A stretch of 64,000 bases of DNA from Liolophura sinensis (lineage: Eukaryota; Mollusca; Polyplacophora; Chitonida; Chitonidae): NCBI RefSeq assembly GCF_032854445.1, contig NC_088300.1, positions 22,055,608-22,119,607 on the forward strand, read 5' to 3'. The notes under the pieces are model-generated. The model saw only the letters and a program-made list of their open reading frames with translations. It ran no database searches and was not told where the DNA came from. A program made the position numbers and the translations under genes. Position 1 is the first letter of the stretch. The number at the start of each line of letters is the position of its first letter. This document shows positions 1-64,000 of the stretch, piece by piece.

Positions 1-206
1 GGAATTTGTGGCTTCAATGGGCACGGTTGGTGTAGGATTGGGGTTCATCGAGATTTTCATCACCAGATATCTAGGGTACACCGGATGTTACCTCGTGCTG
101 TGCTTCCTGTCCTCTCTCGGCTGCTTCCTGCTCTACATCACTGTCATCTACAGACACATCTTCTTCTACGGCCATGTTTTCGTTGGAATCGCTCAACTGT
201 TAACAA
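1..206 (+). CDS. MFS transporter (nodulin-like), internal exon, 5' end outside window
   Basis: This is the end of a coding exon, open from base 2 in the frame that starts GAA TTT GTG (E F V). It encodes about 68 residues rich in hydrophobic segments: a G-rich stretch (GTVGVGLGF), a long membrane segment (CYLVLCFLSSLGCFLLYI), and a final part ending in IAQLLT. This suits transmembrane segments 2-4 of a major facilitator superfamily carrier. The donor is a|gtaggt at 206/207 and leaves the codon in phase 1. The next exon at 1714 starts with the two bases needed (A + AT = Asn), so the two join in frame. The substrate cannot be told from sequence. Earlier exons lie left of the window. The open frame runs past the donor to 256 only by chance. 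Confidence 0.72.
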
Positions 207-337
207 GTAGGTTTTTTAGTTCGTGCCAAACTAGTCTAATATTGCTTTGTCGTTAGGTTTGGCAAATTTTTTGTTTGGTACCAAACCAACGTCGGAGCGT
301 GCTCCATTGGTAGTTTTGTGTCACAGCATTTGAGGTT

Positions 338-365
338 CCCCCCCTCCCCCCCCCCCACACACACA
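338..365. repeat. Poly-C and CA low-complexity tract
   Basis: A run of C with one T followed by (CA)n, inside the MFS intron. Simple sequence only. Confidence 0.85.
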
Positions 366-562
366 ATCAAATGCGTCTCTACGGCCTGAAGTTTCTACAC
401 ACCTATATTCCTTAAAATTCTGTAGATTTAACACTAGTAAAGCGTCGATCTTTTATTTTATAGGCCACATGGGCCCGATATCCTTACTGATACTCAAAGC
501 GACCCACTTTATGTATAGCCTCTGCATATTTTTGTATTGTTTCCAACATTGCCCGAAACACC

Positions 563-810
563 AGTCTCACTGGGTCTTACATTCCTGTTGAATTTGTCAT
601 GGAACTGAAATTATTCAAACATGCCGTGACACAAGCCTGAAATACGGCAGATGACCAAATCATCAGGTGAAAAGAGGGTGGATGAAAGACCTGTTGCGGA
701 GAAATCACATGCAGCTCCGCCATCTTGGATCTCCTGGTTGTGGCCGCTTCCGTTGTCGATCTTCCGGCATGAATCCGCTGTACCTTCATTCAGATCTTTC
801 AAGGGCAGGT
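563..810 (-). pseudogene. Inverted broken copy of the MFS last-exon segment
   Basis: Read on the minus strand this segment encodes LKDLNEGTADS, then a loop, then SFHLMIWSSAVFQACVTACL and NNFSSMTNSTGM. It is a close relative of the central loop and following membrane segment of the exon at 1714-2699 (LKDLNEGTTDS, SFHLMLWSSAVFQACVTACL). The reading frame is broken. Where the intact exon has GGA ATG CAA GAC CCA, this copy has GGA ATG TAA GAC CCA, a nonsense change. The loop also carries small length differences. The copy therefore comes from an older or paralogous gene rather than a fresh duplication. It lies in the intron of the intact gene, in opposite orientation, with no downstream membrane segments preserved. 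Confidence 0.82.
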
Positions 811-1713
811 AACTGTATGAAGATTTTAAACAGAGCGTGTTATGACGTTGGTTTAAGGCAGTCCTTTGCTGAACAAGAATTTTGTCAAACGTAACTTCAG
901 AGCAATCTTGGACAAGTGCCAAACGTGCATGTACTCCGAAAACAACGACTGCAGTGGGAAACTTCTTGCTCAATGGTGATTCGGGTCCAAGCCAGATTGA
1001 CCATGTAGTTCTCTTGCAATACGGGACTATGTTTACCAGTTTTACTACAAATCGCCATTTTGAAAACAGGAATAAACGCTAGGCTTTGGGCAGAAATACT
1101 CTAGACGGATTTCTGTAAGTTTATGTGGCTATTAATTTCAGTTTTCTACGACAACACTGATGGAAACTCCAAAATAAATAGTAGAAAAAATTCTTGCGCA
1201 AAGTAGATTCATCTGAGCTCCACATTTGACACTTTGTTCAAAGGTTATGGTTGCTCAAACATTTTAGTCATTGTTTACATTGTGTCAATGCTCACTGGTG
1301 TCTGTCGTGTGCCATATTTATCAGCCAGGCTGGTTTATCTGACCTTTCTCCAGCTTCAACGCCGATTGTGTTGACGTCAAAATTATCGAAAATAATCCCA
1401 TATTTTAGCATTATTCCGGTAAAAAGTAAAAAATAATATGTTTATTATATTAAGAGAAGCATGAAATGTCACCCGCATTCAATATAAAACCTTTGATGTA
1501 TTTCTCAGGGAGTCAATGTCTGAACGTCGACCACCATTTTATTCAGGTGTCTGTTGGTTATATCAGTATTATACTACGTAACGGTACGGTAAAAATTATC
1601 ACTACTGAGTTGTCGATAGAACTTCTTGGATGCAGAGAAAGGTATTCTGGATCAGTAATATATAGTATTATATATATACTTCACCATCTCATACGTAATC
1701 TTTCTTCTTCCAG

Positions 1714-2699
1714 ATACGATGAACAATAGCTTTCTGTTACTGGTTTTGAACATTGCCGTCCTGAACTGTCCTAAACCTCACACCGGCAAGATTGTGGGCC
1801 TGTATCTTGCGGTTAGTGCTACAGGAAAAATATTTTACACAGGTTTGTATCAGTTGTTCTTTACGGGAAATCTCCAAGGCTATTTTCTCTCCATATCTGT
1901 GACTTGGCTGCTGGCTTATGGCATGTGTGGTGTTTTTCATAGACCTAGTCCTACTGAAGATGAAAACAGGTTGGTTTTGAAAGATTTGAACGAAGGTACA
2001 ACGGATTCTCAGAAGATACAAGACAAGGAAAGCGGGCACAACCACGAGATCCAAGATGGAAGTGTTATATCTCTACAACAGGTGCTTCATTCACTCTCTT
2101 TTCATCTGATGCTTTGGTCATCTGCCGTATTTCAAGCTTGTGTCACGGCATGTTTGAATAATCTCAGTTCCATGGCAAATTCAAAAGGAATGCAAGACCC
2201 ACTGAGACTTGTGTACGTAATTTCGGTGTCAATTTGCACCGTGAGACTGCTGTTTGGGGCAGTGTTCGATTTAGTTTCCACAAAAACGTGTGGGTTTGCT
2301 CTGCTGTCTATGTCTTATATGGTGTTTCTTTCTGCCATGGTTCTTGGGTTATCGGTTATGAATGAGAAGCTAATTTACGTCATGACAGTTTTCATTGGCG
2401 TTGGCATTGGGACCGGAAATTCGATCTCCCTATCAATGCTGATACGCATGTTTGGAAAAGAACACTATAACATTATATCGGGTGCTTTCTATCTCGTATG
2501 TACTCTGTTCACAGTTTTGCTTCAGACCATGATAGGTCTTATTTATGACAATGATACTCTTAACAACGTAATATTCTGTTATGGGCGTGATTGTTTTCAG
2601 CGATCTTTTGTCGTATTTTTTGTTTTGACTCTGGTTGTACTTGGTGTTCAAGTATTTAACATGATTCTAGTCATAACACCAAAATACACACGCAGATAA
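1714..2699 (+). CDS. MFS transporter (nodulin-like), last exon
   Basis: The last coding exon, 328 codons, follows a good acceptor (tttcttcttccag|AT) and ends at TAA 2697-2699. It encodes roughly nine membrane segments. The first part (NCPKPHTGKIVGLYLAVSAT, then TGLYQLFF) matches the nodulin-like MFS pattern of N-x-P-x3-G-x-VVGLxxxxxGL...FTxxY. After a hydrophilic central loop (about residues 75-115 of the exon) come RLLFGAVFD, an MFS motif-A-like loop, then FGKEHYNIISGAF and GLIYD. A C-x-G-x2-CFxxSF ending follows, also typical of nodulin-like members. The product should be a plasma or organelle membrane carrier of unknown substrate. An in-frame ATG at 1719 is not needed as a start because the reading frame continues from the exon at 1-206. 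I see no canonical AATAAA close to the stop. Confidence 0.8.
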
Positions 2700-2830
2700 T
2701 ATAATGTAGCTTATGGATATTCACATTAGGTTTCCCTCATTTTTGTGTATGTGAGCTGTAGTAAGTTTTCATTGATTGTGTTTTCCATGCATGTTAATTC
2801 ATGATATAAACCTTCTAGCATGATGTTTTC

Positions 2831-2946
2831 GTTATTGATTTATTTATTTATAAATTTATTTATTCATTGGGTTGCTCTGTAACGCACACTCAGTCTTTTT
2901 AGTCTTTGGTATGTCACGACCCGTGTTTGATCTCCGGTTTGCCGAC
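2831..2946 (-). repeat. SINE-like 3' fragment, minus strand, interrupted by TTAA transposon
   Basis: Begins with a TTTA/TTTAT-rich stretch (the reversed AAATA tail) and contains 'agtctttggtatg' and 'gtgtttgatc'. The same words recur at 62031-62060 ('agtctttggtatgaaccg', 'gggtttgatccc'). The TTAA transposon starts immediately after it at 2947. Confidence 0.5.
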
Positions 2947-2950
2947 TTAA

Positions 2951-2966
2951 AGGAATACTGTCAAGA
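2951..2966 (+). repeat. Left terminal inverted repeat of TTAA transposon 1
   Basis: AGGAATACTGTCAAGA, exact reverse complement of 4848-4863; directly preceded by TTAA. Confidence 0.92.
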
Positions 2967-3133
2967 TCTTATAATCATCGGTATTTATTTAATAATTACC
3001 TCATAATCCCTCATTATAACGAACCTGGATGTTTGTTTACCCCTGGACTCGCTTCCCACGGCGATAGTCGGCTCTCACGCTAGGGAGCCGTCAGCCAGAG
3101 TGGAGTTAATGAGGTGCCCGTCACGTGATCCCA

Positions 3134-3151
3134 GTGACGTCACCGTAAGAA
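3134..3151 (+). promoter_or_regulatory. Subterminal inverted motif with GTGACGTCAC palindrome (left)
   Basis: GTGACGTCACCGTAAGAA, repeated inverted at 4664-4681 with one mismatch. TGACGTCA is the CRE/ATF consensus; here it could be a promoter element for the gene starting at 3224 or a binding site for the element-encoded THAP protein. Function inferred only. Confidence 0.5.
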
Positions 3152-3223
3152 CGGGCCCATACTGAACAACACTGTTTCACATACCACATACGATCTTAGG
3201 CGCGAAAATACCAAAATAAAATA

Positions 3224-3432
3224 ATGTCAGACTGTGAAACGGACATACTAGAAATTCCAATGTGTATACCACCTATAGACCCGTACATGTATGATCCTAT
3301 ACGAACGGATTCAGCGCGTGGAACCCATGAATTCAGCCCAGTAAACCGTTCCCCTCACTCATCCGACAGCGAGTCTGACCACGTCGACAGCTGTCAGAAA
3401 CCAGAAGATTTTCGAACCGACAATTTGACCTG
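3224..3432 (+). CDS. P2X7-tail-like zinc-domain protein, exon 1
   Basis: Starts at ATG 3224 and encodes 69 codons plus two bases. It has an acidic and Pro-rich head (ILEIPMCIPPIDPYMYDP) and a Ser/Asp/His-rich stretch (SPHSSDSESDH). It ends with NLT plus the first two bases of a Trp codon. The intron donor would be tg|gtgact, which is weak, and phase 2. Joined to the exon at 4094 it completes W70-C71, the start of the W-C-x-C-x2-C-x2-M-P-T pattern. This pattern is known from the cytoplasmic zinc-binding tail of vertebrate P2X7 receptors and from many invertebrate proteins without a channel part. No membrane segment is present here, so it is not a receptor. It lies inside the TTAA transposon and is probably element cargo. 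Confidence 0.65.
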
Positions 3433-3487
3433 GTGACTACCTTTTATCTCAGTTAATTCCTTGCTATTTTCCGATTTGCTGGCACTA

Positions 3488-3562
3488 TATGGCCTTATGC
3501 TGGCCGCCGTGGCAGAAATGAAATATTCTTGAGTACGGCTTCAACAGCCTATCAAATAAATT
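3488..3562 (+). repeat. Truncated SINE 3' end inside the transposon
   Basis: Contains 'tatgctggccgccgtgg', 'tgaaatattcttgagtacgg' and a 'tcaaataaa' tail, the 3' end of the SINE seen whole at 5894-6171. It lies in the intron of the P2X7-like gene. Confidence 0.75.
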
Positions 3563-4093
3563 GGTCGCAGGTATCCTGGCATTTTCAAAATATCACGGGA
3601 GTTAATACAGACCTTTAAATCACAGCATTTTAAGTGCAAAACTAGGTTTTGTTGAAGTTCACAAAAAGAAAACGATAAGCATACTGTAATTTCTGGTTAC
3701 TAGGCCTATAAGCCGTAGCTCTCAAATTATGGCCCGGTGTTTGTCACTTTTCTTTCCCTTCCTGTGTTATTTATCACTTTGTCCCTGCCGGTGCCTCAAG
3801 CAGGTTAGTGCCCTAATATCCTCGGCTTTGAGGTAATGCCTTGATTCAGAGGTCTGTGTTAACCCACATGTCAAATATTACGATTAAATCATAAGATTCA
3901 GTCTTTTGAGATTCACGTAAACTTGGTCTAAATGTCCGAATATGTAAGTAAAAATTTATCGAGGTGCATATTTGTACAACAGCAAATATGTTACGCCGAC
4001 AGCTGAAGCTTTGAATCCGCTTCTCATCGTATCAAGGAATCTGTACCAACTTATGTATGATCTTCTCTGAATATCAAATCTGTTTATTTTCAG

Positions 4094-4415
4094 GTGTGAT
4101 TGTGAGAACTGTGATATTATGCCAACTAACGTAGAATGCCTTTGCTGTCAGGAAGTGCCAATGACTGACGAAGAGCAGCTAGATATAAATTGCATCACAG
4201 AACACGAAGGCTTTATTGTTGTTGTTGTTGTTGTTGTTGTTTCGGTACTTCAGACAAAGGACTCGATATCTCAATTGACAGGGGAATGTCCGGTACAGCA
4301 CCTGTTGTTAGCCGTGCTACTGCATTTTCATAGCCCAGGCTCGCCAACTTCTCTGGGTCTCGATCAAACATGCATTTGGAGAAATGCTTCCTGCACAGTT
4401 TGTGGTGGTACTTGA
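4094..4415 (+). CDS. P2X7-tail-like zinc-domain protein, exon 2 (domain truncated)
   Basis: Follows acceptor tttattttcag|G. The frame gives C71-x-C73-x2-C76-x2-M79-P-T-x2-E84-C85-x-C87-C88-x-E90, then acidic residues and CITEHEGF (ends about 4212). These match the cysteine and MPT core of the P2X7 intracellular domain family. In that family the chain should go on for roughly 60-80 more residues. Here the frame instead enters a TTG repeat (poly-Val) and then reads the antisense of the THAP gene to a stop at 4413-4415. The last about 65 residues are therefore unlikely to be genuine domain. Either the gene is truncated by the repeat, or another splice event leaves before 4213. Some of the zinc ligands known from P2X7 are seen; the rest of the fold is missing. 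Confidence 0.6.
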
Positions 4416-4548
4416 GATCGAAGTCCCTCTTGCAATAATGAAGCCAGACTTTCCTCGTGGTCGCATCTTTTGGAAAGGCAAAGAAAGAAATTCCATCTCC
4501 CTTGACAAGCTGACTGTTGCATCCGTAAGCTGCACAGATCACAGGCAT
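4213..4548 (-). CDS. THAP-type zinc-finger protein ending in polyglutamine
   Basis: ATG at 4548 (minus strand) opens a 111-residue frame. It starts MPVICAAYGC and contains the full C2CH set: C5-x4-C10-x41-C52-x2-H55. Other THAP marks are FP at 25-26, W35, F56 after the His, and GAVPDIP at 83-89, the AVPTIF-like box that closes the domain. THAP domains bind DNA and are found in cellular regulators and in P-element and other transposases. After the domain comes a short Ser/Pro linker (SIEISSPLSEVP), then a Lys and eight Gln encoded by the CAA side of a TTG microsatellite, with TAA directly after. The protein is a DNA-binding module with no visible catalytic part. It lies inside the TTAA element, which suggests it recognises the element ends. 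Full length of the original gene is uncertain because the repeat may have cut it. Confidence 0.85.
   Translation of the reverse strand: MPVICAAYGCNSQLVKGDGISFFAFPKDATTRKVWLHYCKRDFDLKYHHKLCRKHFSKCMFDRDPEKLASLGYENAVARLTTGAVPDIPLSIEISSPLSEVPKQQQQQQQQ
4216..4241 (+). repeat. (TTG)n microsatellite shared by two convergent genes
   Basis: About eight TTG units. Read on + in the frame of the P2X7-like gene it gives poly-Val; read on - it gives poly-Gln at the THAP C-terminus, followed at once by the TAA stop (4213-4215). Confidence 0.9.
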
Positions 4549-4663
4549 AACTACCTTTCAAAAATTTCTCAAACAACAGCAAATTTGGGTCGAAATAAAT
4601 GCCTTTTGGTCGCGTGTTTATAGCCTTCTATTATAGAACTTCTGCACGCACGGAGCCAGAGTC

Positions 4664-4681
4664 TTCTTACCGTGACGTCAC
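4664..4681 (-). promoter_or_regulatory. Subterminal inverted motif with GTGACGTCAC palindrome (right)
   Basis: TTCTTACCGTGACGTCAC, the inverted partner of 3134-3151. It lies about 120 bp upstream of the THAP start codon, so it could serve as its promoter element. Function inferred only. Confidence 0.5.
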
Positions 4682-4847
4682 GGGCTCAGCAGCCTCGCTT
4701 TGAAATTCACAATATGCATATTCAGCCGAGCGGTATTCGTCGCCGGTTGCATCAGAACGACTACAAGCAGGCCGTTTGTGGTTACAGGGGCCCAAATACT
4801 ATCAATATGATCTTTTTAAACAGTTTGGAGGCACAAATAATTTATTT

Positions 4848-4863
4848 TCTTGACAGTATTCCT
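4848..4863 (-). repeat. Right terminal inverted repeat of TTAA transposon 1
   Basis: TCTTGACAGTATTCCT, exact reverse complement of 2951-2966; directly followed by TTAA. Confidence 0.92.
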
Positions 4864-4867
4864 TTAA

Positions 4868-5518
4868 GTTCTATGTACAGACAGTATATAACAGTATAGA
4901 CCATATTCAACTCGTGTAGTGTGATACTGTACTGCAAAGTGCAAATTTACACATTATGCCTATCTCGCTGTCTGCAAGTATTCTTGGACGACATGTTTTG
5001 CTTTGTTTTGTGTCTTTCAAATGCTTCTTTTGCAAGCTGATTTTTAGATACAACAAACAGCTCTCTAAGCGGCTACATCGTTCGGCCGGTCGCTCGGTCG
5101 CTCAGTCGGTCCGTCTGTCCCTTTGATTTATCGAGAGGCCTAAGTACAAAACAACAGTATCGACATTTTGCGAAATGTCGCAGCTATTGCGCTTGTTTTA
5201 ATTTACATAATACATAAAATTACCCTGATTACGTAATATATATATATATATATATATACCTCATGACAATTCGTGTGCACTGAGTAAGGAGCAGAAAATC
5301 AGCGATGTGATATCTGTGTCAAAAGACATATAAAGTTTTAGCGTATAACGGTTTTACACTAAAGTTTACACAACTACTTAATCTCAATTGAAGACAAGGG
5401 ACGTGTGATAGTACATTTTTTTAAAAAGACGTGTACATGATTTTCTGCTGTTACTTTGCAGTGTTTGTGCAATACAGCTGTGCAGAAAACATTGACGTGT
5501 TACCAGAAAAAAAGCACA
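4868..5518. other. Unassigned stretch with simple repeats
   Basis: No gene recognised. Holds a CGGTCGCT/GTCCGTCTGTCC low-complexity piece at about 5085-5125 and a (TA)n tract at about 5239-5260. Confidence 0.5.
5239..5260. repeat. (TA)n microsatellite
   Basis: About eleven TA units. Confidence 0.9.
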
Positions 5519-5675
5519 CCTCCTCTCCTGCCATACCTGGGAAGGTCTGCTAGTAAGCTGTGGGTGGTCGTGTGTTTCTCCCTGGCTCTGCACTGGTTTC
5601 CTCCCGCCATCGTATAAGTGAAATATTCATGAGTACGGCGTAAAACACCATTCAAATAAATAAGTGAAATAAATA
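5519..5675 (+). repeat. SINE copy, 5'-truncated
   Basis: Starts within the body (gggaaggtctgc at 5540), runs through 'gtggtcgtgtgtttctccc' and 'gtataagtgaaatattcat', and ends in 'gtacggcgtaaaacacc' plus an AAATA-type tail. Lacks the tRNA-like head. Confidence 0.8.
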
Positions 5676-5893
5676 CAGAAAACAGTGATGTATTTCAGAA
5701 AAGAACAAAACAATACACCACAATGTTCTCTACTGGGAATCTCTAATCACTGGTCGGGATTATAAGGTTGCCACAGCTTTGTGAGACTTGGTTTCCGACT
5801 AAAATAAAACAACGTGTGGGGATTACTTTGCCGACAACAGTACCCTAACGAGATCATGAAATGAGCAGTCCATCGATACTTCAATGGCTCCTG

Positions 5894-6171
5894 GGGCCTC
5901 CGTGGCTCAGTCGGTTAGCGCGCTAGCGCAGCGTAATGACCCAGAAGCCTCTCACCAATGCGGTCGCTGTGAGTTCAAGTCCAGCTCATGCTGGCTTCCT
6001 CTCCGGCCGTAAGTGGGAAGGTCTGCCAGCAACCTGCGGATGGTCGTGGGTTTCCCCCGGGCTCTGCCCGGTTTCCACCCATCATAATGCTGGCCGCCGT
6101 CGTATAAGTGAAATGTTCTTGAGTACGGCGTAAAACACCAATCAAAAAAAAAAAAAAAGAAAAAAAAAAAA
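5894..6171 (+). mobile_element. Full-length tRNA-derived SINE with target-site duplication
   Basis: The head has an RNA polymerase III box A (TGGCTCAGTCGG, 5903-5914) and box B (GTTCAAGTC, 5973-5981). The body follows, then 'gagtacggcgtaaaacacc' and an A-rich tail (6143-6171). It is flanked by a perfect 13-bp direct repeat TCAATGGCTCCTG at 5881-5893 and 6172-6184, so this is a clean, fairly young insertion. Open frames across it are not genes. Confidence 0.93.
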
Positions 6172-6184
6172 TCAATGGCTCCTG

Positions 6185-7321
6185 TTCAGTGTTCTTGTTA
6201 TTCAAAGTCAGCTAACAAGAGAGTTACTGTATTCGTCCAGAACAATACAGACTGTTGTCTGATGCAGACGCGTTAATATTACATGGGAAAAATCTATAAG
6301 CAGGTGAAAAAAACAGGTGTGACTACTGATTATAATCAATGAACATGTGTAGAAAAGCTAGGAAAATAGAAGGGGAAAAATCTGTCACAATAGATTTACG
6401 GGCGAAAAACGAGAACGTTATAGATTTGCTAGTCAGTGGCTACAAAAAGTTGATCAGAGATTGTGCAAAGTAGAGGAAAATCGAAAATGAAATTAAGTCA
6501 AACTTTGATTTACTTTTTTTTACAACGGGAGACTACTGTCATCGTGAAACTCATTGCATGCGGATTGAAAAGCTATCTCATCTTTGGATTATCGAATTAC
6601 GTAGTATGTACCACTTTACTAGATCTCATGAAGGTACGTGAAAACTAAAGAACGTATGGAAGCGTGATATCTTCCGCCTAACTCGATATATTGTGATTAC
6701 TTACGTGGGGTATATAGATACAGCCCGTAGGTCTAGGGCAATATGGATAATACAAGCAGCCCAGAAGTCTGCTGCGATCTGACACTTTCAGCTGTAACAT
6801 CAGAGATAAACAGACCACCACTAACGAAGGGTTATCAGCCCAAAGACACTGATGGCAATGGCATCTGATACACAAATGTCAAACGCCTAAAACTTCGACA
6901 TTATTTTGAGTACACATCCTCGGCAGAAGCGGGTTATCGGTGGATAGCACACTGGTTATTAGAATAGGTGGGAATACCTCCGTGCTATGTCCACAGCTAA
7001 GATATTGTGTGGGAGGGGAGGCTTAATCATGTTTTACGTACTCAGGGTTTGACTTAGGATAAATATTTACCTATACTTTGAAGGATTCTGGGATATATTT
7101 ATCTGCAGTTTTCAGAGAGGTGCGTGTTTAAATAAATTCACAAATAGGAAGTATTTATTTCTTGATGATTTCTTGACGATTTAAGCCAACTGTCAGAGAA
7201 GGAAGCTTGAAGGAATTATTCTTGGTGTTTCCAAGAGTTAGAACGAGAACACACAACTGATAATTTCCGTTGAGGCGTATTTTAAAGGATCTTTCGGAGT
7301 TATTGTAACTTCGGAGGGATT
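6185..7321. other. Region upstream of globin first exon 1
   Basis: No gene or repeat recognised. The last few hundred bases should contain the promoter and 5' UTR of the exon at 7322, but I see no clear TATA box or initiator that I would defend. Confidence 0.4.
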
Positions 7322-7533
7322 ATGGGATGCCACACTTCCTGCTGTTCGGTTCCAATCACTCCTCTGAAAAGAGGGTCAGAGGTCGACCAAAAGGTTATGG
7401 CAGAGGTCAGCTCCTCAATCGTTGCCGATCCTGAAGGTTTGCCCCTCACGGCTAGGGATATTTTCCGGTTAGGGAAATCTTGGAAAGGTATTAAAAGACA
7501 TATTACTGAAGCTGGAGTGGAAATGCTGATCCG
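7322..7533 (+). CDS. Globin-X-like first exon 1 (acylated N-terminus, helices A-B)
   Basis: ATG 7322 opens 70 codons plus two bases. The product starts MGCHTSCC: Gly2 and Cys3 fit N-myristoylation and palmitoylation, as known for globin X of fish and arthropods. Residues 41-71 (starting PLTARDIFRLGKSWKGIKRH) match globin helices A and B, with the invariant Trp54 of helix A. The exon ends GVEMLI + CG|gtaagt at 7533/7534, a strong donor in phase 2, exactly the ancestral globin B12.2 intron. Three sister exons lie at 23308, 48782 and 54988, all on +. The linker (residues 9-40) is unlike the others. The open frame stops two codons past the donor, so the exon cannot read on. The heme pocket must come from downstream exons that I did not find. 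A membrane-attached heme protein in redox or signalling is the known family role. Confidence 0.85.
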
Positions 7534-8092
7534 GTAAGTATAATATTTTATGTCTGGAATTCTGAGCACTAATTTCCCAAACACAACCTCATATATTAAC
7601 TTATAATAAAACAGTTTGAACTTGTTTATAAAAAGATCACACTGATGTCCGACACTGAGTTACCAAAAATAAATCAACACACACTAATCGTTGAAAAAGC
7701 TCTTGAAGCGCGTGAGGCATGTTATACAGGTAAAATAACTTCATGGAATGGTTGACTTTATTATTCCTGGCTTAACGCTACCTGGGCAGTATTACGGCCA
7801 TACTTTGTGGAGAGCTTTACGGAAAAACAGTGCAGAGTTGTCTGCAATTTCCAGATTCGCAAGCGGAAGTAGCCTGTTCTATGCTGGGCGAAATGTTATC
7901 CAAATCTCTCAACTGTTGACAGTTGCGCCCATCTGCCTATTGTGTTACATAGTTAGCCTATGTAGGACAGGATGCAACCACCTGTATTTATTCCTGAAGA
8001 GCCAGTATGATCGTAATCAGGGATTTACACTTTCTGGGTAAAGTATAAATTGTAGTGTTGAAAATTAGCACAAATAACGATAAAATTGTTAT

Positions 8093-8490
8093 TTAAATAT
8101 AATTATAGACGTACAGCATGGAGGGTAGAAGACCAGAGAAGGGACGAGAGTGTGGTAGCTGACAAATGGTCAGATGTAACTAGTGAAATACGGATTCCTG
8201 TGATTTTACCCCAATTAGGGCTTATTCTAACTGTTCATGTTACGCTTAAATAGTAGCACTAGCATCATGGCTTTAGCATAAGTAAAATAAAAATGCGGTA
8301 ATGTTGATTTCAAATTTATTAGACGTCACTGATCTAGAACTACTTAAAATGCTTTGTTGTCATCACATTTAACATACAGTAACATTAAAACAATGCAAAG
8401 GGTCCTGGCCTCGGAGATGCTTAGTCCACCAGCAGAATCCTAGTATGTGCAGGAATGCAATGTAATTATAAACGTACAGCATGGAGGGTA
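8093..8490 (+). repeat. Dispersed repeat family copy A, with 27-bp direct repeat at both ends
   Basis: Contains 'gacaaatggtcagatgtaac' (8161 region) and, further on, words whose reverse complement is found at 37205-37500 ('ggattctgctggtggact', 'ttaaatgtgatgaca', 'gtgacgtctaataaa'). A near-identical word, 'cgtacagcatggagggta', occurs in the same orientation at both ends (about 8111 and 8472), about 364 bp apart. This looks like a tandem-capable monomer rather than a classic inverted-repeat element. Confidence 0.75.
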
Positions 8491-9411
8491 AGTGTAATAG
8501 GGTAAATTTTAGGCTAATCCTTAATGGTCTGTTCTGACGACACGCAAAATTTCTCAAATTTAAACTTAGCTCTCTCGGATGACATTCATTGGGTCATGCT
8601 CTTCACAGCGCAAATCCCGCTTTCAATACAAAGCTTACATATCTGCCTCTAATTCTCATGGCTGAACTTTCGGCCACGTGAGGCACATCGGATGTTCTTC
8701 ACTTTAGCCTCATCACTTTAGTGGTGTTTTTTAGACAGGTCTTTAAAGATTGCTCACTAATAAAAGTGATTTTCACAGTTACTGTGAAATACTGTGCATA
8801 ATACATAGTAATATACCAAAGAGTGTTGCATTTGGCGTGTACATACCACTCAGCATTTGTTATATCTTGTGTGTTGTGTGACAGGTTCAATCAGCCTCAC
8901 AAGTTATTGCTGCAAACTGGTGTCAAGTTTATTCCATTAAGCACCTCCACTCTAAAGTCTTAAGGTTTACAGTGGGTATAATAGTCTTGTAAGTAAATAT
9001 GGACAGAGGCATTGTTGCATAATTGTGTCTACTTTCGCCTAATAACTTGGGGCTAGGGGCCATATATTCACTGCATTGAATTAAATGGACAGGTTTGATA
9101 TAATAAGCAACAGAGAAGCACAGTTTTATTATCGGCAACATATATACTGGCATGGTACACGATTTGGATGCTGATATAATTTCTCGCGTCTTTTGAATAC
9201 CGTTGAAAACTGTTACACCGTTGAATACTTCTCTTTGTATGATTCTGTCCTAAATTTGCGATTTACATGTTTTCTTAGTTCTATGGTGGATTTCTGTTAG
9301 ACGTCGTTTTGGCATCTGGCGTTGCGATTATTAGCCTTCCTAAAACATCCATCTTGGTTGATGTCTGGTATAATGTCCGTTTAGACATTAAAACATACTC
9401 ACATTTTAAAC

Positions 9412-9640
9412 ATTTATTTATTTATTTATTTATATGCGATCGGTGTATAACTCCGCACTTAGGATAACAGCCATGTTCATGAGTGGAAGAATGCGGAATG
9501 ACTGAAGTAAACCATCGCACTTCGCCAAGTCCATGGTAAACCTCCTGGCATAAAGTCACAGTTCATCATCCGGGAGTAGAATTCGATCATGCGATCTAAT
9601 TGGCCAGGAGCCGATTGAATGCTGACGTATGATGTAGTAA
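9412..9640 (-). repeat. SINE-like element, minus strand
   Basis: Starts with (ATTT)n (reversed tail), then 'cggtgtataactccgcact', and runs into a body ending 'ggagccgattgaatgctga'. Related in layout to the minus-strand SINE at 29655-29905. Confidence 0.55.
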
Positions 9641-10584
9641 CAGACAGAGAGTTTAAGACAGTGCTTTATTTTTGTCTCACATCATTTTCTGCTTCATCAC
9701 CTAAGCTTAGCGTTGTTCAAGATTTCTGGCATATAAATGATATATATGATATGATTTCAGACATATAAAGCGAATATATAGGGAGCAGAGTAAGCTCAGT
9801 CTAGCAATTTGCATTTCCGTTCAGCTGTACACTAGATTTCGACCAACGGTCAATATTTGTGATGTCATCTGGATAGACATTGGAAGACATTTACACCAGC
9901 GTGGTCGACTAGGCTTGCAAAATGGAGAGCTTGCAAAATGGCTTATTCTTCATCTTCAAAGTCCTCAAAGGAATTTGCGAAAATAAATTTTGGAGAAGTC
10001 GTTCAATTTGGTAAATTTTCACTACTGTGGTCTCAATACCAAACTAACCCAACTGATACCCTCTTGTACCTTGATCCACTTAGTATAGATCAGCTACATT
10101 GTCTGAGCTGGGAAATCGCCTGGAAACCGCACAAACAGATAACAAACATCAAGCACATCATGGTTCAACCTAGACCGCTTGTGTCGACACAACCTTCAAA
10201 GCAGTCACTCGATTAGATCAACACCTTTGTGGCATATTTTTTTCAACTAGCTCACAGCTTGTGGAATACATGTAAAGTAGTTAACACGATTAAAGCGTTC
10301 CCAGGGTAACAGACAAGCATTCTCCCAGGTGTTACATGAACATCTCTCACACGTGTATTACTGTACAGTCATTTAGGGTTTGTTACGATGAAATAACCTT
10401 TTGACCTTGTGCAGAGGTCATTTGATTCCTAATGGTGTCCATTCAAGGCTAAATACATCAAGGTCAGATCATTTTGTCCAGATCAGTAATTCCGTTCGTC
10501 CAGTTTAGTCTCATGACCCTGGCAGTAGAAGGCGCCAGAAGGAACATTGCACAGTTAAACGTTTGGAATTCACAATCATCACTG

Positions 10585-10627
10585 CCCCCCCCCCCAAACC
10601 CCCCCAACCCCCAACACCCCCACACAC
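10585..10627. repeat. Poly-C rich tract
   Basis: Runs of C broken by A, ending in CACAC. Confidence 0.85.
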
Positions 10628-11364
10628 TCGCATGCTTCCAATACTTCTTCCACATTAATTAGATCCAGGGTAGAGATCGTTAAATCACAGGCACCTGCAG
10701 ACGTTCTCTGGATGTGCCAACTGGTACCTGGTTAATTGTCTATAAAATGAGGTAGCCCATTTGTAAATGTCATTAGGGTTTGGCCTCCCAAATCATGGAA
10801 AGCAAGTCGTTAAGGGCCTGTGGTTCTTGAGTAGTAACATAATGCTATAGAATAGCACTGCTTTTCTGCTGCTGCGAAAGAGTTCGTGATTTCGTTATGG
10901 TAAGGGTCGGTATTTTGTTAACCGATACTGCAATCTCGGTTTGTTATATTGATGCACAAATTCACAGGTACTGTTGTCAAAAATCTTCACAACTGACTGA
11001 GGATGTACTGCATTGATCATGACCGCGTTAATCCTGTGTCAGTGTGCCTCCACTACGTCTAGCATAACAGACATCCGCAAAAGGCACCCAGAAAGACCTG
11101 AATCGCAAACAAACGTCGTGTTAGCGTTTGGCTATAGTGTGAAAGTGACCTTTTCCAACAGTTAAGGCATATTGCTTAATTTATGAAAAAACAGAGGCAA
11201 CACATAGACGAAAAGACGTAAACGTGTACAACGTTATTTCATGAGAAACTGATTGAAACTTAGGTGGAGAAGGTCGAAAAGTTCATGAGGTTTCCAAAGG
11301 AAAAACGCGGTATTTGTACGAAAAATTGTTTCCATCGTCTTTAAATATATATTATATTTTGCTC

Positions 11365-11470
11365 ACACACCTCCCCACGTATAGCTGGAGAGGAAGCCCG
11401 CATGAACTGGACTTGAACTCACAGCGACTGCATTGGTGGGCCATTGCGTCGCGCTATGAAAGCATGGGGA
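11365..11470 (-). repeat. SINE fragment, minus strand
   Basis: The reverse complement contains 'ccaatgcagtcgctgtgagt', 'tcaagtccagttcatgcggg' and 'cttcctctccagc', matching the middle of the SINE at 5894-6171. Confidence 0.75.
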
Positions 11471-12739
11471 TTTGATATCGTAATATTAAGAATATACAGC
11501 CTTGGTGTCTTTGGTATGTGTACTCCCATACACTCTGTGGTGCAAATGGCCGCTGCACGGCTCGCGTACTTCGACCAACATGAAGTAGTTTACCAGCTAT
11601 GTTGCTGTAACAGTTTATAGATTACCTCCTGCAAGACCCATCAATCACGAGCCCTCTGATACTGTCCAGAAACACCAGTTTATCCAGGAGCAGTGGTGAT
11701 ACCACTTATCGTGGACCGATGGTGAACCAGCAACACTTCATTCAAAGGTGTCAATTTCACTGTAACTTTACGCATAAAAGAGCCGTTATAACATTGGTGG
11801 ACCTCTGAATCTGTAAGTCGTCAGGGTGTTGGTAAACACCATCACCATAAAAATGTCCTCAACACTATCTCGGTTTTTCAGGGAATGGTTCGGTTGACTT
11901 AATAACCCTGGAGGCTGTATATACCTCAGTATTCTTCGTGTGTAATACGTGACTTGGGCTGGAGCAGGGGCGGGCCGGCTGTATATCAGAGCTAATATGA
12001 CATGTCAGCGTGGGTCAATATGATATGTTTATATGACTGACGTAATGAGATAGTATGTGGGTCAAAACCTGCTAGCAAAAGCCGCAATATTTACAAAAAC
12101 AGCATAAGCTTAAGACAAGATTATGTGGTTTGTGATCATTCTTGAACACATGTTTTTCTTGAACTCGGTATCTTCAGGTGTGTAACGTTACATAAATAAT
12201 TAACTTACATTTTTGCGGATTTAGAGGCTTGGTTGTACTCTGTACCGTTGGAGACTTAAGTGAAGTCGTTGCTTTCATTTAGTTTCAACGAAGTTTTCTT
12301 AAAAATTTGTAATGACAAGATTCCGAGAAATCAGCCAAGTAAGCGATCAGAAGAGATAATAAAATAATCACGTTTACTTAGACCAGATGTGAACAACACA
12401 AAAAATGTCTTCCTCGATCAAAGAATAAATGATTTAACTATCGCTTTTTTCAAAGGAGCACTAGAAACCCTATTACCTTCAGAAAAAACAAAAAATATGG
12501 CATACAAGAAATGTCATTATCCGTGTGGCTTGATTGCAACTTTGTCAGGGAGAGCTTTCTTTATTCGATTGATCATGAATTCAGACTTTGGTAAAGAAAT
12601 GCAGAAAAAGGACCTGGACTGCCTCCAAAGTGACAACTGAGTTAAAATGTCAAATATTATTACTTTTAGAGCAAATTAAGAAACGTAAACGTAGATATAC
12701 GCATGGCCAACACTGACAAAGGACATGCGATCTGAATTT

Positions 12740-12830
12740 GAAAATATATTTATTTAATCATTTATTTATTTATTTGATCATTTATTTATTAAATCGGTGT
12801 TTAACAGCGTACTCAGTTTTTTTGATTTTT
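12740..12830 (-). repeat. SINE 3' fragment, minus strand
   Basis: ATTT-rich stretch followed by 'cggtgtttaacagcgtactc' and 'ttgatttttacgacgg', the reversed 3' end of a SINE. Confidence 0.6.
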
Positions 12831-13169
12831 ACGACGGTGGACAGAGTGAAAGAAACCAGTATGGATTTGAAAACTCGAAAATTAATGTAGAAATTATTCT
12901 TTTCAGTTTGTGTTTTATTCCAATTATATATTTAGATACCCTCTTACAGTTTTGTCAAGAGTACAGCACGGAAAATCCATTATTTCTTTATTTTTTATTG
13001 GGTTGCGGTTTACCACCTTTTATAGAAGATTATTTTACTTAAACGAAGATTGTCAGTTTTATTGATTGATATTACCAGCATTCCAAGAGTAAACCATAGG
13101 TATTTTCATTCATTGCTTAGGCGTACCGAGAAACATTCTTACACGTAAAGAACAGAACTTCAGCCTACC

Positions 13170-13550
13170 AACTTCGATAGCCCTAGTTGGTAGAGCGTCC
13201 GCTTTGGGGATGGTAGATCCATGGTCAGGTCGCACCTAAGACCTTAAAAGAGGAAGTTGTAAGTTCCTCGCTGACGATCAAAACGAAGGGTGATGAACGG
13301 CTAGTTGATAAAGGGTCGTTCATCGAGGGTGATGAACGACTGGTTGACCCGTATTAGTATAATGGCTCGGGTCGGGCGACTTACTTTTCATCGGTAAGTC
13401 GTCTCAGTGAAGCAGCACTAGATGAAAGAGGGGTGAAAATCCGTCCTGCAACAAGGAGGCACATTACATGCACTCTAAGGGCTCCTTCGTCCTCATATGA
13501 CTGAAAAATCGTTAATTACGACATTAAACCCCGAAGCACTCACTCAGAGT
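13170..13550 (+). repeat. Second tRNA-derived SINE family with CACT tail
   Basis: Head 'agttggtagagcgtccgct' resembles a tRNA box A; body includes 'gaagcagcactagatgaaag' and 'cctcatatgactgaaaaatc'; ends 'gacattaaaccccgaag' plus CACTCA repeats. Different from the main SINE. Partly degenerate, with an internal duplication around 'gggtgatgaacg' (about 13288 and 13329). Confidence 0.7.
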
Positions 13551-16500
13551 GTCAGCCTGATTGAGCTTTATACGCACGTGTCATATCCGTGGACGCCAAG
13601 TAATCTTCAGCAAGTACCATGTAAGATCCCCTCCACAAGATCCAATCGAGCGATTTCGGCCGCTTATTATACCGCCAACGCATACGTATAGCAGTGGGAC
13701 CGGGGAGAATCGCGAGCTTCAATCCATAAACCTGGAGCTGATATAAGGAAACGGTAATCCCCGCAGCTAACACGTTCATCCTCAGTCTTTTGAAAATGAA
13801 TCTGGGGTAAGTAGCCAAGAGCAGAGAGGCTTGCTGATAAAATCTGCATCGATCCAAATGACTATCCCCAGTGAGGCTAGAAAATCAGTGGTTTAGGGCT
13901 GAGCAGATCATAGTAAGTACAGAAACTTAATAAACACATCCATCGACAATGATTTTACCGCGAAAAACAAAAGGTACAGTTTTTCGGAATTTGGTTTTCT
14001 ATGTTCAAACTTACTTTTTAGCTGATCAGTGCGAGCGGATTTGATTTGCTAGGCTAAACTGTTCAAGTTCTCGCAAGAGAGGCTGATTCTTTACAGCTCA
14101 CGGTTCAATGACATCATTACAAAGCACGTGTAAATTAACAAGCAGTACAATTTAGTAGCTTTCAATATCGTAAAAATTCACATAAATATTTAGATAATAG
14201 TATGTATCTTTCGAAAAGAAGCATTATTGTAAATTCTTGCAGAAACCCGCCTTTCGAGGTCATGCATGATATTGCAGTTGACATACGGTAAAGCCTACAA
14301 TGCACCAGCTCACGTAAAAAAAATGCTGTATTAAGAAAATTTGTAGTTTGTTGAGGGTACATTCACTGTATGAGCCAAACGTGCAAAGTTGGTTCAAAAG
14401 CCATTAGCACTGTTCCCTCACTGGTCCTGAACTTGCTTTGCTCATACAATCCACAGTATATACCCATGGGATCCAAGAAACCTTTTCCAGAAGGACGTCC
14501 ATTAAGTAAATATCTGTTCATTCCAGGCTCATTCCAGAATCTCATTTAAGAACGAATTAATAAGCCTTTCCATGGGGCCGTCATTAGAACGGCATGAAAC
14601 CTTGAACCATAAACTGCCACGCTTGCCATGACATGTTTATTGGCTATTTCTTCATTTAATGCGCGTCTGTCGCTTTCTGCTTGGGTTCGCTGGATACCCG
14701 TTCCGTGGTCTGCCATCTAGATCTCTGAATAATCTTTTCCAAACACAGTTAGATGTCTTCCACGAAAGTACAACCCATGAAATAATCTGGCCTATTCAAC
14801 TATGCAAGGCTAGAAATCAATCATTTTAACTATTAGATGAATCATTATTACCTTGTTTTCACACCATTTGTCTGAGTATTCACATTAATAAATTCATTGT
14901 TTGTCAAATACTTCCGCTTATACTTATATTTGTCGAGGTTTGGTGATATTCTGGTCTTATAAAAATGCAAAGTGACAATAATTGTATTTGACTGATGAGT
15001 TCCTAATATGGAGCGACATATGGAACGAACACTACATGGTCTTTATTCTGGAAAACCCAGTATGGAAACAAAAATTGGTAAGGACAGTTGTCCTTGATGT
15101 TTAATTACTTTTTCGATTACGTACCTTTCGAAACACTTGCTCCATTTGTCTAACCATTTTTATTTTCTCTCGTCTGACGCAGACTCTATATTTCATGTTG
15201 TTCCATGGTTTAAGGAAAGTTTGTCCACACGTTTTTGTAAAAGGTGTCAAGGACTCCAAAGAAAATCACATGCTATGCTCCAGCCTAAACCTGACCAGTC
15301 CACCACCAATGTACTTTTTGAAAGCAGTACTTATTTACTGTACGCCATTTTAAATCCCACTCGGTGACATTCACCGCACTTTTATATGCGCCTGGAGAGT
15401 GCGTTTCGTTTAACACACATACGAATGCCTCAAGGATGGTTTGTAATTTTTTGTTCCATACTTTTGTTTTGCGAATTTGAAGGCTGTACACTGTATCAAA
15501 ATGGATTTATCTTCGTCGGATTTAAATTCGAGCGTTTTTTGTTTTTCTCGCAAAAATGGCGGATCTCCTAAGGAGTTCACACTCGCCATTCTGGTCAAAG
15601 AAGACTAGACTGAAATTAACACCAGCAACCCGGTATTAAATGCAACGAATCAAGAGTTTTATAATGCTTACATCACTTCACCAGGCATGCTCTATCAGCT
15701 TTAATATCAGATTTTTAGAGCAATGCGAGGTTTTCCCTGAGAACATTCTCTGGTGCCAAATATCGGCGAACCCTTACACAAATCTGCATACAAAACTTCG
15801 ACTGAGTCCTATTATATAATCTGTCTTCTGCTTTATATGAATGTCTACCATAAATTGGTAATGTGTCCAGATTTCTTTAAACGAGCTATATCAAGGATGC
15901 GAAAAAGGTTGCCAAGATATTATGGCTGGTATTATGCTCGTGAAATGTATGTAGGCTAGTTTAGTTTACAGATAGATTCGTGGCTATATAAATGCATTTC
16001 TCCGGAATTCCCCACTTGCCTTCGCTTCATCCTATAGATAAATAATGCAGACGACGTCTTCAGATCAAGATGGATGACCGCAGCGTTATTTCAAACTGCA
16101 TGACTCGGAGTATTGATTCCGATCCACTGTACCCATACAGTCTTGTAGATGTATAACAGGGCCTGTGGAGATCTATTGACGTGTAAACACGAGAGCGCCA
16201 CGGATGAATATACTGCAGATACAATGTATATCTATCATATAATGCACATACATCACTGAAGATAACTATATTACAAAACTTAGGTTCCATACAAGGCTTG
16301 GTGGGTTTGAAATTGAACATGGAGGTATTTGAATACAGCAGCAATACAGGAACGTAAAAGGTAAGAGACCCGTTAGATGGGAACAAATGACGAGACCTTC
16401 GTGAAATAATAAAGCGGTATATTTTTTTATAATAAGTGATTTTGAATCAGTCCAGCAAATCACTTGGATATAAACTTAGTACTGTTATGAGATGTCAGAT

Positions 16501-19120
16501 CGAAGCTGGGCTGTGAGGAAAATAAAGCTGAGTTCATTTTGAGCCATGTTTTCTTCAAGTTCGATACGCAATATGTGTTATTTACAAAACTCATTAATTA
16601 TCCACAAAGCAATAGCGTGCTATACGATCTTGGGTTCGGTGAGACTAAATCCCTTCACCTTAAACCCAAAACACGTTAACATTGGTTTTACTCTGTGAGA
16701 ACTGTACAAACTAATTTATCAGTGTCAACAATTGTTTGGCTGGAAGACAAATACCCAAGAGAGACGTGCCGATTGGAATGATGTGGTAATTAGAGCTGAG
16801 TTTGATGATAGTCCGTGATTGGGTCATGAACGGGTGTGAATATAGGATCTCCAACACTCTAGAAAATCTCACATGATCTGGCGATATCTGTATTACGGTA
16901 TTAAGGAGTACAGTGTACTGTTTTAGAGACGACTAATAAGTGTGAAACAAAGTAAATTATGCAGAAATCAGTAACACATTTTGACTTGGTTTAACTATTT
17001 GATATTGTTTTATAATACTATGTAATATAATAGCGTACTCAGAAATGATGTTATAGCCTATTACAACTCAAGATTCAGAAGGCACCTGTATTTGGCATTA
17101 TGACATAACAAGCACATTGTGATTATACGAGATATCCGGAAGTTGCAAATTCCGGGTTTTGCAATACTGTATTATTACAATGATCGACTTTTTATTCAAA
17201 AAGTTAGGCATACATATGTCGCCCAGACAGTAGAGCAGGATGCCCTGTTATCAAACGTAATAAAAGCTCCGGTTATTATCGGGGAGAATTCTAAGAGTGC
17301 CATCCATTGTTATTTAGCGAACCAGTGAACTCCCCGCATGTGCGCGGTCTAGAACAGAAATATTGTAACCCTTTGTCCACAACGCGTGCAGTAAACACAA
17401 AGTCTCGCACGATCTTTCCACTGCGGGCTAACGGTAAGTTCTAGGGGGTAAGTTCCAATCAACACACATAGCAGAGATCGTTAATTAAGAATAGTGCAAA
17501 AAACGGATCAAATATATCAACAGTCACTTTCATTACTAACGGGACGTGTACCTATTTCTTCCGCTGATATTCACCATCGGCTGCGTTATCTTTCATATAT
17601 GGCTATTATACCTTAGTGCTCTCTTGTCTGTTATCGTATCACCTGGGCATGTAGTTACAGTGCACATGGTGCTGGATGAGGAGGAAGGTTCTTCCTCGCA
17701 TTTGACCTTTGTGACCTTAACTAGGGCATATCGCATCTAGTGTTTGAGAACGTACACTCACGCATATATAGTACGGTATAAAAGGTTGGCTGTACGTTGG
17801 CTGTACTGTACGGAGTAAAGGGAATTTCGTGTAGGCGCTACAATTCCGTGTTCTGGATTTTTCGGTATTGAGTTTTTCATACATGGGCAGAAAAGACACT
17901 CACCATGGACAAACGTCACGGTTTAACGTTCGCTAAAAGGTCATTCCAACTGAAAGAGCATGTTAATGAGTGTGGTAATCGATTACTGAAACATTGCTGA
18001 CAATTCTTCTGGCGATACATAAGGTGTAACGAGGCGCCATGTTGTAATAAAGACGGCTTGAGGGGAGAGAGACGACGAAAGCTTTTAGTCAAAGGTGAGA
18101 GTCACGTGATCCGATCTTTTATCGTCTGCTGCCTGAACTTGTGTTTGGACATGTCTAGTTTTTCTACAGAGACACCCCAGACGTCCACCCAACGGGTTGG
18201 TGATGTACCAGGGGAGGCTGGTCAGACAAAGCTCTAGTGCCAGTTAGCGATGAATATCATTATTTTACATCCCTTTTCCATCCACAGGATAACAAGCCCA
18301 TGGTAATTTGACATGCAAAACTACAAGCAATTAACCAGAATAACTGAGGGGTGACGGTGTAGTGACGGTCACTTTCATCTCAAGTGACAGAACTGACATG
18401 GATTCAAATAATTACAATGACCTGGCTGTATTTTATCAAGGGAAGTTTTTAATTCAGGTGGAGTTCTTTCACTGATAAGACAGTGCAATTAAGGAAACAT
18501 CATTTCGCATTTTGCAGAAATAATTAAGTAGATGTAATGGTGTGGAAGTAAAGATGTGGAAGTAATTAAGCTATGAATCCGTATTATACTTAATTAACGG
18601 TCCCAGGAGCATGAACACGTTCCTGATGCTCCATTAGCTCCATCGCACGTCTCTTGGTACCTATACCATGGAATACATTTGTTCCATGTACATGGCATGG
18701 TCACATGCAGATTTTATGTTCATATCATAGTTTGAAACGCAGACCTTTTGTACTTTAGCCTGATAGCAAACACGAATACAGCCAATTCAGAATGTGCTAA
18801 TAATCCATATGCGCCATAAAAATGTGTGGTTAATATATCGCACTGATACATGCATAAAAACACGTTGTTATTGGTAATGTTTTAGTGTGTTGAATTTTTA
18901 ATGAATTTTATTCATGCCGGTCAGGTGTTTACTGTATAGAAAATGAACCTTAAATCGTTCACCTTGAAAACAACTCCATCTTGATGTTGTTGCCATGGGA
19001 CCTGTCCTATGGTCAGAAAGACTCATACCTTGTCTATCCACAAATCCAAATCACTTGGTAACGTCATTCGACTCGTTCAGGAAAATTATCAGTGGTGGTA
19101 CTTGACCCATCCCAGACCTT

Positions 19121-19200
19121 GATTTTTTTATTTGGTGTTTTACGTCGTATTCCAGAATATTCCCAGTTCTTTAGTTTTGCACATAGTCCGTTGTCGCATA
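19121..19200 (-). repeat. SINE 3' fragment, minus strand
   Basis: 'ttatttggtgttttacgtcg' and 'tattccagaatattc' are the reverse complement of the SINE 3' end. Confidence 0.65.
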
Positions 19201-21899
19201 TGAACACATGCGGTTGATTCAGTCCTTTACATTCCCAGTGCCCTTTATTTTATAATCACATGTGAATCAGTGATTAGTTTTATAAAATGTATTATATTGT
19301 ACTAATATTTAGGGCAAGATTTCTTGAATGTTTTCGGTTTTATAGAGTGCTTTACGACTCACTGAGTTTCAGGTTTTGGCGAAACTGATTTATACAATTC
19401 TTCAGCTTTCTTGGGGTTTTACAAAACAGTACTACTCTTTGATTTCCTATTTGTATTGATTCTCAAAGTGAAGTAATTTTTCTTTGTCTCCATATAACAG
19501 GCCGGTCCAAATGCTGACATGTTTACAGTTCTACCTCACTGGAACATCATTCAAAAGAAACCGGAAATGACGTCCCACCTTCTTAGGGTGCCATGACATC
19601 TAACCGGTCAGAACTTCGTGCATCCGCTTACACTGATAAAAAGCCATGGATGTTCCAAGATTTCCAATCTTAAAATAGTAAATATGAACCGTTTTGGGCT
19701 TGAACCCGTCTCTCGATCACAAAGCGGGAGTAATAAAAAAAATGCTATTAGAAGATATTTTATCACACTGTGACAATGCAGACACTATGAACATGTACAA
19801 TGAAAGGAAGAAAAGCTTCGTCAATAAACGTTTGTGACTGTTTCTAGAGTTAAGAGAAAAACTTCCCATACATAATTGACATTATTAAAAATGGGTAATT
19901 CAGATATATTATTGTTAAGGGTGTCGTGACCCGAAGGCCTTTAATGAAATAAGCACGGCGTAAATTTAGCTTAGTGATTGAAATGCGTAGATGACACCGC
20001 CTTATGGAACTATGCCAAAGACGGGGCTTATTTTATGTCGAAGAATCTATGTATGTAGTCTGGCGAAAGTTGTCCTGGAAAGACACAACGAGACAGTCTT
20101 TCTTTCAAAACATCGTTGAGTATAGCATATCCAGTGAGACGCCTTCTGAACCAACCAGTCAAACAGACTTGCCATTTATACGAAGTTATAAAGGCTGTTA
20201 TGCTCATACTGGGTTAATACTGTGCTAACACCAGGTCACATTTGTTTGCTTACAAAGGAAGTGAGATATTTTTTTCCATTCGGGCTCGTTCCTGAGGAGA
20301 CTGCCGAGAAGAAACCACCAGTCTGGCCACCCCGCCAACAGCTAAGGTTTTAGATATCAGTCGGTTTCTGATGGTGTTTATGCAGAACGCTAAACATAAT
20401 TTAAGTGTTAGACCTAATGGGCGAATTCTCCTTAAGTGGCTCATTGTAAACAGTTTGCTTCTACAAGATGGTATCTTCGCTAAAACAAAAATATGGACAT
20501 TGTCAGATGTTACTGAATCGGGTTCCACTCGTGTATTTCAACCGGCTATCCCTTTTTCACATGGTCTCAAGGAACCATATGGTTAATTCAGTCTGTGTGA
20601 CTTTTCACATTTTCTTAAACAAAGTTACCGTTAGGTCATCTATTTTATGATGATGAACCAACACCATTGCTAAATATTTTCACATGTATATATTTCAACA
20701 ATACAGATATCAGTATTTTGGTTAGAATCTTGCCTCATTACAATAACCCATGTAGCCAAAGTGTGTTGAAAGCGAACTAAGTATTAAGCGTAAGTTTTGT
20801 TCAGGATTTAATTACCCATAAAGTAGGGAACCAGCCGAGAACATTTCATAAAATTAAATGATATACATCATTGATTTACAACACTGAGTCCTATACTCTG
20901 GGTGAGATCTAAACCTGCAGCCGACAGCATACGAATTCGGCAACTGCAAATGTATTATATTGTTGTGTGGCAACGATTATTTACGATTAGAATGATTTGA
21001 ACATTACACCAGGTCTTTGCTTTATTCATATGAGTAATGGACATTATGTCAGTGCACAATACTTCACGCCAATAGAATTTGCTATCTGCATGTTTGTGAT
21101 GTATTGGGATCCTGGATATAGTATAAACATTATAGCTATGGCTCTAACTGACGTTGGCACCCTTAACGTGCAGCTGTAAAATATTGCATGGTATCTCCTA
21201 TTCCATTTCATGAAATGTTTTTGAACAAGTACACAATAGGTTAAACCTAGAACTGCAACTCTGTGAATGGATTGGCTTCTAAAGAAGGCAAACTAGTGCC
21301 TTGCAGAGATGTACGTATACAGACAATTCAACAATTGCTACACAGTGTTTAATTCTTATAAAAAGCCTGATACGAACTACGCCAATGGAAGAGAGAAACT
21401 AGTATGTGCTGTCGATTGAAGACACATAGGAATTTTAAATCATCACCGACGATAACAAAGCATTCATCTTTAAATCCAGCGCAGATAATTCATATCTCCT
21501 TTGCAGTAAAGACCAACAAGGAGGAAGTCATTTATGGAGTCATTTCTTAAAGTATCATTTATCTGATATTATGGTTGGAGGAATTCGAGGTGTATGTCGA
21601 GATCAATACGTATTTCGCCAGTGTCCCCTTTGACTTGCTGACAAACAGTATGGGTGCAGATTATGCAGTCATTATCTAAGGCAGTTAATCACTGAGTTTA
21701 TGTTCAGTTGTACAGTAATGTTCCACATACGAGGGAATGACAGGTTATGTCTATGCTGAGTTCTCAACCTAATGATATCTAGCAGAGTAACTACATATGT
21801 TATACATGGTGCGGGCATAGACAGGGATAAATGTGTAAGCTTAGGTTTACATCGCAAAAGAAATATGTACTACGCATCCCTGTGTGGCAAATCGTTATT

Positions 21900-22020
21900 G
21901 TTGTTTGAGCAGATGGTCGTGTGTTTTCCCCAATTTTGCGAACCATAATGTTGTATGAGTCAAATATTGTTAAGTACGGCGTAACACATTAATCAAATAA
22001 ATAAATAAATAAATAAATAA
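21900..22020 (+). repeat. SINE 3' end with (AAAT)n tail
   Basis: 'agatggtcgtgtgttttccc', 'caaatattgttaagtacggc', 'gtaacacattaatc', then about five AAATA units. Confidence 0.75.
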
Positions 22021-23307
22021 GTGTGGCTTGATCTGAGTGTATATGGCCTTATGGCTATTATCAAAGAAAAATATTCCAATGTTTCTTTAATAATTTACCC
22101 ATGATTGTTGGTCATTATTTCCTATGATGATAACTGATGCTATGTACTCGAAGTGCTAACGACAGCTGACAAAATAGTATGGACAACTTGCAGTTTCTGC
22201 GAGCTACCCTGATTAGCAGGTCGCAAAGAACGAAGCCCTTAACTTGATATTGACTGGATATATTAAAGCAATGAATAAATAACTGGCTAAGATGTGTTTT
22301 GATTGTCATCTATTTTTATGAAAAACTTAAAGGATGGTGTAATGTGAATATTTTATGTCTGTCTACTCGTAGTGTTTTAAAGTTGTAATAGGCTACTACC
22401 ATGTTGGCGAATTAAGAAGATAATCTCTATCTGACTGTGTCCATCAAACTAAAATGGCCCTATCATTTAGCTGTATGTAACACGCGTGCATCGTGCCAGT
22501 TGGACACAGCATTGGTAGCCAGATGATAATGAGCTCTGGCACATGTACTTCACATTAGGCTGGGCTGTACCGTGCTCACTCAGGCCAAATATTGTTGCCT
22601 AATATACCAAGGGTTAGCTTGATACCAAATATAGCAAATGTTATCGCCTCCTTGCGCAACCCATACACATGCCATAGATAAGTGCATGCCATATTTCCCT
22701 CCTCAAACTTGTGTTTAACTGGGCATAAGTGATCCGTCGACGATGCATGGTGTTGAGGACTAGCCAAGAGAAATCAATACCAGTGATATCGATCTGCAGA
22801 CCGCTGCGCGGGAATCCAATTCTCACAGTTTTGTTAAGTCCTCATTACATTCTAGTAAAAGTCTCCGTGGATGAAGCAAATTCCCTTAGCACAAAAACGG
22901 AAGGATGTGGTCACGTGATTGTACCATCTCTGACCAAAGTCTTGCGGAATACGTGCTATGAGGTGAGAGTTAGCCAGTAGCACATCCCCTGACACGGGAC
23001 GGATCTCGGCCTTAGTTCTCGGCACCCTCCTCCCCAGAGTGAAGCCCGTGGTGTTTTTTGATCTCAGCAGGAGCGGAGGAAATCTGAACCCCTAGTCTTT
23101 TGTCTCTGTCCTAAACACAGATTCCGGCGTTTCTTGATTGTTTCCTTCTCTAGATAACTCAGTTTGCTCTTAATATTTGAATGAAGTACCCGTACGAAAG
23201 TGGAATCTATCGGACCTTTGGGTAACCTCGTGGACAGTGTGCAGTTGAGCGAAGTAAATTTGAAGTGGTTTGTGAGTGCGGGGCAATTGTTGTGTTTTAT
23301 GGGCGCC

Positions 23308-23519
23308 ATGGGCTGTCGATACACGCGGTGCCCCACCCCCGACCCTCCACCAATAAACAGTGACGTAAAGCCTGATATCTTGCCATTCCAACCCGTCATA
23401 GCGCCCGTCAAAGCCGACCCTCGCCTCAGGTTAACGCCGAAAGAGGTATTCAGGCTGAAAGGTTCCTGGAAAGGAATTAAACGAAAAATGGCACCGACAG
23501 GTACGGAAATGTTCATCAG
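23308..23519 (+). CDS. Globin-X-like first exon 2 (acylated N-terminus, helices A-B)
   Basis: I chose ATG 23308, giving MGCRYTRC, because the start then matches the MGC of the three sister exons and has a strong Kozak context (gcgccATGG). In-frame upstream ATGs at 23200 and 23299 would destroy the Gly2/Cys3 signal. 70 codons plus two bases: a Pro-rich linker (PTPDPPP), then residues 41-60 (RLTPKEVFRLKGSWKGIKRK) with Trp54 of helix A, and helix B ending GTEMFI + AG|gtaagt at 23519/23520. The donor is strong and phase 2, the globin B12.2 position. Length to Trp54 is the same as in first exon 1, although the linkers share little. Myristoylation and palmitoylation are predicted. Downstream exons were not found before the next first exon at 48782. 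Confidence 0.85.
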
Positions 23520-26500
23520 GTAAGTGATTTTTACCAGTCGCGAAACCATTGATTATATGTTCTTGAGTATTCACCCTAAATCTTTACAACGCATTTTATC
23601 CAGTGTCTTGCAAAAGCTATAAACATGATAAAAGGCTTAAGTAGGCCGATAAACATAGGGGTTATATGAGTATTCTGTGAATGTGTAAAATGTGTAAACT
23701 GCAACTTTGGATGGGTTCTACTGGTGTCATTTACTTCTATATATATTCCCCTAAGTGTGAAAATACCTATTTATAGTCTCCAAACTGCGTATATCCTCAC
23801 CTTTTTGGATATTCGCAGTTCAACAATATTTAGAAATTAATACTAATTATTGTCAATACATAACAGAAGTATTGGCTCTTATGGCTGGCTCACGATAAAC
23901 AGAGCATCTGAAAGCGAGAATCTGTTGGAAGATTACCACATGCAAAATATATATCATATAATACTCCTCCCAAAGCACGCTATCTTTTTGCGAATTGGTC
24001 TGGCTTTGCCGGGCGAAATTTAATCATGCTAGATTTTTGACGTTTTTGGCTGAATGCCCATTTACCTTAGGGAAGCCAAAGCAGGAATGTGCGCAAAATG
24101 GATTAATCTTTGATCCTCAACAAAGACAGAGAAGCTAGTCCGGGCTGAGGCAATGACTAGTATCTCTGAAAAATAGATGTATTTTGGAGATTTCCATCGA
24201 CCGGGCTCAGTTGAGCTCTTTGGTGGGAGTACTTAACGGTTCTTGACTTGAATTAGATTCAACTCAACTCACGACTCTCAGTCACCGTTTGGAAATATTG
24301 GGTTAAAACGAAAATAACAAAATCCCATTTCGTTACCCTGATTTTCATGGATATAATACAAATGACTGGCAGTGTCGGTCACAGAACACATTCTATTTGA
24401 TAGAATAACGTATAATCGGTTTTAGGGTGACCCGTGCAACTGCGCATTTGAGGGCGCCATTATTTACTTTCTCCATTACTGTCCGGGTGTAGAGATACTG
24501 GTTATCCAGCATGATCTACTGAGAGCTATTGTGGTAATACTAATTCTCTCCTACAGTTAAGTCAGTACAAGTGGATGAGGCTAAAAGATGAAGTTCGTAT
24601 GCAACCTGATAGCTGCAGTCTATCTGAGAAAATCTTTCCAAAGTTTTCTAGAATGGGATATGCAGCTAAATACCAGACATATTCATCATTTGACCATCCT
24701 TTGTTATGACGTCACCCGCAGAGGATGATCTCAGATAATTTGAACCACACTAGTTTCTTGTCGATTGTTTGTGTGCGTAGGAAACAGGCCCCTACTAATC
24801 AAACTCAGACAACGAACATGGAATTGAGCATTTTTTGGGCGCCTGCGTGAATTGTATGGCAAACTTTCAGACAGACGTCAGTCTTTGGCACATTGCCCAC
24901 ATCTCTGATAGAAGTCAATAAGAGCATTCCCATGAGACTTAGTGTAAACTTGGTGTTCTTAGATCTCACCGTTGTCCAACGTGCTCTTTGATCATTTGTT
25001 ACTTATAATTGATGTCACGATTTTGTTTCCGTTTCCTACCTCATTGGATATTGTGCCCGAACAGGAAACAACGATGTATAGACAACATATATCACATGAG
25101 AAATTGTAGTCCCTACGTACTGATAGATTGACGTCAAATGTGATATCGTTTGGATCATGTATAGTTGGACGTTTGGCCAGCTCGCAACATAGCTTCGACT
25201 TCGGCTTAGGCGCCCACTTGAATCCGATCTTCTCAAATCAGGATCATATGACAGGCCTGCTTCTGGGTAACTACATCCTGTGGTGTGGGAAAGTAAACCT
25301 GTTTTTGACGCCACAATCCAATTAGCTGTAGGCTCAGAAGGCCAATTTTAGAAGCTATCAAGTTTGGAAAATTTAGGACCGGTTTGAATGAAGGAATTGA
25401 TTCCCGTTTAGCTTCATCGAGCTGTCGACGTTCACCCTTGAGTATATTGACTGCATTTTGCATTTTTAGCCCTTAGCTGCACAAAACGTGCAGACATAAA
25501 CGTTTGAGTAAAGATCATTTGCGCTTAAGTCAATTCAGCGGCTAGGATGTCGAATGTTGCGCAACGGTAAATGTCACGGTTTGGGATCCAACATACTGCA
25601 ACTATCAAGCCACATAAACTAACAGTCAGCAAATATGTGTTTCCGAGATGATGTAGGACTACTGTATGCCTTCATGCACATCAACATACTTACATATCGT
25701 CTTTGTTTTCTAGTCTTGGCAACCCATTTCCTTTTAGCACAATTTATCCGAGAAAAAAGTATTTTACCTTTTTTAGCCTTTTTCTGAATTTCGTTTAAAC
25801 CATGGTGCAAATGAAAGGACACAAATTAAGCAATGTCACAAGCGCTTATAACAAAACCGTGACAACAATAAAAATGCCAAGCGGCCTCACGGAGTTGTAT
25901 GATGTCAAATGACATACTGGTCAGATAGTATACTGTTATCACATTGCGGTTTTTGTTTTGGTTGAACTTTGCCTCACGCAAAGCAATCTTTATACTGCCG
26001 TTGAATTCCTTTATTACTTATCGACTGGCTCCTTCCAGAACCGTATTAAATATGAAGAACGTTCAAATACAGTGGTATTCTCCGAGCAGTTTGTCCTAAA
26101 ATGTTGACAAAGGTGATGTAAAGTGGACTACTGTAATTCTTTAACCTTTTCGCATGTTTGCAAGGTGTTTAATCAAGAGTATTCTGAAGGCATTACTCTG
26201 TGCTCACTGATAAAATTATATTTTTTGGTGAAGCCCTTAAAATGGCCAACCCAACCAACGTAGTTTTGTCTCCAAAATCAAATTAAAAATGTGCATAAAT
26301 TGCACTCAAAATTGCTCTTTCATATGGGAAAAGGTTGAGGAATTAGGGTATGTGAAATACTTCACTGCGAAATATGAAATGACGTATTAATTAAATAGAC
26401 ATATTGGATTTTCCTCGATTTAATTTACCTTAAAGATTTGGCTTCGTATTGAATGTAATTTCAAAAATCACGTTGCCATGTTTTTGGAAATGGCTGCACT

Positions 26501-27306
26501 TCTTCATTCAACTGAACTGTATTTAAAAAGGTATTGTTAACATTGTAAACTAGCAATGTTTGTTTGTTTTACAACCACTGCCATAAAAATGTTCTGTACT
26601 AGAAATAGGTGAGAGCAGGATGGGAAGGAATACAATGTATGCCTTGATCATCTGCATTTAGTCTACAGTACATTTTCACAAACTAGAGTCACTCTTACTT
26701 CCTAACTGTCTGCAATTATACTTTCGAAAATATCTTAAACCATTCTGCTATTCAGACTCACGTGTTTTTATATTCTCCGTTTGCAAACGTTATTAATCCA
26801 CGGGAAGAACAATTCTATTTATTTTTTGACGATTCTACTAGAATTACTACGACAGAACAAAAGCGTAGGTGTAACACCAGATCTGCGTTAATGATTCCGT
26901 GACTGGGAGAGCCTTACATACATGCTGTAACTACTGCTTTGTAAATCCATTGTCAGATGGACAGACAATCCATCCAGTCACGCAGAGCCTTTTTCAAACC
27001 ACCGCAAGGCGTTCTCCAGGAAAAGCTGTACCGAGGAGCTTACTGATGTTTGTTCTGAGGGTTCGTGAGGCTACCGTAAACCGCACGCTCCACTCTCCTC
27101 ACTCTCGCGGGTCCCACTTTACCACTTCACCTATGGCCTGCAGGTTTGTGTGTTCGTGCTTAATTGTATGCCGTGTTATCTAACCATCAATAGCCAATCG
27201 CTCAGCTGACATGTGATATTGGGGCTGATTTCTGGCCTCGAGTATACCTGGACGAAGGTGAACGCCAGATAACCTCGATCTGAGAGGATAACTCTAGAAG
27301 CCGGAG
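23520..27306. other. Unassigned stretch after globin first exon 2
   Basis: AT-rich, no recognisable gene or repeat. I looked here for globin exon 2. Candidate acceptors (for example near 24034 and 25713) gave peptides without globin features. Confidence 0.45.
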
Positions 27307-27307
27307 G

Positions 27308-27870
27308 TGGGAATGTAGTTTTAGTTAATGATTTACATCCTAGGGAGGTTGGAATGTAGTTTTAGTTAATGATTTACATCCTAGGGAGGTTGGATTGTAG
27401 TTTCAGTTAATGATTTACATCCTAGGGAGGTTGGATTGTAGTTTTAGTTAATGATTTACATCCTAGGGAGGTTGGATTGTAGTTTTAGTTAATGATTTAC
27501 ATCCTAGGGAGGTTGGAATGTAGTTTTAGTTTTTGATTTACATCCTAGGGAGGCTGGATTGTAGTTTCAGTTAATGATTTACATGTTAGGGAGGGTGGAT
27601 TGTAGTTCTAGTCTATAATCCACACTTTTCGCAGGTCAGAAGTAATTTTGGTTAATGATTCATACCTTAGGGATATTGGAAAGTAGTTCTAGTCAATGGT
27701 CAACTTCCTTGGGAGGCTGGGTTGTAGTTTTAGTCAATGATCCACAGAATTGGGAAGCTGGAAAGTAGTTTTAGTCAATAATCCACATCTACAACATAGA
27801 GTTCTAGTCTATATGCCTTATCTGTCGGGGTTGGAGTGCAGTTCTAGTCTATCAGCCATATCCGTCGTCC
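27308..27870 (+). repeat. 41-bp minisatellite, seven clear units then decayed units
   Basis: Unit begins gaatgtagttttagttaatg and ends cctagggaggttg. Units start at 27311, 27352 and so on every 41 bp. Copies after about 27600 are increasingly diverged ('gtagttctagtc'). Confidence 0.92.
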
Positions 27871-27919
27871 GTAGGGTCCATCCCATCTCCCGCTATATAG
27901 CGCTTTTTCAATGAGATTT

Positions 27920-28186
27920 GGGGCCTCCGTGGCTCAGTCGGTTAGCGCGCTAGCGCAGCGTAGTGACCCAGAAGCCTCTCACCAATGCGGTCGCTGTGAG
28001 TTCAAGACCAGCCTATGCTGGCTTCCTCTCCGGCCGTACGTGGGAAGGTCTGCCAGCAACCTGCGGATGGTCGTGGGTTTTCCCCGGGTTCTGCCCGGTT
28101 TCCACCCACCATAATGCTGGCCGCCGTCGTATAAGTGAAATATTCTTAAGTACGGCGTAAAACAAGAATCAAAAAAAAAAAAAAAA
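27920..28186 (+). mobile_element. Full-length tRNA-derived SINE with target-site duplication
   Basis: Same family as 5894-6171, with box A TGGCTCAGTCGG and box B GTTCAAGAC; ends 'gtacggcgtaaaacaag' plus poly-A. Flanked by a 12-bp direct repeat TCAATGAGATTT (27908-27919 and 28187-28198). Confidence 0.93.
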
Positions 28187-28198
28187 TCAATGAGATTT

Positions 28199-29654
28199 CT
28201 TCCCCACTGTTCCCTTTTTCTTACAACTTCACCGATAAACCTCTTCATAATAATCCAAAGAGTTGTTTTATCAGTTTTACTAGATTCACAGCTACTCTGT
28301 TAATAGAATATGAACATGTCGCCACGTTCATTTTGAGAGGTGGACATGTTTGGGGGACATCATCAATACCGCGTCAAATTCCATCCGAGGTAAAATGAAA
28401 TGTCGTTTTCCGCAAACTGTCAAACCGACAGAAAACACTATTCAACCCAGACAAAATTTTTTTTGTGTGGAATTCGTGATTCCACACAAAGACAGACTAG
28501 ACGTATAACAGACGAACAAAGCATGAAAGAATTGTCTAGAATGGTGTAAAACTCCTATTACAATGTCCACAGTAATGGAGAAATGCTTTCTGTTGTATGA
28601 TGTTTTAACAGTGTATCCATATGGTACATTTCACTAGCCTGATCCTATATAGGGGAAAAGGAATTCAAGTCTTAAAGTCTTTAAAGCAGAAGGAAAAAAC
28701 CATTTCAAAAGAATTACGAAAATAAAACAAATATCTTTTCATGAATCAAATGACCTATTCTAACTATACTATAGTCAGTACTGTTGCTGGGCATCGCGCA
28801 TGATCAAGGAATCAATTCTTCTCCTTTTCAGGCTTTATCGTTACATTTTCATGTCGGCTTTTGTCATTGGTTGGAACAGCATTAGTGGAAGTCTACTCTG
28901 ATTTCCAAAGAGCACTGATTTTCATTTACTTTGGGAATTTATATTTGATTATTAATGAAAACGTTACCAATGTGTCATAAGACGGATTGTATCGCAAAGG
29001 GATGAAACAAAACAGTGAATCTTGTCTTAGGCATCCTATAACTGTTTTTCGCCATTGTAATTAACAGTAACATTACAACACGCTGTTTACAGCCTTCACC
29101 TTAAACATGTTATATTTTCTCGCAGAACAAATCCAAACATAGTACTCTACTATAGTTGCATTAGATTACAGACGTGAAGTTGACGGGTATCAGCAATGTA
29201 AATACAGTTGAGACAGTTGCAAAGTTGAAACAGCCAATTTGCAGGTATGTACCAAATTTGACAGTTGTGGGAGTTATAGTGTTGCGACCATGGTAACCTT
29301 TAACACCAAAAGCACAAAAAAAATTCGAAATGTACTGGTAATGTAAGATTTAGGTATGCTCTACAAATTGTTCACATATGCTGAACATTAATTTTTCTCA
29401 TTCACACTATACTGAGTATACACTGTTATTTAGAATAACCTTTTGACCATCTGGAGGAAGTTCTCTCCCCATCCATTAAAGAGGAAAGGAAGTTATTCCA
29501 TGTACGCTGATTTTTAAAGCAATAGCATGGAGGCTGAATGACACTGTTCTTCAAAGCAGTAGAATATGAAAAGCAATTTATTAGATTCAACTAGATGCAG
29601 ATCTAGACATTATGCTGCACTAATTATGAAGGAATTTATTACTTGTATATATTT
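28199..29654. other. Unassigned stretch
   Basis: AT-rich, no recognisable gene. One good acceptor-like site (ctccttttcag at about 28830) is followed by a 22-codon frame without globin features. Confidence 0.45.
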
Positions 29655-29905
29655 GTTATGCGTTTGATGGGTGTTTAACGTCGTACTCCGGATTTTTTTG
29701 ACTTGTACTAAAGGGGCTGTGTTTATGGGTAGATGATGCCGGGGTACCTGAACAAAACCACTGTCATTCTCCAGAAAAACTCACGTACCGTACCTCCTGA
29801 CTTCCAGCCAGTACCGGACCAGCGTGAGCTGGATTCGAACTTGTGACCCCATTGACCATGAGCCAGTGCGGCTGTGGCGAGAACGACGCGTTATGCGACA
29901 GCCAG
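29655..29905 (-). repeat. tRNA-derived SINE, minus strand, third family
   Basis: On the minus strand there is a tRNA-like box B, GTTCGAATCC (29831-29840), then 'ggtccggtactggctgg', and a 3' end 'cggagtacgacgttaaacac'. The 3' end is related to that of the other SINEs; the head differs. Confidence 0.7.
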
Positions 29906-32900
29906 CATGAGCCCTGTCTAGGAATTGTGTCTGGGATTAATACGATTTAGGAACTGTGGCTAGATGGATTAAAAGACCCTCTTAATCTGTAAAATCTCTG
30001 AAGGCTTTTAAGCGTGATAAAAACGTGTTATGGACCTTGAAGGAAAGAATGGACTGTTCCTGGTTTGTATAACTGTCGGATAATGCGTGTAAAAAAAAAT
30101 CAATTGGTTGTAAAACAACATTACCAGTGACACAACATACCTGTGTTTTTAGGAACATGGATTAGTTATATTGATTGTGGATTCTTGTTGGGCTTTTTAA
30201 AGGTTATACCGTTAGAGCGTTGGCCAAGAGGGGATTATAGTTATTAAAGGTGCGCTATTCTCAAATGTAGTGGAGTGAAGCAGGTTAACCCATTCAATCG
30301 GTTGTTGTGTAATGCCATGGTAACAATTTTTGTGTTCTTGTATAGCACAGCGACAACTAATTGAGAACGCTATGCGCCTAAATTTTGCGGCAGAACACAT
30401 GTAAGCTCTATTTGTCCAGTGTTTGAATACTCCCGGCTACATGATCTACTGTATGAAAACTTCAGTACCACAATAGGTGGTTTCATTATGTGATGGCAAG
30501 AGATATTTCCAGCTTGTTGGTCTCAACATTTACCATCAAGACGTCAATAACACACTACTTAATTGCAATGCAGTGATAAGAGGGCACCACAGTAGGCTAC
30601 TTGATTTCATGATTGACCGTTTAAAGCCGTAAACTGTAGTTTACGCCCCAAGAAGAAAGCTGATAAAATTTATTTTAATTTAATATATTAGACCACGTGA
30701 TATACCTTATATTAAGAAACAAAAACCAAGCGTTTCACCTATCCTTAAACATTTACTGTGAGACTTCCGTAACTCATGAATTAATGCTTGTAATTCCAGA
30801 TACTTCCTGTCATTTGCTGTAAGACAGTACAAGATACGGTAGCAAGAGGTACTTTCAGCTAGTGGTTACAACTTAATGTATGATTTCGGTAACACGATAC
30901 GAGGTGACGATATAAGGTTACAAGATACCATTATACACGTCAAAGACCGATGTAGACCACAAAGTTTTTACACTGTAAACTCAAAGGTCACGAGGAAAAT
31001 TTCGTTTCACTCTTTTGCTTCATATTGAAAGAGCTTCCGTTCCCAGTCGTGTTTGGCAAGCTGAACGCTTCCCGTTTGTCTATTAGGATACTGGTGATTT
31101 TAGAATTAGGTCATGTTTGTTCAGTACCAGTAAGAAGTAATTCGGCAAACATAGTAGCGAAGACCAATGGACTTTGGCTGAAATGGATATGTGAAAGGTC
31201 TAAATTTGGCGTCACCCGGCGCCAGCGGAAGTCGATCAAACAGTTATTGCTTAACGAAGCAAACATGAGTGGTGCGCACTTGTTGTGGAATCGAACAGTA
31301 TTAAAGCAAGCCTTCACAAGCATTGTCCAAGGTTATTTCTTACTAACAATCCTTAGAAATACGCGTGAATGGCTGTAAATTCATCTTGACAATGCCCCAT
31401 ACATTACACGCTTCTTTAGTTGATATGTTATCCTGTGGTCATGTATCTGTATCATTATCGATCATCATTTATTATTTCAACGCCTTTGCATCCATTGAAG
31501 GTTTGTCAACTGAATTTCAGTTGCGTGTCTAACGTCTTGTTTCCTATTTGCTAGATCGAGGTAGCGCGAGGTTTGCGGTGCTTTTGGCCATCATTTTGTT
31601 AGATGTTACATTTCTGTGATAAAAACTGTCAAGCCTTTATCAGTAAGACTCGTTTTTATACAATGTATAGAGTGCACATACATACGAAAACCAATTATAT
31701 AAGAACACCGTAGAGACATAGAAATTCAAGACGAAAGTGAAAAAATCGCAGTGTTCGTTTTCTTGGATGAGTTGTCATTTAATATTCATACACCCAAATC
31801 AAATGTCGTGCGATTCTGCTTTGGAAACGTATTGTTTTTCACGTCACCAATCACGGAGATGTGTTTGAGGAAACAATTCAGCTGGATACTTAGAATGTTA
31901 GGATATCAGCTTCAGTGGAGCTAGTTTAGAATGCTTGTTTTTCTCTTTGGCATTATCCGTTTCACCGAAAGATACTTTTAATGTGTGCGGATGAAGCTCG
32001 GTTCATAATGGTGGAGAGTATACGAGAAAGTAATAAGGAGCCTGTACATCTATGCTGTCATTCCCACGTGGCCAGCGTGGTAATTGGAACACATGACCCC
32101 TATGCCATCCAGAAAGCGTCGATAGCAGCCTTACCACACTAACATCAACAAAGTGTCTGTCACCGTCATTCAGTTTAGTCGTCTCTTGCACAGAAACGCT
32201 TATATCACAGACTAATCTTCTCTCGTCTCAGTGAAATTCGCTGGCGGGTTTTATAAATTAAATCTCTCTCATCTCATTCGTGGATACAAATGCAAATTAA
32301 TTCTAGATTTATATTTCTGTTTTGCTGAGAATTAAGAAAAAGGTCATGGGATCGCTTGGAAATCCCTACTGAGCTTTTCCTCACTGCTAGCGTATATTGC
32401 TAACCCATGAGACACCCCAGCGTCTTTGTGGGGATTCATAAAACTACGTAGAGCCCACTAACAAATAAGCCGTATCTGTAGACCGTCTTAATGTTCTAAG
32501 AAAGCTAGAACTCAAAACATCTCCTCACTTGGCTATAAGTAAATGCAATCGATTCAAACAAAATCTGGTCATTTTTTAGATTATTTAACTAGTGAATAAT
32601 GACGCTAAAAAGGCTTTAAGTTCGAGGTTTCTGGCAGTGTGCCAGCGATCTATAATTTCCTCTATTGACTGTAATCGTATTAGGAACATAATACACCAGT
32701 AAACATGATAAGCTCCATATTTATAGAACAGGTCGTGGCACTTGTCTATTAATGTACGAACACACCCCTGTGTCATTCTGAAACAATGACTTGCTCGTCA
32801 GTTTAAATACAACCAATCAGATAACAATATATGTACTCCAGCATGGAAAGCCAATGAAGATCAAACATGCTGTTGAGTTCAGATTGAAGGTCGTACACCT

Positions 32901-33154
32901 ATAAATACATTCTAAGAATAGACCGTAACACTCCGGTACCACGAAGAGGTCTTAGGCTTAAGTCAAAATATCAAATTTCTTTAAAATCGTTATTTCTTAT
33001 GTGATAAGATCTAAATATTGCTTGTTGACCTGGGTAAGTTATTGTACAACAAATTTCAGTTATTATAACGAAAAGGAACATACCAAATTTAATGGTTGAA
33101 GTTTTGACTGAAGTCTAAGATTGCTTTTTGATCCCAGACTCAGTGCCATATTGG
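29906..33154. other. Unassigned stretch
   Basis: No gene or repeat that I can defend. The 117-codon open frame at 31025-31378 shows no known domain and is probably chance. Confidence 0.4.
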
Positions 33155-33279
33155 TGTTGAAGGTTGTTTTGGGGATTGGCGTTGAAGGTTTTTGGGGGGA
33201 TTTGTGTTCAAGGCTGTTTTGGGGATTGGTGTTGAAGGTTACTTTGGGGACTGGTGTTGAAGGTTGTTTTGGGAATTGG
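33155..33279 (+). repeat. 25-bp minisatellite, five units
   Basis: Unit starts tgttgaaggttgttttgggg and ends attgg; units start at 33155, 33180, 33205, 33230, 33255. Confidence 0.93.
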
Positions 33280-35779
33280 TGTTGGTGAAATTTGTGTCGT
33301 GATTAGTGGCCTGGAACGGCCATTATGGTTGATTACTGGTATAGGAATGTACGTTAGCTAGATGTATAGCATTTTGTGTTACAGGAATGCAGAGCTTACG
33401 TTGGTTTAAATTGCAGCACATGGTGCGATTTGTTGACGTAGCCGCTACTTTGACAAAAGGTGAAAAGTAACAGTGTTAGATTCTTGATCAGCACGTAGAA
33501 GTCGGTACTAGACTGATTTGTCTATTGCGTGACTATAAATAATGAGCACGTGTCAGTCAATTGGCCCCCAGGGTCTGTCTGTCTGAGTAATTTACACCGC
33601 TAACACACTTATCCACGCTGATCTAACAATTGAAGACAATTACAGTCCTAAAGCATTCTTGCTCGTTCTGGCTTGTCTTTTCCCTCCTCTTTTTTTCCCC
33701 TCCACACAGTTTTGTCTATTAGTTCACCTTGGGCAGACCACTCTAGATGTGTTGTAAACAGAACACAGTATACTAAATATATATACCTCTCATGACTCCC
33801 AGCTCTTTCTTTGACGTTCCGAAGCCAACAAAGCAAAATGTTGAGATTCCCCTTCGAACCGATAAAACACAGAATTTCGTTGAATATGTGTGCCACTTTG
33901 GAAAACTCTTAGGTGTTCACTAACATGTCCTTTGAGGCATAGTGATGTACACGTGTGTACATTCGGGCTATTTGTTGGCCAGACTATCCGTAGTAAAAAT
34001 TCACCAGGCTGTGTTGTATTTGTTTGTACCACAACACAGTACTTATCTTCTGCAGATAGATGTTGAGAACACAGACCATTGGAATAACAAGTAAGAACAA
34101 CACATCGTCCTAACCATTTGTCCACATCAGTTAGAGTTCGTAACTATTTTATGGAAAAGTAGGCATACTGGCGCGCATTAGCGGTAAAATGACATAGGTG
34201 AAGTATGAACCATCTTCAAATTGACTGAAGTTTCCAACCGATACTAATAGATTCTATATTTCTTGCCGTTCTCTGTGTTTGTCAAAATGACCGACCGTTA
34301 GGACCTCTTTCATAACATAACGGTATAGATACCCAGTGGATGAAACGGTCTGAACAATAGCGGTAACAGGATAGTTTCAGTCATGTGGGACGACACAAGA
34401 CCTACTCTATAGTGATCTACACTCTGACGGTTCATTCGTCATTCATATAGGTGATATTCATATATCACAGCGGCTTTCACTGCTATGGGCAACAGCCAAG
34501 TATACTTGTTTTCTTGATCTCAGCTTCCATTACATTACATAGTCAAATGACGACCAACTCCTTAGATCAAAGTCAAGGAACTTTGCGATTAGCGTTGCCA
34601 CAAGGGATGTTTGAGATATATCTTCGAGATTTAACGGAAAGAAATATGAATCGTTTACAAGTGCTTGCACTTGAGTGCAACAACATGTTGGAAATCGAAA
34701 CGGATCAATACTTCTGTTTTCCTATAATGGTGTATTGTCACCAGTGAGTTATATCGGGAAAGCCAAGTGCCCAAATCTTCTAAGAGTTATAATATTGAGC
34801 TGATATAACCCTCCGTCAAGAATGGTAGTCAGCAATGAAGCTTATTACTACGTCAGTTTCCGAAATATTTGTCACATTGATTAATATACTGTATATTGAC
34901 TGTTCATGTTATAAATAACTAGAGCTTTGGTATGTTTTATCACTTAATGAAAAAGATTTCTAATCTGACTGAGGAATATTACTGCTTCATGGCGACAGCC
35001 ACGTTTTACTGGTGTTGCGGGAACCAATAAAATCAGTAACACTGCTGTTTATGGCTCCCGTAATGGCAGAAACAGGGTGGGCTTAAGTTTTAGTACTGTA
35101 CAGAGATGTTTATGTTTCAGCAGCTGGTTAAAACACCTTATTAGCGAAACTCGTCAGTTGCTCCGCATAGGTCTTCAGTCCACAAAATGGATCAGGCGTC
35201 GCCAAAAACTGTTCTCATTTTGAGAATTGCTGGATTGTTAAATAAATCTATACATCTCAACATTTAAGGCTTGACATTTGTGAAAAACTGGATCTTTCTG
35301 AGTTTTACCTGAACGGGATTTTTGTGAATTCTGTGTGGATTTTAATGGGTCTTTTTTTTTATAAATGTCAGTTATGATTTTTCATTTCAAATACTTAAGA
35401 AACCAAAGGTAAATGAAACCGTCGAGGATACCGCATTAAAGTTGACATATAACAGGTCTGCCATGAAGGATGTAATTTTACCGTTGCGATCTGATAATAA
35501 ATGGTAATCATGGCCATATTTCAGATATCATGATTGACCTTGAGAAATGCGTACTTTGCCTCTGTTAGCATTGAGATATTTTTTTACTGGTCAAAGTCAC
35601 CATTATAGAGCTTTGACGCAGCGGTCTGTTCTAAATTTGTTTTCTTCAGTAATGGCGTTGTGTGCACCTATTTCTGACATCCACAGGTATCATTTCTCGC
35701 CTGTAATAACTTACATTTCATATGGGAATCACAACGAATAACAAAGAAAATAAACATTGTTCTGTCTTATAAAGTAACT
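33280..35779. other. Unassigned stretch
   Basis: AT-rich, nothing recognised on either strand. Confidence 0.4.
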
Positions 35780-35870
35780 TCCCACCAAAACGCTAACCGC
35801 AGTCCTATAAGTGAAATATTCTTGAGTACGGCGTAAAATATCAATCAAATAAATAAATAAATATAAAATA
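35780..35870 (+). repeat. SINE 3' end fragment
   Basis: 'cctataagtgaaatattctt', 'gagtacggcgtaaaatatc', then AAATA units. Confidence 0.8.
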
Positions 35871-37204
35871 ACTTCTAAGAGAAATATGGTATGGTGAAAA
35901 GCTCGCTCATATTACATTGATATAAGCACCGGTAATTACCTGCCAGTTCAAATTTCAATATGCCTGGCTCTAACATGGGACCCGTGCTTGTTAATCTACA
36001 CGTGATGTAAAATGAAACAATTTGCTTTACAGTTTCTCACTCTCCTATTGATGAACTGACTAGCCGCTTATTTTCAGCTCGGTTTTTGGTCGGTGAGTAT
36101 CAAGATTCTATTCTATTCTATGGTTTAAGGCCGCATTACAACTGGCATTTGAGTGATACCACAAGACCGTGGGGATAAATGTTTTCCACAGTTCTGACGT
36201 GTTTGTTTGCCCGGATGTGTATACCCGATAACCATCTTTTCTTGACAGTTCATTCTTCATTCAGAAAGAGGCGAATCTTCTTTCGAGTCCATATCATGTA
36301 GGTAGGACAGGACACGACCAGAGCCATGCGAGGAATGTCTTATCTTGACGGGAAGCACTTTTGCGTATTATTACTCAATGTAGGAAATATCTGAGGAGAA
36401 ATCAGAACAGTGTTACTTAACACAGCGCCGATTATCAGAGTTTCACATCTGAGGGTTGAGAAACATTGAGGACTATCTAACCTCTCCTGACACTCCATAA
36501 ATTCAAACCCAAATACCTTGGGTCTCGTTACAAAAGAGAATGTCTGCAAAAAGGCTACGCATCAAAGGTCAACATAAATGGTAATTATTGACTTGCTTTT
36601 CTGATAAGAAGAATTCTGTGGGGAAATACGGATTGATCAATGCTTGTCATGTTCATCTGATCGAAGTGATGCAGTCAGAGGAAATTGGACAAAAGTTGGA
36701 CAAGATATTGTACTGTTTTATCTTAACACAGACTGTCTACCATAAATGACTTGTCCTCGGCGATAGATTGAAATTGTGAATTAGGGTTCCAAAGTTCATA
36801 GGGTAGGCGGTGGAAGAAGAGGGGTAGCGTTTGTATAAATGTGGAATTGACATACAGGACAGCTGTTATGCCAGTACGTGCTTACGTGTATATATGTTCT
36901 TGCATATATAGCATTTCCTTTTCGGTCAAGAAAACACCTGAAAAGTTTCCCGCAAAACATAACGTAGATAAAGTTGGTAGTAACGCCAATGACTTCAACA
37001 GGTATAACTGTTGTAGTACCAGTTAATTTAGTGTGCGATAGCTTTGCGAGAGTGATTGCAGGACACACATTCAGTACAAGACATTACAGCAATTAAAAAT
37101 TATTTCCCTATATTGACAATAGCGAATTAAGAAAGTCATTTCATTCGAAAACAAATTTGCTTTTGGAATTGTTCCTTGTTCAATCTTTATAGGTCTCTAT
37201 ATAT
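35871..37204. other. Unassigned stretch
   Basis: No gene or repeat recognised. Confidence 0.4.
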
Positions 37205-37920
37205 CGGATTCTGCTGGTGGACTGAACATCTCCGAGGCCTGGTTCATTTGCACTGTTTTATTTTATTGTGTGTTAAATGTGATGACATCACAGTAGTTTG
37301 AGTAATTCTAGACAAGTGACGTCTAATAAATTGTAATTAACATCAATGCATTTTTTTTACCTAAGTTTGATTAAGCCATTGTGTAAGGGCTCATGCAGTT
37401 TGCTACTATTTAAGCATATACATGAACAGTTGGAATAAAACCCTAAATGAGGTAATTGAAAAGAGGCCGTATTTCACCGGTTACGTGTTACCATTTGTCA
37501 GCAATCACACTGTCGTCGCTGCTCTGGTTTTACTCCCCACAATTTCACCGGTTACGTGTTACCATTTGTCAGCAATCACACTGTCGTCGCTGCTCTGGTT
37601 TTACTCTCCACAATTTCACCGGTTACGTGTTACCATTTGTCAGCAATCACACTGTCGTCGCTGCTCTGGTTTTACTCTCCACAATTTCACCGGTTACGTG
37701 TTACCATTTGTCAGCAATCACACTGTCGTCGCTGCTCTGGTTTTACTCTCCACAATTTCACCGGTTACGTGTTACCATTTGTCAGCAATCACACTGTCGT
37801 CGCTGCTCTGGTTTTACTCTCCACAATTTACTGGTTACGTGTTACCATTTGTCAGCAATCACACTGTCGTCTCTGCTCTGGTCTCATCTATTGGAGTATA
37901 TAGTTTAAGCAATGCTCTTT
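37205..37920 (-). repeat. Dispersed repeat family copy D, expanded internally
   Basis: 'ggattctgctggtggactga', 'gtgacgtctaataaattg' and 'ttcaccggttacgtg' match, inverted, the copies at 8093-8490 and 52240-52470. The part around 'accatttgtcagc' has become a 71-bp tandem array (37473-37898). Confidence 0.85.
37473..37898 (+). repeat. 71-bp minisatellite, six units, open in all three + frames
   Basis: Unit starts ttcaccggttacgtgttacc and ends ttttactctccacaat. Units start at 37473, 37544, 37615, 37686, 37757 and 37828. The first five are almost identical; the sixth is diverged. The unit has no stop in any + frame. Since 71 is not a multiple of 3, the frames rotate and three long overlapping frames (up to 166 codons) cross the array. 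These are not evidence of a gene. Confidence 0.95.
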
Positions 37921-39819
37921 AAATTTTTTTTTCAAAGAAAAAAATCAACCAATGAATCATTCAGAAACAAAACAATTTGAAGTGCATATTTACATACAAA
38001 TAGATTTTTGTATTAGCCCTGACTTTCGGAAATAGCAAACAAATGAATTGTGACCTTTTTTGACGTCAATACTAATATTCCTAAAGTGCATGTGAACATG
38101 TTTTGTCTATAATATATACAATATAAATTGCAATGTATCCTACTCTAGACTGTTACATTGTTACAAAAATTCCATTGCGGTTTTTCCCAATCACATTTTA
38201 TGAATAATTCCTGTGTGTTGTGAAAATGAGGTTTAATAAAGGAGTCTGAATATAGCCGCGATATATGGACGTTACGAATGCATACAATGCACAAAGCCTG
38301 GGGTTTAAGGGCAAAAGTGAATTTCCGTTGTACATTGGTTGACGGAATTACCACTGGATCATTACCGGCAGCAAAGATATCTGGTCGATAGACATATCAT
38401 ATGCTGACTCGTTTCCCACGGTGAATTTCTAAAGGTACCAGTGGGAATCGTCAGCCAATCGTCTGGATAGTTCTTTATTCAAGGGAGTCGTGAGCCAATT
38501 ATCAATAGCGTTTTTTATCTAAAAACATTCTTCTTATTATCAAATTGATTGACTTTCTTCAACTGCTGTCAAATTAAGTCATCAGTTTGCGCTCTTGTTT
38601 TAAGAACATAATACTGCTATCATTTCCTTGGCTTTCCCCGGTCGTGTAGCAAAAACTGAATTCGTTGTAAGAGAAACTATTTTGGCTGACGTGGGCTGTA
38701 ATTAAAAAAAAAAAACTTATTCAACTCCGGTATTAGATAATAGCTTTCTGACAGCTAAATATACATTTGAATGTATAGACGTGTCAAGTGTTCACGAGGA
38801 CACTTTGATGTGTGCACTGACAGAAGCATCACTCGTACATCTTAGTGGTAAATAACAATTACACCCACTCACAGAGTACGACATTTGAAAGTATCATTGT
38901 AATTGAAGTGATGATTCCATTCGTACCAGATCGTGTTTTGACTACTTTCAAAGAAAACCAACCATGGGCATTAACAAACATAATTACCACTTCTATACCT
39001 AACTGAAGGCTGAACTACAAAAGTATCTTAATTCCAGTGCTATTGTCAATATAGAAAACAAGGGTGAATGGACGTGCCCAAAGACATGGATGGCTCAGCT
39101 ATACAACTATGTGAACTATTCCTGCCAAACCAACAATAGGATCAATACAGTAAGCCGTTACATGGAGTTTCAATTACATGGTCGGCCAGACTCAGAGAAA
39201 ATATTCATCTCGAGAAATTATACCAGTCACGTTTTGATTGTGAGTGGGCATACAAAGTTTAAAATCGTAATGGAAGAATTTGGTGTTCAAAGTTACAAAA
39301 CTTTTTTACATTGACAACCTAAGTATTGTGAGGCTGTTACTGGAACCCTTTTGGTTATGTAACAATATGGACTCAAGAAAGAAAAACGATCATTTCAGCA
39401 ACTTTCCAGTGTGTAGTACGTTGTCGCTCTGGTCAAACTGTTCAATTCTGTGGATGATTTCACAAAGCTTTTTCAAACTTTAGTCCAAACTTAATTTTAA
39501 AATCTCATACATTGCTATCTTTAGACACGTGTGTAAAAATTTCAGCTTCTAGCACCAAAAATTACGGATTGTGATGACGCTCTACATTTCTACTTAAGCC
39601 AGAAATTGCTTTGTTCCATTAGTCTTATATTTATGGAAGATGGACGAGAACTGTAGATACAGCTCCATGGACGTCACTGAGGGTTGACACCTAAATCTGC
39701 TCGTGGTTAGACAGAGTCGAACTCTTTTGAAGCTATAGCTGAAAATAGTCCTACTGTATTATCTAACTTGTATAAACTTTTGTTGATTTATCGAACATTT
39801 ATGACATGGTACAATAGCG
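37921..39819. other. Unassigned stretch
   Basis: An open frame at about 39003-39314 (104 codons without a required Met) has a protein-like composition (KGEWTCPKTW, then SRYMEFQLHGRPDSEK), but I know no family for it and see no convincing splice context. Otherwise AT-rich non-coding sequence. Confidence 0.35.
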
Positions 39820-39895
39820 ACAAAAGGGTTCGAACTTGAAACTCTCCTAGTGTGGACCATTCTAACTGGTCCATTAACAGTACTGATTTTAATAA

Positions 39896-39915
39896 AGGAT
39901 TAGTGTCCAGATTTA
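39896..39915 (+). repeat. Left terminal inverted repeat of transposon 2
   Basis: AGGATTAGTGTCCAGATTTA; exact inverted match at 41908-41927. Confidence 0.9.
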
Positions 39916-40153
39916 TTTTTTTTATTCATAATTAGCTCCCCCTGTATGTATTGTTAAATTGAGTGTAAACATATTGAAAAAAGGTACATTAATCTGAATA
40001 ATATGGCTCTTGAAATCACTAGATAATGAGACTGGTTTCATGCATTTTTCCGCCAACACTCGGTAATCTCTACGGAATTACGCCATACAAGTACATTCTT
40101 TACGAGCTGTCAGAGCTTCACCATTTAACAAGTATATCCCATTGGTTCACGAA

Positions 40154-40261
40154 ATGGTTTGTTGTTCTGCATACGGTTGTAAATACAGGTGGTCGAGTAG
40201 GAGGAACTTAACTTGGGGTACCCCTATCTTGGAAAAGTGTCTGTTTGTCCGCTTCCGATAA
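40154..40261 (+). pseudogene. Broken THAP-domain start in transposon 2
   Basis: ATG 40154 gives MVCCSAYGCKYR, matching the M-V-x-C-x-A-Y-G-C-x-N-R opening of THAP domains. After this the same frame runs about 23 more codons to a stop without the expected F-P, W or C-x2-H. The neighbouring frame has GKVSVCPLP, which could be the next THAP stretch after a frameshift. Alternatively AG|gtggtc at about 40188 could be an intron donor, as introns occur near this point in some THAP genes. I did not find the rest, so I treat it as decayed. Confidence 0.45.
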
Positions 40262-41907
40262 TTCTCAATCGTGAACTTTAAAGCTCTGTTGCGCACACAC
40301 CTTTCAAAACATCTCAACCAAGTCAAATGTTTTGGAAAACCGGGATGTTTATCTGCAAGAAAAATTTTTAAAATTCCAGTGATAAAGTATTTTACATTTT
40401 CCAATAACAAACTTTTAGAAAATTATGGATTTTTAAGAAGATTTTCTTGTTTACAGCAGTGATAAGAAAAAAGTTAAAGGTGCAAAGTGTGAAAGTATAT
40501 ATCAAAAGATAGGTAATTTATTTCAAAATTAACTTTCAAAATATAAAACATGTCTTTTTGCAACCTTGTGAAAAATTTGACTTACAGTGATACAGGAGGG
40601 TATCAAAGAGGATTTTCAAAATTCCAGAAAAGTCCACTTTGTTCAACATCGAAAGGTGTTGAACTAGGATGTCAAAGCCATGTGTAGCTGGATATTTTCT
40701 CAGCTTGTGTGTGAGAACATCGAAACATAAAGAAGTTAAAGCTGCCAAGGGAGGTGAATGCCACACTGGGCCAGATACTACAGCAAAAACTGCTTGAGGT
40801 ATCTCAGGAACAGCGTACTACATGTATGTTCTAGTCGAGAAACACACAGCTGGTAGGGGATAGTCTCGTTTTCACATAGGCAATATTCCAACAGATCACA
40901 CTTACGTGTATGCTAGATATGTGAAATTGATAATTTTTTTCCCATCGCTGTCAGTTTTGTACATAATGTGTCAGTGCACATGTAGCTTATCAGAGAAATG
41001 AATACAAACATGCAATGACAACTACATGCCTAAAGTGGTTTATTTTTAAGTTTAAGGAGAAAAATTAACCTTGTCGGCTTCAAGCCTATGCCCAAGACAG
41101 CAGCCTATGTTGATGCCTGTTTTTGATGTTTTGTGACTGTAGGTTGATTTGATGCACATTTACCCAGTGTGTGGTGGCACACATGGGAGCAACCTGTCTT
41201 GGTTTGTAAATTAAATACACGCTGGCCCGCTCTACTACTCTAGCCAGTAGATTAATCTGCTGATGTGTTTTTCTACAGCTGTTTGAGGCTGGGCCCCTAT
41301 ATGTGATGCAAGGCCTTTTTGGTCTTTCTTAATCAGACTCACACTCCACCAGCCACAGACTCCAATTTCACTCACAGCACTCAAATTTTGCATTATTAAA
41401 ATCTTGACATAGGTTGACCGTCAAAATCTGGACCTTTCTCAGCCGGCAGCTGGGAGGGGTGCCTAGCAACGTCAAGGGAACGTCACTCACAGCCTCATCA
41501 CCACCTGTCTCCTTGTGTCCTCTCGCCCAGAATTTCAATCTTTGTTCATTACAATTCCTACTTGCCAGAAGCTTAGACAATTTCCATCATTTTTTATACC
41601 AAGCATACACCTGTACATCAAAAATCGCTGGCTGGCAGCAAAAATGACTTCATACCCTAAAATACACAGTTACGTTCGCGTATTCGTGTATCCGCTTCGC
41701 TCCCGAGAAACGGAAGTGCTAATAGGGTCCTGCTTGACTTAGGTTAGCCATCTGTGACGTCGTACCGAGGGCTTGGCTGGAGATCGGCTAGGGCAGTAAG
41801 TCTATTGTTTTCGGTGGATTTAAAGTCATTTTTACGTTTCTCAGAAGTTCTCCCGGTAATATACCGTTTAAACAGGTCTCATAATCTTTATAATCAGAGC
41901 CAGTAGG

Positions 41908-41927
41908 TAAATCTGGACACTAATCCT
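41908..41927 (-). repeat. Right terminal inverted repeat of transposon 2
   Basis: TAAATCTGGACACTAATCCT, followed by TTAA. Confidence 0.9.
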
Positions 41928-41931
41928 TTAA

Positions 41932-44275
41932 GGTTGTTCTCAGAGCTGTATTATACTTGTTAATGTGAATAAACACTAATGACTCATCGATGGCAGTATT
42001 TCCACCATATCGTGACGATTTTTATTATGAGTCATTGTTTACCATGGCTTATTTTACAATTAGCCCTTTTGAGAGTGGTCTACTCCCTTTCAAAAAAAAA
42101 AGTTATTATTATTTCTTGATGATTGAAATTGAAAAGGGTTTCTCTACCTTACGCAATTTTACGTCAAAAGTTACAAAAAAGGTTCAGTTGAATAACGGAA
42201 GCAGCCTACGTCCTTGTCAGGTCTGGCTCAACTTATGAAGGCCTTCAAGTTTTATAATTAAAGATTTCGACTAGTTTTGCCAAAGAAGGAAAAACATAGC
42301 ATCTGCATGTTCTTCTGTTCCTATTGATTTCTACTGCTCTGCCATTTTTTATATGAAGTACATTTATGTCAGAGACACACATAGGAAATCGAATGTAGCA
42401 GATGGCAAGCCAACCCTAAAGGAATGTGGCTGTGAGAAGTTTTTGTCCGCTATACTATAGGGTTAGATCAGAAGGCATCATGTAACTCTTGAAATTCCCA
42501 TACGAAAACCGTTGCCATTCTTATCGAAAGCTCAATTAATTTATCGATATACTCATGCACCCAAACTTGGCTCAAAATTTTTCACCAATAAAAAGTGGCC
42601 CTACTTTACACCTGGCAAGTATTTGTTTATTCTCTGTGTGTTGATACTTGTAAAACTTAAACATATTTGTTCGGGAGTTTTAAATTACTTCATACAATAG
42701 TGTATGTATATCAGGTGATCACTGATAATGGGTGAGATAGTTGGAAAAAAATAACAATCGCGGCACAAGCTGCAAGTGGTAATGATTCCATAGAATTCAG
42801 TCCACTCCATATGTGTGGTAAAAAAAAATAATTTTCAGCATGCCCATAATGAATTAGATTAAACTTAGCCGAAGAAAACTTTTTGTTTGGAATTCGTATT
42901 TACCCTGTGTTCTGCTCACATGTGAGGTGGCGTCTCCAGTTTTGTCAAATTAATGGTGTTACAATGATCAACAGCAACCCACCAGCTGATGAAGCGTCAA
43001 GCTGAAGTCAATCAGTATTGGTGATTCCAGAGCAGAACTCCAGGAAATCCGCGATGCACATGGCGGAAATAATGGTATCAGTGTACATTGTTCGCTTTTG
43101 GTTTCCCACGCAAGTGGTGTCCTGTGTTAACTTCTCAGTGGTGGTGCCAATCGCATCGCAGCCTACAAAAATCAATTGAAACGGATTACCACGCGAGTTG
43201 TCGCCCTTCAACTGCTCTGGTTCTAGAGGAAATCGTATGTATATTGGACCACAGACTGTCTGAAATCTCTGACAAATGTTTACATAACGCTTGGGTTTAT
43301 CGTTATTACAGAACAGGTATGGTTTTACCCCTGTTCCTTGTGTGTGAAATTACTATTTATCATAGAAAGCGCTTCCTGTTCAACCGCTAAGACAAATGAG
43401 GTGATAGTTCAGGACCAGATTTGGCAGGGAATTTATAGTGCATCCCAAAGAAGCGTAAAGCCGGGTGACAAACTAGACGTTTTTTTTTCGGTGGTACAGG
43501 CGTATTTTGTGAATTTCTAAAAACCCGCGCAGTGTGTCCGCTCCAGCAAATTTCGGCCATCGCGACGACCGAGTTCACCAGTCAAACAGCATGGAATTGT
43601 GTTGGCCTGTGACATTTTGTTTGTGTCACATGGTTTACTAGGTCGCATGACATGACTTCCTGACCACAACCGACAGTAAAACCCGCCTATAGTGTGTCAC
43701 CAGCTATGCCGTGAATATCACCAACGGAGAAGTTCGTCCCTATCAGCGACAAAATGTCTTCCGCCAATGTGATGTGTATATTTGTATATCAGTTGTAAGA
43801 AATGACCGCATCGGTGTCTTAATTAGAGTATCGCAAGACTTGAGAACTGGGAGAGTCGACTGATATCAAAACTCTAAAACTGGTACAGGAAAATTATTAA
43901 GTGCGACGTAAAATCCACACATACGTACATATACATACACTTACAGCAATTTTCATCAATGACCTGCCAAATGTCGGGGCATAACTCAGTCACTAGAGTT
44001 TCTTCCACACCAAAACGGAGCGACATGGTACAAGTGAAAAATGCCTTAGTATGGTGTTAAATATCAGTCAGATTTATAAATAAATTAATAAACTAAATTC
44101 AATCCAGTAGGGCTTATATTTATCGAAACACAACTGTAGAAATGTGATTGAATAAGCCATACCTTTATCTTGTTCACGAGGTGTCATGAAAATAGTTAAT
44201 CTCGTCAATCAGTTTAATAACTCTGCTTTGCTGCAAAGAAGGTGATATTTAGTACACAACGGATGTTGGATGTGG
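41932..44275. other. Unassigned stretch with weak SINE traces
   Basis: No gene recognised. At about 43894-44095 there are SINE-like words ('aaattattaagtgcgacg', 'cataactcagtcactagag', a tail of ATAAATAAATTAATAAA). Confidence 0.4.
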
Positions 44276-44625
44276 GTGAAATGATGGAGTGATATGGTGG
44301 AGTGATATGGCGTGAGTAATATGGTGTGGTTCATATCTTGGATGTTAAGGTGGGTGATATGGCGGAACAGAAATGTCGAGGTGATATGGTGGGGTGATAT
44401 GGCGGAACAGAAATGGTGAGGCGATATTGTGGGGTGATATGGCGAAACAGAAAAGATGAGGTGATATGGCGGTGTGATATGGCGGAGCAGAAATGGTGGA
44501 GTGATATGGTGGTGGGATATAGCGGAACAGAAATGGTTAGGTGATATGGTGGGCTGATATAGCGGAACAGAAATGGTGAGGTGATATGGTGGGCTGATAT
44601 GGTGGTGTGATATTACAGAACAGAA
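44276..44625 (+). repeat. 40-bp minisatellite, degenerate
   Basis: Units of about 40 bp of the form tgatatggcggaacagaaat + ggtgaggtgatatggtgggg. GATATGG itself repeats within each unit, suggesting growth from a shorter repeat. Confidence 0.88.
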
Positions 44626-45126
44626 ATGCTGTTAGATGATGGGATGAGAGGACGCACATGTCGGTGACGGGCCACACTGGATACTTACCAGGTTTTGCGG
44701 CAGTGAGTATGAAACACGGACCCAATATTCTATAACGTTCTCTGTACCTCCTAACCGAGTTATTTGCCGTACAAGAGCAGTAATTCAGTAGTCCTCGACA
44801 TAATATCGAGTCTGGGATATCGTATATAGTCATGGGTTCGATTATCTCACGCCTAATAGGCAGTTTGTTAGAGGTTAGCCTCAGAACCGAGTCAAATTCA
44901 ATTTCCCCTCTATAAGTGGATAATAACATAGCATACGTAACGGGGCCGACGTTGGCGGATTCTCAGAGTCCTTGGATTGAGCTTCTAATCATGATCGATA
45001 GGCTACAATACTTCATGAATAATATAACCGAGCGGTTTCCAGTTCCTGTCATCTGATATAGGCCAGACATAGAGTAAGGCCATGTTGATGTATCGTACGC
45101 TGTCTTATAAGGCATTAACGATGTGT

Positions 45127-45149
45127 GGTTGCAAAAAAAAAAAAAAAAA
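45127..45149. repeat. Poly-A tract
   Basis: Simple A run. Confidence 0.85.
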
Positions 45150-45398
45150 CGGACTCACCAATGGTTACTAGTTGTAGACACAGAATCCTTTACTACGTGT
45201 ACACATAGAAACTCTTACCTTTCAGACAGCCTTCCATGAGCATCTCAGAATCCCCCACAGTGGAGAAACCCACAAAATCCACAACGCATGCATCCACTGA
45301 ATGCCTCACTGCATGTATTATTCATTGTCATAATCCGTTAAAAACCCACATGATCCATTATTGAGTAAAACTTTAATATACTATTGCCGTGTTAACCC

Positions 45399-46090
45399 CT
45401 GCAGAATTCCTTACTGTGTAGAAGCTCACATAATCTCTCACGTTGTTGAAGCTTACATAATCCTTTACTTTGAGTGCAGTTACAGAATTCCTTACTGTGT
45501 AGAAGCTCACATAATCTCTAAAGGTGTTGAACCTTACATAATCCATTACTTTGTGTGCAGTTACAGAATTCCTTATGGTGTAGAAGCTCAAATATTCTCT
45601 AAAGGTGTTGAACCGTACATTATCCTTTACTTTGAGTGCAGTTACAGAATTCCTTACTGTGTAGAAGCTCACATAATGTCTAAAGGTGTTGAACCGTACA
45701 TAATCCTTTACTTTGTACGCAGTTACAGAATTCCTTACTGTGTAGAAGCTCACATAATGTCTAAAGGTGTTGAACCGTACATAATCCATTACTTTGTGTG
45801 CAGTTACAGAATTCCTTAATGTACAGAAGCTCAAATATTCTCTAAAGGTGTTGAACCGTACATTATCCTTTACTTTGAGTGCAGTTACAGAATTCCTTAC
45901 TGTGTAGAAGCTCACATAATGTCTAAAGGTGTTGAACCGTATATAATCCATTACTTTGTACTCAGTTACAGAATTCCTTAATGTATAGAAGCTCAAATAT
46001 TCTCTAAAGGTGTTGAACCCTACATAATCCTTTACTTTGTACGCAGTTACAGAATTCCTTACTGTGTAGAAGCTCACATAATCTCTAAAT
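45399..46090. repeat. 81-bp minisatellite, eight and a half units, coding-like on both strands
   Basis: Unit starts ttacagaattccttactgtg and ends actttgtgtgcag. Units start at 45399, 45480, 45561, 45642, 45723, 45804, 45885, 45966 and 46047. 81 bp is 27 codons, so frames stay constant: 153 codons on + (45361-45819) and 235 on - (45373-46077) are open with a 27-residue repeat. Units 3, 6 and 8 share variants (caaatattctc) that units 4, 5 and 7 lack, hinting at a 243-bp higher-order pattern. I do not regard the frames as genes: no start context, no signal peptide, no flanking exon. Confidence 0.95.
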
Positions 46091-47214
46091 CTCTATTACG
46101 TTTGCTTTATCGCATCCGTATCATTTGTCCCTGCAGTCAGTTGACTCAAGTCTTCAAGTGGAAACTTGCTGTAACTCGTGCTTTACAATTATTTTGTCGA
46201 CTGCCTTTAAAGTTTGCTCAGTTGGAAGCGATCTAATGGCATTGATCTTCAAATAACTGGTGTTATGCTGTGTGGACGTAATTCCGAGGGGAGATAATCC
46301 TGGGCACTTGGAGTGTAGATCGTTCACGAATGAATCAGCGTGAACCGTGCAGGCTGCTGTTTAAGTTAAGTCCTTCCTGCCGCAATGGGATGCCTGCATG
46401 CATAGATTTATTTCTACATGTTGAACAAGTCTAAAAAGTCCTGCTGTATGGAATACAATATGCTCTGTCTTTTAACCCTCGTTTCTGGATATATAGCTCA
46501 AAAAGTACTGTAGCACGAGACCGAAACTAAACTTATTTCATGCAGCATGTAACACAGTATGTAGGGCAGTGTTCAGTCGTTGAATTATTACATATATACA
46601 GAGTGATCAGAAATTGTTGAGGAAAGCGTAATACCAGGAAAATGGGATAAGAGGGTGAGAGGAGGAGTCGATAAGCGACCATTAAGTACATCAAGGAACC
46701 AGTGGCACGAACAGATCATGGCGTGTTTTTCTTATATGTGTGTTTCCTGATGCTTTCCATATAATGTACACAAAAAGAGACTGAATTCTCAAATTTCAGA
46801 CTTAAATTGAGTATTGTAACACATAAAACCTGGCGTTCACTACAAATATCTTTATTTTGTATTAAGGCTTGAGCGTTTGTGTTGGTGTACATTATAGGTG
46901 AAAAGAGAAGACCACAGTGAGTAATGCGTTTTTTCCACCTCGACGAGATCATATGGTTAAACCAATATTTATATATTTTGATCACGTGTAATTGATGACG
47001 TAAAATAATGGTACATCCGGGTTCTCTCTGACGGAGCAGATTTACAGCTGCTGTCGGAAGTTCGTTAACCATTGATAAGTGAGGTTTTGAATACAGCATC
47101 TGTTAGCTGGGTCGTGATTGCAAGTCAAGAGGTACGTGTTATGCACCTGACGAGGCGCGGTGTGTGTCCCCTGCCTTGTTGCCTTTACCGACAATCTTCA
47201 CGGTCATCACGTGA
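46091..47214. other. Unassigned stretch
   Basis: No gene or repeat recognised. The minus-strand frame at 46716-47099 (127 codons) has no known domain. Confidence 0.4.
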
Positions 47215-47275
47215 ACTGTTCTTGAACACAACGCAAAACAATCAAATAAATGAATGAATAAATAAATAAACATAT
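47215..47275 (+). repeat. SINE 3' end remnant
   Basis: 'ctgttcttgaacacaacgca' and 'aaacaatcaaataaatg', then AATA repeats. Confidence 0.5.
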
Positions 47276-47769
47276 AAATGATAGTGTAACATTTTTTGCA
47301 TGCAATACTTGTTATCTATAGTTGATTTCTGGTGGTGCTTTGTCCTCAGGATAGAGCGGCGAGTAACTGTGTTCCGGAATCAATACAACCTGGATTCCAG
47401 CTAATCGTATCTAACCTCTTACAGCTTTAATAAGCATTGAAGACCACGTGGTCGAACATCTTGTCAATTATCCCGTGACCTTAGAGATACATGACTGACC
47501 AGCGTCACCTTCCACAGAACTGATGGTTCCGCAGTGACCTAAAGGCCAAGTGTTTGCCATCTGAGTGCCTTATTGAACGATAGGCTTAGTAGACGGCGTT
47601 GAGGTCTTTACTGTTTGATAAGCCATCAAACCCCATAGGCTCACCCATAACATTCCAATAAGCACATGTACTCACCATTGGACCCTCAAATCAAAATTAT
47701 CATTGACTCTAGGGGTCTGAAGACTAGTGATAATCACGTGACATTATACCCGCCCAATGGCTGGTATAT

Positions 47770-48129
47770 TTGATGCAAACATTTGGAACAGCCAATACCG
47801 CATGGAACCATTTGACATGCCCAAGGCCAATGTCTGCTCAAGAGATGCGCTCGAATGGCATTTACCATGTTCAAATGGACAACAGCTGGCAAGATCTCGC
47901 CTTTGCTGTTGCAACTTCACAATTAATCATCTTTTGCGAGCACATGGGAATGGGTGGTGAGAACGTAGAAACGTATATTCCGCATATCCGCAAACTTCAA
48001 GATGAATGGTTGGCACGTAACCTTGAAGCTTTATACCTCACCAACGGTTGCCAGACGTATCAACCACCTGGGTTACGTATGTGTCAGAAGCAGAAGATAG
48101 GAGAGCCAAGCGATGAATGCAGCCGTTAG
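47770..48129 (+). CDS. Unrecognised 119-residue open frame
   Basis: An ATG-started frame with a mixed, protein-like composition, including MDNSWQDLAFAVATSQLIIF and EHMGMGGENVETYIPHIRKL, and a Cys-containing tail. I do not recognise a family, signal peptide or membrane segment. It lies 0.65 kb upstream of globin first exon 3, on the same strand, but its stop at 48127-48129 excludes it from that exon. Frames of this length occur by chance in a window this size, so it may be nothing. It could also be a remnant of a transposon gene. Confidence 0.2.
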   Translation: MMQTFGTANTAWNHLTCPRPMSAQEMRSNGIYHVQMDNSWQDLAFAVATSQLIIFCEHMGMGGENVETYIPHIRKLQDEWLARNLEALYLTNGCQTYQPPGLRMCQKQKIGEPSDECSR

Positions 48130-48781
48130 CCAGCCATACTCAAACCTCACGAGATGGGGCCTCATTTGGCCTGCTCTGATAAAGAGCTAATCAACCGAGC
48201 CTTTTAATCGATGCAAGTTAATCGGATACCAGTAGACTGGAATAGGAAGTGAAATTAACCAACTGAAACTGTCAGGTTTAATTTGCACACACTCTGCTCT
48301 GTAGGCCAGCCAAGCTTTTTACGTTCGTGCTCCTCATTCGGCGACGATCAGGGCACGTATTGACTCGGCACGTCATTAGCTGGTCACTGGTGTTACCTGG
48401 CTTCGCGAGCCCATTGTCCCATCCGTGAAGCGCAACCGCTAGTTAAATAATCCTGCCATGGGTTCCGGCCTTATCCCTTCCTTCTCTAAACATTGGAATC
48501 AGTTTCCCCGGGGAAAGCTCGATGATAAATTCACCTGTGAATGTTTGGACGGAAACCTGACGCAATAAATAAAGATACACGGTCGTGATGACTGGCGTAT
48601 GCTTAAATGTAAGTCGAACATTCTTAAATAAACTCTTCCCTCTGATTAACTTCAGTGTAGATTATATATCCGGTAACAAAACTAATCCTGATTTATTAGA
48701 CAGCAACTCGATCAGCCAGGGTAAAGGTATGCTGTCTGGGTGAGTCGGGCGCCTGACCTGTTATCACAATAGGTGAACAGA
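48130..48781. other. Region upstream of globin first exon 3
   Basis: No repeat recognised. Should hold the promoter and 5' UTR of the exon at 48782. AATAAATAAA at about 48564 could be a polyA signal for something upstream. Confidence 0.35.
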
Positions 48782-48972
48782 ATGGGCTGCTGTCCGCCCT
48801 CTGGCATTGCCCCTGCAGAAGGTAAACCTAATCTCGACCAGAAGCCACCCCAGCAAATTGTCGCGAAGGACAGTCGTTTAAATCTAACGCCAAAAGAATT
48901 GTTCCGCTTAAAAAAGTCTTGGAAAGCTGTTCAGCGAAATATAGAGGAAACGGCTATTGAAATGATGATCAG
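48782..48972 (+). CDS. Globin-X-like first exon 3 (acylated N-terminus, helices A-B)
   Basis: ATG 48782 (acagaATGG, acceptable Kozak with G at +4) opens 63 codons plus two bases, starting MGCCPPSG. Gly2 plus Cys3/Cys4 fit myristoylation and double palmitoylation. The linker is shorter than in first exons 1 and 2. Residues 33-52 (LNLTPKELFRLKKSWKAVQR) are globin helix A with Trp47, and helix B ends AIEMMI + AG|gtaagt at 48972/48973, a strong phase-2 donor at B12.2. Helix B is more acidic here (NIEETAIE) than in the sister exons, which have NMEIAGME or MAPTGTE. Downstream heme-pocket exons were not found before the next first exon, 6 kb away. Confidence 0.85.
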
Positions 48973-49288
48973 GTAAGTCAATAAAGACTTTTATTATTTT
49001 AAAACTTTTAAAACCAACAAGATAAAACAGTTCCAGGCGGTTCACAGGTATTGATTTTTGTTCATAAATTATAAGGGTTTTATATTAGCGTGACACACAT
49101 GGCACGGTGTATTATAGTCAGCCCTTGTTATTTAATGGGTTGGTTTCTCCTAGTTGAAGCGCACCATGGCACCTCTGGCGGTGTCACCTGGTGCGAAGAG
49201 TAGATCTTACAATTTCTGTTCAGGAAGGTTACCAGCCATTGCCACCTACCATTGGTGAAAATGACGATGGCGAAATAAACGACCTGTT

Positions 49289-49371
49289 GGAATTTATTTA
49301 TTTGATTGGTGTTTTACGTCGTACTCAAGAATATTTCACTTATACGACTGCGGCCAGCATTATGGTGAGTG
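49289..49371 (-). repeat. SINE 3' end, minus strand
   Basis: 'tttatttgattggtgtttta', 'cgtcgtactcaagaatattt', 'cacttatacgactgcggcc'. Confidence 0.85.
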
Positions 49372-50989
49372 GAAACCTGTGTTGAAATAATGCCGTTTCT
49401 GACTTCAGTCAAAGTTTAAAGTCTCGTCATAATGTTTAGTTTTAGATACTGGAATGTTTATTCATTTATTCAAAGGTGACATTTTGAAGTGGTTCAACTT
49501 TTAATGCCTAGGGCTCAAAAGTTAGATCTTAAATAGTGTGTGCAATTTTAACCTAAGTCTGAAATGGTTTTGTGGATCGGCTCCTGGGTCTTGTCGTTAA
49601 GTCATTCTGTAACTTCCAGGGGTAAAACGTAAAACCATAAATCTTAAAGGTGGAGAAAATATAAAAATTACATAAAGTTCAGTTGAAAGAGAACAAAATC
49701 TAGGTTTAAATATGGTCTTCAATATTTTTTCTTTTTTTTTTATTAAACAGAAAAAGGCACTTCAAAGTAATTTTTGTATGGTTGGTATTTGGGACCACCT
49801 CGGTATTTATCGTTTTTGTTTAATAATGTTATAAATAAGGATGTAGCACATGTTTAATAAACATATTTGCACTACAATTTGGTCTTTTCAGCTAACAAAT
49901 GTGTTCAGCCTGGATTTTGATCATATTAATATTTTAATATAATCATAAATATTATTGTAATTCCGATTAAAGGCATGTGTTTGGGTGTAAACAACAAATT
50001 TACAATCAAATAAATTTATTAGACGTGTATCATATCCTTATTTAAGAACAGTGTAAAGACTATATGGTCCCTAAAACCCATCATACAAAAATAGTTCAAT
50101 GATCCTTTTCTCCTGGAAAGAAAAAGTAGTTAAAAAATAATTAAAGGCTATATTTGCAAATAAGATTTCAGGCTCTTTCATCTGATTTTGGCATCATTTT
50201 ATGTTTTAGTCTCCTTTAAAAGGACAATCTATTTGTTCCTCTAGTTCCTGTGTTTTCAAGATTAATTAGTAGCAAATCCTTGCTGATTTGCCGTAGGTAA
50301 ATTTTGAGTCCGTATTGTTGGTTTTAATCTTACGAACATCTTTGCGTGGTTTGTAATGCCGCATTGCTCACGGGATAAAGTGCTATATTCACATCGGAAC
50401 ATAAGTCGCCTATGGCGTAGCACAATTCCTTCAATATCCAATGAGGGCCTGTTTTACCTGTGCATTTTATCGATGGAAGTATCAACGAAGGACAAAGAAA
50501 ACAGGCTTTTCACGTTGGCTTTGTGCGGTGGCATTTCGTGTAAATTTTCACAGAAACACATCGGATGTTGTTGACAGACGCAAACACACAAAATAAAAAA
50601 GAAACAGGGTCAGATTATGTTGTTGCGAAATGAAAATTGTCAATATAAATCTGTTGACTGAGTCTAAGGCCATGGTTGTTCATCTTCAGCTGGGATAGAG
50701 CCTGTCAATACGAACAGCTGTCGGCACGATGTTCCGACACCGAACACTCATGGATTTCTACTGATATATGTTGACACGTCTGTAGATTCAACGCTAGAAT
50801 CCCGTGTAACAGAAGGTGCAGTTGTTGATCGTGGAAAGTGTTCGTCTTCAGCGTTTAAGCACGTTGCCGTCGAAATTGTCTCCAAAGACAAGGCCTGATG
50901 ACTTTGTGGTGAAATGTTGGTAGAGGCGTGAGGTGAGACACCATAAGTAGTAAGCGAGATTCCCACTGATGGGGTCAGTATTTTCAAAG

Positions 50990-51290
50990 GCGGTGACTTT
51001 AAATATAGTGACCACACAGCGGTTTTAGTAATTCTAGACCAGCCACGTCCATTTAATTGCAATTAACATCGCTGTATTTTTTTTACCTAATTCTGCGTAA
51101 GCCATGGTGCTTGGGGGCGTGCTATTACTTAAGCATTTACATAAACAGTTATAACAAAACCCTAACTGAGGTAAATTGAATAGAAGCCGTTTTTCACCAG
51201 TTACATGTGACTATTTGTCAGATAAATACATTGCCGTCGCTGCTCTGATTTTACTCTCTATGCTGTACGATATGATATAAATTAATCTTC
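50990..51290 (-). repeat. Dispersed repeat family copy E
   Basis: Aligns to copy D (37270-37545): 'tagtaattctaga', 'attttttttaccta', 'aaaccctaactgaggtaa', 'ccgtcgctgctctg'. Carries only one copy of the segment that is a 71-bp array in copy D. Confidence 0.82.
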
Positions 51291-51699
51291 AATGATATAA
51301 TTAGTATCTTGTAGTGTAAAAGATATAAGCATTCAGGAAGTATGTCACGTAGGCATTAAAACTGTATCCTAACCATAAAGAATGCCACATACAATGCAAA
51401 TACGGTTAGAAATGTGGCCAACAAACAGAAATACGCTTTCTATTTGTAATGCAATTTGTAAGTTTTCATTGGAACTTCTCAGTGATGTTCGTCTCCCAAT
51501 ACGGCGTACTAGTTACACGTTGGCAAGTTCTTCAGTAACGTGCAAACAATTCTAACGTTTATTCCAGCCCCATGGTTCCCTCCGCACATTCAATTTATTA
51601 CCATCGTGTGAGTGAACATTTCCAGAGTTTTGTGTTAGAACACACCAATAAAAGAAGTAAATAAATAAATACGTCTATACGTAAGGGAGGTTATCAAGT

Positions 51700-51790
51700 A
51701 CCTGGCAAAAAAGCAAAACAAAACAAAATAAAAAAACAAGACCCCCCCCCCAAAAAAAAACAAAAAAAAAACAAAAAACAAAGCAAACAA
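51700..51790. repeat. A-rich and poly-C low-complexity tract
   Basis: Runs of A broken by C, with a C10 run near 51742. Confidence 0.85.
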
Positions 51791-52239
51791 ACAGTGGTAT
51801 CTAATAGGCTCTGTCTGGAATCCATGCACTAGACAAACACAATCGATTTACAATCCTTGTAAGTACCGGCGTTGTATTTTCATGTCAGTGTCACCCTCGT
51901 CTCTACAATGTCGGTTTTTACCGACCTCATAAACCTAATTTCCACTCTTTACAAAAATAACCAGCACCATCTGTAGTCATATAACATGGCCTGAACAAAA
52001 TGCATCACTACCCACAGCATTTTGATTCACAGGTCAACATTAATACCGCGATCGCTACAAGGATGTGGGGGTTGAAAACAAGTTTTATTATAGCTTGGGT
52101 CTCCCATCAACCCGTTTTGCTTTGGAGCTGTATTTGTAGTTAGCAGTTGTGATTTTCCTTGTGGTTTTGGTTCTCGTTTAGGAGTCTTGTGCAGAAATGA
52201 ATAAGAAAGAATGAGTTGTATAATAACATAGGTGTGTAT

Positions 52240-52470
52240 GGGTGATAGCATAGAAAAGTGTAGAGTATAGAGAGCAAAACCAGAACATCGTCAACAACAT
52301 GATAGTTGACAAATGGTCTCACGTAACCGGTGAAATGCACCCCATTGGCAGTTTACTTTAGTAAAGGTTTTATTCTACTGTTCACGTAAATGCTTAAATA
52401 ATAGCCACTTACACACTCCCTGGCATTATGGCTTAAGCAGAATTAGGTGAAAGAAAGGCATTAGACTTAT
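52240..52470 (+). repeat. Dispersed repeat family copy B
   Basis: 'agttgacaaatggtctcacg', 'taaccggtgaaatgc' and 'gttcacgtaaatgcttaaat' match copy A at 8160-8260 in the same orientation. Confidence 0.8.
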
Positions 52471-53499
52471 TAGACTTTACCGGTTACAAAGTTACAGAGT
52501 TACAAAAGAAAAGGCTGCGGTGTCATTTCAACCTGTATTTAACTGTCGCACAGGCACGTCATTTTTAGACAAAGCGTCAAAGTTCGGAATTCCAGTGCCT
52601 TACCAAACCTCGATCCTGTCATATGATTTTGTCAGACAGCTTGGATAGGTTTACACACTTGGATGCCCATGAAGATTTGTTACAGTAGTATAATTTGATT
52701 AGTAAAAGAAACTGTCCGTAAGAAATTTGTTACATATCTAATAGAAAATTGTTATGAAAGAACCAGTTAAATTCTGAGGCGAATGGATTGCTCCATTGCT
52801 GAATTTCAGTTTTATATGAGGGAATATGTTACGTACAGACAACAAAACCCATCCAATCCACGAAGGAATTGAATTTCCATCTTGGTCGAAAGGTGTTTAT
52901 TATGTGACAATATAAGGGCTTGATTAATAGAGAACTCAGGTAGAAAACTGAATCATACCTTCCTTTTAGGATAGTCCACGGCGGACTAAATTGTATTTGA
53001 TGATTTTATTGTGAAAGCCGCTCTTACCACAGCGCATGCGTCAGATTTATACAAAGATTGTATTATCACATTCTGTATTCTCATCTGAATGCACCGAGAA
53101 GGTTCAGACTAAGCCCAGGTTGTGTTGCCTAGAGGAATTACATACTCACGCTTGCTTTACTGGCATAACGTTGTTTGCAAAGGCTTGGAGACCGATATCT
53201 GCAAGAGAAGATTCTGCAATTTCTCTGCAGTAATAAGATGCTAAAACCTTTTATACTTTCGCTTCCTGAAGCTGGAATAAATACTTATATATGGTAAAGT
53301 TTATAAAAGACTACAGCATTGAGAGTAAAACTAGAGCAGAATAGTTGGTAAACCCTATCTCTAGTAAGTTTGTTTTGTTGTACTAATTCATGCAAATGTT
53401 TAAACAGTATTAGCTTAGACGCCAATTATAGCACCAAGGATTAAGTAGAAAAAATGCGATGTTGTTAATTGCAATTTTTTAGAAGTCCCTTGTTTGGAA

Positions 53500-53710
53500 T
53501 TACTCAAAATGTTGTATTTCCAACAAAGTAAAGATTTACAAAAACACAATGCAAATTTACCCGAGGTTCCAAGACTTAGTCCGCCCACAGAATCTTGGTA
53601 TACGGACATACAGTATAAAAGAGAATAAAATCATGGCAGCGATAACATAGCGATAGTTGGCAAACGGTCGCTATACACATAGACCTGTAAATGTAAGAGT
53701 ATCAAATGGG
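53500..53710 (+). repeat. Dispersed repeat family copy C, diverged
   Basis: 'gacttagtccgcccacagaa' matches copy A's 'gcttagtccaccagcagaat' (8419 region); 'ggcaaacggtcgctatacac' is the diverged core motif. Confidence 0.65.
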
Positions 53711-54987
53711 TAGGAGAGCGGCCAAAACACGTTCTAAGGTAAAACTGATCGTCGGCCAGATTACAAAGGTCGCCCAGTGTTTTAATTCTCTTAAACATAT
53801 GGAGTATATCATTGTGGTATTGTCGTGTGTCCTTTTTTTTTAATTCCGTAAATGGGGGTTATTTTCCATTATACCGTTTCCGGAGGAGATGATAACAGTT
53901 ATCTATTATTCACTATTCCAACTCCTTGCTACCCAAGGCTTCAAGCATCACACGCTCTTTCTACTTATCATGTACTTTTGATTTTTTTCACTATCGAATC
54001 AGAAGTATTGATTTTATATTCAGATTGCTACACTTTTCATTCTAAATCATACTGGGAGATCGATTCGCCACCAGCGAGGTAGACTATAGAGATGAATCTC
54101 CAGTGTTTCATTCAATAAAAGTAACTATAGTTCTTATGATGTGGTAGACCCTAATTCTAATGGATTTTCTTCTAATTCTTGTGATGGAAATTTGAGCATC
54201 AGTCCCCTTGTATTTCATTTAAGATGGCCACATTGATTACAGTAATCTTTCATGTTCAACACTACATTTCAAGAAAGAAAGGCGCGGATTTCAAGAAAAA
54301 ATACGAAATAAATCACATAGCACTTAGCGACGAATGACGAGTTTCCTTGAAAGGCGTATCCGCTTTCCATAGATGCCCTTTTCTCTTTGACAGTCGGAAG
54401 ACACGGATAGTCCACCTACACTATATATAGCTGGATCAACTAGCAAGGGCAGATTCTTTAGTCCTAGGTATGCAGCACTGAGTCACTCGTGTCATTTTGT
54501 CTCCGTTACAGTTGGAGAATTGGAGCATTACTTTGTCATCGATCCGGGTTGTTGGTGCATTGGAGACGTAATGAATCGCCTTGCGTGTTACATAAACGTT
54601 ATATGTGTGTATTGGCGCACTGTGGTGATTTTCCCATCTTGCCATGTTTGACTGTTCTTAGGGAATCCTGTTCATGAAGCAGCGAAGAGGCACCTCTATG
54701 TCTCTCTGGCGTCAACGGTGTTTGCTCTCGTTCGCAGCGCACCTCATTAAGACAATAATGCTACTTAAATGCCTCATCTAGGCTAAAAACAGTGTCATTA
54801 GCCTTGGCAGAAAAAGGTTCGATGTTTCTCCTCCAGATGTCGTCCTGTCTGTGCCACTAAACTCAAATTTGTGCTCTTTCCTTGAACGGTTGACTATATG
54901 CAGCTTATCTAGCGATCATCGTTGAAGGTTTAATAAGACACCATTTTTAGTGCCATCTGTTTCTGTCTCAAAAATCGCTTACTGATA

Positions 54988-55181
54988 ATGGGTTGTCGGT
55001 TCTCCCGTAAATCCAAATCAGATAGTATCAGGGATGGACTAGAACAGAATTTTAACGCCTTACACAAGCTTCATTGTGCACCTGGCTTGATGCTCACTCA
55101 AAGAGATGTGTTCCGCCTTCAGAAATCTTGGAAAGGAATCAAGCGAAACATGGAAATAGCAGGCATGGAGATGTTTATAAG
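54988..55181 (+). CDS. Globin-X-like first exon 4 (acylated N-terminus, helices A-B)
   Basis: ATG 54988 (gataATGG) opens 64 codons plus two bases, starting MGCRFSRKSKSD. Gly2/Cys3 are followed by several basic residues, a combination typical of membrane-held acylated proteins. The linker ends near residue 33. Residues 35-54 (MLTQRDVFRLQKSWKGIKRN) are globin helix A with Trp48, and helix B ends GMEMFI + AG|gtaggc at 55181/55182, phase 2, the B12.2 position. Of the four, its helix B is closest to the general globin-X pattern (G-x-E-M-F-I-R). If the cluster shares one set of downstream exons, they should lie right of here, most likely beyond the window; I saw none between 55182 and 64000. Confidence 0.85.
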
Positions 55182-55711
55182 GTAGGCCTGTGTAATGTCT
55201 TAACCATGACATAAAGCATTCACAACGAACACAACATTTTGTGACTTTCATTGGATCATTTCCTCATAGCGGTCTTAGGATTAACTTAATATACATTTTT
55301 GTAGTCTTTAAAAAGGAAAAGAGTAAAAAAGTACGCAAGTAGGAGTTAAAATAAGGTCCGAAAAATACCGGAGACACAGGGAAAGCTTTTGGAGAGTATA
55401 TTTAAGTCAGTTGTGTACCATGCCAGTTTATACGTTGTTGTTAAACAAAAATATTTTTTCACTTGGGCTGTTATTGCAATTGCTGATATGTCCAATTTAA
55501 AGTTAATTACAGTCAAGAAAGTTAAAAACAGCAAATCGTAGATTCTCCTACACCGTGGATAATGCTAATGCTAATGTACCAAAAGAAAAATATAATATTT
55601 GAGCACTTGCGCCTTGGTGTAATAGGTGAAGCAAGCAGGTTAGAGGTGGGCAAATAGACTGATTTATTCCTTCCTTCATTTACCCCATCCCCATGCTGAG
55701 GAATTAAAGTG
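55182..55711. other. Unassigned stretch after globin first exon 4
   Basis: AT-rich intron-like sequence, nothing recognised. Confidence 0.4.
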
Positions 55712-57120
55712 TTTCATAACGTATCTGATCTTATCAAGATAATGTCAGTGTGAACTCTTATATTTACGATCATAGAGCGAGAAATTCTATGCACCATGGA
55801 TGTTTTTTGAAACGTTACTTGTTCTCCTCGTGATTTCACTGATGTCTTGTTCGGTCTGTATTTGACACAAACATCATTCCTGTGCTCATGAAACGGTGGT
55901 GGCATTGTTACAAATTATGGGATGTCACAAGGGTGCTATCTGATATCGATCATATACTGCATTCACAGCAATATCAATTTTGTCATTACTGTTTTTTGTA
56001 CCGATCGCACATGACCCTTAGAATAGAATTGTCCTGTAATTCTTAGGCCGATCATTACGTATATTTGTTGCGTGTAAACAGGATTGGATGCTGAACCAGA
56101 ATAATTAGCGCATTAAAAATAAGAGATTGATCACGGTATTGATAAACTTGAATTGCCACCCGGTCCCTTTGATATGGTTGAGTCAAACTGGCTCGTATCT
56201 TGTGCTTGCGTTTAGACTGCTGTTCATCGTGACTTTTGCCTCACGAGAACTGGAAGAAACATGTGGATCACGAGTTCAAAAGAAAGGTCATTTGATGTTA
56301 TACATAAGTTGATTGTTGATTTTCAACAGAGCCCTAATGAACCTCAACACAGAAAATAAATGACCAACGTTGTGACATTGTGACATTAGGTAGTTTATCA
56401 TACTCATTTCTTTTTGTCTTCAATACCATTATGGTAAATTTGAGCATTAAAAAAATTCATTTGGTAAATGAATCTTTTAGACCTGTTTCTGTTACGAGCT
56501 TGTATAACAATGTTACGAACATGTTCAAACTGAAATTTCTGTATTCATTCAAATTTGGGAAGTTTTCACCTTCATCATAAATGAAAAATAGTACCTGAAA
56601 ACATCTGAATGCGGCCTATTTTCACTGAGGGCACAGAGGGTTAGATGATAGTTATCCCAAACAGCGTTTGCATCACAGGGACCTTAAAGGAAGGGACCGT
56701 AAAGGAAGACAGATGCGATGTTTACAAACGCGTAATCCAGTTGCTCGTTAGCAGGTACTACCAAAGTGGTTTTCCCCTAAAGTGGACTTTGGTTAGAGTT
56801 CATAATAATAAAAAAAACCGGTACATTGGTAGTGATGAGAATTTATTTTGTTAACCGGTTATAGCGATATAACATTTCCATTTGAGAATGTATCTAATGT
56901 GTGCATTAAGAGCTACATTAGCTTCCAAGGATTTGCTGGGGCTGTCACGGGATCAAGGAGTGCTTGGCCCATGTAGTAATCCAAGACCAAAGTCACGTTG
57001 AATCTCTCAGACAAAGTCATGTTGTCGCTGGTTTGAAATGTAAACCGAATCAGCTGGGCTAATGAACGTGTTTTTGAGATTGACGCTGGATTTCCAGTTT
57101 GGCCATTAACATCAGTAAGC
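55712..57120. repeat. Diverged duplicate block, copy 1
   Basis: Aligns along its length to 62243-63765. Shared words include 'gcaccatggatgtttt..gaaacgttac' (55790 and 62341), 'ttgtcatt-ctgttttt' (55979 and 62537) and 'gtctctcagacaaa' type words (57002 and 63643). By eye similarity is moderate with many indels. Neither copy keeps a common open frame, so I take it as non-coding duplication or an old mobile element. Confidence 0.7.
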
Positions 57121-60100
57121 CAAGTTTTGTTTTTGCAGTAGACTTGATATTATGAAATATTTGTCAAACACCAACTAAGTAATCAAGAAGGTTAATGAAT
57201 GCTGTACTAAATCCATAATTTTAACTGGTGTGAGGTTTAGTAGATAAATTCAATCTACATGTGCAAGGTGTTACAACTGTGTTCTAAATGAGTTCAACAC
57301 TTCCCGTCTTGCACTCCTTGACTGAATCAATATGTAACTCAATTGACGGATAGCTCATTTCACCTATGAATGCGTTGTCCTGCTCCTGAAAGGTGTGCCA
57401 GTAATTGTTCAGTCTAACAGTTCTGCGAAAACAGCGATGAAAACTGACTAATCAAGCTGTAAGATATATCATACAGCTCGTATGACTACATCCATATTAA
57501 GTCTATTATTGGTAACTAGATCTGAAATTGAAATTTTCACCTGCTGCCAAAACGTCAGGTGACCAATCAGAAATATCGTTCAAATTCTAAAATCTGTATA
57601 AGAACAGACTGCACTTCAGAAAATATGGAAGTAATCGATTGGATTAATAGCACGCGGCCGAGAGCACATCTAAGCACATCTATGTTTTTTTAGATCTTGT
57701 TAGTGTAACGTCAGCATAGTTAGCGACAACTATGATTAACTTTAGTGAAATGGGTATGTACATCAGTACCCAGAACAGCTTTTGGTTAGTGTCTTTAGGG
57801 CCTATTCTTATTCAAACAATCAATCCAGAGCAACCAATCTGAGAAGCAAATATGCCGTCAGCCACCCAGTCAGTAAATCATCTGACCAGTAAACCTCCAA
57901 CCTGTAGTGAAATGAGTCAATCACCGGATCAATCACTTGGTCGCTTACCACGATCGTCATTAAGCCAGTCAGATGGCAGTATTTCAGAGATCTCAAAGCC
58001 TTCTTAAGCCGACATAAACGACCTGTAGCTCTCATTTGCTCATATTACCGGAATTCCGGCAGATTTGTAGCAGTGCGAGCTATTCAAGACACCCGACAGT
58101 ACCTAGGAGATACGCTAATGATTAACGATACTTAATGTACACCTGGTAGGTTGAGAGCATAGAGTAACGTTTCCCTTGTGTCCTCGGCAGCTGTAGAATC
58201 ACTGTGAAGGTCACCCTCGTAATAACATCCAAACCTGAACCTTGCTGGATTCCTCAGGTTTGATATATGCTACGAGCTACAGGTAATGCGGTATCCCGAA
58301 CTTTTGACGTTTTAGGCCTAATGCATTGTGCGTGAAAAACAGAAAGCCCGACTTGTAACCGACACATTTAAAGCCAGATGCCATGCATTTAACAAGGAAC
58401 TTTGTATAGTTCAAAATTTTCTAATTAACAGTGATTTAAAAGAGTCCTATTAAACGACAGAATTTCCGTGACCACGTAAAAATAAAAATTCTCCAGGAAA
58501 ATGGGCATGATTTAATGCTGTAATTCAGGCCATGAAGACTCAGATACAATTTAGTTAGCTAAAATAGATCAGTGGATGTGTCTTCTTTTTTCACGTTTTA
58601 TTGAGGATACATACAATCGAAATGATTTTCTGACAATTGTTGTGAAGCTCTTTGTCTGGGTTTAGGCACATTTTCGTTCACCATCGCTGCGCTTTGTTGG
58701 TAGGTTTTTGGTGGAAATATGCGCTGGCACAAAGAATTTTAGACAATGTGTAAAGTTTACTTCACAGCTTTGTGCAGAAAGTTCCATTTTAAGAACCACC
58801 TGATGCCCGATGCAATTAGCAGTAATATATCAGAAAACGTTCTTACATAGAAATATTCGTCTCCTTTACACTGCAAATGGGTTTCTACTAGACTGATCAT
58901 TGTTCCGTTTTATTACATTTGTACTATATTAACCGTTTGCCCACAAATCTTCATCGGAAAAGCAGAATCGAACAACTGGCTACAAAGCTTTGATTCTAAC
59001 GCCTTAAGCCGAGAAAGGTTCCTCATTGAATGATTGGAAGTGGCGGACAGATTACCTTTAGTGGTTAACTCAGGAAACGTTCTCTCCATCAGGAATCGTC
59101 AAGTCAAATCAATAATTCCTTGGCAGAAAGCGTTCTCAGATTGCAAAAGGCCAGGTCAAGTAAACTATTGTTTTTTTAAATCGTTCTCGAAAGGAATCTC
59201 CAGGTAAACTCAGAAACTATTGCTTAACACTGAAACCTCGAAGCCAAACCAAAAATATGTCTCAGGAAGGATTTTCAGACAAGAACCACCAGGTCAAATC
59301 AGAAATAATTTTCCCGGACCGCCTTTTTTACTTGAACAACTAAACATATCTCCTGCAGATGGTAATGTAGAATGGTGGTTCTTATGTCAGTACCTTCACT
59401 TCCATCAGAAAATCTGCATAAAATACTGCAACACTGTTTTTCTGAACGCATGCCAAAATTCGTTCATATTTGAACTCCTATTCAAATGAAGAGAAAGATG
59501 AATATTTGCCACTGTATGTTCGCCTATCACCCGAATATAGAATGTTCTAAAGAATTAGTTGATGTAAGTATCGGGATAAACCGATACGTGATTTCATTAA
59601 GAAACAGATGTAATATGGAGTATGTAATATGTGAGGTAAATGATCTGCCATTTATTCCTTATATTAAGCTTTCAGTCACCCACGTAATTTTGTACAGTCA
59701 TCTGTGTTTTGATAATGGGGTGTAGCTGCAGTTGGGTCAAATAACCTGCCCTGCGCAAAGTATTAATATATTTTGGTTTTAATGTTGAAAATTACATAGG
59801 GTATATAATATTGTGCGCTATTATATACATGTATTCTCCATTCCACTATCCCAGGTATCATCTTCTCCTATCGTGTAATGATGACTGCCAACACTACATA
59901 ATGACGTCTGACAGATCCTAAACTTCATGGCCTGTATAAGCCTCTTTACCAAAGCTTCATTGGCCTATCATTAAATGGCACGTCCCATGCTTTAGGTAAC
60001 GTTTGGTTATCACTCATCGGATTCTGTGGCCCTAGGGCAAACCAGAATACAACTGTTGTACCGTGATGCTGATCCCATTCGCCAGTTTTCCTAAACTGCC

Positions 60101-60688
60101 GTAATATGTTTCCGGATTCCCCGAAACGGGAACACCAAACTGCCGACCATTTTCTGTACCATTCCGAAAAACTTCCGGTGGTGTCAGTTCCGTATCGAAG
60201 CCATTAAAGACCAAAACTAGGGACAGGATTGTGTAGGTCTAAAGCATCTGTCTCTTGGGGACGACAGATATGGAAAGTAAAAGGAGTGGGCTAACGAAAG
60301 TAATACCATTGTAACGAAATTAGGATGATGATAAATTTTTAAATGTTTAGTAACGAACTGACCCTGGCGAGCGGCAAAGAAGAAGGAACATCATATTTTG
60401 CTGATGATCACCATGGAAACTACTCACACGTCTCAGTCTCATTAATCTACCGTTCTTTGTAACATTTTTTTTGTGATGAAAGGCTAACATAAGGTAATTA
60501 CGTACTCTGATCTCATTATTTGATTCCATTATCTGTGCTGTACACTCTTCAAAAAAACTACACCTAGTAAGGAAAAATGTTGATGTATTGGCACAGCATT
60601 TAGCGCTTTGTCACTATTTTCCACTTCTTTGAGTACATCTGAGTGTGTGTCATTTCCATTGTTTGGATCATATGACATGTTCTCGCGT
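57121..60688. other. Unassigned stretch
   Basis: No gene recognised. At about 59098-59310 there are several diverged copies of a word like 'ccaggtcaaatcagaaat' spaced 50-90 bp apart, probably an old minisatellite. Confidence 0.4.
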
Positions 60689-61100
60689 TTTTACCCCTCA
60701 GCCAATATTGGCCAAGGGGTATTGTCGTAGCGGGCGGCGTCCGAAAGTCCGTCCGTCTGCCCATTTCCTTGCAAACACTCTATCTCTACAACGGTTTAGT
60801 GCAAGTTCACCAAACTTACACCACACTTACAACTTTGCATGATGAAGAACCCCATTGATTTTCAGCGATCTTGACCTTTTTTCTCCAAGGTTATTGGGGT
60901 TATTTAAGTTAAATTTTAGAAAATGCTCCACAAAATCACTCCACATGTATCTCTATAACGGTTTAGCCCAAGCTCACCAAACTTACCCCACACTTACACT
61001 TTGGCATGAGAAAGAAGCGTATTTATTTCAGCGGCCTTGACCTTTTTCTTCTTGCTCATAGGGGGTCATTTAAGTGAAATTTTGTATAAGAGGCTGCGAC
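60689..61100 (+). repeat. GTCCGTCCGTCTG repeat with two 167-bp units
   Basis: 'aaagtccgtccgtctgccc', then unit 1 (60781-60890) and unit 2 (60948-61055), sharing 'caacggtttag' / 'ataacggtttag', 'tcaccaaacttac' and 'cagcg..cttgacctttttt'. A dispersed repeat, not a gene; a poly-A stretch follows at about 61110. Confidence 0.75.
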
Positions 61101-62030
61101 GGCAGGCTGAAAAAAAAAACAACAAAAAATCTTAAAAGGGCATTCTCATGCTTAATGTTTCACAACTTTCTAAATGCCGCATGAAGAAGATCTACACAAT
61201 ATTACAAACCACCGTTAAGTTGGATCTACCTACATGTGCTCAAGTCTGAGGGGGTTTAAGTGCATTGCACGGTATTTTTATTGCAAAGTCACAAGAACGC
61301 AACACACAACAATGTCCTTGTCTCGTTCTCAATTCCAAGCAACAATAGGGTTTTCTATTATTGTGGCTTTTTGAAAAATCTCTGGTGAGGCATTATTTAT
61401 TACCTGCTATTTCATAATGGACAAGTGCTTTCAAATAACACCACCGCAGGCATTTTTTTGCAAAATTTACCTTTCCTTCAGCAATAAGTGGTGCAATAGG
61501 TGGATTTCCATTTATGGAAAGTAAGCCCAGAGCAAGGACGACAGTGTGATCGCTGCAAATTGGTTACAAATATTCCGTGAATATTTCAGTTCTCAAATCG
61601 AGTTCTATTTTCACTGTAATTTTTAATATAGTAACAACGTGCAAGTTTCCGAGCGCCATGTCTTAAGCATAAATAGGTATAAACAAAACAGAATTCGTAC
61701 TTCAGCAGGGGATGTTACGTTACGTAGCCATACCTTCTTATGTATAAGTATGTATGCTTGGGGTTTGTATGTATGTATGCTTGCTTAAGTACGTCGTACT
61801 TAACAACATTTCAGTGATATGACGACGAAGAGCCATTAGGTGTGTATACATATATTGTGTCTTCTTGTGGCAGGGCGAGTCCACGCCGCCAAAGTCCTGT
61901 CACCACTGAAACATCATGCCGAAGACACCAGTCACATCATACTAAAACCGGGCCAGCCAGTCATGTTTCGTTGCTCTAACCTCTCAGTGCTTAGCGCCAA
62001 GCGAGACAGCAGCAAGTACCATTTTTAAAG
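61101..62030. other. Unassigned stretch
   Basis: Nothing recognised beyond short GTATGTATG-type simple sequence near 61745-61780. Confidence 0.4.
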
Positions 62031-62115
62031 TCTTTGGTATGAACCGAACCCGGGTTTGATCCCAGGATCTCCCGACTTCGAGGCGGACGGTCTGACCATT
62101 TGTCCATAGCTTCTT
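62031..62115 (-). repeat. tRNA-like or SINE fragment, minus strand
   Basis: 'agtctttggtatgaaccgaa' and 'cccgggtttgatcccaggat' match the repeat at 2895-2946. Looks tRNA-like (GGATC-AAACCCGGGT on the minus strand), but the flanks do not fold into a tRNA that I can recognise. Confidence 0.5.
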
Positions 62116-62242
62116 ACGAGTTCAGGACAGACAATGGTTTGGATTTGCAAATCTCGGGTACGGAAATCGTTCAGAAGTTTATGTCTCAATTTGGTCTTAC
62201 AGTTATCTATTTTGTTTGAAGTCGTACCCTTCACTTTATAGC

Positions 62243-63765
62243 GCGTTTTATGACGTAAAATTTCAGCTAACCTGGCTACCACGCCAAGACAGTGTGAGTA
62301 GAAACCATTATATCCAATGATCAAAGAGCAGGAAATTGCAAGCACCATGGATGTTTTTGAAACGTTACCTGTTTTTGTCGTTCTTCAATTAGGCATTGAT
62401 TTCAGCAATGTTTTGCTCGCTGTGTATTTGACACTAACCTCATTCTTGTGTACATTAGTTCATAGAAAGGACACTGATGATGTGATATCACGTGTTATGT
62501 AACATCAATAATTGGCTCATTTCACCACATAAATTTTGTCATTGCTGTTTTTTTTTTGTTGTTGTTTTTTTCCTCACCGCTTGCACATAGAATGAAACTG
62601 TCATATACATGTAATTATTATACCCATCATCACGCATTTGTATAGCGCACAAACAGGATTAGAGGAGAACTAGGAAAATTAGACCGTTAAAATCACGGGA
62701 TCGATTAGCGGTGCCCTGGCAGCATTTATAAACTTCAATTGCCGGTTGACGTCTTTGATAAGGTTGCTTCCGACTGACATCTGCATTGTTGTTGCATTAA
62801 AATGGTTCCTGTCCATCGTGGCATACGCGTTACTAGAGGCGGAAAAAGCGTGCTTGGCAACGAGACCCACGGTATGCACATGTTATACTGAACTTGTTTT
62901 TGAAAGCTTTATTTGACACAATGGGCCACTGTAAGCAAGGCTTATAACTGAACTTGTTTGCTGATTATCATCAGCGCCTTAAAGAGCCTCCTCACAAAAA
63001 TGACTACTGATGCTTTGGGGATTATATATGACCAGGTTTGAGTGGTCAGCGAGTAGTTTTTTCTGCAGTTTGTCTTTTTTGTATTGAATACCATTTTGAT
63101 CAATTTTATCGTTCATTCATATACACGTGATCAAATGTGTCTTAAAAACTCACGTTTACTGTTTTGTGGGGCAATGTTACAAACATATACACACTGGACT
63201 CTCCGTATTTATTCAAACCTGGGAATTAATTTCCGGCGTCTTGAACGGAAAGCAAGAGCTGCAGGCATTTACAGAAGGCAGTCTATTTTAACCCAGGGTT
63301 CAGAAGAAACAGAAGCTATCTATCCCAAACAACGTCATCAGGAGAATCTTCAATTTCAGTGGTGTATAAAGCAAGATAGATGATACGTTTTTGAAGGCGT
63401 AATTCAGCTGATCATAAGATGTTTTACCATCGTGGTCTCCCTCCCAAACTGCACGAGCCTGTGGTGCCCGCTGTCAGTGACGAGAATTCATTTCACTCAA
63501 CGATGACGGCCATATCAGCGTGTACTGCGCCAATTTTGGCAGGAGAATCACTGATTGAGCAACGTGACCCTTCAGGGATTGCTCGGTAGCGTCACTGGAT
63601 CAAGGTGCACTCAGCCGATAACAACCCAAGTCACAAGTCACACAGATTCTCTCAGACAAATTACTATATTACCGTTGGTTTGAAATATCAATCGATTCAG
63701 CTGCGATGAAGAACGTGATTATGGAACTGGCGCTTAACGCCCATTTTGGTCATTATTAGCAGATT
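62243..63765. repeat. Diverged duplicate block, copy 2
   Basis: Partner of 55712-57120, same orientation, 6.5 kb away. If the duplication had included globin first exon 4, a fifth first exon would be expected near 61.5 kb; I do not see one. Confidence 0.7.
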
Positions 63766-63939
63766 TAACAGCGCAACACAGATCCAGGAGAAACACAGGC
63801 AGAATTTGGTTAGCTGGAATAACTATGAAGTGAATGTACGTTCCGTTTGCCCTAATTCTATTTAGGATGGATGCGATGGACATAATTTCCGAGCGGTTGA
63901 TACGAACACTACGGCTCTTAGTGTTTATATTAGACTTCA

Positions 63940-64000
63940 GTATAGATGAAAACCAGAGCTGTGACAACAGTGTGGTATTTGGCAAATGGTCACACGTGTT
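63940..64000 (+). repeat. Dispersed repeat family copy F, cut by window end
   Basis: 'gtgtggtatttggcaaatgg' followed by 'tcacacgtgtt', the core motif of copies A and B. Confidence 0.6.

What the first reader, a model, noticed from the sequence alone, without database searches (positions are those of the whole stretch)
7322..55181. Cluster of four globin first exons, all with predicted dual-acylated (MGC) N-termini
Four exons on one strand over 48 kb each start Met-Gly-Cys, have a variable linker, then globin helices A-B with the invariant Trp, and all end at the same splice position (B12.2, phase 2). Seen: exon structure, motif, donors. Known: globin X of several animals is myristoylated and palmitoylated at Gly2/Cys3 and membrane-bound. 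Inferred: a locally expanded family of membrane-anchored globins.
Basis: partly seen in the sequence, partly recalled or inferred. Interest (0 to 1): 0.85.

Follow-up and report, generated by a model that had tools for sequence, protein, structure and literature searches.

The report
Chiton globin with five alternative starts
In a chiton genome, the four 'globin starts' seen in the window look like alternative first pieces of one membrane-anchored globin gene, with a fifth just outside it, so one gene could make five versions of the protein that differ in membrane anchor and in one residue at the oxygen-binding site.

Summary
Four intact exons (7322, 23308, 48782, 54988, all +) each encode Met-Gly-Cys, a linker and globin helices A-B, and end at a phase-2 donor at B12. 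They are probably not four genes. No globin exon 2 was detected in the window. Downstream lie a fifth first exon, one exon 2 and one exon 3. The genome searches listed 7 first exons of this family but only 3 second and 3 third exons; the two sister genes have one first exon each. Best reading: one ~102-kb gene with five alternative coding first exons, laid out like UGT1 or the clustered protocadherins. The first exons are under purifying selection: synonymous sites saturated or nearly so, pN 0.15-0.38. Each fits the same shared globin exons. Exon choice would change anchor, linker and pocket residue B10 (Leu, Phe or Met). Four of five anchors pass a recalled N-myristoylation pattern; exon C fails. 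Assembly statistics point to the chiton Liolophura sinensis. No RNA data were available, so promoters, splicing and acylation are inferred.

The parts
7322..7533 (+). alternative first exon A: MGCHTSCC..., linker, helices A-B; B10 = Leu; donor CCG|GTAAGT, phase 2
23308..23519 (+). alternative first exon B: MGCRYTRC..., B10 = Phe; donor CAG|GTAAGT, phase 2
48782..48972 (+). alternative first exon C: MGCCPPSG..., B10 = Met; donor CAG|GTAAGT, phase 2; fails recalled PS00008 (Pro6)
54988..55181 (+). alternative first exon D: MGCRFSRKSK..., basic anchor, B10 = Phe; donor AAG|GTAGGC, phase 2
55182..64000 (+). start of the inferred intron that runs out of the window. Outside the window, in window-style numbering: fifth first exon E 83859-84058 (C6:22139466-22139665), shared exon 2 106432-106663 (C6:22162039-22162270), shared exon 3 109538-109720 (C6:22165145-22165327), all +. 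Inverted sister gene F on the - strand: exon 1 135529-135333, exon 2 120523-120292, exon 3 115550-115410.

Best explanation
One globin gene of about 102 kb with five tandem alternative coding first exons (A-E), followed by one shared exon 2 and one shared exon 3. Inferred mechanism: each first exon has its own promoter; the donor of the cap-proximal exon is joined to the single exon-2 acceptor and the first exons in between are skipped, as described for UGT1 and the clustered protocadherins. The five proteins share CD1 Phe, E7 His, E11 Val and F8 His (exon 2) and the C-terminal helices (exon 3). They differ in the Met-Gly-Cys anchor, the linker, helices A-B and the distal-pocket residue B10 (A Leu; B, D, E Phe; C Met). 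Shown from sequence: exon content, frame, splice phase, constraint on the protein, exon counts as far as the searches reach, fit of each first exon to the shared exons. Inferred: promoters, splicing, acylation, membrane attachment, effect of B10 on ligand chemistry.
For: No exon 2 detected in the window: 0 of 25 genome Pfam hits lie there and an own profile over 2202 window ORFs gave a best E of 1.1. A profile built without this family still finds both exon 2s of the 164-kb region at about 5e-18 among 7535 ORFs; the next best is 0.18. Genome searches list 7 first exons against 3 exon 2 and 3 exon 3 of the family. No N in the 164-kb region. Sister genes F and G each read as one complete three-exon frame with a single first exon. 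pS 0.67-0.98 against pN 0.15-0.38 in 21 of 21 pairs. A neutral simulation from exon E keeps ATG, ORF and GT in 984 of 20000 runs at 0.25 and 15 of 20000 at 1.0 substitutions per site. All five donors join the exon-2 acceptor in frame. Each first exon alone aligns to the 5ziq stretch up to its residue 37, and exons 2-3 alone begin at 38.
Against: No RNA evidence. No shared promoter sequence near the first exons (no 9-mer, one mismatch allowed, in 7 of 7 upstream 500-base stretches; TATA-like heptamer within 600 bases in 4 of 7). An intron of about 99 kb is needed for exon A. The genome search scores only the best candidates, so exon counts are lower bounds. Assembly error is not formally excluded. 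The tree of the first exons is unresolved.
Confidence: 0.84

Rival explanations
1. Four or five separate tandem globin genes, each with its own exons 2 and 3.
For: Tandem globin genes are common; this genome has eight globin hits within about 105 kb at C6:69.35-69.46 Mb. The annelid Alvinella has a cluster of five adjacent kumaglobin-like genes (passage of PMC12403961).
Against: No exon 2 or 3 detected between exon A and the shared exon 2 by protein profile, by tblastn (exon 2 in the window; exon 3 in the region) or by blastn (best piece 36 bases, E 3e-4, on the opposite strand). Three exon 2 and three exon 3 of this family listed genome-wide. No N in the region.
Confidence: 0.05
2. Exons A-D are leftovers of past gene duplications, non-functional first-exon fragments.
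For: Partial duplications can strand 5' exons; no RNA data here.
Against: pN far below pS in every pair, with open frames and donors kept; a neutral copy would rarely stay intact.
Confidence: 0.05
3. A-D start transcripts that do not join the globin exons: they end early, giving 64-71-residue anchored A-B peptides, or join non-globin exons.
For: A stop follows each donor within a few codons if it is read through, so a short product is possible. No RNA data.
Against: The kept phase-2 boundary at B12 and the core residues of helices A-B make sense only with a globin downstream; the only compatible exon 2 detected downstream on this strand within the 164-kb region is the shared one.
Confidence: 0.06

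Closest known systems
UGT1, GCNT2 and clustered protocadherin loci (abstract openings of PMC1885805 and PMC3325998 in the listing)
   Same: Tandem coding first exons and one set of shared downstream exons on the same strand.
   Different: Unrelated protein families. Here the variable exon supplies a likely lipid anchor plus helices A-B of a globin; promoters and splicing are inferred here.
Chelicerate sDscam 5' cassettes (abstract of PMC4835542)
   Same: Invertebrate tandem 5' cassettes, chosen by promoter and splicing, with a shared 3' part.
   Different: Cassettes of two or four exons coding for Ig domains; not globins.
Lucina pectinata HbI with two proposed alternative first exons (passages of PMC4732748)
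   Same: Mollusc globin with proposed alternative first exons and promoters.
   Different: Its variants differ in the 5'UTR and code for the same protein; here the first exons are coding and change the protein.
PDB 5ziq/5zm9, kumaglobin of a tardigrade (that 5ziq is kumaglobin is recalled; the PDB copy calls it 'Globin protein')
   Same: Closest solved sequence: E 8e-30, spanning all three exons.
   Different: Ala at the E7 column and His at E11, where this family has His and Val. Its gene structure was not examined.
Alvinella cluster of five adjacent kumaglobin-like globins (passage of PMC12403961)
   Same: Intracellular globins of the same general kind, five units in one cluster.
   Different: Described there as five proteins/genes; whether first exons are shared or alternative was not seen in the passage.
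Globin X and other membrane-bound globins of clades II-IV (passages of PMC3176823, and PMC7771090)
   Same: N-terminal Gly2/Cys3 acylation (indicated by experiment for zebrafish globin X) and the intron position B12.2.
   Different: Five alternative first exons before one exon 2; clade membership not tested here.

Membership tests
Globin superfamily (PF00042) | Score over the curated cut-off | tested here: met
   5 of 5 spliced isoforms, 56.6-57.8 bits against 22; the match starts at residues 60-67 and so rests on exons 2-3
Globin superfamily (PF00042) | Proximal His F8 and Phe CD1 | tested here: met
   aligned to the neuroglobin stretch; helix labels recalled
Globin superfamily (PF00042) | Conserved introns B12.2 and G7.0 | tested here: inconclusive
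   B12.2 met: split Arg codon aligned to neuroglobin Arg. The second intron is phase 0, but its exact helix position was not mapped
Membrane-bound (dually acylated) globin | N-terminal Gly2 in an NMT pattern (PS00008, recalled) | tested here: inconclusive
   A, B, D, E (and sister exons F, G) pass, C fails; no NMT predictor was run
Membrane-bound (dually acylated) globin | Cys3 available for palmitoylation | tested here: met
   5 of 5 exons; presence only, the modification is not shown
Membrane-bound (dually acylated) globin | Protein found at the membrane | not testable with these tools
   needs a localisation experiment
Globin X (clade III) | Groups with vertebrate globin X in a tree | not tested
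   no globin X reference sequence was used
Variable-first-exon locus (UGT1/protocadherin type) | Tandem coding first exons before a single set of shared downstream exons | tested here: met
   at the level of genome sequence
Variable-first-exon locus (UGT1/protocadherin type) | A promoter before each first exon | tested here: inconclusive
   no shared motif and no consistent TATA in 7 upstream regions; sequence alone cannot decide
Variable-first-exon locus (UGT1/protocadherin type) | Each first exon spliced to the shared exon in RNA | not testable with these tools
   no RNA data here

The most novel reading that the evidence does not exclude
A globin whose promoter choice swaps both its membrane anchor and part of its heme pocket: five alternative coding first exons set the lipid anchor, the linker and residue B10 (Leu, Phe or Met), while E7, E11, F8 and CD1 stay constant in a shared exon. 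One locus would thus make a set of membrane sensors or enzymes with differently tuned O2/NO chemistry and different membrane addresses.
Probability: 0.4. Interest if true: 0.85.

Novelty: new variant of a known kind. Interest (0 to 1): 0.68.

Why it matters
Globins are the textbook case of diversification by duplication of whole genes. Here diversification seems to act on the first exon alone, at the conserved B12.2 boundary, which makes that intron a module border: anchor plus helices A-B (with B10) on one side, the rest of the heme pocket on the other. It is a natural swap experiment on B10 and on membrane anchoring, directly testable with cDNA and purified isoforms. [quoted passage not shown] tissue-specific use of five forms of one gene would give a handle on what membrane globins do.

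Tried and rejected
Separate genes: rejected on exon counts and on the failure to detect exons 2/3. Dead fragments: rejected on constraint. Chance ORFs: rejected by homology and constraint. Assembly gap: no N in the 164-kb region, no spare family exon 2/3 listed elsewhere.

Led nowhere: shared promoter motif. Some 3-kb upstream stretches share pieces of 33-198 bases (mostly among A, B, C, F, G, chiefly 1.0-1.8 kb before the ATG; one small D-E piece and one D-G piece; one 145-base A-F piece in the first introns); I take them for dispersed repeats but did not test that. Tree of the last 40 residues of 7 first exons plus the kumaglobin stretch: 0 of 5 inner branches well supported. A control on the globin cluster at C6:69.4 Mb found no first exon with a simple pattern, so whether other globin loci here have first-exon arrays is untested. 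Nested genes: 15 window ORFs went through Pfam (5, 10), with 2 hits (MFS_1, THAP). Of 172 ORFs of 75 aa or more in window-style 1-112000 the others were not scanned, apart from the globin exons. Rfam gave 0 matches in the window.

Weak results against the reading: a 22-residue ORF at +115828 matches about 14 positions of exon 2 (E 0.18-0.4), downstream of exon 3; a 36-base piece at 26489-26454 (- strand) resembles exon 3 of gene F (E 3e-4). Outside the family, the full-length query also matched other globins, best C1:61016821 (E 5.5e-12) and C6:3559985 (29% identity, E 2.9e-5).

The first-exon profile was built from A-D, so their scores there are by construction; E and F were independent. In one search exon 1 of F was cut one base short and read out of frame; one search repeats the join with the right end and gives one open frame. 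Literature: none of the titles and abstract openings listed showed a globin with alternative coding first exons: listed 0 of 0, 20 of 72, 12 of 12, 15 of 83, 0 of 0, 12 of 165. The library holds only open-licence PMC papers, so this is no proof of absence. PMC7457136 (arthropod globins) gave 0 passages for 'alternative splicing', 'alternative promoter', 'first exon' or 'isoform'.

Full report
WHAT IS THERE. The window is C6:22055608-22119607 of a genome of 609,464,459 bases in 632 contigs. Contig C1 is 96,433,062 bases long. The published chiton assembly of Liolophura japonica has 632 scaffolds, the longest 96,433,062 bases, but a total of 609,495,693 (passages of PMC11068029), 31,234 more than here. 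The species was later corrected to L. sinensis (whole text of PMC12441733). The source is almost certainly that assembly.

Each ends at a phase-2 donor in a split Arg codon. By alignment to a neuroglobin stretch that residue is B12, and the residue two before it is B10 (helix numbering of neuroglobin recalled).

NO SECOND EXON DETECTED IN THE WINDOW. The Pfam globin search of the genome listed 25 places, none in the window. A profile from 20 globin stretches of this genome found nothing among 2202 window ORFs (best E 1.1). In a contiguous 164-kb region without N I found a fifth first exon E (83859-84058 in window-style numbers), one exon 2 (106432-106663) and one exon 3 (109538-109720), all +. 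Tail to tail with it lies an inverted sister gene F with one exon of each kind, which reads as one open frame with GT/AG ends. A profile built without the three family members (17 stretches left) still found both exon 2s of the region at about 5e-18 among 7535 ORFs; the next best was 0.18.

COUNTS IN THE WHOLE GENOME. Three first exons as queries returned the same seven first-exon places (one search lists one more, C6:3559371, at E 1.08, near another globin). A full-length query returned 28 places: the seven first exons, three exon 2s (E 2.9e-48 to 3.5e-15), three exon 3s, and weaker matches, mostly to other globins. The third gene, G, at C6:31.67 Mb, also starts Met-Gly-Cys, has one first exon and reads as one open frame. 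So two genes have 1:1:1 and this one 5:1:1. The search scores only the best candidates, so the counts are lower bounds.

SELECTION. Over the 34 codons before the donor, the 21 pairs of seven first exons have pS 0.67-0.98 and pN 0.15-0.38 (Nei-Gojobori). Corrected dS is 1.7-3.1 in 7 pairs and undefined in 14, that is, saturated or nearly so. In a copy dead for most of its history pN would have risen toward pS. In a neutral simulation exon E kept ATG, open frame and GT in 984 of 20000 runs at 0.25 and in 15 of 20000 at 1.0 substitutions per site. The copies are thus old and were kept as protein. E and F are the closest pair by pN (0.15); the tree is unresolved.

FOLD. Joined in silico, A-E give proteins of 201-208 residues. 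Pfam Globin scores 56.6-57.8 bits, but from residue 60-67 on, that is, mostly on the shared exons. The best solved match of isoform E is 5ziq (E 8e-30; next 2e-9), covering query residues 31-186 and thus all three exons. I recall that 5ziq is kumaglobin of the tardigrade Ramazzottius; the kumaglobin paper itself was seen only as a reference in PMC12403961. Each of the five first exons alone aligns to the printed 5ziq stretch up to residue 37, and exons 2-3 alone begin at 38; adding a first exon raises the score from 77 to 105-113 bits. No gap falls at the junction. CD1 Phe, E7 His, E11 Val and F8 His come from shared exon 2; B10 comes from the variable exon: Leu in A, Phe in B, D, E, Met in C. 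That B10 influences ligand binding is established globin knowledge (recalled).

ANCHOR. All five have Gly2 and Cys3. A, B, D, E and both sister exons pass the recalled PS00008 pattern; C fails by Pro6. Residues 2-12 carry net charge 0 to +3 and 1-3 Cys, so the anchors differ. For zebrafish globin X both acylation sites are needed for membrane targeting (abstract and passages of PMC3176823). For this gene acylation is inferred.

MECHANISM. [quoted passage not shown] I infer separate promoters and cap-proximal splicing. No shared upstream motif was found, which neither supports nor excludes this.

PRECEDENT. Lucina HbI has two proposed alternative first exons that change only the 5'UTR (passages of PMC4732748). 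The listings (59 rows in all, out of larger hit sets) showed no globin with alternative coding first exons. In a five-chiton genome paper the word 'globin' does not occur at a word start (PMC12005716).

VERDICT. The main gap is RNA evidence.

Noticed in passing
window 1659-2696 (+): 346-codon open frame matching MFS_1 (39.3 bits, cut-off 33.4), a transporter-like neighbour upstream of the array.
   Followed up: partly
window 4219-4557 (-): Open frame with a THAP DNA-binding domain (51.4 bits), perhaps from a transposon or a host gene.
   Followed up: no
window 45402-46089, 37471-37882, 27303-27779: Tandem repeats of 81, 71 and 41 bases in the inferred introns of the array.
   Followed up: no
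G000:C1:61016893-61017240 (locus L020): A globin domain on one open frame of 260 codons, with Met-Gly-Cys-Ala-Thr-Ser upstream in the same frame.
   Followed up: no
G000:C6:69353344-69458344: Eight globin hits within about 105 kb, probably a tandem globin cluster; in one 8-kb stretch no first exon was found with a simple pattern.
   Followed up: partly
PDB 5ziq against this family: 5ziq has Ala at the E7 column and His at E11, where the chiton family has His and Val, so the distal ligand may have moved.
   Followed up: no
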